Source: Cyclina sinensis
Taxonomy: Eukaryota; Mollusca; Bivalvia; Venerida; Veneridae
Length of the DNA: 64,000 nucleotides
Direction of reading: 5' to 3'
Assembly: GCA_012932295.1 (NCBI GenBank)
Contig: JAAONU010000001.1
Location: forward strand, 58,253,693 to 58,317,692
Shown here: one piece after another, positions 1 to 64,000 of the stretch
Layout: every line of letters begins with the position of its first letter
Numbering within the stretch: position 1 is the first letter of the stretch
Notes under the pieces: generated by a model
Databases searched by the model: none
Told to the model about the DNA's origin: nothing
The model's input: only the letters and a program-made list of their open reading frames with translations
Position numbers and translations under genes: made by a program

Positions 1-821
1 ATTGGTTAGGCTATTTGTCGGCATGGAAATAGTAAAACATAGAACAGTGCAATGGAATATGTTTATTTAGCACTGAGAATAAAGTTACTGTGATTAAGTT
101 TATTTCAGGAATGATACAATTGCTATGGCGTCTGAGTAGTTTAAATAAGCTGTATTTAAGTATGAGGTTTCAAAGCCCAAAGATAAATTCACCTTGTGAC
201 AAAGGGAAGAATTGTGGGGTCCATATCTGGTACTGGAAGAAACAAAATTGTTTTCTCTTTTTTCATGTAAGTAAAGCCAAATGTGTACCGTCATACAAAA
301 ATTGTATCCCCCACCCCCCAAACACACACTCCATGTCCTTTGAGGTTGTTTTTTTTTTCGATTTGAAATGTTAGTTTATTTTCCAAAGCGTGTTGTACGC
401 TCATAAATTTCAAATTTACATTTCATGGCTAGTACAAGTTTCAATGGCAGGGATTGGATACCATACTTTAAGGAGCAGCTGTGCTAGATAATGGGAACAG
501 ATTAAAACGATAATGGAATACATGGAATATATTGTATCCTAACTGTTACAAAATATGTTAAATAAGGCACGGTTGTTGTCATCTCTGCAACTGTAGATTT
601 CACAATGAAAATAATCAATTATTTCGTTTTCTGTTGGTATATTTCCGTTCATAGACTTTTTAACTCAAGAATCCAATATGCTTTGTTTTACCTAGTTAAT
701 AGATAAATGGAAAATGTTTATGTGCGTTTAATTAATCAATGTGCATAAGCAGCTACGTCATATCTGTATTAAACAACAACAACATATCAACTTTTCTCAT
801 CTTTTGCTATTGGGAATCAGT
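1..821. other. 5' flank of first Stealth gene, nothing recognised
   Basis: AT-rich sequence before the first coding exon at 822. Short open frames here lack splice context or recognisable protein motifs. It probably contains the promoter and 5' UTR of the downstream gene, but I cannot place a TATA box or transcription start with support. Confidence 0.4.
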
Positions 822-986
822 ATGTTCCGGAAACAAACGAAGACAATCGATTCATACAATGTTTTCAAGTTTCTACGTAGGATGTTACTAAGGTATATGA
901 TGCCCTGGAACGCATTTTGCACGACTGTACTTATTGCTTTTTGGATAATTACGACTTATATTCATATTCTAGCCGAGATTGACGCG
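822..986 (+). CDS. Stealth copy A, coding exon 1: start codon and signal anchor
   Basis: Encodes residues 1-55. The ATG at 822 is followed by a basic stretch (FLRRMLLRY) and one hydrophobic segment (about 29-51), the layout of a type II signal anchor. The donor is gcg|gtaagt. An upstream in-frame extension has only a GTG and no coding-like features, so this ATG is preferred. Confidence 0.72.
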
Positions 987-3900
987 GTAAGTAAATTTAC
1001 CAGCATACAAGAGGGTTATTTTGTAGTGTAATACTTGTAGATATCTGCACAAATGTGCTCATATGTATTTTGAGCGAGTTCATACTTCGTAAAATAGGTA
1101 TTGCCGAAAAATTGATATTTATAAATACGCAAAGAAGGCACATGCATATTAACCAAATATAATGTACATTCAATAAATATTAATTTTAATTTTGTTTGAG
1201 TATTGTTATGGCTTGAATGAAAAAGACACCAACAAAGAAATGCACTTCTGAAGAAAACACCGGTGTATCACTTTTTTCCATATTTCCAAATACTTTTCTA
1301 TACATTCACATGAGTATTGCACAAGATTTTACCTAATAACTTGATAATTCTTTCTTGCCAAAGAGCAGACTGTACGTTAAAGTGTGAACTTGTCAATCCT
1401 ATAGATACCTGATGTTTCTGTCAAAAACTTAAATGATGCAAGTGGAAACATTTTATGATAGGCTTAGACAGAGTAAGGGTTGCAAGGCTTTTTAACTTAT
1501 TTCACAATTCGTAATCGCTGCTGTTATAATGGGAAGAATGTTTGGGTATGAAAAGTTGTGAACACAGGTCTGTTCAGCACATGAGATCTCCGTCCAAGTA
1601 GTTTCTTTTCGTTCCAAAATCTCATGAAATAATATTTTGCAAAAGAACCACACAAATGTTTTGTGATATATATTTCTAATTGAGTATAAGGCTGTTTTAT
1701 GTCTGAGTGATTTTAGAAAATTTCAAGGGCACTGGAAATTGACACCGATTTAAGACATGTCATATAAAAGGCTGTTAAAGTTCGAGAGGTAAGCATACCT
1801 GGGATATTTCTTCCAGGAGTTGCAATGGCATTTATCTTGGAGATATATGAATGATAAGCATGAAAATTGAAAATAGATAAATAAAATGGTTACATTTGCT
1901 CTGTTACCTGTAAATAATTTGTCTTCGGAAAAGTATAACAATGTGTGAATTTCATTAAAATGATACAATTTAAATTATATTATCTTTATGTCATTCGCGA
2001 TATTATTTTCAAAGTCGATCTCTCTTCGAGTATTTATTTTTAGAATTGAAACAAAATGTACCTCATGAAACTTGCTTTTATTATGAAAAGGTCAGTGACA
2101 TAATGGAGACCTTATAATAATCATTCGCAAAACAGTTTCAGTTATTTTGTATCTATTTTTACTATAACCATGCCTGAGTGTGACTGTTTACAGAATTATC
2201 ATTTTGTTTTTAACTCTTTCATTGGGATTTTTTATTTTCTCATATTTCATACTTATGCAAACAAAACTCCTTATTTCAGATTGAGGAATATAATCAAAGT
2301 TCTTACGGAACTGATATCCGCAATTCCCTTAACAAGATAGATACGTAAGTAAAGTTTGTTTTCATCTACCTTTACCTTTTAACAGAAAATGATTTTACAT
2401 AGAGAAATTCCAGTTATAGTTGTGGAGAACGCATCAAAACCAAGTATACCTGATTTGTCAATGAAAGACGTCAGGCTTAACATTTTAAAAAAAATATTTT
2501 TATCAGAAAATATGTTACCCCATGGGTCACTTAGTAATTTCTTTCTTTTTATACTGTAAATTTAAAGGTTGTGTGGCACAGTAGACCGTTGTTCTTCACA
2601 TAGGTTTTCCTCTGTTTTCAAACCGTTTAGAAGCATACAGTTATTTCTAGAAGTAATTTCACTAAACTTTTTTTTTTAAAAAAAAGTATTTTCAAGCTAT
2701 CATCTATAATAGAAGTTTTAAATTTAGGAGAGGATTTATTTCAATGGCGTAATCTCTGCTTACGTTCTTTTGATTCGAGCTTAGGTGAGAGAGAACACGG
2801 GGTGGGGATAGTCAATCTGTGTAATTTGCAAAAATTGCTTGAAATATGAAATGAAACATAAAACTTATGACAGTGGGCAAACTGACCAAGACGCATGTCA
2901 CTCCTAAAAATGTTGAAATCACAATAAATACATCAGAAGAAGCAAAGAGGTCTTTAACGTGTAGACATGAAAATATTCCTTCCAGTGTAGTTGTTATGAT
3001 TAATGATTGGAGCACTCAAACAAGATAATTTGACTATGTTATTTCACTCACTGAAACTAAACAATTAAAGTGAAAGGATTGATAGTACTGTACATGTATT
3101 TATTGTTTTAAGTAGATATTTTTACTACATTTCAAGGTGATTTTAACCATTCTTGTAACTTTAAAAATAAATATTATGCCATCATTTAACTTACAAATTG
3201 ATAAAGACAACTGTTATAGGGGCAATAAAGGGGAAAGGGAAGACAGTAAAGGACAGACCTATCGTTACTGAGGAAACAGCTGACTTACAAACAAATCTGA
3301 CAATAAGCTGACAACAGATAATACTTCTTTTTGCCTTTTAACATATGACTTTATTGAGGTACTTTGCAATCTATAGCTTCGTATATGAATATGTGTATCG
3401 CTTTGCAGTTTTTCCACTACTATGCATGGTATTTATTATTTACAGTGTTCATACACAAGACATAGACATCGTGTACACATGGGTGAATGGTTCGGATGAA
3501 AAGTTCAAGAAGGATTTGGAGGATTATATTGCACTGATTAACAAACCTCGGTATGTGATATTCAGTCATATTGCCTTTTCCACAATGTGTTGCATAGTGG
3601 TTTTAAAATAAGAGTGCAAGTCTATTTTGCTTTTATTGTTTTTTCGATTTGTTTTCTAGGTCGAAGATATTTTATTTGTGTAAAATTTATGAAAATTAAA
3701 TTAGAAAAAAAAGATAGGTTCTGTGCACGAATCCATACTTCATGATACTTGTGCTACAGTATTTGGTATTTATATGTAAATTATACATTATTGTATTACG
3801 AAGAAAAATGTTTTAAAAAATCAAATATGTGTAATGGAAAAAATAGAAAGCTATTCAAATCCAGGTATGACTGGGACCCATCCTAACAAATGTAGATTCG

Positions 3901-6900
3901 CCAAAATGATTTAAATTTTCTTGTTGACTTGCAAGATAGATATCAGGTCTCAAGTAAAATTACTTCTGTGACTGTTTGATAATTTGTGCATGGTAAGGGC
4001 GTGGTAATCTTCATTAGACTGAGATATGTCCTAGCGTTAAACAGACGCCTAGTCATACTGAGGTATGACTTTAAATTTTATTAACTTTGAGACTTTTTGA
4101 TAGTTTGCATGATAATTACAGGGCAGATGTCCTAGCATTAAACAGATACCTAGACTATGGGACCATGAAATACTCATTGAGATCAGTGGAGAAGTACGCC
4201 AACTGGATCAGGCATATATTCCTCGTGACTAATGGACAGATACCAGACTGGCTTAACAGGGAAAATCCCCGTATCTCTGTGGTCACTCATGAGGTAATAT
4301 AAATTTATGTCGCTTATCTAGTTTTTAGTCTGTGCACAATATTTCTAACGATCTACAAAACTTAAATTATGCATTACTGTTATATAGGGAAGTTTTGATG
4401 AAATCTGTTTTCACAATCTCTTATCATCTTACATATTCTTTTTCTCAAACAATGAATTCACTCTCACTTTGAATATGTTTCAAGGAATGTGTGTATCTGA
4501 ATAGTATGTATACCTGAATAGAGTGTGCATCTGAATAGTGTGTGTACTTGAATAGTATGTGTACCTGAATAGTGTGTATACTTGAATAGTGTGTGTATCT
4601 AGATAGTATGTGTATACCAGAATACTGCTGAATAGTGTGAGTACCTGAATGGTGTGTGCATCTGAATAGTGTGTGTATCTGAATAGTGTGTATACCTGAA
4701 TAGTGTGAGTACCTGAATAGTGTGTGCATCTAAATAGTGTGTGTATCTGAATAATGTGTATACCTGAATAGTGTGTGCATCTGAATAGTGTGTGTATCTG
4801 AATAGTGGGTATACCCTGAATAGTGTGTGCATCTCAATAGTGCGTGTATCTGAAAAGTGTGTATACATGAATAGTGTGAGTACCTGAATAGTGTGTGCAT
4901 CTGGATAGTATGTGTATCTGAATAGATTGTATACCTGAATAGTGTGTGTACCTAAATAGTGTGTATACCTGAATAGTGTGTGCATCTGAAAAGTGTGTGT
5001 CTCTGAATAGTGTGTATACCTGAATAGTGTGAGTACCTGAAAAAGTGTGTGCATCTGGATAGTACGTGCATCTGAATAGTGTGTGAACTTAAAAAGTGTG
5101 TGTACCTGAATAGTGTGTATACCTGAATAGTATGTGTATACCAGAATAGTGTGTGTATCTGAATAGTGTGTATACCTGAATAGTGTGTGTACCTAAATAG
5201 TGTGTGTACATGAATAGTGTGTATAACTGAATAGTTTGTGTATACCAGAATAGTGTGTGTATCTATATAGTGGGTATACCTGAATAGTGTTTGTATCTGA
5301 ACAGTGTGTGTACCTGAAAACTGTGCGTATCTGAACAGTGTGTGAACCTGAATACTGTGTATACCAGAATAGTGTGTGTACCTGAATACTGTGTGTTCCT
5401 GAATAGTGTTAGCATCTGAACAGTGTGTGAACCTGAATACTGTGTATACCAGAATAGTGTGTACCTGAATACTGTGTGTTCCTGAATAGTGTTATCATCT
5501 GAAAAGTGTGTGTACCTGAATACTGTGTGTATCAGAACAGTGTGTGTACCTGAATAGTGTGTACCTGAATAGTATGTGTACTTGAATAGTATGTGTACCT
5601 GAATAGTATGTGTATCTGAATAGTGTGTGTACCTGAATAGTATGTGTACCTGAATAGTGTGTGTTTCTTAATAGTATGTGTACTTGAATAGTATGTGTAC
5701 CTGAATAGTATGTGTATCTAAATAGTGTGTGTACCTGAATAGTATGTGTATCTGAACAGTGTGTGTACCTGAATACTGTGTGTACTTGGATAGTGTGTAT
5801 ATGAACCTTGTGTGTACCTGAATAGTATGTGTATCTGAACAGTGTGTGTACCTGAATAGTGTGTGCACCTGAAAAGTGTGTGAACCTGAATAGTAAGTGT
5901 ATACCGGATAAGTGTGTGTACCTGAATAGCTCTACATAAAATGAAGGTGCCTTGAGAGAATATAACCAAAATAATAAAATAAACCATTGTTTTAAAATAG
6001 CAGTGTAACGAACTATGAGTTTTAACAAGAAAATTTTTCTTCAAAAATTAAAGTTTTAAACAGAAACATGTAAAAAGATAGTGACTTGTAAAGTTCCTCC
6101 TGCCCTTAACACAACTTTATTTTATAATTTTACGTATGGATTACAGGAGTTATTTTCCAACAAGAGTCACCTGCCAACGTTTGCGTCACCAGCCATAGAG
6201 TGCCACATTCATAAGATCAAAGGACTTTCCGAACATTTTATATACATGAATGATGATCTAATACTAACGTCCAGAGTAGATTTGTCGCATTTCCTTAATG
6301 AAAATGGTAGTTATAAGGTACTTGTTGAATTACATTAATTCAGTTGAATTTTTATCTTCTGTTTAATATGATAAATAAGTTTGAATAATTCAATATCAAA
6401 TGGCTGTGAACTTTTTCAAAGTTTTTGACGGATATGCATAGAATAGAAAGAAAAGGTATCATTTATGATACATTAATCTGAAAATTCCGTAAATTATTCG
6501 TAAATTATTCGTAATATATTAGCAACATCTGTTTGATTTATGTAAGAAGTTTTTGTTTTCTACCAAACAAATATATATAGCCATCATGTCTAGCAGAATA
6601 CATAGTCTTTGGTTTTTGATTGACTTGTTATCAAATCAGTATTGGGAGTTATGCAGTGCAGCCCTTGCAAAGCACATCTACCAAGTCAATGAACAGCCAT
6701 AGATCTGTTAGATAAAATCAGTCCTTCAAAATATAGATTGCTAGGCTGTGACACATAGATGCTACAAACATGTACGTGCGTGAGCATATAGCTATCACAA
6801 CCACAACAAGAGGCTTGACAACATAGTCTAGTAATTAAAACTGAATATCGCAAAATATTGTAAAACATTAAGATACAATATATACCATATTAAATATGCT

Positions 6901-9900
6901 GTTTATGATAGGTATATACTTAAACTAGTACAAAAAAACAACATTTATTAAGAAAGTTTGTTTAGCAAATTCAAGAGATATATAATGGAGAAATATCCTA
7001 CATACAAATATTGAAACTCAGGCAAAATGCAGATGTTGCAATCTTCTGCCATCATTGATTAAATGTTTTCTACTGAACTGAAAAACAAAACTTCATATTG
7101 AGTAAAACAGTAAACAAGTGTCAGCTGGGATAAAGTGCTTTGTAACGACTTATCTACAGGCATTGTATATCAACATGCGACATATGGAAATAACATTCAT
7201 GTATTTTAAAGATGATAGAATCAAGTTTTATGACATAGCTTCAATGACAAATATTTCTCCATATAGAAAAATTGTACGTGATCAATGACATATGTTATAA
7301 AGAAATTGTATTTCAAGTCTTTCGTTGTAGAGATTTGATGTATATAGAAAAGTTGTATGTCATGTCAGGAATGACAGGGATTTCTGAATATAGAAAAAAC
7401 TGTATGTCATAGCATATCTTGCATGAAAGAGATATCTGCATATAGAAAAAATGTATGTCATTTCTTCCCTGATAGATGTTTCTACAAATAGAGAAATCGT
7501 ATTGCATGTCATCTATGAAAGATATTTTTAGTTCAAATCTGTTAGGATTCAAATACATATCGAGTAGTTTTGACTTGGCTAAATGTGTTCAAATATCTGT
7601 TGTAAAAGAGTCCACATAAATTAAAATGTCTTTGATAACATATCGGCATTTAAATAAGATTGCGTAATTGTAATATTTGACGTATTTAAATCTTTTGTCA
7701 AATTCAAGCTTAGATTTGTACACGAAAAGTTAGAACGATGTAACAAAATGTGTGGATCTAACAATGTCAACAATGGTATTTGCGAGTCTAACTGCAGTAC
7801 CGGAAGTTGTGAATGGGATGGAGAAGACTGTATAGGTCAAAAGGTCGCCCCTTACACGGAAGATGACGTGAATTTCATGTTTGACAGCTGGATCGGATCA
7901 ATGATGCACACCCATTTTCTCTTCAATAAAGCATTCGGACCTATTAACAGATACATACCGGAACATGGACCACACTTGATGAACAAGAATATCATCCGAC
8001 AATTTAGTTTGATGTAAGAATTTCTGTTTGATCTGATCAAATTATGGAATGTTCTAGATTTGCAACATACCCAGATACTTGTTACATTGCCGATTACCAC
8101 GTGACTGTATAGATTCAGGCAATAAAACACAAATCTTAAAATATAGATACTAATGCAGGCAAACCGATACTGCTTACAAGAATTTAACTTAAATGGAAAA
8201 CATCTAATAAATTACATAAAGATACATATAGAAAAAATTAAATACGATTTACCAGCATCGATGTTATATATTCCTAATTACTTTAAATTTGGCTTTCCGA
8301 TAAATTGCAGGTTTCCTTTTGACTGGGATAGGACCTCATCTCACAAAATTCGAAACCACCTGTCCATCCAATACCAGTTTGCCTATAATAATTTCCTGGT
8401 AATTTTAGAAAGCATGGGAGTGAGTAACGTTAACAATGACATAGTGTAAGTAGTTAAATAGTCACAGCTAGACTTTATTGTATACAATAACTGTTTATTT
8501 CTCCAGGAAAAAAACATATCTTAGAAGTTTGAAGAACTGGAAATTATGATAAAAGACCACCCAGTCTTAAACTGATTTTGCTTTGCTTTAAATCTACTCA
8601 ATGGTTACTGGTTTCGTTTGTTTAAGAGGAACTAAGTAATGGAGTGTGTTTTGATAATTTTCCAAATTGACGTCAGATACTATATACCCTTTAAACTCTT
8701 GTGGCACTTAAATTATTGTGATATGCTCTTTTCTGCACCATACTACCTTGTCAACCCTACCCCATTCAAGCCCTCCAAAGACAAATACGTACAAGGTGAG
8801 AACCATTTCTTCTCTTTATGCCTCTCTGCACTATATTACCTTGTCCACCCTACCCCATTCCACCCCTCCCCAGACAAATACGTAAATTTTGATAACCATT
8901 TCTTCTCTTTATGCTATTCTACACTATATTACTTTGTCCACCTTACCCCATTCCACGCCTCCCCAGACAAATACGAAAATGATGATAACCATGTCTTCTC
9001 TTTATGCTATTCTGCACTATACTACCTTGTCCACCTTACCCCATTCCACCCTCCCTAATAAATTACGTAAATAGTGATAACCATTTCTTCCCTTTATGCC
9101 TCTCTGCACTATACTACTTTGTCCACCCTACCCCGTTCCTCCAATCCCCAGACAAATACGTACAAGGTGAGAACCATTTCTTCTCTTTATGCTATTCTGC
9201 ACCATACTACCATGTCCAACCTAACCCATTCCACCCCTCCCCAGACAAATACGTAAATGGAAATAACCATTTCTTCTCTTTATGCCTCTCTGCACTATAA
9301 TACTTTGTCCACCCTACCTCATTCCACCCTTCCCCAGACAAATACATAAATGGTGAGAACCATCTCTTCTCTTTATGCCTCTCTGCAGTATACTACCTTG
9401 TCCACCCTACCCCATTCCACCCTTCCCCAGACAAATACATAAATGGCGAGAACTATGTCTTCTCTTTATGCCTCTGCACTATACTACCTTGTTCACATAC
9501 CCCATGCCACCCCTCTCCCCAGACAAATACGTAAATGGTGAGAACCATGTCTTCTCTTTATGCCTCTGCAGTATACTACCTTGTCCACCCTAACCCATTT
9601 CACCCCCTCACCAGACAAATACGTAAATGGTGAGAACCATGTCTTCTCTTTATGCCTTCCTGCGCCAGATGTAGCAGAGTATATCTTAACAGAATTCACT
9701 GCCTTTAGATTAGTATGCTCAAAAAGTAATAAAACATTGAGTGTTGCTTTTTTCTTAGAGTTTTTTTTTTATCAATTTCATATTTTATGCTTACATCAGA
9801 TGGAGTAAGGAATGTTGTAACAAAGATATACTAGAGTTTGATAACAGAAGCATCAATGATAGAAAGAAACAAATAGAAGATACCAAAAGAAGGTTACTCC

Positions 9901-10533
9901 TTATGTAAGTATTAGAATATACTTATATTTACCTTAGTGTATAAGATTATCTTTGTCTGCCAGGGACTGTTAAGTTGTAACGGATATAGCATTTAATAAA
10001 GAGGTCGCGAGTCAGATGTCACCGCTCCTCCCCAACACAATAAAATCTTCAAGTGACGTCCGTTATTTGAGAAAGTGGTGTCGACAATAAATAAACTCAA
10101 GTATATTGATTCATGTACCATACGCACAGTGTTCACATACATGTGGTCTTTGCGCGCAAATTCATACCACATATATAATTTTTCTACATGTAGGCGTTTC
10201 TTATTCTGTTTTTCAAAATAGAGGAAATCCAGTTGTTTCTCTTTTCATTTACAGATATCAGTTGTTGTTTTTTATTTGAAGATATATTAAATGTTTTATT
10301 ATCTATGCAAAAATGAACTTACTAACTTATTTGACATTCTAACATATGTACAAGGTGTTATAGTAAAAGTATTTGAAGATTTTATTTACATTTTCAGTAA
10401 GCCGAATTACCTTGTAATAACAACGAAATTTATAGTGATGTTGTCTCAAGCACAGATAGAAGGTTTAACGAAAGACGTCACAGACTTCTTAGATGAGATG
10501 TTTCCGTTGCCGTCACAGTACGAAATACGATAA
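822..10533 (+). CDS. Compact Stealth-family phosphotransferase (GNPTAB-like), copy A, 452 aa, 9 exons
   Basis: Coding exons: 822-986, 2280-2344, 3446-3550, 4122-4293, 6147-6317, 7709-8013, 8311-8445, 9800-9904, 10398-10533. Joined length is 1359 nt (452 codons plus TAA) with every intron GT-AG and the frame preserved. Order: cytosolic tail; signal anchor (about 29-51); Stealth CR1 ([13 protein letters not shown], from 82); CR2 ending in the FIYMNDD motif (200-206); a Notch/LNR six-cysteine module (237-267); CR3 (IPEHGPH); CR4 (from 329). This order matches the catalytic half of human GNPTAB, which tags lysosomal enzymes with GlcNAc-1-phosphate in the Golgi, but the protein is about one third of GNPTAB length, without room for its spacer and extra C-terminal domains. 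A type II Golgi membrane phosphotransferase is inferred; the acceptor is unknown. Mariner lies just downstream; a paralog is on the opposite strand at 26-36 kb. Confidence 0.88.
2280..2344 (+). CDS. Stealth copy A, coding exon 2: stem region
   Basis: Small 65-nt exon between ttatttcag and gtaagt. It encodes a polar stem (starts IEEYNQSSYG) linking the membrane anchor to CR1. It ends two bases into a codon completed by exon 3. The paralog has a 71-nt exon at the same place with the same phase. Confidence 0.75.
3446..3550 (+). CDS. Stealth copy A, coding exon 3: CR1
   Basis: A 105-nt exon carrying the Stealth CR1 signature [13 protein letters not shown]. It is flanked by ttatttacag and gtatgt. 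The same 105-nt exon with the same phases occurs in the paralog at 31705-31809. Confidence 0.9.
4122..4293 (+). CDS. Stealth copy A, coding exon 4: first half of CR2
   Basis: 172-nt exon containing LNRYLDYGTMKYSLRSVEKY and HIFLVTNGQIPDWL, typical of the N-terminal part of Stealth CR2. Ends phase 0 at THE|gtaata. Equal in length to exon 4 of the paralog. Confidence 0.9.
4480..5930 (+). repeat. 17-bp intronic minisatellite, about 1.45 kb
   Basis: Dozens of imperfect copies of a 17-bp unit (consensus gaatagtgtgtgtacct) fill most of intron 4. Variants differ in the gt/at dinucleotides and by small indels. Because 17 is not a multiple of three, the reverse complement stays open as a 17-residue repeating peptide rich in H, T and Y, which produces spurious long frames. 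No coding role is proposed. Confidence 0.95.
6147..6317 (+). CDS. Stealth copy A, coding exon 5: catalytic second half of CR2
   Basis: 171 nt, exactly 57 codons, flanked by ggattacag and gtactt. Contains [16 protein letters not shown] and FIYMNDDLIL, the most conserved block of the Stealth/GNPTAB fold. The NDD acidic pair (residues 204-206) is intact here and altered in the paralog. Confidence 0.92.
7230..7530 (+). repeat. Degenerate ~60-bp tandem repeat in intron 5
   Basis: About five diverged units share 'catatagaaaaattgtatgtcat' like segments separated by variable text with 'atgaaagat' or similar. It is an old intronic tandem duplication. No coding meaning is seen; the rest of the intron (6318-7708) holds nothing I recognise. 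Confidence 0.6.
7709..8013 (+). CDS. Stealth copy A, coding exon 6: Notch/LNR module and CR3
   Basis: 305 nt. Six cysteines in CNKMC-x9-C-x3-C-x4-C-x6-C order (residues 237-267), with the WDGEDC calcium-site ending, identify a Lin-12/Notch repeat. It continues into FDSWIGSMMHTHFLFNK and IPEHGPHLMNK, corresponding to CR3. The acceptor at 7707-7708 was chosen over a nearer AG because it gives the same phase and the same 305-nt length as the paralog exon (28067-28371). Confidence 0.88.
8311..8445 (+). CDS. Stealth copy A, coding exon 7: CR4
   Basis: 135 nt. Begins with [18 protein letters not shown], equivalent to the GNPTAB segment that follows its CR3 histidine motif. The donor gt|gtaagt at 8445 keeps the frame into exon 8. 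The same region of the paralog is 9 nt shorter. Confidence 0.87.
8735..9660 (+). repeat. ~92-bp intronic minisatellite, about ten units
   Basis: Units built around ccccagacaaatacgtaa, then 'ttcttctctttatgc' and a pyrimidine-rich 'ttgtccaccctacccca' tract recur about every 92 bp. Upper-strand pyrimidine richness is strong. The array fills most of intron 7, between exons ending 8445 and starting 9800. Confidence 0.93.
9800..9904 (+). CDS. Stealth copy A, coding exon 8: charged C-terminal segment
   Basis: 105 nt encoding WSKECCNKD and LEFDNRSINDRKKQIEDTKR, aligning with the paralog block [14 protein letters not shown]. Flanked by cttacatcag and gtaagt. The function of this segment is not known to me. 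Confidence 0.82.
10398..10533 (+). CDS. Stealth copy A, terminal exon
   Basis: 136 nt ending in TAA at 10531-10533. Encodes KPNYLVITTKF and VTDFLDEMFPLPSQYEIR, matching the last exon of the paralog ([17 protein letters not shown]). No AATAAA lies between the stop and the mariner element at 10700. Confidence 0.87.
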
Positions 10534-10699
10534 AATAACGTCATTATTGATATAGGATTCTTTCAATTCACACTCGATGGCCAGTCTGACATATTTATTT
10601 TGTTATTTGCATATCGTATATTGTTTATTGTATGAAAGCTACTATTTCTAAAGACCACATAGAAGTATGAATATTCACATTTTTAATTAATAGTATATA

Positions 10700-10728
10700 C
10701 GAGGGGTGATTCAAAAGTTCGCGGAATT
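10700..10728 (+). repeat. Mariner left terminal inverted repeat
   Basis: 29 bp beginning cgaggggtgattcaaaag, identical to the reverse complement of 12529-12557. Preceded by TA. Transposase binding site by family analogy. Confidence 0.95.
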
Positions 10729-11055
10729 TATCTCTAAATCATTTATTTTTTCACCGAATCACATTAAATTTCGCATAAATATAATTCAACGTATTTTAAC
10801 TAACATTTTCGTTTAGTTTATGGAATATGTGTAACCGGAAGAATATAAATGGTCTCCATAGCAACCACGGTTAGGTGACTTGAAGCAGGCCAAAATATTT
10901 CGTTTTACTAATTCACTTCAGACGATAGTATGTTTTCAAATGTTGCTCAATTTTGGCGCGAACGTAACTGACGTTAGAATGACGTGTTGACGTCATTTCC
11001 TATAATTTTGATTACATTACGTTGAACCGTTACTCCACAGCAGCGAGTTGTCGCC

Positions 11056-12347
11056 ATGTCTTCAACTTCTTCCGCGACGTCAACAAGTGAATTGGAGCTA
11101 CGCGCAGTTGTGAAATTTTGTGTTGGACTCAAACTTACACCAGTTGAGACGTTGAATCAAATTAAAAACTCGCATACATTACAACCTTGTGGTAAATCGT
11201 TTGTCTACAAATGGCATGAGCGATTTCGGAACGGCAGAAAATCGGTACTTGATGACGATAGAGCAGGTAGACCAGCATCCGCTATGACGACGAGCAACGC
11301 AACGTTAGTGAGAGAGCTTTTGGACAACGACCGGCGCTTAACGGTTAGGGGTATTGCAGAGGAACTCTCCCTATCGTATTCTACTGTGCAACGAATTCTT
11401 ACAGAAGAGCTAAATATGTCCAAAGTATCTGCGCGTTGGGTGCCCAGACTTCTGACTGATGAAAACAAGCAGCGGAGGTTAGAATGTTCTCAGCAATTTC
11501 TGGATCTGTACGACGCACAGGGTGACGAGTTTTTGGACAAAATCATCACGACAGACGAGACATGGTTATACCATTATGATCCAGAGTCGAAACAGCAGTC
11601 GTCCGTCTGGAAGTCACCAGACACACCTCCACCAAAAAAGGCCAGGACAACACGCAGCTGCAAAAAGGAAATGTTCATCTTCTTCATGGATAGACAAGGG
11701 CTTTTGCTTCAACACAAGGTGCGCGACGGATGTACCGTAAATGCCGACTATTATTCAAAGGTATGCCGCATTTTAGTCATACAAACGATCAACACTTATA
11801 TATTATTTTTATAACAAACTAATATTTTACAGTATGTATTGTTTCAAATAACAAAATATATAAAAATATTATTTAAAATGTGCCGCTTTTTACTTTCTTA
11901 AACTTAAATTATTTCATGTTTTCCCGTTTGTTTGTTTGACTTCAGGTGCTTAGACGCGATCTGATACAGGCTCTGCGCCGCAAGCGCCCCCTGTTGGTAC
12001 TGGATGATGTTATACTCCATCATGACAACGCTCCAGCACATCGGGCACAGAGTACAGAGTTAGAGATTTCACTGCTTGGTTTCAGCCTCTTACCACATCC
12101 GCCGTACAGCCCGGATCTAGCACCGATGGACTTTCGTCTGTTTCCAGATATGAAGAGGGAACTCAGAGGCCAGAGATTTGAAACAACATTAGAGCTACGC
12201 AATAAGGCTCGTGAAGTAATCTCTTCATTCAGTCAGGATTGGTTTAAGGTAACATTTATGCAATGGGTACAAAGGCATAGGAAGTGTGTAGCGACGGGCG
12301 GCGATTACGTCGAGAAGGTGAATCGTACGCTAGAATTTGACCGTTAG
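11056..12347 (+). CDS. Mariner transposase (DD34D), two exons, 368 aa
   Basis: Join 11056-11760 and 11946-12347. The ATG at 11056 begins a frame with an N-terminal helix-turn-helix region (VKFCVGLKLTPVET, YKWHERFRNG), the DDRAGRP linker, a second HTH (IAEELSLSYSTVQRIL), the WVPRLL motif, and the catalytic triad TTDETW, HHDNAPAH and PYSPDLAPMD. Spacing is 94 residues between the first two aspartates and 34 between the last two: classic mariner. The first frame runs into a stop after 11760, but removing a GT-AG segment 11761-11945 (aag|gtatgc ... cttcag|gtgctt) rejoins it exactly between YYSK and VLRRDL, giving 368 aa, close to the usual ~345-350. Nuclear cut-and-paste transposase, apparently intact. 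Splicing itself is inferred. Confidence 0.92.
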
Positions 12348-12520
12348 TGACGTCGACGTCGTGATGGCGTGCGTCAAGTGCCGGTCATGTATACAATTCA
12401 AATATGTACAAACGATTTATTAGTAAATGTATTTCAATGAGATTACGGCTCTGCTTTAGTATTGAGTAAACGTATCGAGTGATGTAATTTTTGTGTTTGT
12501 ATTGTCTTTTCCGTTCTAGT

Positions 12521-12526
12521 AATAAA
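12521..12526 (+). promoter_or_regulatory. AATAAA polyadenylation-like signal of mariner
   Basis: AATAAA lies 174 nt after the transposase stop and just before the right terminal repeat. It could serve the transposase mRNA and possibly the upstream Stealth gene, which shows no AATAAA before the insertion. Confidence 0.4.
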
Positions 12527-12528
12527 GC

Positions 12529-12557
12529 AATTCCGCGAACTTTTGAATCACCCCTCG
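12529..12557 (-). repeat. Mariner right terminal inverted repeat
   Basis: 29 bp ending cacccctcg, perfect inverse of the left end, followed by TA. Confidence 0.95.
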
Positions 12558-15477
12558 TATGTTTATCAAAATAGTTAGGGACTGTTGCATTGAACGTAAA
12601 GTAATATTCATCATCTGGACTTTATCTTGAATTTTGTCCCTAAGTTTTTATGGGACAGGCTTTAAAATCACAAAAATGTATGTTTTTGTATGACTGGACA
12701 CTTCTACTCAGAATTTTATTTAATTTTAGATCTTTTTGAAATTCGGAGGGGGGTCTTCTAAAAAAGAAAACTGAGTTCAGAAATTTACTTCATTACACAG
12801 CACATAAAAGGCTGTCGAAGGACCTCATTCAAAAGAAAAAAATAGCAAACTCGCTATTTGATATGGAAGACAAATATTTATAAGAGTTCTTAGAGATATG
12901 TAGTGATTTGATTAACCCACTTACTTATACCATAATGTAACCTCGGAATGTTTTATTCTTACAAATATGAATCATTTATCATTTCAATGTTCATTTCCAC
13001 TTGATTCTTAAATGTACATGTCCTATGTAATGCTTGAATCATATCTCTTTTCGTCATATTTTAAAACATATTCAGATATTATGTAATTCTTTTTTCCGTT
13101 TTTTTTCTTATACATAGATACTGAAAAAATCGCACGAAAAAGGTGAAATAAAAGAGAATGGACTACGGGTTTATACATTTACCGACTGTAAAAATGCATG
13201 ACTAATGTGAAATTCTCACATAGTTACACAATGTGGTTGTTTCATACAATGTGGTTGTTTTTCGTACGTTCTTCTTTTATTCATTCATTACAGGCCTTAT
13301 ATGATATAAGGTCATTAGACTTTTAAAACAGATAAGTGATTTCGTCCACTACGAAAATAGGAAAAAAAATCATTTGATACAAAAACGTGAAAATAGTAAA
13401 TATTCATTAGTAGACGATACAGTTTAACTGCCTCTGGATGACGTAAGCATGACCACTTACCTACCAACTTTTTTGCAGTCTGTTGGAATCATTAATACAT
13501 GTAGTAATTCTCTTTGGTTAGTATGGGTCAGCAACTGAATAGAAACATTTGAACGAAACAGAATCACCAAACAATGGGAGCGGGTCGTCCGACTGCGTGT
13601 TTCATTATCGCTTAGATTATCCTATTTAGCTTCTAGCTTGTTCTTTGTTGTGAATTTCATGTCACTATACCATGTCATTTAATGTTACTGTTTGTTTGAC
13701 TTCATATCTCAGAGCATTCCCATACTCGTACATGTATATGAGAAACTGAATTGTGAAAACTTGTATTTTTAGCCTCCCAGTTGGTTGGAGAGGTAAATTT
13801 TATTCATAACAATGGCAGCATTTCTAATTTGTTGACAGTTTGCTTGAGTACTGAAGACTTGAGTAAGTTAACAAAATATAATTTCATTTACTAAACTGGT
13901 ATGCAGTATTTGTATTTATTAGAATTTAAATATTCAATTAATTTGGTCGCATGGCTGTGCCAAAGATAACAAACTTATTTTCATTAATGCCCATTTATAA
14001 AGACTACTGTATACTAAATATAATTATATGAAAAGGGTCACTATCTGTTTTTCCTGCTGGACAAGTCTGGTTGAATTTATGTAAATTGTCTCCCTTGATA
14101 AACAGTAAAGTGTTTTCCTCTATCTTTTTAAACACTAAACTTTTATTGAAGACTGTGAATTTTCTTTTTGCTGTCAAATTATTCATGCATTTTATATTAC
14201 TGTAAGAATTACAGTGATTAGTCTGTATTGTTAACATGTGTTCTGAAAACTAAAAGACCTAGTTTTCCATTACAAAGATTATGATTCAAACAACAAACTT
14301 GATGCTACATCAACTAAATGCAAATTAGCTCCGGTCACGTTGGCAGTCACGTGATTATAGACCGATCTAAATATATCACATATTTCCAGTGTCTGTTGAC
14401 ATATTTAGATGTTCGCTGACAGTATAGTTGTAGCATGTATTTAAATCCTGATCTTGTCTATCTTGCAAATGAAACTGGATCTTTTGTGTATGTAAGATAA
14501 ATGAATATATCTATATTACATCAATTATTTCAACGTAGTTATGCATACAGTCATAACGACATAACCATAAAAATTCTTATCTAACCAGATATTACATATA
14601 CTTTGTTTTTGTTGATATTGTATTTCTTCATATATTCTCATTGTATTATACTTACCATGACTACTGACTATCTATTACATAATAAAACATAATTTTGCTA
14701 AATGGAAAATGTTCTTTTTTTAATATTTAACATTACCCAACTTTTTCATGGCTGACATCTGCATTTGTTTCATTTTCTTATATATAAAAAATAGAAATTT
14801 TAGAAAAAAAATCTTTATAGCCATTTAATCAAATGCACTAACTCTTCTACAAGTTCATGTATCATTTTCTAAATATGTGGGTATTTTTAAATACTGCTGT
14901 CTTTAAACTTGCAAGATTAACACTCCTGCTGTGCAGCCATATTCATTATGTTCCACAAGCGAAACTTCGGGCAGCATACAGTCGCTTCTTCGTCAGTCAC
15001 ACATTCTTGGTCGGAAAGTTTAGAACCAAGAGATGCTAGTATTTTCAGGAAAATTGATTATTTCTTAACAGAGTTATGGGCCCTTTTTTCCTGCTCTGTC
15101 TATGTTATCTTGATAGAATTGAATAAAAATTTAATGGGAAGCTTCAGTATGAGGTAATGCGTATAAACCAACGTGACCTGAGGCATATGTCATAGTACGA
15201 AGGGATTTCTATGAAACTTGGAATGCAAATTTGATAACGCTTTAAAAGGCACACACATTCCTTTTTTTATTTAAAGAAAGGTCTCTATCAAAGACTAGCA
15301 CATACTTCGTGTAGCATCTGTCGTTTTCAACAATTGCTTGAAGCAGTTAGTTCAAGACGAACATCCTAAACTTTTTCTATCTTCAGGATAAAAATAAAAG
15401 TTTAATTATCTGAAATCAAATTCGAATCTCTTTTATTTCTTACGAACATGAAAGATGCAATGCATCTTAGAATACAC
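12558..15477. other. Intergenic, AT-rich, no gene recognised
   Basis: Between the mariner and the transporter 3' end. Open frames are short and lack motifs. It contains one dispersed repeat copy (14285-14475) and a small direct duplication of 'caatgtggttgttt' near 13229-13260. Otherwise nothing recognisable. Confidence 0.5.
14285..14475 (+). repeat. Dispersed repeat, copy 1 (second copy inverted at 36300-36500)
   Basis: Segments such as cttgatg(c/g)tacatcaact and atgcaaattagct, then gtcacgtgat and finally gaaactggatctt, recur in the same order on the opposite strand near 36500-36300. No open frame; probably a short non-autonomous element. Confidence 0.6.
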
Positions 15478-15585
15478 AAACCAGAGCGGGATCCAAAGCC
15501 TGACACTAACCACTGAGCCAAATAATCGATTCCCTGACGCAGTTGTCAGAGGTTGTATTTATATAATTATAGGAAGGTATGCACT
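15478..15585 (-). repeat. tRNA-like short repeat (SINE-like), minus orientation
   Basis: Carries 'ccactgagccaaataat..attccctgacgcagttgtcagag', a block that recurs at 63265-63315 and 63570-63605 and loosely at 28540-28610. Read on the minus strand it has a degenerate B-box-like motif followed by a shared tail. Small dispersed family. Confidence 0.6.
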
Positions 15586-15632
15586 AGACCATAACATATT
15601 AAACATTACAAAACAATTGTATATGTATTCTT

Positions 15633-15638
15633 TTTATT
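15633..15638 (-). promoter_or_regulatory. AATAAA polyadenylation signal candidate for the transporter gene
   Basis: AATAAA on the minus strand, about 98 nt beyond the transporter stop codon at 15736-15738, in correct orientation. Confidence 0.45.
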
Positions 15639-15735
15639 AAGTGGCATATGTATTCACTTCTTCTGGTGCTGAAAATGACAATATATTTGACTGCCGACTC
15701 TTATTTTCTTGTTTTCAAACCTCAAGGCGTATGCT

Positions 15736-15855
15736 CTAAGAAATTCTGTCTTGTAAGTGTCTGTTCATAGTCTCTGGTAAAAAGAATGTTCCAAACACAC
15801 ATGCGACAGATATAACACCGCAGACGTAAAACAGTAGTCCAGGAATATATAAATT
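15736..15855 (-). CDS. SLC22-like terminal exon: TM12 and stop
   Basis: 120 nt: IPGLLFYVCGVISVACVFG then FFLPETMNRHLQDRIS and TAG. The LPET motif closes the MFS domain. The short C-terminal tail has no PDZ-type ending I recognise. Confidence 0.87.
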   Translation of the reverse strand, partial: NLYIPGLLFYVCGVISVACVFGTFFLPETMNRHLQDRIS

Positions 15856-18800
15856 CTGAAAAAGAAAGAATTCATTACAGTTTACGTAGTAGAAATTAAT
15901 TTGTTCCACTCAGAAATTGAAGAAATGTCCATGCAGAGGATACTACCAGTGGTAAAAGGATAATGAATTTAATCCATGTAAATAAAATGGCCAGTCAAAA
16001 AGCAGAAATAAAAGTCTGCTGCAATAAAGCTTTCAGAACGATTCTGTTCTGCTAAAGACCACATTCAATACACTATGAGCAGAACTATGTGAGATAATAC
16101 AGGTAAACTTACCAGGTATACAAGCTGTGGCCCTATAACAGCACCTATTCCTCCTACTAGGCTTAGGGCCCCAAAAGCTATATTCCTGTAAATAAAAAGG
16201 CTTTATAAACCTCTGTCTTACATAATCTGTATGTTATACGATTAACGTTTCGTTGGTTTTGAAATCTAAACATTTAAGATATTTTTTTCAAGCCAATGGT
16301 CATCAATCCAGGTGGTCATCATTATGACAGTGTTAAAGTTAAAATATCATAGAACTTTGCGTTTTTACGTGCATACAATATAAATGCATTGAAAGAACTT
16401 TGTATAAATCATTCAAATATTAAAAATGACAATTTGAATTACTGATATATAGAGTGAGGAAAAAACAGTTTTAAATGTTCAATGGAAAGTTCTTGAACAG
16501 TCTGGCCAAAAATGTAACATTTTGGATAAAGGGAACAACTATATTTTTCTTCACAAACCTCTATATTTACATTTTTACTCGCTTAAAAGAGTCCTGTCAG
16601 ACAGTCAGACAGACAGACAGACATGTAGTTAAAAAATTATTGATAGATTTGCCGTACAAATTTCACATTCAAGTCAATCAACATTTTGATCAGATGATTA
16701 AAACAATCAAGGTAGATAATTCAAACTGTAATATATACAGTAGAATACGACATTTACAGTAAATTATCTTAGATACAACTTGTTGTTAATATGTGGCAGA
16801 TACAGATGAAAGGCTTTTCCTCTTTTATTATGACTTTGTTAATTTTTTTCATTATGCTTAGGCTTTTCTGGAGGTTGTTCTGGAAAATAACGTGTGTGCT
16901 AAAAGTAGATTTAATTTCATATGACCTTTGTTCAATAGCGATTTTGCCAGAACAAAAAACGCAAAGAATACTCGCGCTAGTAACTTTTCAATTAAATAGA
17001 ACTAAGTAAATGTTATGGCATAATCAGCGTAGAGATTAACGTTACAAAGCACTTACCTTTCTGCCACGACCTGTTGAAAAGTACATCGACAGTTTGATCA
17101 TAAAGTAAAATTAAAGCGTGCCTGTGACTTCGTTTAAGAGTAATCATATGCGACAGTGAAGCCGTACAGCTCTTGAGCAAATTGTGAACGTGATACTTAA
17201 ATTGTTTTCAAAATGTCAATGAACACAAGCTGTTCAAACTTATTTTCAGTGTCTCCATTTGAAGCGCAATTTGATTTTACCACTATAATGTCCCTGACGA
17301 CATACTTTCGCTCATTCGTCACAACTCGGCCGATTCCGTACCTTCTACTGACCGATGGACGGAGAAAAGCCGAGGTTAGCCGATGACTTCAAGAGAAAAC
17401 ATACCTAATGACTGTTGGATAGAGTTCCACAGTCATTGTTTGTACTGTTCCCCAAGCTGCACCAATACTTGTGTTTGCTACAATTGCGAGCACGTTCGTT
17501 AGCTCGTCCTTATGTGGCACGTCTGCAATAGAAATCACTTTTGTTTCTCTGATCTTTGTTTCCAGCTACGCTTTATTTTCTTTCTTGCTTGCAATCCTAC
17601 TTTTAAAGAATAACTCAATGTGACATGAAAGAATGCCGACGTCCACTACAATTATAGTGATAGATAGAGACAAGACTGCTTTGATTCCTTCAATATGTTG
17701 TAGCGGTTTACACAATGGCTTTGGGAATCTTTGGCGTTTCCCTTGTAAACTTTGACAAAATCAACATAGCTGTAATGCTCTTTAGAGGAGGAGCAGTGGT
17801 TGAGGGGTTATAGTGCCGAACTCCCGATCCAGAGGTCACTGGTTTGAATCCCACCAGGATTGAATCTACAGTTTCCTCACTTTCGGCGCGAGTACTGGTT
17901 TGAACCGAGGAAGCAGTCACCGAGAGAATTTAGTATAAGTTCCAAGAACTTGCTTCCCAATCGATGTAAAATAGGCAAGTTTGAACCTATAGCTGCTTTT
18001 GCAATATTTTTGTAATTGTAAAATGTCATTTGTTACCTAAAGTTTGTATGATACCAACTGCTATTCCGGAAATACCTACACTGGAAAAGAAGAGAGCCGT
18101 CGTTTTGCGTCTTCCAATTCTGAAAGTAAACATCATGATCAGTTGAACTCACCTATTTCAGTTGATCACCTATTTTGTTCATGGTCAAGGAATCTTAAAT
18201 GACTATCTAGGCAGCAAAGTTAATCTTAGGGGCTGGAATCCAGTAGATTAATTGTCATGAATAGGCGGGTCGTCTGTATGAACATTTGGAATACGGGTCA
18301 TTAGCCGGGATTTTGCATACCAACTTAACACAGCCATTTTAAATACATGTTTCCCGACCTCATTTGTCAACACACATACCTTAATATTCGAAGCAATGCT
18401 AATGAAAGCATAAAAATTCTGTACGAGTCATAACTCTAGATCTAACGGGTAAACTGAATGTACAGTCAAACGTCGATAACACGATGTCAGTAGCGGAAAG
18501 AAAAGGTTTTAGTTATTTTCTTGCAAGAGTTACTGGATGTCTTAGGTTGTACTAATAAAACTACATTTTTTGTTATCTTCAACTCATTTATAATGTTTAT
18601 GCAGAAGGAACTGCATTTCTGTCGTATTAATTAGGTTATTAGCTTTTTGTTACTTTTTATCAGCCTTTCGTATGAAAAAAAGTAGAAAATATCACCAATG
18701 TATTGTATTGACAAACATTCTTCGTTAATGTTCTGTTACCCGAAGAAATATTAAAATACAATATGCCTGATGATTTTTAAGACGTATTCAAAACAACATC

Positions 18801-21800
18801 TGTAATGCTTGTTCTTAAATGTCATTTTTCAAGTTAATCTCATAAAGATAAACTTGAATAATCAAACGATATGGAATGATATTGAGGTAAAAATAACACA
18901 ATGCCGACTTACTGTTACAATTTATTCACTGACACTGCTATAGTGCTTACGGGTGCAGTCATTATGCATTTTTACTTAAATAACATTCAGTAAAGAACAT
19001 AAACTAAAATTTACTCTAAATTTACTAACTATTATGTTCTGTTCTGTTCTGTTCTATAAAGGACATAGTAAGTAACATTTGAAAATCGAGAACACTTATC
19101 ATTAGAATAAAAATAGAAATGACCGTCAGGGACGTTTGCTCGGCAAATTCAATCAACGATTTCGTGTAACAAAATGTCTGTTGGGAGCACAGATATTCCT
19201 CGAGCTTATCCATGGTAAGATATATATAGAAACCAGCCGGGAGTCAATAGCAACTTTGAGTTACACCGGGTTTTCGAGTTATTGATGGTTTACTGTATTA
19301 TTATGAGTCTCCTGTACAATCAATCAACATTTGATATTCTTGAATAACCTGCAAACATATTGCCAATTCTATTCATCAACACAATCTATTCACATCTGTA
19401 CTAGCTACAATGAGCAGCGTACATATGCTTATTGTACCTTTTTAATTTGACTTTACTGAACAAAAGAAGTTACCAAATAAAAAGGGTATAAATACCTGTT
19501 GCTTAGCAACGATGCCATTGCCCGGGAAGGTACACTTGTGATGGAAAATAAAAACAGATTCAGGTAGAGATTTCCTGACAGTGACTGAATACCAAAAGAT
19601 ATGCCATAGCCAACTACACCAAGAGCAGCCCTGTGTTTATTTTTAATGAAACAGATTGACATGTAAAGATTTTACAGAGAAATACGTCAATAGTTGAGAA
19701 GTGACTGTAAGCCTACGTTCGCTATACTATAAAACAATCTTGAATTTAAAAACGAAAATCTTGTTTTTAAATCTATTATGGTTAAGATAATTTCCTTAGT
19801 TCCTATATCAAGAGTATTTTCCCCTGTTTACTGCTCTTCTGTAACTTTGACTCCTATGTTCCTTTTTTATTTCAATAGTCGAAATATATAAAATCATTTT
19901 TAAAAAAAAAATAATGAAAAAGAAGACAAGTTGATTTATATACTGAAAGGAACAATTTCGAATGTCTGTAAAAGTTGCGTTTAATAAAATTTTACATACA
20001 TAGATGTACTTTTAAGGTATACAACGAGACAAATGGGCTTAATCGAAACACTGACTTATCAAATCAAAACTGAAAATATTATACGCATATTTGAATATCT
20101 TTTGGGTTTACAGTTATGATCCATTTTCTTTTCTTTTTACCGTTTTTACGGTTCTGTGTATTTACAAGAATGAACTGGGTCATGAACAAAAGTGCTCTCG
20201 ATTTGTCTTTTAACTATGGCGTAAAATTAATTTTGATTAATTCGGTGACATGGATGAAAAATGTTTCAGTCCCTTTCTTTATCATGTGTATGACACGTTT
20301 TCATCATTTAGTATGCCGACCTGTTGACAGAAAAAATGAACCAGAAATGAAACCATGGGCGTACATAAAGTACATAACATTTTAAACTTAGAAGGTCTTT
20401 TTTGAAGGATAAAAAAGACTAAAACCAAACCATTTCACTTTACAAAAAATAATACATGTAAGACAAACTACAAAGTTTAATTGATAGTACGTATTTACGC
20501 CCGAATGAATACACAATAGAATAACTGTTTCTTTGTATTATATAGTTTTTTACGTTTACTTTCACTGGATGACTGAAAACGCTTGCTAATTGATAGAAGT
20601 GACAAATCTGGCCACATATACATGTAAAATAGGTGGCAGGAAAAAAAACTGTAGGCAAACAAACTCACCAGTTTATCATTGACAAAAATGTCTTCTGGAT
20701 CAAAACTTTTGATTTAAATAAATATAAAAATGAATATGTCTGCTTTTGTTTCGTCTTGGGGTTCTGCAGTTGTAGAGCAATTAGCAAATCCCTGCTGACG
20801 TCACTTCTATGACAGTTGTATTTTGCGACAGACTGTATAATACCGGAAGCTTTCTGTACTTCGCCTTTTGCTATGTACCATCGAAAGCTCTCGGGCACGA
20901 TACTGCAAGATAATGAGACACCATTTACTTTAAGGGTTCCTAACACTGTTTTAGTAATGTATCTTGAATCAGAGCAGGTCAATTGTACTGCTTCTGTATG
21001 TTTATTTGGAGAAACAACTTTGTAGGTGTAAATATTACAAATATTTAGAAACCTGGATACTAGACTATTTATTATATTTACTATATATATATGTGAAGTT
21101 ACAAATTGTATTAACCATGATATATAAAAAAGGAGCAAAAATTCAAACATTATAAAAGAAGCGCCGTCAACATTTCCAAGTGGCTGAATATAATGAAAAT
21201 TACAATAATACGCTTTGCAACAATTAGTTATTCAAAATAAATAATTCTTTTATTACTTACAACCATGACAGCAGACAAGGGACCGCTATGAGTGCTGTAA
21301 CTAGCTGTAGATAACGCCAGTCGTGTATGAGCCACGCTACCAAGGAGTACAAACATTGCTCGAGCGCAAGAGATGGAAAACTCACGACCCAGACTCGCCA
21401 TTTGGAAAGGATGTACTCTGACAGGATACTAAACTGCGTTGTGATGAAAAAGCCATGACCTAGCCCTGTGAAAAACGTCGAAAACGCAAAAACATGCCAA
21501 GATGTAGAGAAAAATCCAACAAGACTAAATGATAATACAAGTAGTATTGCGGCGAAGAAAGGTGGCTTTCGTCCATACAGATCGGCAAGTTGACCGGAAA
21601 TGACGTTTCCCGTGAGTGTACCAGCAAGTTGAAGGGAGTTTATCATACTTGGAAAGAAGGCTTTGTCACAGATTAAACTGAACTGAAATATACGCAAGCT
21701 AAAAAATAAAAATAATAGAACTTAATACATGTTCCGCTTGAAAAATATTAACGTTCGTTTTAACAAGTTAGTAACAAAAATAAAGAATCGATTTTTACTC

Positions 21801-22647
21801 TTCACACAGATTTGATCTACGGATACCAGTTTATAGCTGACAAGCTGTAAACTAAGTCTTCAATGGTAAACAAAATATACTTTTCTCAAGTTGGTGCCTT
21901 CAGTTAACGGAATTATGATTTATTAGTTCTTATAATGTGTATTACAAAAAGATTATCGGACACGATTATTGATAAAGCATGACAAGAGATGACCACGATG
22001 TTATTGTTGAAATGTAACCGAGACTTTGCTACGGTCAAGTGTTCAGTTACTGCTTTCCAAAACTAATATAAAATATATGAAGAAACAGAAATTATACGAC
22101 TTACTTCGCTGACAATAGTGTTCATACTGTCGTCAAACAAGATCTGTTTGCACTTTGTAGTGTTCATAGATATACAGCTTTGTTCATTAAAGTAACTGAC
22201 TGTACCATTGCTTCTGATGTCGACAAATGTTGAGCCATTTTCAGGCATGTCGTCCATACACCACCAAGATGGTGTAGCAGTAGTTATAATCAAGTTTGTA
22301 AAACTAAAACAAAATACTGTCTTGACAAGATGAACACATAGAGTTAGACGTACTTGGTATCTCCCACATCCACCAAGGTCTTCGATTATTTGTTCCGTTT
22401 TCTCGGATTCGTTCGCAACATTTTCATTTTCTTTAAGAGCCACCCCGCTCTTTAATACAGCACCATCACTATGGTTTTCAAGTTTAGAGTAATCGTTGTC
22501 TTCGTCACAATCAGTCAAGTCTTCATTGATTTCCTCAGAATTTCCTAAGTCACTCTTCTTATCCACTATCCGTTTTAAAGGTACTCTATTCATCTCTATG
22601 GCACCATTTATTCCGTTTGTTACATTTTCCTCTGTTTTCATAGTCAT
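15736..22647 (-). CDS. SLC22-type organic ion transporter (MFS), 575 aa, 8 exons
   Basis: Exons in transcript order: 22647-22105, 21682-21261, 20902-20669, 19630-19496, 18119-18037, 17522-17405, 16185-16113, 15855-15736. Joined length is 1728 nt, all GT-AG, ending TAG. SLC22 features: LGGCGRYQ before TM1, a glycosylated first extracellular loop (NGS, NGT, NTT) with cysteines, FSLICDK before TM2, MFS motif A GQLADLYGRKP (211-220), VPESFRW at the central loop, LSNRIGRRKT in the second half, VELYPTVIRN and a final LPET. Predicted 12-TM plasma-membrane carrier for organic cations, anions or carnitine-like substrates; the substrate cannot be read from sequence. Length fits the family (~550) except for an extra ~85-residue acidic N-terminus. 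Confidence 0.9.
16113..16185 (-). CDS. SLC22-like coding exon 7: TM11
   Basis: 73 nt: NIAFGALSLVGGIGAVIGPQ. Too short for most gene finders, but flanked by tatttacag and gtaagt and in frame on both sides. Confidence 0.85.
17405..17522 (-). CDS. SLC22-like coding exon 6: TM10-TM11 start
   Basis: 118 nt encoding VLAIVANTSIGAAWGTVQ and VELYPTVIR, the SLC22 'YTxELYPTxxR' block. The split Arg codon joins NIAFG. Confidence 0.88.
17795..17945 (+). repeat. tRNA-derived SINE fragment in transporter intron 5
   Basis: A-box-like agcagtggttgaggggttat and B-box ggtttgaatccc, 40-60 bp apart, as in tRNA-derived SINE heads, followed by a short unique body. Oriented opposite to the host gene. Confidence 0.65.
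18037..18119 (-). CDS. SLC22-like coding exon 5: second motif A half
   Basis: 83 nt: IGRRKTTALFFSSVGISGI, completing the RIGRRK motif and TM9. Confidence 0.85.
19496..19630 (-). CDS. SLC22-like coding exon 4: TM7-TM8
   Basis: 135 nt encoding AALGVVGYGISFGIQSLSGN and SVPSRAMASLLSNR. Matches the 'YYGLSL..LxGNxYLN..PA' pattern of SLC22 TM7/8. Confidence 0.88.
20669..20902 (-). CDS. SLC22-like coding exon 3: central cytoplasmic loop
   Basis: 234 nt. VPESFRWYIAKGEVQKA is the SLC22 PESPRWL block, followed by the variable intracellular loop (KTKQKQTYS) and LSMINW at the entry to TM7. Acceptor ttatcttgcag. Confidence 0.88.
21261..21682 (-). CDS. SLC22-like coding exon 2: TM2-TM6 and MFS motif A
   Basis: 422 nt starting FSLICDKAFF (equivalent of the WDLVC block). 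Carries GQLADLYGRKP and several hydrophobic helices. Donor tt|gtaagt; the split Phe codon joins to IVPESFRW. Confidence 0.9.
22105..22647 (-). CDS. SLC22-like coding exon 1: acidic N-terminus, TM1, first outer loop
   Basis: 181 codons. ATG at 22647 (MTMKTEENV). Residues 1-90 are rich in D, E and N; the SLC22-like part begins at LGGCGRYQVRL (91). TM1 about 103-125, then a loop with CMDDMPENGS and three N-glycosylation sequons. Donor gaa|gtaagt, phase 0. Confidence 0.85.
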
Positions 22648-22948
22648 GCTTGCCTATAACAGTTAGCGAAAGGCATTTGCTGTCACTTATTTTACATGTA
22701 ATTTTAACCCTCATTATTGAAGGAGATTCATTTACAATCCTATCTTTAATGATATTTCTTCACGTTAAGAGTGTAATTAGGACTGAAAAATTATAACGCA
22801 TGAATATATCAAAGTAATAGCGCCCTAAAAAAAAACAACATTTTAGTCTGGTAATATTTACATTGCAGACTGTGTCAATACACATTGTTATTTATAATCT
22901 GGGAACATATTTCACAATTGGTAACGATATTTGCAAAATCTTTATTAA

Positions 22949-23825
22949 CTTGTGGGAACGAATTATTTTGTGCGAAAAATCTTTTTTTACGGAAGCATGG
23001 AGAGGACATGGTCGGTTTATTTTATTCATTCATGGGAACGACTTATTTTCAGAAATATTTTTTTTCTAATCTGTGGGAACGAATTATTTTGTGCGAAAAT
23101 CTTTTTTAACTTGTGGGAACGAATTATTTTGTGCGAAAATCTTTTTTAACTTGTGGGAACGAAATATTTTGCGCGAAAAATCTTTTTTTTAACTTGTGGG
23201 AACGAGTTATTTTGTGAAAAAATATCTTTTTTTAACTTGTGGGAATGAGTTATTTTGTGCGAAAAATCTTTTTTTAACTTGTGGGAACGAAATATTCGTG
23301 CAAAATAATCCGTTCTCACAAGTTAAAATAAGATTTTTCGCACAAAATAATCCGTTCCCACAAGTTAAAAAAAGATTTTTCGCACAAAATATTTCGTTCC
23401 CACAAGTTAAAAAAAGATTTTTCGCGCAAAATAACTCGTCCCCACAAGTTTAAAAAAAGATTTTTCGCACAAAATAACTCGTTCCCACAAGTTAAGAAAA
23501 AATTGTTCGCCCAAAATAATTCGTTCCCACAAGTTAACAAAATATGTTTCCCCCCTTAAATAATTCGTTCCCACAAGTTAAAAAAAGATTTTTCGCGCAA
23601 AATAACTCGTTCCCACAAGTTAAAAAAAGATTTTTTTGCACAAAATATTTCGTTCCAACAAGTTAAAAAAGATTTTTCGCACAAAATAACTCGTTCCCAC
23701 AAGTTAAAAAAAGATTTTTCGCGCAAAATAATCCGTTCCCATAGATTAGAAGAAAATATTTCAGAAAATAACTCGTTCCCACGGATTAATAAAATAAACC
23801 GACCATGTCCTCTCCATGCTTCCGT
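22949..23825. repeat. Giant fold-back repeat made of ~42-bp tandem units
   Basis: Left part (22949-23300) is a plus-strand array of about seven units (core tgtgggaacgaattattttg then tgcgaaaaatctttttt). Right part (about 23303-23800) is a longer array of the reverse complement. Outer arms also pair: 22988-23030 (ggaagcatggagaggacatg) with the reverse complement at 23785-23825. The transcript or single strand could form a hairpin of several hundred base pairs. No transposase or TIR/TSD was defined. Confidence 0.93.
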
Positions 23826-24370
23826 ACAATCTATTTGTGCAGTGAACAAGTTCAGATGAGTTTTTCAACTTTCAACTTTATTTACATATGCAAGTCCCAC
23901 AGGATGTATCACACTACATACTTGATAAACAGTGGCATAATTACAACAAAACAATAATTTCTGAAAACTAACACATACTTTAAGAGACAGAAAGATAACA
24001 ATTAAAAACACACATATACAAAGCATTTTATTTTTTAAAACTCATAATTGTATCTAGATTTATTGAAGTTATTAAACAGAAATGACTATTCTCAAAAACT
24101 TACATATTTTTTATTACTTGTCCTTTAGACCGATAAAATAAGATTAAAAAATAACAAGTTATCATTTGAAAAAATATATCTTATTAGTCTCTAGAGGTTA
24201 AGCTAAAGTAAAAATTGACATTTGGCAACTTTACAGTTTGACCTGTGGACAAATCAGTTCCGTGATTGGCTGAAATATAAATCAGGTCATCAGGTGCATT
24301 ATGGTTGGTCCTCATTGGTTCCTATCATTTACACACCGTGCTTATATTAATGCCTCTTTAAATTTCGCTT
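23826..24370. other. Intergenic, nothing recognised
   Basis: AT-rich stretch between the fold-back repeat and the first SINE. No motif-bearing open frame. Confidence 0.4.
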
Positions 24371-24379
24371 AGCGACACA

Positions 24380-24630
24380 GGCGACAGGGGCGGATCCGTG
24401 GTCAAGCAGTAAACAAATGACTTGTAATTCAGATGTCACAAGTTCGATACTCCGCTCCGCAACAAAAACTTCTGATTGCCTTTCGGGTGAAACGTTGTAT
24501 CAAGGTCCACATGTATCAGTGCTCTAAACACCGACCAAGTAAAAGAACCATACGTTCTCTGGAACAGGATGCCCTCTGTACCTTAAGAAAAGCACCTATA
24601 AACACAGGCATTAATTCTTCAGGAGTGCTG
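24380..24630 (+). repeat. tRNA-derived SINE with conserved central core, copy 1
   Basis: The head folds like a tRNA: acceptor arms ggggcgg / ccgctcc, A-box-like gtggtcaagcag, B-box aagttcgatac, and a loop with a Thr-type TGT anticodon position. It is followed by a core 'ctttcgggtgaaacgttg..caaggtccacatgtatcagtg' shared with 24780, 42150 (minus) and 43395. Not a functional tRNA gene, given the attached body and altered positions. Confidence 0.75.
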
Positions 24631-24674
24631 GTCATTAGGACAGCCACAGAAGCGTTAGATGAACTCAAAAAGTA

Positions 24675-24895
24675 GCGTAAAGGGCATTCAGGTGGTACAG
24701 TGGTTACACCCAATACTGTTAGTCCTCGATTGCAGGTGTGGTGTGTTCGATACCACTCTTCTTCACTGACACCGCTGTCTTTCGGGTGAGCATTAAACCA
24801 AGGCCCCTTGCTGACAATGACGTAGCAGGTAAAGGAACCAGGAATATCTCTGAATGTCTGTACAAAGTCTTCAGATGCCTTTCACGGAAAATTAT
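24675..24895 (+). repeat. tRNA-derived SINE, copy 2
   Basis: A-box-like ggtggtacagtggttacac and B-box gtgttcgatacc, then the same 'ctttcgggtgagcattaaacc' core and an 'aaggaaccaggaatatctc' body. Tandem neighbour of copy 1, same strand. Confidence 0.72.
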
Positions 24896-25807
24896 AGTGG
24901 TATTTCAAAACTAGAATAACATACCCGCATAGAGGTTGCGATTAATTTGAACAGCTGTAATTTACATATAGCAGTTCAATCCACTTCTTCCCGTGTTCTT
25001 GATCGAATCAGCAGCCACGGTTTCCTTTTCTAATTTCGACCGATTTACCCAGGTATTTTGCAATATTTTCAATATCTGGGTTAGTAAAATCGTTTAGTGT
25101 TTGGACATTATATTCTGTGGCGTATAGCTCTGTTCCGCCTACCACATTCAGTGACACAAGTACTAAACGATTCAGAGTCGTTTATACTGAATAATCGTCC
25201 AATGTCACTGACTGTCCGAACTACACATCCGACTACTAATACAGTCTATCCACAGTAAAAAGTCAAACATCATGTACTAATTTTCTTCTTAGAATTCATT
25301 CATTCGTAATAAATGTGCTCTTTGTAATGCTATTCATTTATTTCGAGCAGAAATCAAGTTTTTTTAAACAATCACGATGATAGATACATTTTGTCGCGGC
25401 ACTCGATGTTGAAATACCTTTCCTACGACATATTTTTTTTTAACAAACGACTTTTGTTTTTCTACGTTTGCAGGATATGTGAAACGGGTAAGCATGGAAG
25501 CTGGTGATATTTGCCGATTTCATCAGAGTTCAAAGACCTATATTTGTATGTAAACTACAAAACATAACGGTGTATGAATTTATTTTCAAGTATGATTTTC
25601 AAGGTTTGATATACATGTATATATATTCAAGTTCATTTAGATTTGTGACTATATAAACAAAAAGAATACATCAAACAACTCGAGCTAAAGATATGCCATA
25701 TGATAACGAGAGATGTCAAATATTGGGAGGTAAATGGTGGACAGAAAATGATTCCGAGCTAAAAAAATCTTCGCACTATTACGTCATCACTGTTTTTCTC
25801 CTTACAG

Positions 25808-25957
25808 AACACTGCCTTTCTAGTTGAAAACTTTGGCCTTACTACCAATGATGTTACTCTCACGGAAAATTCCGGAAAAGGCCAAGTTAACACGATTGAT
25901 AAGGCGCTCAATTCTTTTATAGATATACTGTTTCCCCGTCAACTATTACGAAAATAA
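25808..25957 (+). CDS. Orphan exon-like open frame, possibly a Stealth C-terminal relic
   Basis: Acceptor ctccttacag, then 50 codons to TAA. The end SFIDILFPRQLLRK weakly resembles the last exons of the two Stealth genes (DFLDEMFPLP / [10 protein letters not shown]). No upstream exon with Stealth motifs was found on the plus strand in 22.6-25.8 kb. A tiny potential exon (tttgcag|gatatg...gg|gtaagc, 25475-25488) lies upstream. Could be a relic, part of a lncRNA, or chance. Confidence 0.25.
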   Translation, partial: NTAFLVENFGLTTNDVTLTENSGKGQVNTIDKALNSFIDILFPRQLLRK

Positions 25958-26319
25958 TATCCAGATTGCACTAAGGTAAGTGTACAATTTAACAACAACA
26001 CTGTGAATGATAAGAGAGACAAGAAACACAGTAAAACACTAAAAACTGATTCAACATTATGAACACAGTTAAAACAATAATAAAACCTATTGTTTGAATA
26101 TATTATAGATCTAGACTGCTTTCATTTTGCATAGTACTCTAAGAGTGGAAATATCGGAAATTCTTAAGAAATCAGCACAGAAATCTAAAAGTCTAAAAGA
26201 AAATTTGAGTGTTATACAAACAATAAAACATTATCTTTTTTAAATTTTCACAGAAAAAAACAAAAAGGCAGTTTTCATGTATGCATAACGAGATCCCGTA
26301 ATACAAATTATGGAAATGA

Positions 26320-26452
26320 CTACATCTCAAAAGAAGATGGCATTGGATATAATCCGTCAAAGAAACTTGTCACGTCCTTTATAATCTCAGCTTTACCCTC
26401 CTCGGATAACTCCATCGTAAAACTGTTCGTAACAATAAGATACATGGCTTTC
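26320..26452 (-). CDS. Stealth copy B, terminal exon
   Basis: 133 nt: [11 protein letters not shown] and [20 protein letters not shown], then TAG at 26322-26320. Confidence 0.86.
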
Positions 26453-29400
26453 CTGTAAAAAACGCACACAGAGAGTTATAACAACAAGTAAACAGAAAAT
26501 CTACATACAAATAATAGAACATGATACATAAGGACCATCATGACGACTGAATTCACTCACCTGAATACTTTGGTTGGGGATGTGCTGTTGAGCTAACAAG
26601 CTAAATTGTTGACGACGCACGGCCCATGATAGACAACGAACAACAGGCGATCCTAAAAGTTTACTCTGAGCATTGCTCTGAGCTAAAATGGTGAAGGACG
26701 CGACTTCAAATTCTGGCTTCTAGAGTATATATAATATATTTTTTGATTTTAGCGAATGGCCTAGTTTTTGACCTGAGGTGACTCATATTCAAACTTGACC
26801 CAGATTCAAAGACAAACACCTTGGCTAAGAGTTAATGATATCTGAACTCATAATGTAGTTTCTAAACTGTTTAGATTTCCTTTGATCATTTTTTTCATCA
26901 TATGTTAAGTCTTAAAAATAACGATGCCACTCCAGAGCTCTCAGCTACATAGATAATATGTAGATATGTACATAGATAAATTCAAAAATAAATAGATTTC
27001 AATCCATTTCGAAATTTCACACTGAATAAAGTAACCTGTCTATAATTTCTTACTTTAACTTGATCTCCATTTCGACAAGTTCCATCTGTTTCTTCCTGGC
27101 TTCTCTTGAACGGTTGTCGACATTGAACTTCACCTTGTAACCAACTTTCTGACGGCTCCTTTTTTTAAAAAAGATGTCAAAGTTTATATTGTTAAACCAT
27201 TCATTTACCGTGTATCTGTTTAAAAAGATGTATAATATCAGAGATCAACATTAGCCGGAAGAGGACAAAGAAAATATAAATATGCTTAAGTTGATATAGG
27301 GACAAATACATCATACGTTTAACCCATTTATTCGAAATGGATTATTCTTTCCTCGTCAGTTGGACGAGTCTATTTTCAGTTAAAAGACCCTGATCAGACG
27401 CCGGATATTGAAACCGGGCAAGTTTACTTCTTAATTCCAGTAATTTTACATAATCAAAAAACTTATACTGTTCACATTTGTTAAAACTGATAGGTCGCTA
27501 TCAACTAATAAAAAATGACTTCAAAGTCAGAACCAATTTTTATGACCAAAACTGATGGGCAATTACCCCGTTCCCATCTCTCTTCTGTTCTAAACATGTT
27601 AACTTTCGCTCGATTTCATTGACATTTAGGCGTCGGTTAAAAACGAAATAAATAATACAAATAATAATACCTCATGTCTGTCTTTACATCAATCTGTCCA
27701 CTTTCCTTTAAATACTGGATATAAACAAACTGAAACTGAACTGAAAGATGATGTCTTATCTTGTGAGAGGATGTTCTGTCCCACTCTTCTGGAAATCTGA
27801 AATGATTTGTTACACGACTAAGAAAACGTCAATTTTCTGTACATGAAATGAAATTGAAACGAATTTGATTATTTTGTCATTGAAAACTGCTTAAAGAAAG
27901 GCATTTATTTGGTAGAAGTTTATTAATATTATATACAATGATTGCCGAGAACGTATTACAGAATGATTATTTTTTCCTGCTAATAATTCTTGGCAAATGC
28001 TGTACAAATAATGTACACTCAACTGCGCAAATTCGATTTTAAAAAATCCTGTAAATCTTGTAATACCTTTTGTTAAGTTTGTATATGATGCTTTTATCAA
28101 ACAAATGAGCACCGTGTTCCGCTATGTATCTATCCTTTGGTCCGTAGTGTTTGTTCAGTATAAAATATGTATGCATAACAGAGCCCATCCAGCTGTCAAA
28201 CATAAAGTCCTTGTCCGTGTCCGTGTATGGGGGAACTTTTTGGCCAATACAATCATCCCCGTCCCATTCACAACTCGCAGTACTACAGTTCTTGTCACAT
28301 ATACCATTGTTGACCATAACCACGTTACAGTGTTTGTTACACCTATATGGCCTCTCCGCCATGAATCGGATCTGCAAAGGATCGAAGGAAAAATAAAAGT
28401 CATTCCTTAAAATGACAAGAGGCAAAGGGACAGAAAGAGGTACGTTTCTCCTAGTTAAAACAATTTACTTACATTTCCGTAAAGCAGAGATACGATACAT
28501 TTTAAAAAATACCAGTCCGTCTGGGATTCAAACTGATACTGTTTCAGTCATTAGCTTGAATAAACGACGCTCTAGACAAAAGGGCAAAAACTCAATTCCC
28601 TTACGCAGATTTTAGACATTGAATCTACACATATCAAAGCAGATGTGCACTCGTCTGACCCAATTAAAAGCGAAGTAAATAACCGCAAAGTATTTTTAAA
28701 TACAGATAGAAGTTTATTGTAAGTGTCGTGTTAGTGTTCTGTTGAAGGAACCATGTAAATGAGACCTACTACGAAAAACAGTCTTAAAGTCAATAAAGTT
28801 TCTTCATTTTGAAATATTGATAGATGAGTATGTAATTATATCATATAAAACCATTTCGAGCTATTGATGTAAAGAATGTCCAAATCAAGTGCCTCATTTT
28901 GAAATGTTAATATATGTACTGTATCAATCATCTACCTCATTTTGAAATGTTAATATATGTACTGTATCAATCATCTACCTCATTTTGAAATGTTAATATA
29001 TGTACTGTATCAATCATCTACCTCATTTTGAAATGTTAATATATGTACTGTATCAATCATCTACCTCATTTTGAAATATTCATAAAAGGACCACGGTGCA
29101 AATATAAATGCAAATAAAAGTATGCAACTATCATTCGAGGACGTAAAATACGTTATAGCAGAATGCAAAATTTAAAATTGCATCTCAGATACTTTGATGA
29201 TATTCGCGCTAAATAAGTGAACAAAAGCTTTGCAAGTAAAATCATTGCATTGATAACTTCCTTTCCCAGAAAACTGTCTAAGTTTGTTGTAAGCGCTAAC
29301 CTTAAAAGAAGAAACATTATGTATTCATTAGTGTACGTTCCAGTTTTCTACTATACTTAAGACATCAATTCTTAGCTTAACTTATCTTATATATATATAT

Positions 29401-32400
29401 ACATATAACAATATATCAAAGGGGTCGGGTGCAGATGTAAAACCTGTATATATGTTGAAATTATGTTTTGTTTATATTGCTCAAGTCACAACAATAAACA
29501 ACCTACTTACTTACTTGTATACACCATTTAGGAATACTGAAATAAGGACAGTGCAAAAAGAATACACCATGTCCAAAACTGTCAGATCATATTCAACATT
29601 TCTAAATATTACCATAAGGACAAGGCCAATCAAATGCACCATTTCGACAATATTAACAAAGAGACTATGCAAACATTTATTGATAAAAAGACTAAACTCA
29701 TTTATACCCAATTGCGAATCATTAATGAAAGGACCACCTTATAAATCTTATATAACAAATTCAGAAATGTTGTATTAAGAATGTGTAAAGTATACACTTC
29801 ATTTCGAAATTTTGACTAATTACCGTTCAAACAATATACTTATTTCAAAATGTAGAGAGCAAGACTTCGCCAACTGTATAGACCATTTCGAATGACTGAA
29901 GAAAATATATGCAATATTTTTAACTTTCCGAGTAAAGAACTGTTTAATTCAGACGTTAAATAATTGACGGTAAAAGTTTTTAGACAGAAAGACGTTTATC
30001 GGAGTTAGCTCGTTTTAGATCAGAAAATAAGACTATTGTGATGTATATGTAAATATGAATCATTTTCATAGCATCTAAATATGACTTTAAAGCATTCATA
30101 TCTACACACTTTCTCACTTATCCTTTTCAGATTGTACACTAAGTAACAGTTTGCAGATCAATACTACGAGTGGACATCTGGATGTCGCTGTATTCATGGT
30201 ACTACAAGACAAGTCGATAAATAAAACAAGAAGTCGTACTTATGTGTCACGCACGTACGTTGATTCTGTTGTAAAGTTTATAAAAATTATGCTTGTTTGT
30301 TGACAAGTAGGTCAACTTTGCGGTTTTTGTATAAGCTTCCAGCAGTTTTGGGTCTTTTAGGCAGTGTTTCGTTTGGTAAAATGTTACCAAAATGTTAGCA
30401 GTACCGCGGCCATATAATACTAAATGTAGCAATTGATCGTGTTTACAAGGATCAAACTGATTCCAATACTACGGTCATATAACACTAAATTTAGCAACTA
30501 GCACGTACTCGGCCGTGACTGCAGTAAAAGTAGAACTTTCTTGTAAGATAATGTTGAAATTAAAACCTTGAAGAATAAATCTCATTAATGGACGTATAAA
30601 TGATTGTGAAATGATGAAAAGTAAAATTTATTATCTGTTTAAGACTTGGGCAACCAATTGATCTACAATAACTTTTACCTTGTATTTTCCACCTATTGTA
30701 ACCAGGTCTGAGATTTCCAATTTTGATGTCAGCATTATATTGTCATTAAGATATATAAATCTTCTTGAGAGCCCAGTAATGCGATGTAGATGGCATTCTA
30801 TAGCTGGAGAAGCAAAGGTAGGTAAGTGGCTTTTGTTTGGAAATATCTCCTGAAATATACATGTATATGTTTTTTTTTAAAATATTTTCTTTTACACTTT
30901 AAAACATATAATAATTTAATGTGTAACTGATACAAAATAAAGTTCCACAACATTTACAGTCGATTTAAGTGGAAAAGTCCTAAATGCTTAGCATAAATAA
31001 TGCATTTTCATTAAAGCCAAAAAATAGCAGTTCTAATATCATTTTTCAGATATACCCACATCGAATTGATGCTCGTCTTATCTTAGTATATATATTTTTT
31101 ATCTTGACTATCTAACCATATTTACACAATAACACGAATGTGGTCAGTTCTTGATTAACTCACCTCATGTGTTACCAGTGTAAGTTTCGGGTGTTCCAGT
31201 TTCAGCCAAGTTGGTATCTGTCCGTTTGTGACCACAAATATATGTCTCACCCAATTTGCGTACATCTCAATAGACCTGAGAGAGTATTTCAGGGTCCCGA
31301 TATCAAAATATCTGTTTAACTCCATTACGCCTGAACTGAAATAAATAGGGTGTATGAATAATTTGAAATGCTGGAATTACTTTTTTATCTATTACACGAG
31401 CGACTGAAATTGGTGTATCCTTACGCCTTACTGATGCCGGCTTTTTAGCATGAATTGAATCGTAAGGCTTATGAAACGAATTTAAGGAATGTTTGTAAGA
31501 CATCTGATTTACTTTGTTTTTGAAAACAAAATGTAAAATCTTTTCTTGAGCTTTATATGATATGAAGTAGAGTTAAGCAAGCAGAAAAAGCGACCTTTAA
31601 TTTAACAATTTCTTGAACTTTTGTTTCAAATATAAGACGATTTTGTATAAGACGGTGTATTCTAGAACATAACTTGAAAGTTTTGAGTGAACAGGTACAC
31701 GTACTTGCGTCTGTTGATTGACCTCAGGTACTCGTGCAGTTGTCTATTAAACTTAGGTTCTGACCCATTTACCCACGTGTAAACGATATCAATATCCTCA
31801 TTAAGAGTCCTAAAATAAAAGAAAAAAGTCACTTATTCTTATGAACATACTGTGTTAGTTCGTAACAAAAACAAGAGTATGTGGTTGTGGGCTAACTGAG
31901 GCACCTATATAGACAAGTTGAACGTTTTTCTTAAAATTTTGTAAATTAACAACACACATTTGTACTACATAATTTTTATTTCTATTCAATACCGCAATTT
32001 TGTGTTTTAAACGACATATTTCTATTCTTAATTTATTTGTATTCTATTCTATATTCGTTTAATAGTTCTTTAATTGATAAGCGCTCCAGTGATATTCAAT
32101 CCTAAACTCATTTGCGTTCAATACAAACTGACTGTCAACAAATGTTAATTATTTATTAGTAATGAAATATTTTAAACGTTGGTACAGCACGCTAAATAAG
32201 GAATGAGGAAGAAGCGAACTTGCGTTAGATCTTGTTTCATTTTTCAATTCTCAATGAGCTTATTTATCATCGGAATTGATTATTTCATTATACCGATGCT
32301 CCCAGAGTTAGGTTATTTTAGACTTCGTGTGATAATGCTAGGAATAGGAAGCCCACTTTTCCAGAAACACTCCTTGATTTCCATGGTCACTGTATACCAA

Positions 32401-35400
32401 AAGATTTAAGTTAAATGTCTCAATCAAAAAGACAATTAAAGCAGTAAATGAAGGATCATGGGATCGAACATGCTACCCTCAGCGTTATCACTGGATACAT
32501 GATCTGTTCCTTTTTTCTCTCCCATCGAACCGATCCATCCCGACTTATGTTCGCCCTCGAGACATCGCCAAAAATAAAACCAATCACATACGAGAATAAG
32601 TGTTAGAAGCATACAAACAGCCGTGTATACTTTGTGACACAGCCTTTGACGTCATATGAAAGATTTCTGTCAAGATATATTCAAGAAACTGACTACACGT
32701 CTTTGAAAACTGTTCTAGATTAAACATAGTTTATTGATTAAATGTTTTGCATTTACAGATCGCTTGAAAGTTATATATAACGATAAATGTTGGAACGAAA
32801 GCTTGTTTTACTTACAAATCTGCGTTAGTGTGCATGTTTTCAGCGTTTATTCCTTGCTGTTCCAAATGTTTGTTATATTCATCAGCCTGAAAGAAAAGGA
32901 ATGTAGACAAAGGTTAAACGACCCTTGTGTAGAATTAACAGAGTAGGTCAAATGATTAACGACTACTGCCTCAAAGACTGCCGGTGCTGTACGCGCTTTT
33001 ACGACTTCTAAAAAAGAACTCTGGCTGATCAAATACTAAAAGAAAAAACGGTTGAAGTCTGTAATTAATCTTTAGCATTTCCTGGATAAAAAAGAAAGTT
33101 TCAACAATCTTAATTAAGTACCAGAAGTTTCCGGGAAAGATTTAATTATTTATTTATTTGTTTATTTTTTTTTTGGAGGGACGAGGAGGAGGCGGGGGGA
33201 GCAAAACAACATAACTCTCTATGACCTACGTCAACCAAAGATTCAAAACTCGATTGTAACACTTGAATGTACCTTGTAAGATCTTTGGTTTAATTTTTAC
33301 ACGTGCACATAAGTTAAGTTGTGTCTGTTACTTATATACCTGCATCTCCTCATGCCACTCACAGAAGTTCGAAGAATTCGAAATACAGCAAAACATGTCA
33401 AACCAGTGAAGGCAGTCACACAAAATTTTCATGTTCGAGTGTTTGTAAGCGTAATTACACGTTTGACTCACAAAGAAAGAATCTCACGTGTGTTTTTTTT
33501 GACATATTCACATAAGAAAAAATATGTCATATTACACACACACGAACATGTAAAACCTTAGATTAAGTCAACTTAATATAACGAAAATTACAATTTACAC
33601 ACAAAGCTTCTGTTCATTGCAAAATGAATACCAGACAATTTTCCCGGCGCCATATGTTGCAAAAAGAAAACTAGATGATTAAAAACATTAGACGCCAACA
33701 TGTTGAATTACACTCACGTTTGTTGATTGTAATTGTTATTGGCAAAATAACCACCATCTGATGCAGATGCATATTACAAAAATATGTTTGTTTCAATGAT
33801 TTGAGCAACACGAGACGTTTGGGTAGTTACAAAGAATTCGAAATTACAACTGTTAGCATGCACAATCTTAACCTTATATCAAGGAAATGATGATGTTAGA
33901 AATGATGTGGCATGCAGTGATTCAATAACGCTCAAGGGGCAATGACATTTTGAATGAATATCAAAAGAATTTGATTTCTATATAATGACCGTTATCTTTG
34001 ACCAAACCGAGAGTTTACACAGATTTATAAAGAAATAAAAAGACACAGATAATGCATAAAGGGCTTAAGGTATTAGATCCATAATACCCTTCCTCCACTC
34101 TGGAGAGTATTCAATTCCATTAATTTGTGTAGAATGGAGACATTTTCGGTGAAGAACATTGGTTCAAACCCCAATCCAGCCATTTTTCTCTAGTTTTTGG
34201 CAGTTTTACATTGTTTTGTTTTTACAATAGTAACTTTTATACAATTAAAATTTAATTTCTTTTGTTTTAAATGCATTTCAATTGTAACAAAGCTTTTCAA
34301 TAAGGTAAATTGATGAAAACTGGGTATCTGTGATTTCAGTTAAAATGTCTCTAAAACAAGACGGTAAAAATATTTGATATTTTGCCTATTTGTTAAGAAT
34401 AGTACATAAATAAATCTAATAGCTAATTTGAAGCCCTGAAGACTTATGTTAAAGTTTACGTTCATAACATCCCCTCATCAAGTTTGCTGGATAAATTGGC
34501 GTCATGTTTACAATCATATTTTGTTTCTTCTCACTTTCGGCTTTTCATTGTGTTTGCTGTTTGCTAGCAGTTAGTAGGTCTTCATATTGTGAATTATAAC
34601 ATACCAGTTAATACTTATTTTTTATGGTCAGTCTTAGAAAAACACTGTGTTTCTCTATACCTTATAAACCCATTAGGTCGGGTGAGGTTTGAAGTCAATA
34701 TTAGTCAACCTGAAACTCCCATGGTAAAAGTGTCTTATATGGTCTATATCTTGTCCTAGAATAGTATATATCTAAAAAAGGGCTCAATTCAGTGAGGGCG
34801 GACAAAATGTTTATTAGTATTTCTAACCAACCAGCCATTGTAATGGCCGTTTTATTCACAGGGAATCGCTGCGTAGGGGTTAAATGACCCTAAAGTAACT
34901 GATAAACCACACTTCTTCTGAATAATATATAAATACAAGGGAACCAACTCATCGGATTTCCTTTATAAGTCCATTTGGACACGGGTTCGCAACACTTTTC
35001 ACCTCAAGCAAAACAGCCTGCACGCGTATTCGGCGAAAACACTTGGTTCAGTTCGAAACAATGAACAAAAATGCTTCTCTCACTAGCAATGGTCTTTCTC
35101 TAAATCTCCTTAGCCTCTCGGAACAAACTACTTTTTCTGAAAGATGACGAATAGGCAACCATTGTTGTTGTTGTCTCCGAGACAGAGGTGATTTCTGATT
35201 GGTTAAAATGAACCTAGGCGAAAGATGTTGCGGACCCATGTCCAAATGGATCTACAAAGGAAATCCGATGAGTTGGTTCCCTTGTATTTATATATAAACA
35301 TGTATTCAAAGGATTTGGGAGAAATGTGGTTTATAAGTATTTGTAGGGTCAGTTAACCCCTACGTACCGATTCCCTGTGGTTTTATTAATCAAAAACTAG

Positions 35401-35726
35401 CTTGGATACTCGTGGTTTACTTTTATTGACCGGACTGTGCCGTCATTGTGACCGTGACCTTTGAACTGTCAAAATATCAGCTAATTTAATTTGCTCACGA
35501 AACTTTAGCAATATCTTTTTTAACCAGTGTCTTGAACGTAAAACATAAGTTATCCTTCGACGATACACAACAGTAACAAAATAAAAAAATGTTACTAAAA
35601 AAATTCATTTTTACTCACCGTATCCCATTCCTCCACAAAGTGAATATATAATGACACGAGTAAACATGATATCAACAGAAGTATATAAACAGCATTCCAG
35701 TTCATTAACATTTTCTGTACAGACAT
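26320..35726 (-). CDS. Compact Stealth-family phosphotransferase (GNPTAB-like), copy B, 431 aa, 9 exons
   Basis: Exons in transcript order: 35726-35619, 32886-32816, 31809-31705, 31335-31164, 30849-30679, 28371-28067, 27796-27671, 27158-27054, 26452-26320. Joined 1296 nt, all GT-AG, ending TAG. Same architecture as copy A: signal anchor (11-31), CR1 [13 protein letters not shown] (from 65), CR2, LNR (from 220) ending WDGDDC, CR3 IAEHGAH, CR4 [18 protein letters not shown]. Exon lengths 105, 172, 171, 305 and 105 equal those of copy A and all phases match, so the two arose by duplication of an already intron-bearing gene. The CR2 motif reads FIYLNDN (183-189) instead of the NDD of copy A. Predicted Golgi type II phosphotransferase; activity uncertain because of that change. 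Confidence 0.88.
26590..26705. repeat. Dispersed repeat fragment of a type I know from bivalve genomes
   Basis: Contains 'gacgacgcacgg', 'caggcgatcctaaaag' and 'actctgagcattgctctgag', then 'agctaaaa', matching in pattern a very common bivalve element (gcgatcac..agctcacc..tgagcac..gtgagctaaaa). Recognition is from memory, not a search. Located in intron 8 of Stealth copy B. Confidence 0.45.
27054..27158 (-). CDS. Stealth copy B, coding exon 8
   Basis: 105 nt: [20 protein letters not shown], matching copy A exon 8. The donor was placed at aa|gtaaga, which keeps the frame into KAMYLIV. Confidence 0.8.
27671..27796 (-). CDS. Stealth copy B, coding exon 7: CR4
   Basis: 126 nt: [20 protein letters not shown], then [13 protein letters not shown]. 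Acceptor atttcag; the split Arg codon joins exon 8. Confidence 0.87.
28067..28371 (-). CDS. Stealth copy B, coding exon 6: LNR and CR3
   Basis: 305 nt. CNKHC...[22 protein letters not shown] is a six-cysteine Notch repeat, followed by [17 protein letters not shown] and YIAEHGAH. Confidence 0.92.
28515..28625 (-). repeat. tRNA-like short repeat copy in Stealth B intron 5
   Basis: 'gtctgggattcaaactgat' is a reverse B box; 'cgctctagac' and 'attcccttacgcagattt' follow as in the copies at 15.5 and 63.2-63.6 kb. More diverged. Confidence 0.5.
28888..29085 (+). repeat. 43-bp tandem repeat, about four near-identical units
   Basis: Unit begins ctcattttgaaatgttaata and ends tcaatcatctac. Four copies are almost identical, implying recent expansion. 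Within Stealth B intron 5. Confidence 0.95.
29086..30678. other. Rest of Stealth B intron 5, nothing recognised
   Basis: AT-rich, with a short (ta)n tract near 29390. A 108-codon frame at 29452-29778 lacks motifs, splice context and a normal amino-acid mix, so it is not called as a gene. Confidence 0.4.
30679..30849 (-). CDS. Stealth copy B, coding exon 5: CR2 catalytic block with NDN
   Basis: 171 nt: [18 protein letters not shown], then [13 protein letters not shown]. The second acidic residue of the conserved NDD pair is Asn (aat). Confidence 0.9.
31164..31335 (-). CDS. Stealth copy B, coding exon 4: CR2 first half
   Basis: 172 nt: [18 protein letters not shown] and [14 protein letters not shown]. 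The more upstream of two adjacent AG acceptors (tttcag|ttcag|gcg) preserves the frame and the 172-nt length. Confidence 0.88.
31705..31809 (-). CDS. Stealth copy B, coding exon 3: CR1
   Basis: 105 nt: [18 protein letters not shown]. Acceptor ttattttag, donor gtacgt. Confidence 0.9.
32816..32886 (-). CDS. Stealth copy B, coding exon 2: stem
   Basis: 71 nt: [18 protein letters not shown]. Flanked by ctttcag and gtaagt. Ends two bases into a codon, as in copy A. Confidence 0.78.
34055..34820 (+). repeat. ~760-bp non-autonomous dispersed element, copy 1
   Basis: Matches 41071-41862 in inverse orientation over nearly its whole length, including cttaaggtatta at one end, 'actctggagagtattcaatt', 'cacttttaccatgggagttt' (reverse sense) and 'aacattttgtc' at the other. 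The left end keeps the terminal motif; the right end is degraded. Contains a tRNA B-box-like ggttcaaaccc at 34162. No open frame. Confidence 0.85.
34858..35380. repeat. Long imperfect inverted repeat (arms ~140-150 bp)
   Basis: Arm 34858-34993 pairs with 35227-35380: for example ggaaccaactcatcggattt at 34940 versus its complement near 35260-35280, and cacagggaatcg at one end versus gattccctgtgg at the other. Spacer about 233 bp. Fold-back element or palindromic MITE pair. Confidence 0.9.
35619..35726 (-). CDS. Stealth copy B, coding exon 1: start and signal anchor
   Basis: 36 codons: [18 protein letters not shown] then a long hydrophobic run to IHF and VEEWDT. Shorter cytosolic tail than copy A (about 10 versus 28 residues). 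Donor acg|gtgagt. Confidence 0.82.
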
Positions 35727-37420
35727 TTCAGCAGTGTAAGGAAAAGATTTTCAAATGAGACTGATAAACCCGAAATCGAGGCTGTCCTCGCTGTTACCTC
35801 GAAATGAAACAATGTTTCCGGTTTGCACAGTTTGAAAAAGAACTTTCGATATTTTGCAGTTAGCTGTTAGATATTTATGTCTAACACTCCTTTATCATTG
35901 ACCAATGTTGTGAAGACGGATAAGTACAGATGTTACTTTCGATGTATAGAACAACGTTTCTGCTTGAAATTGTTTTCTTAAAGGGGGATATGGTTTAATT
36001 AAGAATTCTCCTTCGATCCAAACCTAAGAATAACGACTGTTGTCATCTGTCACATTAATTAAATCAATGCAATGCGTTTATCTGTGCAACCTCCGTTATC
36101 GAAAGAAGCCAGATGAAATGAGAATCAAAGAACACATTAAGTTCAGGTATATTTACAGGTATCAGTGGTCAGACAAATTAAGCTGTTTGTAAAGATTTCT
36201 AACACTAATGAGTTCATACAGCAGAGAAAAATATCACATGAACTTGCGTACAGGAAACGAATGTGATTTGAAATTAGCAATGTAAGCGTAGTTCTGATGT
36301 TCTTTCCTGATTTTTAAAGATCCAGTTTCACTTACCAAGTTAAAATATGCTCATATAACAGTACATGTATCAACATTTAAATCTAAAGCAGACATTAGAC
36401 ACTAGATATGTTTAGGATAAATATAGATTTGTCTAGTGTCTCGTGACTACCCAAGTGACTGTAGCTAATTTGCATTCAGTTGATGTACCATCAAGTCAGT
36501 GAAACCGATTTGTGCAGATTTTTATTTTACTGTTTAAATAATGTGAATGTTCCTTAGTAGCTTAGTTGTAACACATAATTACGTATATTGTGTTATCTTA
36601 ATTTAATCTAAATTTGTAAGTGAAACTGTGCCCTTTATATTAAAATTGGCATTCTAAGTCAGTGGACCATGAGTACTGCTTTTAAGTAAATATTACGTCA
36701 GATTTAATTCAGAGGCTTCTGCAGTTTGGGAAAATAGTTCAAATCAAACAATTACCCTCGACCTACGTTACAGGAATCTGCAGACAGCGAAAACTCCTTG
36801 TTTTTGTTTCATACATGCTTGAATAAAAGAACCAATTATTGTGAATTTGCTAGCAAATGTAATTAAAAGAAAACTTAAAAATTGGTATGTAGTAAGTGAA
36901 CTGATCTATATACATTAAAATAGTTCACCTTGATCAACATACATGCTTATTTGATTGAAAAAGATGTATTTCTCATTCCCAGAATTGATTATTAACGGTT
37001 TGCGTTCTTTCACCTGCATGTCACATCCCTATGGGAACACGTTAATATCCTTTCTTTAATCTATAATCATTTAATTTCCGAAATGATACAGTTTAATTTC
37101 CGATATCATTCCAAGCATAATTAATTCATTAATATTAATATCAAGGCATCTTAAAGTATTCGTTTATTTATCTGTCGTATTGAATTTACGGACTCGAGAT
37201 CCAAGACTTAAAAAACAGATAGAGATAACATGTTCAGGTTATATAAAAAGGTAGGGAAAACTTAGCGATTAAAAACTCTACTGGAAATGATATCCATCTG
37301 TCTATTTGGTGCAGTCATTTGGTTTGACTGTGCCGTTTTTATATTCATCACAAGGTTTTGCTGTAGTCTTAACAGTGGATTGCTTTTAGAATACAAACCA
37401 ATTACATGGATAAATCTTTC
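35727..37420. other. Upstream of Stealth copy B, no gene recognised
   Basis: Presumed promoter side of copy B. Contains the inverted dispersed repeat copy at 36300-36500. No other feature is supported. Confidence 0.4.
36300..36500 (-). repeat. Dispersed repeat, copy 2 (partner of 14285-14475)
   Basis: The reverse complement reads cttgatggtacatcaactga, then atgcaaattagct, gtcacgaga and gaaactggatctt, in the same order as the copy at 14.3 kb but on the other strand. No coding capacity. Confidence 0.6.
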
Positions 37421-37424
37421 TTGA

Positions 37425-38790
37425 TAACATAGGTAAGACTCTCTTGTTAAATTGGTAATCGGATAAACAGAAACCTTGTGTTCACCTTCATCAGTAAGTT
37501 TGTGTTGAATTTGTAAAACTATGTTGATTACATCAGTAAGATTCAGTTGATTACACCAGTAAGTTTGTGTTGACGACGTTATTAAATAGAGGATATTTGT
37601 TTGTTTTTGTGGAAGATGAGAATTTATTTCATCGAGTGAACACCATATGTGATATTTTCACAAGTGGCGCAGCCACGAGTGAAAATATCAACATATGGTG
37701 GTCACGAGATTTTTTCAAATCAAACAAATAAACAAATTTTCTTTTTATTTTATGCCAACACGTCAAAAATGGGTTTTTTTATGACATTTTTAATCAGGGC
37801 CTTCAATAAATTCCCCATGGTGAGCCCCAAATCAGTTAATGCGTACTTTGGTTACTCCGCACAAAAAAAGTGCAGACAATCTCCAATACATATGATAACT
37901 TTACTTCTGCTGAAATAAACTGAATACACTTTCATCAAATAATATTTATTTTTGTCTACACAGTTTATCAATATTTATTGAATTTTGCCATACATACTTT
38001 AATTATAAAAGCGGATTAATACTCAATATTCAATAGTTCGGGCACAAACATGTATTATCAAAATGGTAATTAACTGATTCAAAACAGTGTATTATCACTT
38101 TTATCTCACTGATATTTCCCTATATTTCATTGGTAGGCATAAAATAAAACAGTGTTAATTACTATTTGTAAGACTGTATTGATTATACCGGTAAGACTCT
38201 ATTGATTACATCTATAAAACTGTGTTGATTACACCAGTAAGACTGTGTTGATTGCACCGGTAAGAGTTTGTTGATTGCACCGGCAAGAATGTGTTGATAA
38301 CACCTGTATAACTGTATTGATTACATCGGTAAGACTGTGTTGATTACACCGGTAAGGCGGTGTTGATTACATATATAAAACTGTGTTGATTTCACCGGTA
38401 AAACTGTGTTGATTACACCGATAAGACTGTTTTGATTACACCGGTAAGACGGTGTTGATTATGCCGATAAGACAGTGTTGACTACACCGGTAAGACGGTG
38501 TTGATTACACCGGCAAGACTGTATTTATTACACCAGTAAGACTGTATTGATTGCACCGGTTAGATTTTGTTGATTGCACCGGTAAGATTGTGTTGATTGC
38601 ACCGGTCAGACTGTATTGATTACATATGTAAAAATGTGCTAATTCCACCGGTAAAACTGTATTGATCACATGTATTAGACTGTGTTCATTTCACCGGTAA
38701 GACAGTGTTAATTACATCTATAATACTGTGTTGATTTTACCGGTAGCACTGTGTTGATTGCATTTATAAGAGTTAATTGGGTGTGTTGAT
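37425..38790 (+). repeat. 23-bp minisatellite (GGTAAGA-containing units)
   Basis: Unit gtaagactgtgttgattacaccg repeats about 27 times at 38150-38790, with scattered early copies at 37425-37575 and unrelated sequence between (including a motifless 89-codon frame). Most units contain ccggtaaga, a good match to a 5' splice donor. Confidence 0.9.
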
Positions 38791-38799
38791 TACATCAGC

Positions 38800-41070
38800 A
38801 TCTTCACGATTAGAATAGATTGGAAGTTGAATGACTTGAATAACATTTCATTCCTTGAATATAATGGTGAGAAAATCATTAACTTCATTACAGTAACTGA
38901 AGATCGCTGTGCAAATTACGTGATCGATGAAATTTGCGACCGAAAGCGAGGCAATAATCGCGATTATCCATTGAAAAATGTAACCTGACTTTTGATGCAC
39001 CCATGATTCGGAATTAAATTCTGGTGAAAAGTCAATATTTATTTTTAATTCATATATCATAACGACATATGCTATATACTTCAAAGTGGAACCATGAATG
39101 AAGAATGAAGTAAAAATGAAAATAGTGTCACAATTACGTGATAAGTCCAGGATGAGTATAGCACACACTAATTATTATATCTAGTTGCTATGTGAACGAA
39201 AAACATTATCATTTATCAAGCAGCAATTTTGTTCCCGAACAGAAACTAGAAAAGCACAGAACGAAAAACCTAACTTGTCAAACGTAACTATGTATTTAAG
39301 TACCAACTCCTACATATACTGAATATATTTTCAAAGATATTTTCTTGTTTTCTTACAAAGTTTGTGTTTTCTTTCCTATTTTCGTTCTTCTTTCTATATC
39401 TACTGCTGAGCTGTCTCTAACTATATAGTGACTGTACAGTTATTCATTCTCGCACTACTTCTATTGTTTGGATTGGAAAATCTCATAAAATGTCCCGTGA
39501 GTATTCGTTTAAACTGTTAACACTGTGGCTGGTTGTCTTTGACATTTGCCACGCAGTTACAAAGATTGCTTTAAAGATATTCTGAGTCATTGCTTTGAGC
39601 CCGTTGACTGTTTTTTTTTTTAATTTCTTTCGGCGCTTTGCAGTAACAGAAATCAGTCTATTCAAAGTCAAACTGCTTCCAGGTACCCAGTGCTTCTCCT
39701 GACCTTTCAAGGTTCAAACCAGTATCATTTATTATAATTATAACATATCATATCATCATTGCCAAATGAATGTTACAACACTTTTTCTAAACGCAATGAA
39801 AGCGCAGTCAAAATTATCACAAACATGTATATAGCGTAATGCAGTATCACATTAATTTTTATCATAGTGATCAGTTCATAATATAAAGTCACATAATTTG
39901 CAAAACTGTGAATAAATTACGTATTTTCTCATAAAAAGGTGTCAATCACTATGCTTGTTATTCGTTTTTTAATTATTGGATTTTCTAAAAGTGCTTGCAC
40001 ATATATTCTCCTATACCAATAGTTCTTTCCGTTACTATGGATGCTGATTTTTCGATATTATCGCACATATCTTGTGTACTTAAATCGCTTACCGAACATT
40101 TTTGTAAATAAATACTTAGAATTAGCTAGAAAATCAGATCATTACTTTAATTAACCTGTGTCTGTCGTAACTAATTCATTCGGATGCATACTCTACCTGT
40201 ATTTTGAGTTACCATGGTAACCATAGGTGTTGACAGAAATAATATGCAGGTGGAACAAATGTTTATTCTCATATGTGGAATAACTTATTACAGATATTTG
40301 TCATAAAACCATATGGATCCGTATGAACTGTTAGCAGTGAACAACACGTAAAGGGAATTTAAGGAGTACCCGTGTTTTAAAAGGTGAGTTTAGATACTGA
40401 CAGAAATATCATATTTACTTACAAAAAAATCTAGAGACCATATGTAAATATACTTGAAACAGACACTTCTTTACCGGAATAGAACAGTGTGTTTTTGATC
40501 GTCTATACAGACATTATCATTAGCTTATGAAAGTGTTGGATCAAATTGTCTTGTGGACAGAACGTTGCCGTATAGATATTATTATATAATTTTTATATCA
40601 GCTGACATTTAGCTGATCACTTTTAAAGTTTTTTCCCTGAGAATGTGATTCGTTAAATTTAAGGAAAACTATATAGAATAGATGGATACGACATTATTGG
40701 CTTTATATGTGGACTGTCATAGCGTACTTTATAAAAAATGTAAATAGGTAATTGTGCCAAACTTACCTACAAATATCTTAAAAATGCCATAATTTGTAAT
40801 GTTTTATAGAGTCAAAACAGTGACGCGACATGTCTGAATACATGTTTATTTACAATTTTACTAGATCCATCTCATTACGTTCCAGATAAAATAACCTAAT
40901 TGTTCAAATATAAATCATTGCTTTTTAACATTGTAACATTGTAATATTTACCTCGGAGGAGAATTAATTATATTATTTTGAACACGTTTTACCATTAGAA
41001 TGTATTCTAATGTTAAACTGAGAATTTACTCCATATAAAGTGACTTTTAACATGATTGCAAAATGTACCA
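38800..41070. other. Intergenic, nothing recognised
   Basis: AT-rich sequence. A 106-codon minus-strand frame (39168-38848) shows a hydrophobic stretch but no family motif, no clear start and no exon context, so it is not called. Confidence 0.4.
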
Positions 41071-41862
41071 TCTTAAGGTATTTGAATACTGATAAACATT
41101 TTGTCAGCCCTCATTGAATTGAGCTTTTGAAGAAATATACTATCCTAGGACAAAATATAGACGATGTTAGACACTTTTACCATGGGAGTTTCAAGAAATG
41201 ACTAATATTCACTTTAAACCACACCCGACTTAATGGGTTTATAAGGTATAGAGAAACACAATGTTTTTCTAAGTCTGACCATAAAAACAACCGTTACTTG
41301 GTATTTAATCATTCACATTATGAAGACCTACTGTCTGGTGACAAAAAGCACACAAAAAGAAAAGCCGAAAGTGAGAAAAAACTAATTATGATTATAAACA
41401 TTGCATGAATTTACCCCACCCATTCCATTATGAGGGGATGTTATCAACGTAAACCTCAACATAAATTTTCGGGGCTTCAAATTAACTACAATTATTTTAA
41501 TTCATGTACTTTTCTGAAAAAATAGGCAAAATATCAAATATTTTTATCGTATAATATTAGAGAAATTAATAACTGAACTGACAGAATGACACAGATACCA
41601 AATTTTCATCAATTAACCACGTTCAAAAGCTTAGTAACAATTGAAATTTATTTAAAACGAAAGAAATTGAATTTAAATTCTATATAGTTAACTGTAATAA
41701 AACCAAAACAATCTAAAACTTCTAAAAACTAGAGGGAAATTTGGCTTGAGTGGCGTTTGAACCCATGTCCTTCGGTGAAAATGTATCAATCTTACACAGA
41801 TTAATGGAACTGAATACTCTTCAGAGTGGAGGTACGGTATTAGGAATCTAATACCTTAAGAT
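41071..41862 (-). repeat. ~790-bp non-autonomous element with terminal inverted repeats, copy 2
   Basis: Inverse of copy 1 (34055-34820). This copy keeps both ends: tcttaaggtatt at 41071 and its reverse complement aataccttaaga at the right (41850-41861). TIR-bounded with no open frame, so probably a MITE-like element mobilised by a transposase elsewhere. Confidence 0.82.
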
Positions 41863-41974
41863 AAATATCGAAGTTATGGCGAAAGAACTCTATGAATTAA
41901 ATATATATATAACTGGATTTGAACTGCGATATCAAGCTAAGAAGTCCAACACCCATCTCCTGTCTATCTATTTG

Positions 41975-42300
41975 AGTTTATTTATCGTCTGTACCGGTTG
42001 CCCATATGACCGACGACCCCTGCAGAGGTAAGTTGTTTTTATGTTGTTGGGGATAGTGCAAAATGCAGAGAGCATCCCATTCTACAGACACCCCTGGTTC
42101 TTTTCCATGCTCAGGGTATAGCACTGATATATGGAACCTCGCTTTTTAAACGTCTCATCTGAAAGACAATTAGTAATGTTAGTGGAGGAGCGGTGATCAA
42201 GCTCGAAACCCATGGCCTACCAGTCGAACGCGTTACGACTGGATCACTGATCCGCTACCAGCCCAACTAAATACACCACCATGCGGTCTTATCAACACTC
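41975..42300 (-). repeat. tRNA-derived SINE with central core, copy 3
   Basis: Minus orientation: head 'ggctggtagcggatcagtga..tcgactggtaggcc', core 'gtctttcagatgagacgttt', then 'gcaaccggtacagacgataa' at the tail, shared with copy 4. Flanked by a 'atagataga'-like tail. Confidence 0.75.
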
Positions 42301-42601
42301 GGCAGCGTATAAGGGTGTAATGACATCTAAATTAAAGATTTTGATTTTACTTTGTTACGCATATCTGAAATATGCTTATGATATGTAAATAGGTTAAAGA
42401 ATGATTGATTTTTTTGGCAAAAAAGATATTTTGCAAATTTTCGGTTCATGGGAAATTATTTAGGGTCTGTTTTTAATCAGACTGTTAACTGCCGATAAAA
42501 GTGAAAGTTTACTAAAGCCATATCATGAAAATATTTGAATTTATTTTCTTTAAATGGAAATGATTAACGCCTTGATATAAAGTAAATCCAGCCCTGAAAA
42601 C

Positions 42602-42648
42602 TGACCCCCCCCCCCCCCCCCGCCAAAAAAAAACACACACACACAAAA
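42602..42648 (+). repeat. Poly-C tract followed by (CA)n
   Basis: About 19 consecutive C, then poly-A and an acacacac run. Low-complexity; also a likely sequencing trouble spot. Confidence 0.9.
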
Positions 42649-43304
42649 CTATATGGTGGACGTGACCTTACCAACGTTTTTTTTTTATTTTCTATCTATG
42701 ACGAGACGCATATAAAGATTCTGCTTTGATTTCCTTTTTCAAAATCAGATTCACTGAAAACCTGTCACAAAATATAATTAATAACAGACACGAAAGGACT
42801 ATCAGCTAAAAAAGGCAATAAAGTTATCACAGAGTCAACAACAATATTTAATTTGTCACTCTTGAAAAATATGAGAATAAATGCTGTCACGCAGCTTTTA
42901 CTATTACATGACGTCACAATTTGTTCAAGAATCACTTCAAGTCTTTATCAATAACTTGACAGAAGCAAAAGATACTGTTTTATGTTGCCTTTGTACTGAA
43001 TTTGTCGTGAGAAAATTGCAATAAATGTCCCTGATTGATCGCCATCACTGCAGAGTAACTGCTACATTCCATTTGCTGATGTGCAATCATTCGATATTTA
43101 ATGGACGCCATATTTTATGCACGACCTGTTGATTGATTGTGGCTTCCGTTCGCCAGATCTTCGTTATAATAATCAAATGTTACATTAGTGTCAAAGATTC
43201 TTGAGCGATGAGGTATGTTGTAGTCATCCACTAATTGATTGACATTGACATAATTACGGGTTTTTATTATTATTTAAACACGTTAAAAGTGCATTATGAG
43301 CGAA

Positions 43305-43605
43305 TCAGTTGGCCAGTGGTAACACACAGATTAAGTTATCTAGTGATCGCAAGTTCGATCCCCCACTCCTTCACTAACATAGTTTAATATCTTTCGGATG
43401 AAACTTTAAATCGAGGATCTCATGTATCTGTGTTTTACACTGAGCATTAAGTACCACGAGTATCTCTGGATTGCGATGCTTTCTGTATTTTGCAATAAAA
43501 TCCCCCACAGCCTGATATAACTAAATTCTGATGGATGCGTCGGTCGTACAGGCAACCAGTACCGACGATAAATACAGTCAGATAGATAGATAGTTCTTTT
43601 TTTAA
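43305..43605 (+). repeat. tRNA-derived SINE with central core, copy 4
   Basis: A-box-like agttggccagtggtaacac, B-box aagttcgatccc, core 'ctttcggatgaaactttaaa', body 'gtaccacgagtatctctgga' and tail 'gcaaccagtaccgacgataa' ending in (gata)n. Most complete copy in the window. Confidence 0.8.
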
Positions 43606-44484
43606 GATTATGTATAGATCTGTGCCGAATAAAGAATTAAGTTATGCTTAAGCTTCTCACACACTTAGCTTGACCTTTACGGGCAGTTGCACATCATGTG
43701 ATGTGGAACTGTGAGTTCAAGAAAATGGGAGCACATAAAGCTAAGCAGCTCTTTTAGTGATAATCTCAGCTCAGCAGCTACGCACCTTTAAGTTCATACA
43801 CTGTTTTCTCATAATGTGGTCCGATATAGCAGAAACCAAATTGTGGGGTTTACATTCCGTGTTTTGTAAGATGTTCAGTTCTAGCTCGTATACAACTATA
43901 TGTATAAAGGGAAAACTGCAAAATATGAATTTGAAAAAAGTAAAGAATCCATAGTGTAGAAAAAGATTTCTGAGTAGAATCTTTTTATTGCAGTTTACAA
44001 GGCTACCTGAACTTGTTCAATATCATTTAATTTTCCATTCTATCACAGTACGAAGGTTGAGATGGAACTTATGCATGGACTTGGTGGATTTGCTGACACA
44101 TTAATTTCTTGATTACAATTCTAGGTCTGACTCTTGGTACACTGCGTGAGCCAAGACAATCCTGTATAGGCAGTGCTGGTGTTTTAAAATTGGCGATACA
44201 ATGATTTCAAACAAAGGAATCTTATATTTTATATTTTCTCTCGGTAGCGAAAATAAATAACAAATATAGTTGTTTTTTACCTTTAAAACTGTCAACATTC
44301 TGCGCATTGCACTGGAGTTCACTGGAGGCACACCACTCATAATGAATGGATATTGAAGGTTAAAAAGATTGCGTGTAAATTATCAGCACATTGATTCGCT
44401 TGGCAGTGCTTCCAGTAATTATGTGTTATCAATTTCAGATTCATCTCACGTAATGGGTAAATTGTATGAAGCGTGACATAAGCG

Positions 44485-44626
44485 ATGTTTTCACCTAAGA
44501 AACGTAATTCTGCATCAGCAATGATCGAAACAGACGACATCCATAACATACTGACAGGTCAGCTTGGAAATATACCACCACTTCCGGCAAATGTCGTAAA
44601 AATCTTCATTTGTGCCAATCCAAAAG
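44485..44626 (+). CDS. NACHT-WD40 coding exon 1
   Basis: 47 codons from ATG 44485, preceded in frame by a TAA. MFSPKKRNSASAMIETDD, then PPLPANVVKIFICANPK, the first beta strand of the DUF4062-like region. Donor g|gtaatg; the split Glu codon joins EFDVERKF. A second in-frame ATG lies at 44521. Confidence 0.8.
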
Positions 44627-47600
44627 GTAATGCCTTCATAAATATAAGTCTGCTTAGATAATAATAGTGACTGTCGTTAGACAATGTTATTGCCACAGAG
44701 TCAACAGTATGGGAAGTTCTCAACGTTTTTCGACAATCCTGAATGTCTAAGAAAAACAAAATCAATAGCCAAGAAGCAAGCAACAGTCTAAATAATTCCT
44801 TTAGCGGCTTCAAAACATTGTATCATGCCACAGATTTACCAAATAATAAACTAGTACGACCTCCAAGCAACTGGTTCCTTCAAACATTTTAAATGGCAAT
44901 CAACACATCCTTGAATTTAATACTCGTTAACACTAATTCCATCTCAGAAGTGAGTGATTAAAGACAAGTTTGTAATCTAAATGCTTAGCAAAATCTATAC
45001 GAACATACATTTTTGTATGCCTTTTTTTTTTTTTTATTTTTTGATTTGTTGAGATTTAATTTCTACAGAATTTGACGTGGAGCGGAAGTTTCTTTGGCAC
45101 GAAGTTTTGCCGGATCTGCAACAGCACTGCTTGCAATATGGCCTCGATGTTCTATTTATTGACATGCTTCTTGGCAATAGTGATGACGTCATACTCAGCA
45201 CAAAGGATCTAAATGCAAGAGTTAGAGAAATAGAAGACTGTCATTCGGAATCGATTGGGCCATTTTTCTTGGTAAAAGAATCGATACATACATTTCTTTT
45301 TGACAAAACTGACATGCACACCTTAGTAACATATCTAGTAATTACCAGTATCAAGATAGTGGCATGCTTTACGAAATGCAACGTTTACCTTGAAAAATGC
45401 CCACCTATAGATTAAAAAACTACATGTAATATCTCAAATGTACACAAGGTCATAATGTCGGTATCAATCAAATTACTAAGAGGTCGTTAGTTACAGGCAG
45501 TAAGTCTAAGCAAATAATCAAATTATCAGCAAGAGATAACTGTTTGTCAATCTTAATGTCTGAATTGCATGCTATGTCCACTCTTCTTCCGTTTAACATT
45601 TATTAATCGAATTGTTCTGTAAAAACAACCATCGGCTTCAGACATTTCATGGTCCGAGTTAAAAACAAATTGCATTTTGCTAGCCACTGGCCTTAAAGCT
45701 ATTTTAAAGACAGCAAACGACAACTTTATGATAACTTCTTGCAGGGTTTAATCGGAGACAAATATGGCGACATTCTACTTCCGGCGTCATTCAGCGAACA
45801 GGAGTTCAGTTTACTACTTGAAGCGGGAAGAGCGAAAGGAATAAGTAAGTATCTTGAAAAACTTGTAAGATCCTGTTTGAATTAATTAAATGCATGTAGG
45901 TGTGGCAGATATATACAATAAAATATTGGTTAAAAATTCTAAAGCTCCGAGAACGCACTCTACTGTATAAGACTTACGTAATGTTAAAGAATGACGCTGA
46001 CAATGAATTAATGTATAATGGAAATAATTGGGCATACAATATTAAGACAATATTAGAACAAGCTGCTTTGTATTATATGTGGGAAAATCAGTTTTATATG
46101 CAAATCAATTTCCTTACTGTAAAACAGCGTTTACTTGACATGTATTATCAGAGTTGGTATTCAGCCATCAATAACTCCGCCAGATTAGACACATATTACT
46201 TATTTAAACATTCTTTTGACTTTGAAAATTACCTTGAATTCATTACTGAACCAAAATATAGAATAGCATTGAGCAGACTACGTGTTTTATCACATGATTT
46301 ATATATTGAACATGGACGATATACCAATTTATCAAGATATGAAAGAACATGTGAAAATTCCGGTTTATTAGAAAATGAATATCACTTTGCGTTAATCTGT
46401 TCTAAATATACAGAACTACGATCACGATATCTAAAACCATACTATTATACATGGCCTACTAAACAAAAATTTGCAAATCATATGAGCACAACATCTAAAA
46501 GTCTACTGATCAATTTGGCAAAATACATATATTACGCAAATGCACTTAGAAATCAGAGAAAACTTATAATATAACCATTATGTATTATAACGGGCTCTTC
46601 AATAAAATCCATGTCTATATGTTATATGTTTATATGTTTTAATTGTATTCATTGCTTTAAAACATGTTGTTTTGATGCAATAAAATATTTGTAGTTGTAG
46701 TTGTAGATATATACACTACCAGAATACAGTGATCTTACTCTTGACTCACTTCCGATCTCTCAGAATTTTAACTTGCTTTGGGTGGCTCCAAATTGCCTGT
46801 TTGACAATAGTAGTTTATATGTCCTGGGGGCAAACAATGTGTCTTTCTGCTCATGCTCTTCTGCAATAATCAAGAAATTCCCTAAATTTCACATTGACAC
46901 ATCCTGGCTAGGCATTTGGAAGAAAGCCAATGATGCATTTACCTTATAAGAATAAGTCTGTTTTAAAATATACTTAATTTAATAACAATTATTGTGTTAA
47001 TATATGTGCAATGTGGTATTTATGACAACAAACTGAATGCAACACCCAATCACGAGAAACACAGTTAAGACCATTGGGTTATATGTGGCAGCATGTTGAT
47101 GATGGTTAGGTTTATGAAAAAGAGTGTCATTAATGAATTTTAGTGTGAATGTGGCTGGTTTGACAATGTGGGTCATTTAGTATGACTGTTTGCTCTGGTA
47201 GTCATTTTGTTTCACAATGAGTGTCATATAACATATACCTGTTTAATATGATACTTATTTTCTAGGCCAAGGAGTATGTCTTAGTGTGATATTTTGCTAC
47301 GGTAGTCATTTTGTCATCAGTCATTTTGTTTGACTATGAGTGTCATTTAGTGCGACTGTATGCTACAAATTACTATAATTAATTGACTGCCGTGTTAAAG
47401 TTTTTGGCTTCTTTTCCATGTGATTGTGTCATACATTCTAGACGGTCTCAAACGCCCACTTAAACAATTTGTTTGCAGTTATTGAATTTTTAATCGCATA
47501 CATGTATAACATTTTTCGGATTATAAAGAGGTCCCTTAAATTGAAAGGTAAATGGGCAAGACCGCTTTTAACCAGTGTGTCATATATTGTACAATTAAGG

Positions 47601-50600
47601 TAAAAACAATATAAACAATGTAGTTTAGCTTCTGTTTAAATTGTCAGAAATCATTCAAGACTTGAATACTTGCATGAAAGCATTTATGTAGTGTCAAATT
47701 TCAGACAGTCGATTTTGTAGAGAGAGTACTCAGACACTATAATTATTTCTCTATATATAGTAACAGTCAGGTTCAACACACGACAGCTACTGCAGTCGAA
47801 GCTAAGCTGTTTATCAATAAAGTTAATGTTGCATATTTATATCTCATATTCTATTCTGTCTGATTTTATGTGTTCTATGTAATGACTAGTACAATTTATA
47901 TAAAAAATTAGTATGTTTATAACTCTCAAATTGAAATTGATTTTTTAAGTATTATTTTTTTTTTAACTCGAATGATCTTGCATCAGTTGCAACGCAAGTT
48001 CCCATAGCACTTAAGAGACCATTCATGATGTAACAGATCATTGGAAAACTAATATTTTGAACAATGAATCTTATACATAATTGTACACTGAGTCAGAAAT
48101 TGATTCATTTAATGGTGAGTTTGAAAATATCATGTTATCTCTGTTTGTGAAGTTCAAAGCCCAGCGAGATAAAACGTCAGTATTTGAAAACATTCATTAT
48201 GATGTGATCAAAGATGACATTACTGTGTTATTTGTGCATATACTTTTTAAAATGTTTGTCACCAGGCAGGCCAGACACCATCTGACTGGAAAAGGGGTGT
48301 CTTGAACCCAATACCTAAACCTGGTATGTTAGACTCCCAACAGCCTTTGAATTACAGAGGAATTAATCTAGCACCTGTTATGTATAAACTGTATTGTTCT
48401 GATCTAAATGAAAGATTGTCAAAATATTACCTGAACTGTTTTTAAGTGTACGCTATTCGCTGTGTGTGTGGGAAGTGGGTTGTTGGGGCCTCCCCGAGGA
48501 AATTTTTAAAAATAAGACAGCAAATGGTGCGTTTTTTTATGTATCTTGAAGAAAATAAGTCGTTCCTGTCACCTACAATTTATATATGAAGCAAAGTGAA
48601 AAAAAAAAAAAAAATGAAAATAACCAATTTTATCAGTGTATATTTTTTCAGCAACTCAAGATCCTTACAGTCACATTCTGTAAAATAATCTACTTTGATA
48701 AACAAAAATAATGAAAAAGTCCATGCATCAAGTCATCGATCTTTATTACATTGCAATAATGTTAAATAAAAAATCCTAGGAATTATATTATGGACATTCC
48801 CGCTTGAAGTCAATAAGCATATTTTGATATTATACCTCATTCATTAAATGTTAATCTCATAGACCACGTGACATATAATACTGTCAGAAAAATTACTGTC
48901 GGAAGAATACTGTCACCCGCTACCATAGGTACAGAATGTTCGAAAATTATACTGTACCATTCGCGCATGCGCAATATCTATTTTTACATTTCCGTTGTAA
49001 ACAGACGACAATAATGGCAAGCAATTAAATACCATTATTGAATAAAGTTGTTCATGGTTTGAATAGTTTTTCGGTATAATAAAATAAATTTTACATGTCT
49101 GACAGGGTGACAGCAAAATTGTCAACATGTTGACAATTTTACTGTCACCCTGTTAGACATGTAATATTTATATAATACTGATAGTAATTATCATAAATGA
49201 CAACGAACAACTATATATATAATAGCTAATAAATACTTTTAGAACAAAATATTATTATTCATAATATAAATGTTGATACCAAATAACTTAAAACTCTTAT
49301 AGCATATTTTTTCAAGAAATAGTACACGGGAACATCCAAACTAACAAAACTGTTGACGGAACAACCCCCAATGTATGTTTACGAACATTTTCCTTTCAAG
49401 TCAAGTATGATCTTAACCTTTAAGCTACAAATCTAGGATTGCTTCAATTTTCAACACATTTGCCAATAACTATTTCAAAATCCATCTATGAATAACAAAA
49501 CATATACATAAAACACGACCATCTATTCACAACCATATCACGACTTTTGTCATACAAGTGTGACCTACAGGGACGGATCCAGAAATTTTTGACTGGAGGT
49601 AGGTGGTGGGGGGTTGGGAAAGTTACGGAAGGAGGTGATGCCCTTCCGTAGGGGGGTTTGGGGGTCTCCCCCAAGGAAATTTTCTAAAAAGATGGAGTAA
49701 ATGGCTCATTTAGGTGCATTTTAGGCATTAAAATATAATGAAATTTGTGTGAGAATTTAAAAGAAATATACTGGTATTCTTTGAAATGTTCAACTAAAGC
49801 AAAAAACAAAATACGGTGTGACAAGTTTTAACTTTTTTTATTTTATATTTATAAAGTCCTCTGAAACAAATAATTTATCAATAAATTAATTGGCATAACA
49901 AATAACAATGTCATCACAATATCATCAGGCAACTGATCATGGTCAGCAGACACTCATAAGCCCCCAGGTAAATCCGTGCCTGACCTTGACCTTTGAAGAA
50001 TGTCAAGTGGTCAATCAACGGCATTTTGAAACAAATGGCGCTGTCGTTTTTTTTGTTGAAATGATCACATGACATTCCCAAGCACCACCGCGGCTTTACG
50101 CGAGAAATACAAAAATAGCTAACCTGTGCGCGTCGCATAGGATAGGAAACACCATTTTTATATCTTTTTTTTTTTTTTATATAAAATATTGGCTTTAAAT
50201 ATTTCGGGTGTAAATCAATTTTTCAGCTTCAATTAATGATATTTAACCGATTAATAACACTTTTCGCAAATCTGTTCCATTCATCAAACATGCTCATCTG
50301 CCTTTAAACTTACCATTAGCTTTTTTATTATCAGTTGAAATAACTTTTTATTGAATATTGAGTAGAAATGAGTAGAAATGATTATTTTTAATAATAGAAG
50401 TAGAAAACAAATGGGGCCTTACTGGGTGTTTTTATCCATTATTTTTTCTTTTTACAGACTGATCTATTACCGAAAATATGAACATGTACTATGTTAATCA
50501 TATGTGAGCGATGAATTTCATTCATTAAACATGTTTGCTTGCAAAAGGGTTTTAGAGGCAACGTTATTTAAACGACGTCCAACGATGGTCGAAGTTACTT

Positions 50601-53600
50601 TTCGACGTTATTTTAACGTTACGTCATACACACTCGAAAGACCCATAATTTGTCAGTACGCGTCACGTGTATTTATGAATATTGTTAGCCGGTTAAATGA
50701 AAGAAGAACATGTCTTTGTATTGCTTCTGATAATGCCTTTTATCAAATTTTAGATTAGTAAATGCTAAAATGAAAGAACAGTTTCTTTTTGTTTACAAAA
50801 ATCTTTCTCTTTTTTTTCGTCACCTGAAAAATGACCCTTTACATTGTAGATCACGAATTGATGCAGAAGTGGTACCGCCTTGACGAAAATGCTATTCCTC
50901 CGGCCTACGTACTCGTAAAGGATTTGCAACATAACACGTAAATAACATTTCACTGCATACATGTAGCCTATTTCCTTGACTGTACTTAACTGAGGCTGAC
51001 GATTCATTACACGATCATTCACCATCAGAATGTACAGTCACATTGAACTTACTTGCCTGTGATTCCGTTCTCGACAACATTTGTGAATAGCTTGATAGAT
51101 TGTCTGAAAGTCTTATTACGTAAGTTGATTTTATCGTAAAGCGGTTATGGTTTCTGATATTACAATTTTCACGCCGTGGCATCATTAGCATTTATCATAC
51201 ATCATGTTAGAATGCGCAGTTGTTTAATTTTTCAATAATCTATACTATTTCTCTTATAATGAAATTAATGCTGCATGGTGTTTATTTTATGCGGTTATTT
51301 CATTTCACTGAAAATGTGTATACGACACTACTTACCAGTTTTCTCCGTAAGATTATTTACCGATATTAGATAAGTTTTTATACCCATGAATGTTGAAAGA
51401 GTTAGTCATTCAAACTTATCGAAATACTATTTGCAATGAATTGTGCACTGAATATATTCATAACAATTTAGAAAACTTCATCCTTGACACGTGCGGCGTG
51501 TGCAGTAAGTAAAATTTCCATGGTGTGACGTAACTCCTTTTAGACTGTAAACTAATTTCACAATGTGTTCTTTGTAACAACCGGTCTTTTGATTTAAGAT
51601 CGCAAACCAGTCTAAATATAACGGAAATAAACGATTTTAAACGAATGACTACGATGTTATTTTTAGTAAGGACGCGACAGTCAAGCATGGGTTCGAATTA
51701 ATTAATTTTTTTCCTGAAATTTCTTTTCCGTACGTGAGCTGTAAAAAAATAAGCAAATTTATATTAAGTTAGAATTATCAAGGTAGAAAAATAAAAAAAT
51801 ATCATCTTTTGATTAAATCAATGATTTCGGTTTAATTCCACTCCCTTAATCAAAAAAGCATAACGTGACAGCAGCCAATTTCCGTACAGTGGAAACAATG
51901 CCTATAGACTTGACGTAGAATCATCTTTTTTAGCATTAAACATTAAAAATATCAGCCATATTACGAAATTAGAGTGCAAAAGATTAGATTTGATTAACCA
52001 CCATACATTTAGTCCAACATTACTAATTCTCGCAACCCCCACCCCATTTGGCGGCGTTCAAACATTTGACCTGTATTATATTTGCCTAACTGCGCTAAAT
52101 GAATTTACGAGCTGCTCCTGGCTTGAGATATTGTGAATCTCATTCAGATATTTTATAAGAGGTCACTAAGATTTCACCTTTTCGTGCCATTTCACAGATG
52201 TGCCTGTACATCAGTTGTATAGTGACGCTTTTCATAATTCAAAAAGGTTATATTGCAACATGTCCTATGGGAGAGGATTTTAAATTTCGAAGAAAGAAAT
52301 AGAGCCATTTACGTAAAATTGTTGATATGAAACAAATGATCACGAATTATTGCAAACCTATTTCTTTGTTTGATCATATCATATGTTTCGTTTATATTTG
52401 TGTTTGATTTATACTGCAAAGAAATATTGCAATGTTGAATGTACCTTTGCTTTAATAGTGGAGAAGAGTTGTTATCAAACTACAAGGAACTTCTTGAGGT
52501 TATCCAGACATCGGCCCTGGCGTGTGAGAGTCAAGGAAAACTGAGCCAGTGTATTGAAAAATTCTTTGTCTCAGGTTTGATCGTTTGGTTCCTTGAACAT
52601 TTCTTTGTACATAAATAACATTCTTTAAACATGATTCAACGTATATCGAAAGAAAGATGTTTCTTTTAGTTACATAAACAAGATTTCAGCCGGTCTTTCG
52701 TCCTTTTTTCATTTCATGAAAAAACATGTGCCACGTGTAACGAATGTTTTTAATGAACACCAGAGCTAACAAGCTTATTTCAAGATGGCGTGCAATACAG
52801 CAATATGTTTTATATATATCATCATATGACTCTCTGTAAATAGACTGTTAGATAGTTATTTTCAAGATAATAATACAACAATGAAATATAGAAGAAAACG
52901 ACTTGTTGGTCTTTGAAGATTTCTGCTTATGCAGAATGGGTAATATTAATAGTTTCAACAGTTTATTAAGCACTTTTAAGTATAAATCCAAATGCCACGC
53001 AAAGACATTTGCTTATTGTGTAAAACCGTTGAATCTGTTATCTTTACTAAGTGAAGCCTCATTTTACGACATTTTATAGAAGAAACTAATTTCCCAGAAG
53101 TAAAACATACCTCGCGTACAAATAAATATAATTACAAAGTAAATGGAGAAAATAAATAAAAAGGCAACGACCATAACCGGGTTCAACATATACTTTGGAT
53201 TTACTGAATGACAAGGAACGAAGGCCAATTTGTCCTTTATTAATTCGATTTTTATTTCTTTTCAGGTCTAGAAAGACAGATCAAACAGGCACTATGGTTG
53301 TCGTCTGCTAATACGTTATTCCTCTTCAGATCGTTTTTCAGTAATTGGTTTTTTCTTCTTCGATATTTCTCCAGCCACACAGTTGCATGATAAAATTCTA
53401 TCAAATTGTCACTGTTAATAAACATTGCGTGGTGCCGAGGTTTATTCTATAACTTTTTTTCAGTAAATGCTTGTTTTGCGTCAGCTATCAATAATAGAAT
53501 TTAGCGAACAAAGTCTGGATATAATTAGGTTAAAGTTACTAAAGAAAAACAAACTTTGAGTATATGAAACCTACGTAAAAACACACCGTACTAATCAACA

Positions 53601-56600
53601 AGACATTACCAGGAACACACAGCCTCCTAGATTGTACTTAGGAGTTTCCATTTTCGCTTTTAATTAGTTTAAGAACAGGAAAGTAGTTTTTACAACAGAA
53701 TAACAGCTATATTCTAAAATTAGCAGTAGCAACGCAACTTTGGAGAAAACTTGTAAGGTTTAAAAGTTATTAAAACACAGGAAGACACTGCATTACAAAA
53801 CTATAATTTACATGTATTTCAGTAGATAATTATTAAAATCAATACCAACATCACAGAAAAACAGTTGAAAAATGATCCGTTTTCATTTTAAATTTCCTCT
53901 TAAGACGGTATACTTTGTGTATACGGCATATGCGAAACTAAATGCTCCTACTCTATCACGAATTGTTATTATGTCATTTTGCTAAGTACCTGTAACAGAT
54001 TAAATTTCGTCATTTTGTTGTATTTCACAGGAACGGACCAGTCTAATGGTGTAGATGGTACACGTGCAGATTCAACTATTTCGTTAAAAAGGAATTTACA
54101 ATATCTTCCAGATCCGTCGACCATACGACTCTTGAAATTAAAGGAAGATATACAAAGTAAAGTGCCAAAAGCTAACGTTTTACAAGTAGATATTACATGC
54201 CAAGAAGATGAATTGAAGGAAAACAAACGAGTCTATGATTCTTATATCGACAACTTTATAACAGTTGTAACCGGAAAATTAGCCGATATTGTCGACACAA
54301 GAAATATAAGCAGATCAGCAGTAGCGCTTGACTTTGGGAGGCACGCGTTTGATTACAACGAAACTTTAGTTCATTTGCAACGGTGCGTGGACCTTTTCAA
54401 AAACTAGTCCTTTGACAGGTTTTGAAAAGTACATGTCTAAGCTGCAGGCCCTTTTGATAAACGGTTCACGATCGGATCACCAGTTAAGCATAATTAAAGG
54501 TCCTGAGGGTTCCGGAAAAAGTACTATTATAGCAAAAATGTGTTACAGAGCCCGCGAGCTATTTGGCAAAGATGCTGTTATCATTCCAATATTCGTTGGT
54601 ATAACAGCAAAGTCGTTGCCAGCAGAGGACGTGTTTCGAAATATTTGCTGGCAGATAAATCTAATATTAAAGCAAGAGTTTAAAATTGATACGTATTCAC
54701 TGCGGAAATTGACGAACTACTTTCACGGTCTGATGAACAGAGTTTCAAAGAGCACGCGCCATTTATTGATTTTTATTGACGGAATAGACAAAATGCAGCT
54801 TCTGCAAGGTCAGCAGTCAACAAAATTTGATGCAGTAGATTGGCTAACGACTAGACTACCGCCAAAATTCCACATAACTGTTTCTTGTACGTCAACGGAA
54901 AGTTCCAGCATTGTCAAGCGTCTGGAGAGCAAGTTGTTACATAACGACGTCATAGTATACGTCAACAATATGTCGGAAGACGAAAGCAAAATGGTGCTCA
55001 ATCAAATTCTGTTTAAAACGAAACGCAAATTGACAGATATCCAGAAAAATGCTGTGGTGAATTCCTTCTCTAAGGACAGACACCCGTTTGTTATAACGGA
55101 AGTATCCAGTATGGCGACGAACTGGAATTCTTGGAGTGAACCGGATATAATCGGAACTCTACCTGATGTCATACCCGTAACAGTTGAAAGCATTATTGAA
55201 AATAAGTTGAAATTTGTGGAAACAGTGTATGGGTGGGATATTGTGTGTACTCTTTGTATGTACATAACCTTAGCGAGATATGGTCTGACAGAGGTTGAGC
55301 TGATGGATGTTATGTCAGCCAATGACGGTGTTCTCTTGCAAGCGCATGCACAAGGTCAACCAAGGGTATTACGATTTCCGAATTATATCTGGGTCGGTAT
55401 TAAGCACCAAATAGGTAAAGATGTCATTCTTCTAGAATTATTGTTTTTTTGAAATCATAGATGTTTCAATAATGGATAACAAGGGGTTTAAAATAAAGAT
55501 AATAGCCAATACTAGCTTCATAAGTATTTGTCCTGTTCTATTGTAGAAATGTTTTCTTTTTTATAAGAATCGACTAAAGTTCATTTTAGTAGCCATGATT
55601 TGGTAAAACCTATCAATGGGCATTGCTCTTATGTATCATCTACTCGTTAACCAGAACCAGTCAAACAGATATGTGTTCACCTGTACAAACATTTGTCAAG
55701 AAATTTTGCGAATGAGTTTTATGATACTAACGCTTCGGACTGCAACAATTACGTTGTAGACCCACTATGTAATGAGCAATAGTGGCAAAGTAAGATATAT
55801 TGGTGTTTTCAGGGTCACTGCTGAGCAAGAGATGCATTGGAAACAGAACACTTTACACGTGGACAAACAAGAGGTGTATAGCAGCTGTTCGTCAAAGATA
55901 CCTCAGCACACCTGAACAACCCGCACGTGCGCATAGGGACCTGGGAAACATATTTACGGAACACTGGAACACCAAAAATCCTTTTGTAGACTATGATGAC
56001 CTTACCAAGGTCACAGAAGACGTTGACAGGCTATTGAGCCCGCAGCCATTGGTCTATAATGACGTCATGTACAATCTTCGCAAACTGCACGAGCTTTGGT
56101 TCCATCTTCTAAAATCAGGTCTATTTTAGAAACATTTCCTCAGTGAAGTTAAATGTTTGTTCCTACCGCGACTGTAAAATGAAACCAACTATCAACAGTA
56201 AAACTTATTATGATATAGTGTTTTATATATCTGCGTATAGATTAACAAATATTATAAAGTCAAGATCTTTGGTAATTCCGGAAATTGATGGTTTAGACAG
56301 ACTTTTCACTACATATGACAGAATACATGTATATTACCTCAACAGAACTGTGAAAACATACCAGGTGCTTATTTCACTAAATTGTAAATTTTATCAACAG
56401 ATCTCTTGAAAATGTCGACCCAAATGTCAGACGTATTTATAATAAGCATGATTTGTGAAATTATCGCACAAAATATTGTACCCCAGCTTTCTTGTTGCTC
56501 TTTAGGAGACATTGAGATGTTCAAAGAAAACACCTTTTGCAACTTCGAGTATCTGCTGGCTATGGCCGACGCTGACAACATTCAAAAAGTCATGTATAAC

Positions 56601-59600
56601 CTTGACCTTGTTAAATCTTTCCTGGTCGATGAAGATATGCACTTGTTGGGTTTGACCTTGCGGTCAGGCGGTGTTGCGCTACATTCATCCCCGTTACAGC
56701 TGGCTAATGAACTTATTGGGCGACTGAGGCAGATTAAAGGTAAAAAAATGACACAGGCTCTTGAAAATAATCCGGTATTTCTTGAATGTCTACGAAAATC
56801 AAAAACTACATATAACCGACTACATGTGTACTCTGTCAAAGCGAATTTATAAAATAACGTGTCAGAATTATGAGATATTTTTAGCTGTGACAGTTTAAGA
56901 AGGCCCATATATTTATTTTCTAAATCATGTTGTTTGTGCTGAGAAAATAAAAAAAAGCAAACATTCTGACTTTCACACGATCATTAAATGACAGGTAAAG
57001 GTAAGAGATATAACACATTTCATTAAAAGATAACTTTCGGTTTAAATGTACATGCGACTACACGTATCTATTTTTAGTTTATTTCCCACGTTACATCGAG
57101 CCACTGGTCGCCCAGTGCATGGAGTGGTGCGATAATTACACTCACCCACTTTTGGTGCCTCTGACAACATGGCTGGATAATATCCATACGCCATTGGTCA
57201 CTTCAATGTCACATGACCAACCAATCACGTGCGCTTCCTTGATTCCAAACGGACAACATGTCATACTTGCTGCTGATAATTCAATATCGATGTATCACAT
57301 TGCGACTAGACGACAAGTGAAGTCGTTCAAAGGTAAAGTAGTGACTTGTATTTTTTCCTTTGAGCTAAAACTGAAAATTGATCCTGATTCCGTTACCGGG
57401 GTAAACTTAAGACCGTTAACACGGCATTTATCCAAGGGTAAAGTATACAAACTTGTATAAGTAAGTCTAGGTGATTGATTCTCATCAGCAGAAGTACCGT
57501 TCGCATCTACAGAATGCTGTTAACTGGAGGGTATAATGTAAGGTGCATACGTGTTTATTTCAGCTTAATATAATTTATAAACGGAACATGCTAGGGAAAC
57601 ATTTCATTAGAGTCATTCTCTGTTTCTGATTTCTGTTTCGTTTCCATAGCAATGTCCTAAGGATTAATTGTATTTCAGTATTATTGGCAGGAAATGCTGT
57701 CACGTAATGCATTATCATTTGTTTGAAATAATCTTTACAGCACGCTATTTCCGATTGAAATTTGATAACAGCTGATTAGTTTTATCCGAAGTTAAAGAAT
57801 GAATGAAAATAATTATTGTCTGACCATATTGAAATAGTTAGAAGTAAGGTACCAGTATGGTAGCGAGAGTCAACACCAGAAGCTATGCAGAAATTGAACT
57901 AACGCATACAGAGGCAATTCGCAGTTGACCTATTTATTCCTGTTAAAGTATCTTGCAGCTGTTAAAAGTGTCCAAACTAAGAACATGTTAATAAAAAAAT
58001 GCGGCGAACTGAGAACAAGAAAAAAAATACGTTTTACACATACAGTTTAGTCATATATTTGATCGTGTTAAAAACAAATTGTTCTACCATGTTTTATTAC
58101 TTTAAGAGGATTTTTTTCTGTCTTTTTTAAGACTATACCAAGTGATTTTTGTAAAGAATGTGTATATTTTTTTCAATAATTTTGGTTTTTGAAATCAGTT
58201 GACACTGCTTGCTTATTACAGGTCACCAAGGTGAAGTTACATGTATGTACCTGGATACCAAATCCCACATGCTGGTCTCTGGTGCAAAAGACAAAACCGT
58301 CTGTACATGGAACCTTGATACAGAATGCTGCACCAATGTATTCTGGTATGTATCAATGCCTTACTTAATAATTATGGACATTTCTGTACAAGTCGAAGAA
58401 TTCCAGCCTAAATGATGGATACAGGAATAGAGATGAAACAATTAGTCATTAACATACAGATTTCTGTTAAAATCTAAAGGAAATGAAATCGAGTCTTTTA
58501 TTATTTTAGAATGGTTGAATGAAATTTAAATTATCTTAATACGTGAAAAAATAGGAAAGTTTTGTTTTCCTGGAAACGAATTAAAGGGGCTTTTAATCTG
58601 CGTCAAAAAAAGAACATTTGCAGACATAAACATTGTAAGAGGTATCTAGGTTATCACCGTGGAATACTAGATCCTGCCTGTTTAAAAGAAAGTCACGTTA
58701 AAATGAATGAAGTTATTTTGCTTGAACACTCATAAAACTCTGCTTTAGGGTTTGTGAACAGATGTGTAACCTGGTACAGTTTAAAATACTGTGAATATCA
58801 ATAGTACAAGTTATCTCTTAAACTCTGATCCAGAATAATTCAGACTACGCGTTAATTTTGAAGATTATTTAAAGAATAAGAAGGGTGGTTTATAAATTGT
58901 TAGTATTGTAAACCAGGAAAAAACTACCAGTGTCCTTGAGATGGGTCGTTCCTTGGTAGCCTCGTGGTTAGCGCTTCTGAGGTCATTGTTCGATCCTCGA
59001 TCGGGTCTGTCCCGAATTGACCTTGTTGCTGAACGAGACATAAAACCTGATATTTTGAATGATTGGTAACTGTGAAAAGACCATTTTGCATTATTTCATG
59101 GCACAGACTAACTCTGTCATTATGTACCCAGATCACCGTGACAAGTGTGAAATAAACATGTGACTTATTTCTTTATTATGTCCAGGCAATTATTTTTAAG
59201 CCAACTTAGTCTGAGTAAAAATACATTTAATTAAATACTGAAGGAACTATTTCAGTTTATAATTTCTTCTCTGTCACTAAATTAGAAAAAAATGAAAGAC
59301 TTCAAATGAAAGATCGGCGGTTACATACCAGTATTCTAGAGTTTAATGGATTATTTATTAAGTACATTCAAATTTTCTAGGTCAACATTTTTTCTCCTGC
59401 GTTGTAAGACGAGCAACACTTGCTTGTATTGACAACACAAATTCGTCATATCGGGTTAAGGGTATAAAAATGAAAATGGAATTCTCATTTAAGTATGACA
59501 AACTGTTAACTTTGTTTTCCCGCAATACGTTCATTGTTCATTCATACGTTCTATAATTATACTCTTATTAAACTAACTGCGTTTATGTTACGAAGTTCCT

Positions 59601-62600
59601 CAAGTCCACGACCTTTCATGAACGTTGCATCCTGATGTGTCTACGAATATCACTCTAGACTCTAGTCTTATATGATAATTATGTGAATTCGTAATTAACA
59701 TATTTCGTTACAATTTTTCAGTGATTTCAATGCAGCCGTTACTTGTGTGATAAGTATTGAACAGGAAGTTGTTATTGGCGGTACCGAAGATGGGTCTATT
59801 GTCGTAACAAGTCTCTGTGACGGCAGTGTCGTAAAAACTTTGTCAATGCACCGGAAATGCGTAACTGCCGCGCGTTTGTGTAAATCTAATTCAATCTTAT
59901 TGACGAGTAAGTATAGAAATATGTATTCAAGCTTATTTTTTGTCCATTTTGTTGAGTCTGCTTGACTCAATATCTGCTGATAATACTACAAAAGGTAGAT
60001 TGTATGAACAAATAATAACTCATATTTGCATTCATAGACAAAGACATTCATGTAAAGTCTTCTGATAGTCAGTATATCACCATCAAATGATTAATATATT
60101 TTTTTAAATTATTTTTGAAAAGTATGAAAATAATATTGAAAATATAATGTCTTTTTCACCATAGGCATTAGGTAAAAATCGAGGCAAATTATGTTTTCCT
60201 TTCGTTTACAAAGGCTTTGGTATTTAGCAGATGAAACAGAAATGGAAGAAATAAGTGTTCGTATAATATTCTAAAAACTTAAAAAAGCTCATCTTCCGCA
60301 AAAACGATTAATAATAATTTGTATCGAAAATTACACTAGCAGCTTGCCATCAACTTTCTATGTTTGATTTTCTGTCACAGGCTCAATGGACAGCAAAATC
60401 ATACTGTGGTACACCAAAGACTGGAACCATATGAATATTATCGATGTGGAGGCACTGAGTTCTATCTTGTGTATAGACGTTTCTGTAGACGGCACTTTCC
60501 TTGTTGCGGGTGAGAGCATTGTGTGAAAGACTTTTATTATCATAGTTTATCTCAGAGCGATGAAAAATGACCAATTTATTTCAATCGCCCGCGAGACATC
60601 ACTTGTCCAAGTTGCAAAAAGAGTCAGTAACAATCATTAGAAGTTCCCATTCACAGCTGTGTGAAGAGAAACGCTTGTTACTTTGGTGTCTTTGCCCGGA
60701 GACACATAATGTGCTTCGGCGGAGATTTGAACCCGAGACCCTCTAAACAACTGGTCCCTCGAGTTCCCATGAAATCTGTTGTAAAAGGCAAAACTTTCAA
60801 GTTTTGAACTGTAGTATAATAATTATAAGAGTGCTTGTATTTTTGTGTATCATAACTACTGATGTCGTCTGCGATTTCAACAACAACAACAACAAAAAAA
60901 ACCTCACAAACATAGTGAAAACTCATTTACAAAAAATATGAATATGAATTTTGCACCCAAGACACATTATGGCCTTTAATCATAACTTTTTAGAGAAAAC
61001 TGTGCGGTTGATTTAAGTGGCATGTTTAATGGTTTGAAAAGGAGCTTTAGACAATATGTAGAAACATACGTTCTTACATTTTTGGGAGGTACAGAAGAGT
61101 CTTTTTAAAACAAGAGGTACTCAGACTTAACCTGTCAGTTTTGATTATCTTGAACCTGTGAGTGTTTAATGTTTGAAACATTTCACACGTTTCATGGCCA
61201 CTGCTACAAACTGCTTTTTAACGTCGCTTTACTATGGCTATCAAGTGCACTGAATTCCTGTGAGTTCTTAAAAATATTTTGCCTGATTCAGTAAACAAAA
61301 ACGTCTGATTATTACAAAGGCAATTTAGAACGCGTGAGATTTCATATATTGAACGCTTTAAGTATTCTTTTATACGAGATTAGAAAATTGAATTAAATAA
61401 TGCGTTTAAATGACAGGTTGCGATAATGGATCTATGCATGTGATTGCCATGGCAACAGGAACAGTCGCTCAGACGATACAGTCTCATAGAGGAATGGTAA
61501 GTCTGTCTGCAAGTATGGGGGATGTTAAAACAATAATATTTTTATAAAAGAAAATAGATAAAATAATCATTATCCGTTTTGTTTAATCAGAACAAATCCT
61601 ATAAATGGCACACCTTTAGCTGGTCCAGAATGTGTACAGGTCTAATGGCTGACCATTTACTTCTTTCAAAAAGGTAGATAAGTTTTGATGCACATGCTGT
61701 AGATTAATGTTTTCTATGATTGTTGTCTTTATAAACACTAGCAATTTGAAAAGGATGCTTTATTATTAACATTTTGTTAAAACAGAAGCATAATATCTAA
61801 TTTGTTCACTTTTCATTAACAAATGATTCTAGTTGTATGTTGATGCCATTGTTCATTAAGAAATGATACTAGTTGTATGTTAATGCCTTTGTTCATTAAC
61901 AAATGATACTAGTTGTATGTTAATGCCTTTGTTCATTAACAAATGATACTAGTTGTATGTTAATGCCATTGTTCATTAACAAATGATACTAGTTGTATGT
62001 TAATGCCTTTGTTCATTAACAAATGATACTAGTTGTATGTTAATGCCTTGGTTAAATTGCATATTGTGACAATATTCTTTTTGATTCATTCTATCCTTAA
62101 TTGCAATGGCAGAAAAAGTATTATCTGAAGGTAAAATAAGACAGCTGATACATGTATTTGATACATGTTCTTTTCTGTTTATGATGAAAGTACAGAGTCT
62201 CTTTGACATCCCTCATCCTTCAGTCTCCTAATAATTTATCTAACTAGCTCGATTTATGCGTCGTCAGATATTTATGTATTTCTGCAAGATTTATTTTAAT
62301 CAGCTTGATCCATCAGTTTTTCTTATTAGGAGTGATTAGTTAGCCACATAGTGTAGTAAATTAGTTAGTAATCATCAAGGAATAATGACTCGATAGGGAA
62401 TATTAGATGAAATATATGCTACAGGAAAGACTCTCAGAGCTACATTAAGAAATCACCGTGCAATAACAACTCTAATTACCGGTTTTCCTCTTGAAAAAAA
62501 CGGGAGACTTCTAGTTGACCGAACTTTTGAACTATAATGATAAATGGATAAGACACTTTCTAGTAGGGAGATTAAAGGTAACATTGATATTTTATGTCCA

Positions 62601-63856
62601 ATAAAAATAATAAAGAACAACTCAAGCGAACAAGAAACATCGCTCTGCTGAAATGTGCATATTCTTACATTCTCAGCGTAACTATATAGCAACAAATTTA
62701 AACCAATCATAGCTGTGTCTGAATACTTAGTATTAATCCCGAATGAATAACAACAATTATTTCATTGGTTAAGAATCGTAAACCACGCAGGAATAAGTGC
62801 CTATTTTGAGGCCATGAGCGTTTTAAATTCCTGTGAAAAAAATACTAGTATTGTTCTTCTGTAAGTATGACCAGTGTTATTGGCTGGCCAAATTGGCTAC
62901 GAAAGTAGTGGCAAAAATGTTAAGGATGACTGTAGAGTATACTTCTTGTAACTATGTTCAAAAAGCAGAATGAATATACTTAAAATGTTCGAACATTAAG
63001 AGGTACCACTCAATTACATGTTTTTTATTTTACCTTGATCGGTCGTATGTTAGCTTTGTTTAAAAACCTGGAGGATAACACTTTTGGACAATCAAATGTT
63101 TCGACTTACTTTGATTTCAATTGAAAATATCATTGAATATATCAATGTTGTCTTGGAGAAATTTATTTTAATGTATCTTACGAATTTTCGGCTGTAACAA
63201 GACGAATTAAAAATACCACCCTTATGTGGAATTTGAACTCATGCCTAACAGGTCATTAGAAGCTTTGAAAACTAACGCTCTAGACCAATGAGCCAAAGAA
63301 TGAACTCCCTGTTAGAGGTTGAATATATACAAATCAGAGCAGGCGCGCAAACAACTCTAACACACCCCTTTTAGAAAGTCGAATGGTTGTTTTTTTTCAG
63401 AAACCATGATAGGTTATTTCACGAAGTCCAGGAGCCGGGATTTCGGACGAGCTCCCATCTTTCGAACTTACGTTCCTAACAGGAAAGTTCAATGCATGAG
63501 AAAAAGATCAGCCTTATGTGGGATTTGAAGTGGGCATGAGTTATATGGAAAACCAGCGCTCTAGACTACTGAGCCAAATAATTCTCTGACGCAATTGTCA
63601 GGACTGAATTTATATAAAAAAAATGGTCAAAAACTTGTGCGCAGGAGAAAGTAACATTAACGATATTCCTTTGTAGATCAATAGCGTAGCAATATGTGCG
63701 GATAGCCACCATTGCGTCGCAGCGTCATCTAGCGGTGAAGTTTATCTCTACAACTTCCGGGCAACTGAAGTTTTAAACGTCTTCAAGGGGCATAAGCACG
63801 ATGTCATTGCTTCAATGTTATCTGAAAACGGACAGCTAGCAGTCACCGTATCAAAG
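44485..63856 (+). CDS. NACHT and WD40-repeat protein (NWD1/TEP1-like STAND NTPase), 3' end beyond window, one frameshift
   Basis: Coding exons: 44485-44626, 45069-45271, 45745-45844, 50850-50937, 52459-52574, 53266-53340, 54031-55414, 55813-56118, 56506-56739, 57078-57332, 58222-58345, 59722-59906, 60381-60509, 61417-61496, 63677-63856. They give 1,200 codons once one surplus base in exon 7 is discounted. N-terminal part resembles the DUF4062-like start of NWD1/TEP1 proteins (VVKIFICANP.EFDVERKFL, PFFLGLIGDKYG, WYRLDENAIPPAY). Then comes a NACHT domain with Walker A GPEGSGKST (398-406) and Walker B LLIFIDGIDK, a helical region, and WD40-type repeats from about residue 920 (DKTVCTWNLD, DSKIILWY). 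The last exon ends at a gtattt donor, so more WD40 exons are expected to the right. Predicted cytosolic signalling NTPase; partner unknown. Confidence 0.88.
45069..45271 (+). CDS. NACHT-WD40 coding exon 2
   Basis: 203 nt: FDVERKFLWHEVLPDLQQHC and GLDVLFIDMLLG, the 'ERxxLxxxVxPxLxxxC...DLRWG' block of NWD/TEP1-type N-termini. Ends PFFL|gtaaaa. Confidence 0.88.
45745..45844 (+). CDS. NACHT-WD40 coding exon 3
   Basis: 100 nt: GLIGDKYGDILLPASFSEQE, continuing the 'FVGLLGDRYGW.P' motif. Acceptor cttgcag, donor a|gtaagt. Confidence 0.87.
45918..46704 (+). mobile_element. 5'-truncated LINE 3' end with target-site duplication
   Basis: 787 bp flanked by an 11-bp direct repeat agatatataca (45907-45917 and 46705-46715). 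Carries about 218 open codons of the LINE ORF2 C-terminus, including NNWAYNIKTILEQAALYYMW, ALSRLRVLSHDLYIEHGRY and a Cys/His block (RTCENSG..EYHFALICSKY), to TAA at 46574. Ends in (ttgtag)3, a typical LINE microsatellite tail. Undisrupted frame and intact duplication mean a recent insertion in intron 3 of the NACHT-WD40 gene, same orientation. Confidence 0.92.
46717..46949 (+). other. Unassigned coding-like open frame (~77 codons)
   Basis: Directly after the LINE target duplication. Frame reads LPEYSDLTLDSLPISQNF, then NLLWVAPNCLFDN, SLYVLGANNVSFCSC and IDTSWLGIWKKANDAFTL, ending TAA at 46947. Amino-acid mix looks protein-like, but there is no ATG and no matching splice context. May be a fragment of another retroelement or a gene relic; family not recognised. 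Confidence 0.35.
47105..47370 (+). repeat. Degenerate tandem repeat, ~45-bp period
   Basis: Recurring 'gtcattttgttt(c/g)ac(a/t)atgagtgtcat', 'tagt(a/g)tgactgt' and 'tgctacggtagtcat' segments in irregular order. Intronic, no coding role. Confidence 0.6.
48081..48440 (+). pseudogene. LINE reverse transcriptase fragment, frameshifted
   Basis: First frame (48081-48300) has FENIHYDVIKDDITVLFVHI and FKMF; a second frame from about 48268 has PSDWKRGVLNPIPKPG, then NYRGINLAPVMYKLYCSDLN. Together they cover the start of a non-LTR RT domain (palm/fingers PIPKPG...YRGI). The frame switch near 48260-48275 and abrupt ends mark a dead fragment. It may be from the same LINE family as 45918-46704. Confidence 0.82.
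48470..48565 (+). repeat. GC-rich repeat end, copy 1 (ggggcctccccgaggaaatt)
   Basis: Shares the block 'ggg.cctcccc.aggaaattttt.aaaa' and the following 'agcaaatggtgcgtttt' with 49625-49735. Probably termini of one dispersed element family; follows the LINE fragment directly. Confidence 0.6.
49091..49164. repeat. 74-bp near-perfect palindrome with no loop
   Basis: 37-nt arms (49091-49127 / 49128-49164), two mismatches, centred on aacatgtt. Each arm contains gacagggtgacag; the related motif 'actgtcaccc' also appears at 48909. Able to form a cruciform; may be paired ends of a small element. Confidence 0.93.
49565..49760 (+). repeat. GC-rich repeat end, copy 2
   Basis: Starts near gggacggatccagaaatttt, with purine-rich 'aggtaggtggtggggggttg' and 'gggggtctcccccaaggaaatt', then 'agtaaatggctcatttaggt'. 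Homologous to 48470-48565. Confidence 0.6.
50850..50937 (+). CDS. NACHT-WD40 coding exon 4
   Basis: 88 nt: HELMQKWYRLDENAIPPAYV. The 'WYxLDENAxPPxYVL' motif is diagnostic of NWD1-type N-termini. A longer motifless frame lies on the opposite strand. Acceptor acattgtag, donor ac|gtaaat. Confidence 0.88.
50938..52458. other. Intron 4 of NACHT-WD40 gene, nothing recognised
   Basis: AT-rich. No repeat or open frame with motifs. Confidence 0.4.
52459..52574 (+). CDS. NACHT-WD40 coding exon 5
   Basis: 116 nt: GEELLSNYKELLEVIQTSAL, then CIEKFFVSG. Alpha-helical. Acceptor tttaatag, donor g|gtttga (non-canonical beyond GT). Confidence 0.78.
53266..53340 (+). CDS. NACHT-WD40 coding exon 6
   Basis: 75 nt: LERQIKQALWLSSANTLF, aligning with the 'VTExEIxxGL' helix of NWD1-like proteins. 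Acceptor cttttcag is strong; the donor a|gtaatt was chosen for phase. Confidence 0.72.
54031..55414 (+). CDS. NACHT-WD40 coding exon 7: NACHT domain, with +1 frameshift near 54399-54404
   Basis: 1384 nt. Frame 1 runs from 54033 to a TAG at 54405-54407 after HLQRCVDLFK. The NACHT frame, shifted by one base, continues as TSPLTGFEKYM. The run of five A at 54399-54403 is the likely site: one surplus A. Both sides are coding-like with no room for an intron. Walker A is at 54499-54525, Walker B near 54757-54795. Ends HQI|g gtaaag and joins GSLLSKRC. Confidence 0.87.
55813..56118 (+). CDS. NACHT-WD40 coding exon 8: post-NACHT helical region
   Basis: 306 nt: GSLLSKRCIGNRTLYTWTNK and IAAVRQRYL, the 'WxHRQFxEAAxxRYL' block found after NACHT in NWD1-like proteins, then HRDLGNIFTEHW. 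Confidence 0.86.
56506..56739 (+). CDS. NACHT-WD40 coding exon 9
   Basis: 234 nt: NFEYLLAMADADNIQKVMYN and VALHSSPLQLANELIGRLRQ, the linker helices preceding WD40 (typically 'L..P..LA.QLIGRL'). Donor aaag|gtaaaa. Confidence 0.86.
57078..57332 (+). CDS. NACHT-WD40 coding exon 10: first WD40-type blade
   Basis: 255 nt: YFPRYIEPLVAQCMEWC, then ITCASLIPNGQHVILAADNS and ISMYHIATRRQVKSFKG, a WD40-like beta blade. Acceptor tatttttag, donor aaag|gtaaag. Confidence 0.86.
57333..58221. other. Intron 10 of NACHT-WD40 gene
   Basis: No feature recognised. Confidence 0.4.
58222..58345 (+). CDS. NACHT-WD40 coding exon 11: WD40 blade
   Basis: 124 nt: GHQGEVTCMYLDTKSHMLVS, then GAKDKTVCTWNLD, a textbook GH...WD repeat (WN at the WD position). 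Confidence 0.9.
58945..59115 (+). repeat. tRNA-derived SINE in intron 11
   Basis: A-box-like ctcgtggttagcgcttctga and B-box tgttcgatcctcgat, followed by 'gaacgagacataaaacctga' and a short body. Lacks the ctttcgg core, so it is a different SINE type from the 24/42/43-kb copies. Confidence 0.7.
59722..59906 (+). CDS. NACHT-WD40 coding exon 12: WD40 blade
   Basis: 185 nt: NAAVTCVISIEQEVVIGGTE, then DGSIVVTSLCDGSVVKTLSM. Joins exon 13 through AGC (S). Confidence 0.88.
60381..60509 (+). CDS. NACHT-WD40 coding exon 13: WD40 blade
   Basis: 129 nt: SMDSKIILWYTKDWNHMNII, then LCIDVSVDGTFLVAG. Confidence 0.88.
60690..60785 (-). repeat. tRNA-like sequence, minus strand
   Basis: On the minus strand, ggtctcgggttcaaatctcc matches a B box with good stem potential (ggcggag). 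No convincing complete tRNA; probably a SINE fragment. Confidence 0.4.
61417..61496 (+). CDS. NACHT-WD40 coding exon 14: WD40 blade
   Basis: 80 nt: GCDNGSMHVIAMATGTVAQT, then HRGM. Donor atg|gtaagt. Confidence 0.86.
61812..62050 (+). repeat. 40-bp tandem repeat, about six units, in intron 14
   Basis: Unit 'aaatgatactagttgtatgt' plus 'taatgcctttgttcattaac'. Near-identical units, so recent expansion. Confidence 0.95.
63205..63330 (-). repeat. tRNA-like short repeat copy in intron 14
   Basis: 'gtggaatttgaactcatgcc' is a reverse B box; 'gctctagaccaatgagccaaa' and 'actccctgttagaggttgaa' match the family at 15.5, 28.5 and 63.5 kb. Confidence 0.65.
63505..63625 (-). repeat. tRNA-like short repeat copy in intron 14
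   Basis: 'ttatgtgggatttgaagtgg', 'gctctagactactgagccaa', 'ttctctgacgcaattgtcag' and 'tgaatttatata'. About 300 bp from the previous copy, same orientation. Confidence 0.65.
63677..63856 (+). CDS. NACHT-WD40 coding exon 15: WD40 blades; last exon seen
   Basis: 180 nt, phase 0 both ends: INSVAICADSHHCVAASSSG, then EVYLYNFRATEVLNVFKGHK and SENGQLAVTVSK. Ends at a gtattt donor; the gene continues to the right. Confidence 0.87.
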
Positions 63857-64000
63857 GTATTTTATCCTGTAACAAAATATTTCAAGCACATATATATATA
63901 TATAAGCAAAAACAACATGTAGAAGAATAGATAACTGGCCTTTTTCTTGAGAGACGTTTCTTCAGAGGAAGGTTAATATAATGTGTTACTTGAGGTTTAC
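63857..64000. other. Partial intron at right edge
   Basis: Contains a (ta)n tract at about 63889-63903. The following exon lies beyond the window. Confidence 0.6.

Follow-up and report, generated by a model that had tools for sequence, protein, structure and literature searches.

Two convergent genes for short Stealth proteins

The window, a 64,000-nucleotide stretch of contig JAAONU010000001.1 from the genome assembly of the clam Cyclina sinensis, holds two Stealth/GNPTAB-like genes that lie on opposite strands in convergent orientation, ~15.8 kb apart:

822..10533, + strand: gene 1, Stealth/GNPTAB-like protein of 452 amino acids, nine exons with an open frame
822-986, 2280-2344, 3446-3550, 4122-4293 and 6147-6317, + strand: gene 1 exons 1 to 5
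7709-8013, 8311-8445, 9800-9904 and 10398-10533, + strand: gene 1 exons 6 to 9
6147..6317, + strand: gene 1 exon 5, with the NDD motif inside and the metal Asp retained
7709..8013, + strand: gene 1 exon 6, six-cysteine LNR and onset of the CR3 part with the His956 equivalent
10398..10533, + strand: gene 1 exon 9 (last), CR4-equivalent, with Thr at the position of human Asn1151, stopping directly after CR4
26320..35726, - strand: gene 2, Stealth/GNPTAB-like protein of 431 amino acids, nine exons with an open frame
35726-35619, 32886-32816, 31809-31705, 31335-31164 and 30849-30679, - strand: gene 2 exons 1 to 5
28371-28067, 27796-27671, 27158-27054 and 26452-26320, - strand: gene 2 exons 6 to 9
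30679..30849, - strand: gene 2 exon 5, with NDN in place of NDD, at the position of human Asp408
28067..28371, - strand: gene 2 exon 6, six-cysteine LNR and onset of the CR3 part with the His956 equivalent
26320..26452, - strand: gene 2 exon 9 (last), CR4-equivalent, with Thr at the position of human Asn1151, stopping directly after CR4

Splice-aware assembly gave GT-AG boundaries for every intron and identical intron phases in the two genes, so that the original prediction of two complete genes for proteins of 452 and 431 amino acids, made from the letters of the window, agrees with the assembled open frames. Exons 3 to 6 measure 105, 172, 171 and 305 nt in both genes, exon 8 likewise measures 105 nt in each gene, provided that gene 2 uses the start at 27158, and exons 1, 2, 7 and 9 are of unequal length. 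The two proteins are 51% identical over 430 amino acids.

The start of exon 8 determines the length of the gene 2 product, which is 431 amino acids with position 27158 and 450 amino acids with position 27215. A 431-amino-acid protein database entry, P0001, is identical to the short model at 427/431 positions, with 4 differences, and favours the 431-amino-acid form; the 450-amino-acid form was set aside as the main product and may be a splice form. The longest contig behind P0001 spans 2,076 bases and the genomic span of gene 2 is 9.4 kb, and the entry would therefore derive from spliced RNA or from a retrocopy. Judged from this near-identical entry, gene 2 is very probably transcribed. P0001 speaks for the expression of gene 2 only: no near-identical protein for gene 1 is present among the matches listed (the best 120 of 478, 120 of 700 and 120 of 588), where P0003 and P0005 come closest in alignments, with 62% and 64% identity.

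Domain content and topology

Pfam models for CR1, CR2 and CR3, all above their cut-offs, and for one LNR match the products of both genes, with E-values for Stealth CR2 of 4e-43 and 7e-40; the gene 2 sequence used for this search was the 450-amino-acid form. The CR4 model (PF17103) has no Pfam match in either protein. The CR4 signature P..S..E is preserved in alignments of both, and the predicted folds of P0001 and P0003, which are close relatives that stand in for the translations from the window, align with human GNPTAB up to residues 1184-1185, the end of CR4. By alignment and by these predicted folds, CR4 is probably present in genes 1 and 2. The predicted content of CR1-CR4 with one Notch repeat is thus recovered by Pfam for CR1, CR2, CR3 and the LNR, and for CR4 it is suggested by alignment and fold prediction. 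Neither gene was found to encode a second LNR, a long spacer, a cleavage region, an EF-hand or a C-terminal membrane helix, as anticipated for proteins described as lacking the large GNPTAB extras. The lumenal part of each protein would consist of a GT-A catalytic core, CR1-CR4, with one inserted LNR, carried by a predicted single-pass type II membrane protein. A second hydrophobic window in gene 1, near residue 405 (mean 1.58), makes its single-pass topology a prediction.

Relatives in the clam genome and in other bivalves

A CR2 profile search of the whole assembly (902.86 Mb, 154 contigs) returned at least 43 matches on six contigs, and the pair is therefore not isolated. Counted from the table of these matches, 23 correspond to the second half of CR2, some of them with stops, and they are distributed as follows:

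C13: 15 matches, one of them under the cut-off
C10: 3 matches
C1: 2 matches, which are the pair
C12, C15 and C16: 1 match each

The gene on C12 matches vertebrate and insect GNPTAB and has two LNR segments, CR3 and EF-hand residues in a stretch that ends before CR4. It carries 172- and 171-nt exons, positioned as they are in the pair. The C13 array consists of short genes from another branch, some with stops, and the one C13 gene examined has exons of 172/171/290/135/102 nt; the C15 gene has exons of 172/171/305/135/105 nt. Because the 172/171 arrangement also occurs in the canonical-type C12 gene, the match in exon length between the two genes of the pair would be inherited from a GNPTAB-type gene structure. 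The coincidence of phases and of exon lengths 105/172/171/305/105 to which the original prediction had drawn attention is real, with the last 105 depending on position 27158, but it is shared across the family and not specific to the pair. A recent duplication of the pair, considered on the basis of the equal exon lengths, was rejected, since the 172/171 lengths also occur in the genes on C12 and C15 and in one gene on C13.

In a 41-row tree, in which 21/38 inner branches are well supported, 13 have support under 80 and the bootstrap had not settled, the pair falls in an 11-row clade with support of 100/100. This clade comprises genes 1 and 2, the C15 gene, P0001 and seven 'GNPTAB-like' proteins of Mercenaria and Ruditapes (P0002-P0007 and P0121). 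Mercenaria and Ruditapes are venerid clams. Within the clade, P0003 (Ruditapes) and P0005 (Mercenaria; an isoform record that lacks the R986 part) join gene 1 with support of 100/99, and P0001 and P0002 (Mercenaria) join gene 2 with support of 100/100. P0004 (Mercenaria) and P0121 (Ruditapes) form a sister lineage of gene 2 with support of 97/86, and the outer branch of the clade is made up of the C15 gene, P0006 and P0007. Gene 2 is conserved no less than gene 1 in this tree, where its conservation is represented by a single orthologue, P0002, and by the near-identical P0001, perhaps of the same species. No P0004-type gene was seen within the window. The contigs behind P0002, P0004 and P0005 are equally long, as are those behind P0003 and P0121, and from this equality in length alone the genes are probably clustered in those genomes too.

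The pair thus appears to consist of two paralogues within a GNPTAB-related Stealth family of the clam lineage. The possibility that its exons are part of some longer GNPTAB transcript was rejected, with the canonical-type gene on C12 and the pair in a clade of its own; the tree does not place the two genes as fragments of the canonical gene. Their description as minimal, single-chain, LNR-containing Stealth proteins is borne out by the domain content and by the same clade.

Active-site residues

Residue numbers are those of human GNPTAB, transferred by motif with the leech protein P0015 as the reference row. In human GNPTAB, the catalytic metal is held by Asp408, which closes the NDD motif, and Asn1151 along with the donor phosphates, His956 is the proposed base, and the Asp408Ala change abolishes activity (excerpts of PMC11418123). 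In the bacterial enzyme CpsY, the equivalent change, Asp324Ala, lowers activity 200- to 500-fold (excerpts of PMC10668966).

In the alignment, gene 1 keeps R322, E389, NDD, H956, H959, R986 and Q992. Gene 2 keeps R322, E389, H956, H959, R986 and Q992 but has NDN for NDD, also when aligned directly with human GNPTAB. The D408 position is Asp in 266/269 fetched homologues (216/218 and 50/51), which were chosen by similarity to the clam proteins (best 120 of 478, 120 of 700 and 120 of 588) and for that reason are not a random sample. The three exceptions are Asn in P0001 and P0002 and Gly in P0248, which is also altered at H956 and R986. Among P0002-P0007 and P0121, only P0002 has NDN as in gene 2; P0004 has SND with H956S, and P0121 has YDD with H956G. 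In the fetched stretch of C13, MNDD is found in 9/11 second-half CR2 pieces; both exceptions come from degraded copies, and one of them reads MNDA. Given P0001 and P0002, it is unlikely that the NDN of gene 2 is an assembly error.

Thr aligns with human Asn1151 in both genes, a position taken from the alignment in a region that Pfam does not recognise. In the clade it is Thr or Ser in 10/11 rows, with Val in P0121, and the C15 gene reads FSD by eye; other short forms have Gln. The H956, R986 and N1151 columns are unreliable in the 218-row set because many of its rows are alpha-only pieces. Since Thr, Ser and Gln occur at this position in relatives, the change alone need not kill activity, and metal binding may still be possible with Thr or Ser (clams) or Gln (other short forms).

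Function of the pair

With its UDP-GlcNAc pocket, its NDD motif and the His956 base all retained, gene 1 most likely transfers GlcNAc-1-phosphate and is probably a Golgi GlcNAc-1-phosphotransferase. From its residues and fold, the enzyme would use UDP-GlcNAc to transfer GlcNAc-1-phosphate onto a hydroxyl of a secretory-pathway glycan. A non-lysosomal acceptor is a reasonable proposal by analogy, because a separate canonical-type GNPTAB exists in the clam and the one-Notch fly PTase left untagged the hydrolases with which it was tested (excerpts of PMC11418123). A surface glycan, the substrate considered in the original prediction, may be among the candidates. Gene 2 combines the retained pocket and His/Arg residues with loss of the metal-holding Asp and Thr at the second ligand, and by its residues it should not support ordinary metal-dependent transfer; we count it as a Stealth homologue and not among the active Stealth enzymes. 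It is best read as either a pseudoenzyme or a metal-independent protein. The intact frame, the retained pocket and conservation no lower than that of gene 1 suggest a retained non-catalytic role, in which the protein most likely binds donor or acceptor as a partner of, or competitor to, enzymes like gene 1. We therefore lean mildly towards a joint explanation, in which gene 1 is a transferase and gene 2 is a retained paralogue that lacks the usual metal site and acts as its non-catalytic partner.

A wider version of this explanation is that the clam-lineage Stealth clade repeatedly turned non-catalytic, with gene 2 (NDN) and P0004/P0121 (H956 lost) kept as pseudoenzymes that form pairs with an active enzyme of the gene 1 type or regulate it; we regard this extension as tentative and rather doubtful. 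The main rival reading, modelled on BoGT6a, takes gene 2 for an active transferase that works independently of metal, with NDN removing a charge repulsion otherwise neutralised by the metal; we consider it unlikely. Asn at position 408 could nonetheless support activity, because the mutants described in the literature carry Ala and BoGT6a is active with NXN.

Similarly improbable is the reading of both genes as ordinary active GlcNAc-1-phosphotransferases that tolerate the Asn and Thr changes. Both genes have intact frames and a conserved pocket, N1151 varies among other short forms, and the fly PTase transfers GlcNAc-1-P to alpha-MM and leaves the tested hydrolases untagged (excerpts of PMC11418123), all of which fits this reading. 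Against it stand the near-invariance of Asp at 408 among the fetched homologues and the Ala changes that abolish or cripple two characterised enzymes, human GNPTAB and CpsY. The original prediction had taken both proteins for working enzymes, for which we find no support because gene 2 has NDN and the Asn1151 position is occupied by Thr in either gene. That both genes are decaying, functionless duplicates is very improbable: several C13 copies do carry stops, one decayed copy has MNDA at the motif, and the P0004/P0121 lineage lacks several active-site residues, but in the pair the reading frames of both genes are complete and their splice sites clean, both have orthologues in Mercenaria, gene 1 also in Ruditapes, and P0001 suggests expression of gene 2.

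Comparison with known systems

The two clam genes share CR1-CR3, an LNR, the UDP-GlcNAc pocket residues and the fold with human and other vertebrate GNPTAB (7s05, 9bgf), and two checked exon lengths with the clam's own canonical-type gene. In contrast to human GNPTAB, the clam proteins have only ~430-450 amino acids and one LNR, with no EF-hand, long spacer, cleavage region or C-terminal membrane helix; both have Thr at N1151, and D408 is missing in gene 2. CpsY (8j2n), a bacterial Stealth enzyme that functions in capsule polysaccharide synthesis, retains the metal Asp324 (excerpts of PMC10668966). BoGT6a has NXN for DXD and is metal-independent yet active (excerpts of PMC3961637). It resembles gene 2 in its GT-A fold and in the Asn in its metal motif, and differs in belonging to another family, with 12-13% identity, and in having both Asp residues replaced.

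The Drosophila PTase (7dxi) is also a single-chain enzyme with one Notch repeat, and this layout is therefore not new (excerpts of PMC11418123). The insect relatives P0030 and P0111, which are distinct from the fly sequence itself, have an EF-hand-like region and a hydrophobic C-terminus, whereas the clam proteins end after CR4. The new features are a shorter form that lacks the EF-hand and the C-terminal helix, a radiation within the clam lineage and, most notably, a metal Asp whose loss from gene 2 is conserved. The open-licence literature searched describes no conserved metal-Asp loss and no pair of active and inactive phosphotransferases in the GNPTAB/Stealth family, and neither 'stealth' nor 'phosphotransferase' occurs in the main text of the Cyclina genome paper or of the Mercenaria one.

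Vertebrates rely on Stealth enzymes for the lysosomal address tag, and bacteria use them to build capsules. With one intact gene next to one that was retained but has lost its metal Asp, the clam family provides a natural experiment on the residues and domains required for the reaction. The clam pair also bears on the roles of animal Stealth proteins outside the lysosomal pathway, a question shared with the fly enzyme, for which secreted substrates have been speculated upon (excerpts of PMC11418123).

Surroundings of the two Stealth genes

Two large tandem arrays lie in the introns of gene 1. Between gene 1 and the convergent gene 2 are transposase pieces, presumably mariner-like, and a sugar-transporter-like open frame, and the window also holds a NACHT/NWD1-like gene.

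Features of the window
4488-5929: tandem array within a gene 1 intron, 17-base unit, 85 copies
8732-9657: tandem array within a gene 1 intron, 93-base unit, 10 copies
11026-12347, + strand: transposase pieces between the Stealth genes (Pfam Transposase_1, HTH_32, then DDE_3)
21257-21721, - strand: open frame between the Stealth genes, matching MFS/sugar-transporter
53904-57460, + strand: NACHT/NWD1-like gene (domain matches)

In this last gene, a NACHT domain and an NWD1-like winged helix both score above cut-off (54370-55452, + strand). Further 3' lie another piece of winged helix and a WD40 match below the cut-off.

Active sites of related Stealth proteins

On contig C13 of the same assembly, short Stealth genes from a branch other than that of gene 1 and gene 2 form a tandem array (34260000-34459999). 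The CR2 pieces mostly read MNDD (9 of 11) and the CR4 pieces seen carry the canonical CIND; several copies contain stops. In the sister lineage of gene 2, alignment revealed additional active-site losses (human GNPTAB numbering): the Mercenaria protein P0004 has SND for the metal-site motif NDD, plus H956S, and the Ruditapes protein P0121 has YDD, plus S385F and H956G. P0248, a eukaryote transcript protein in which SDG replaces NDD and both H956 and R986 are changed, is possibly, judging by these residues, another inactive Stealth protein.
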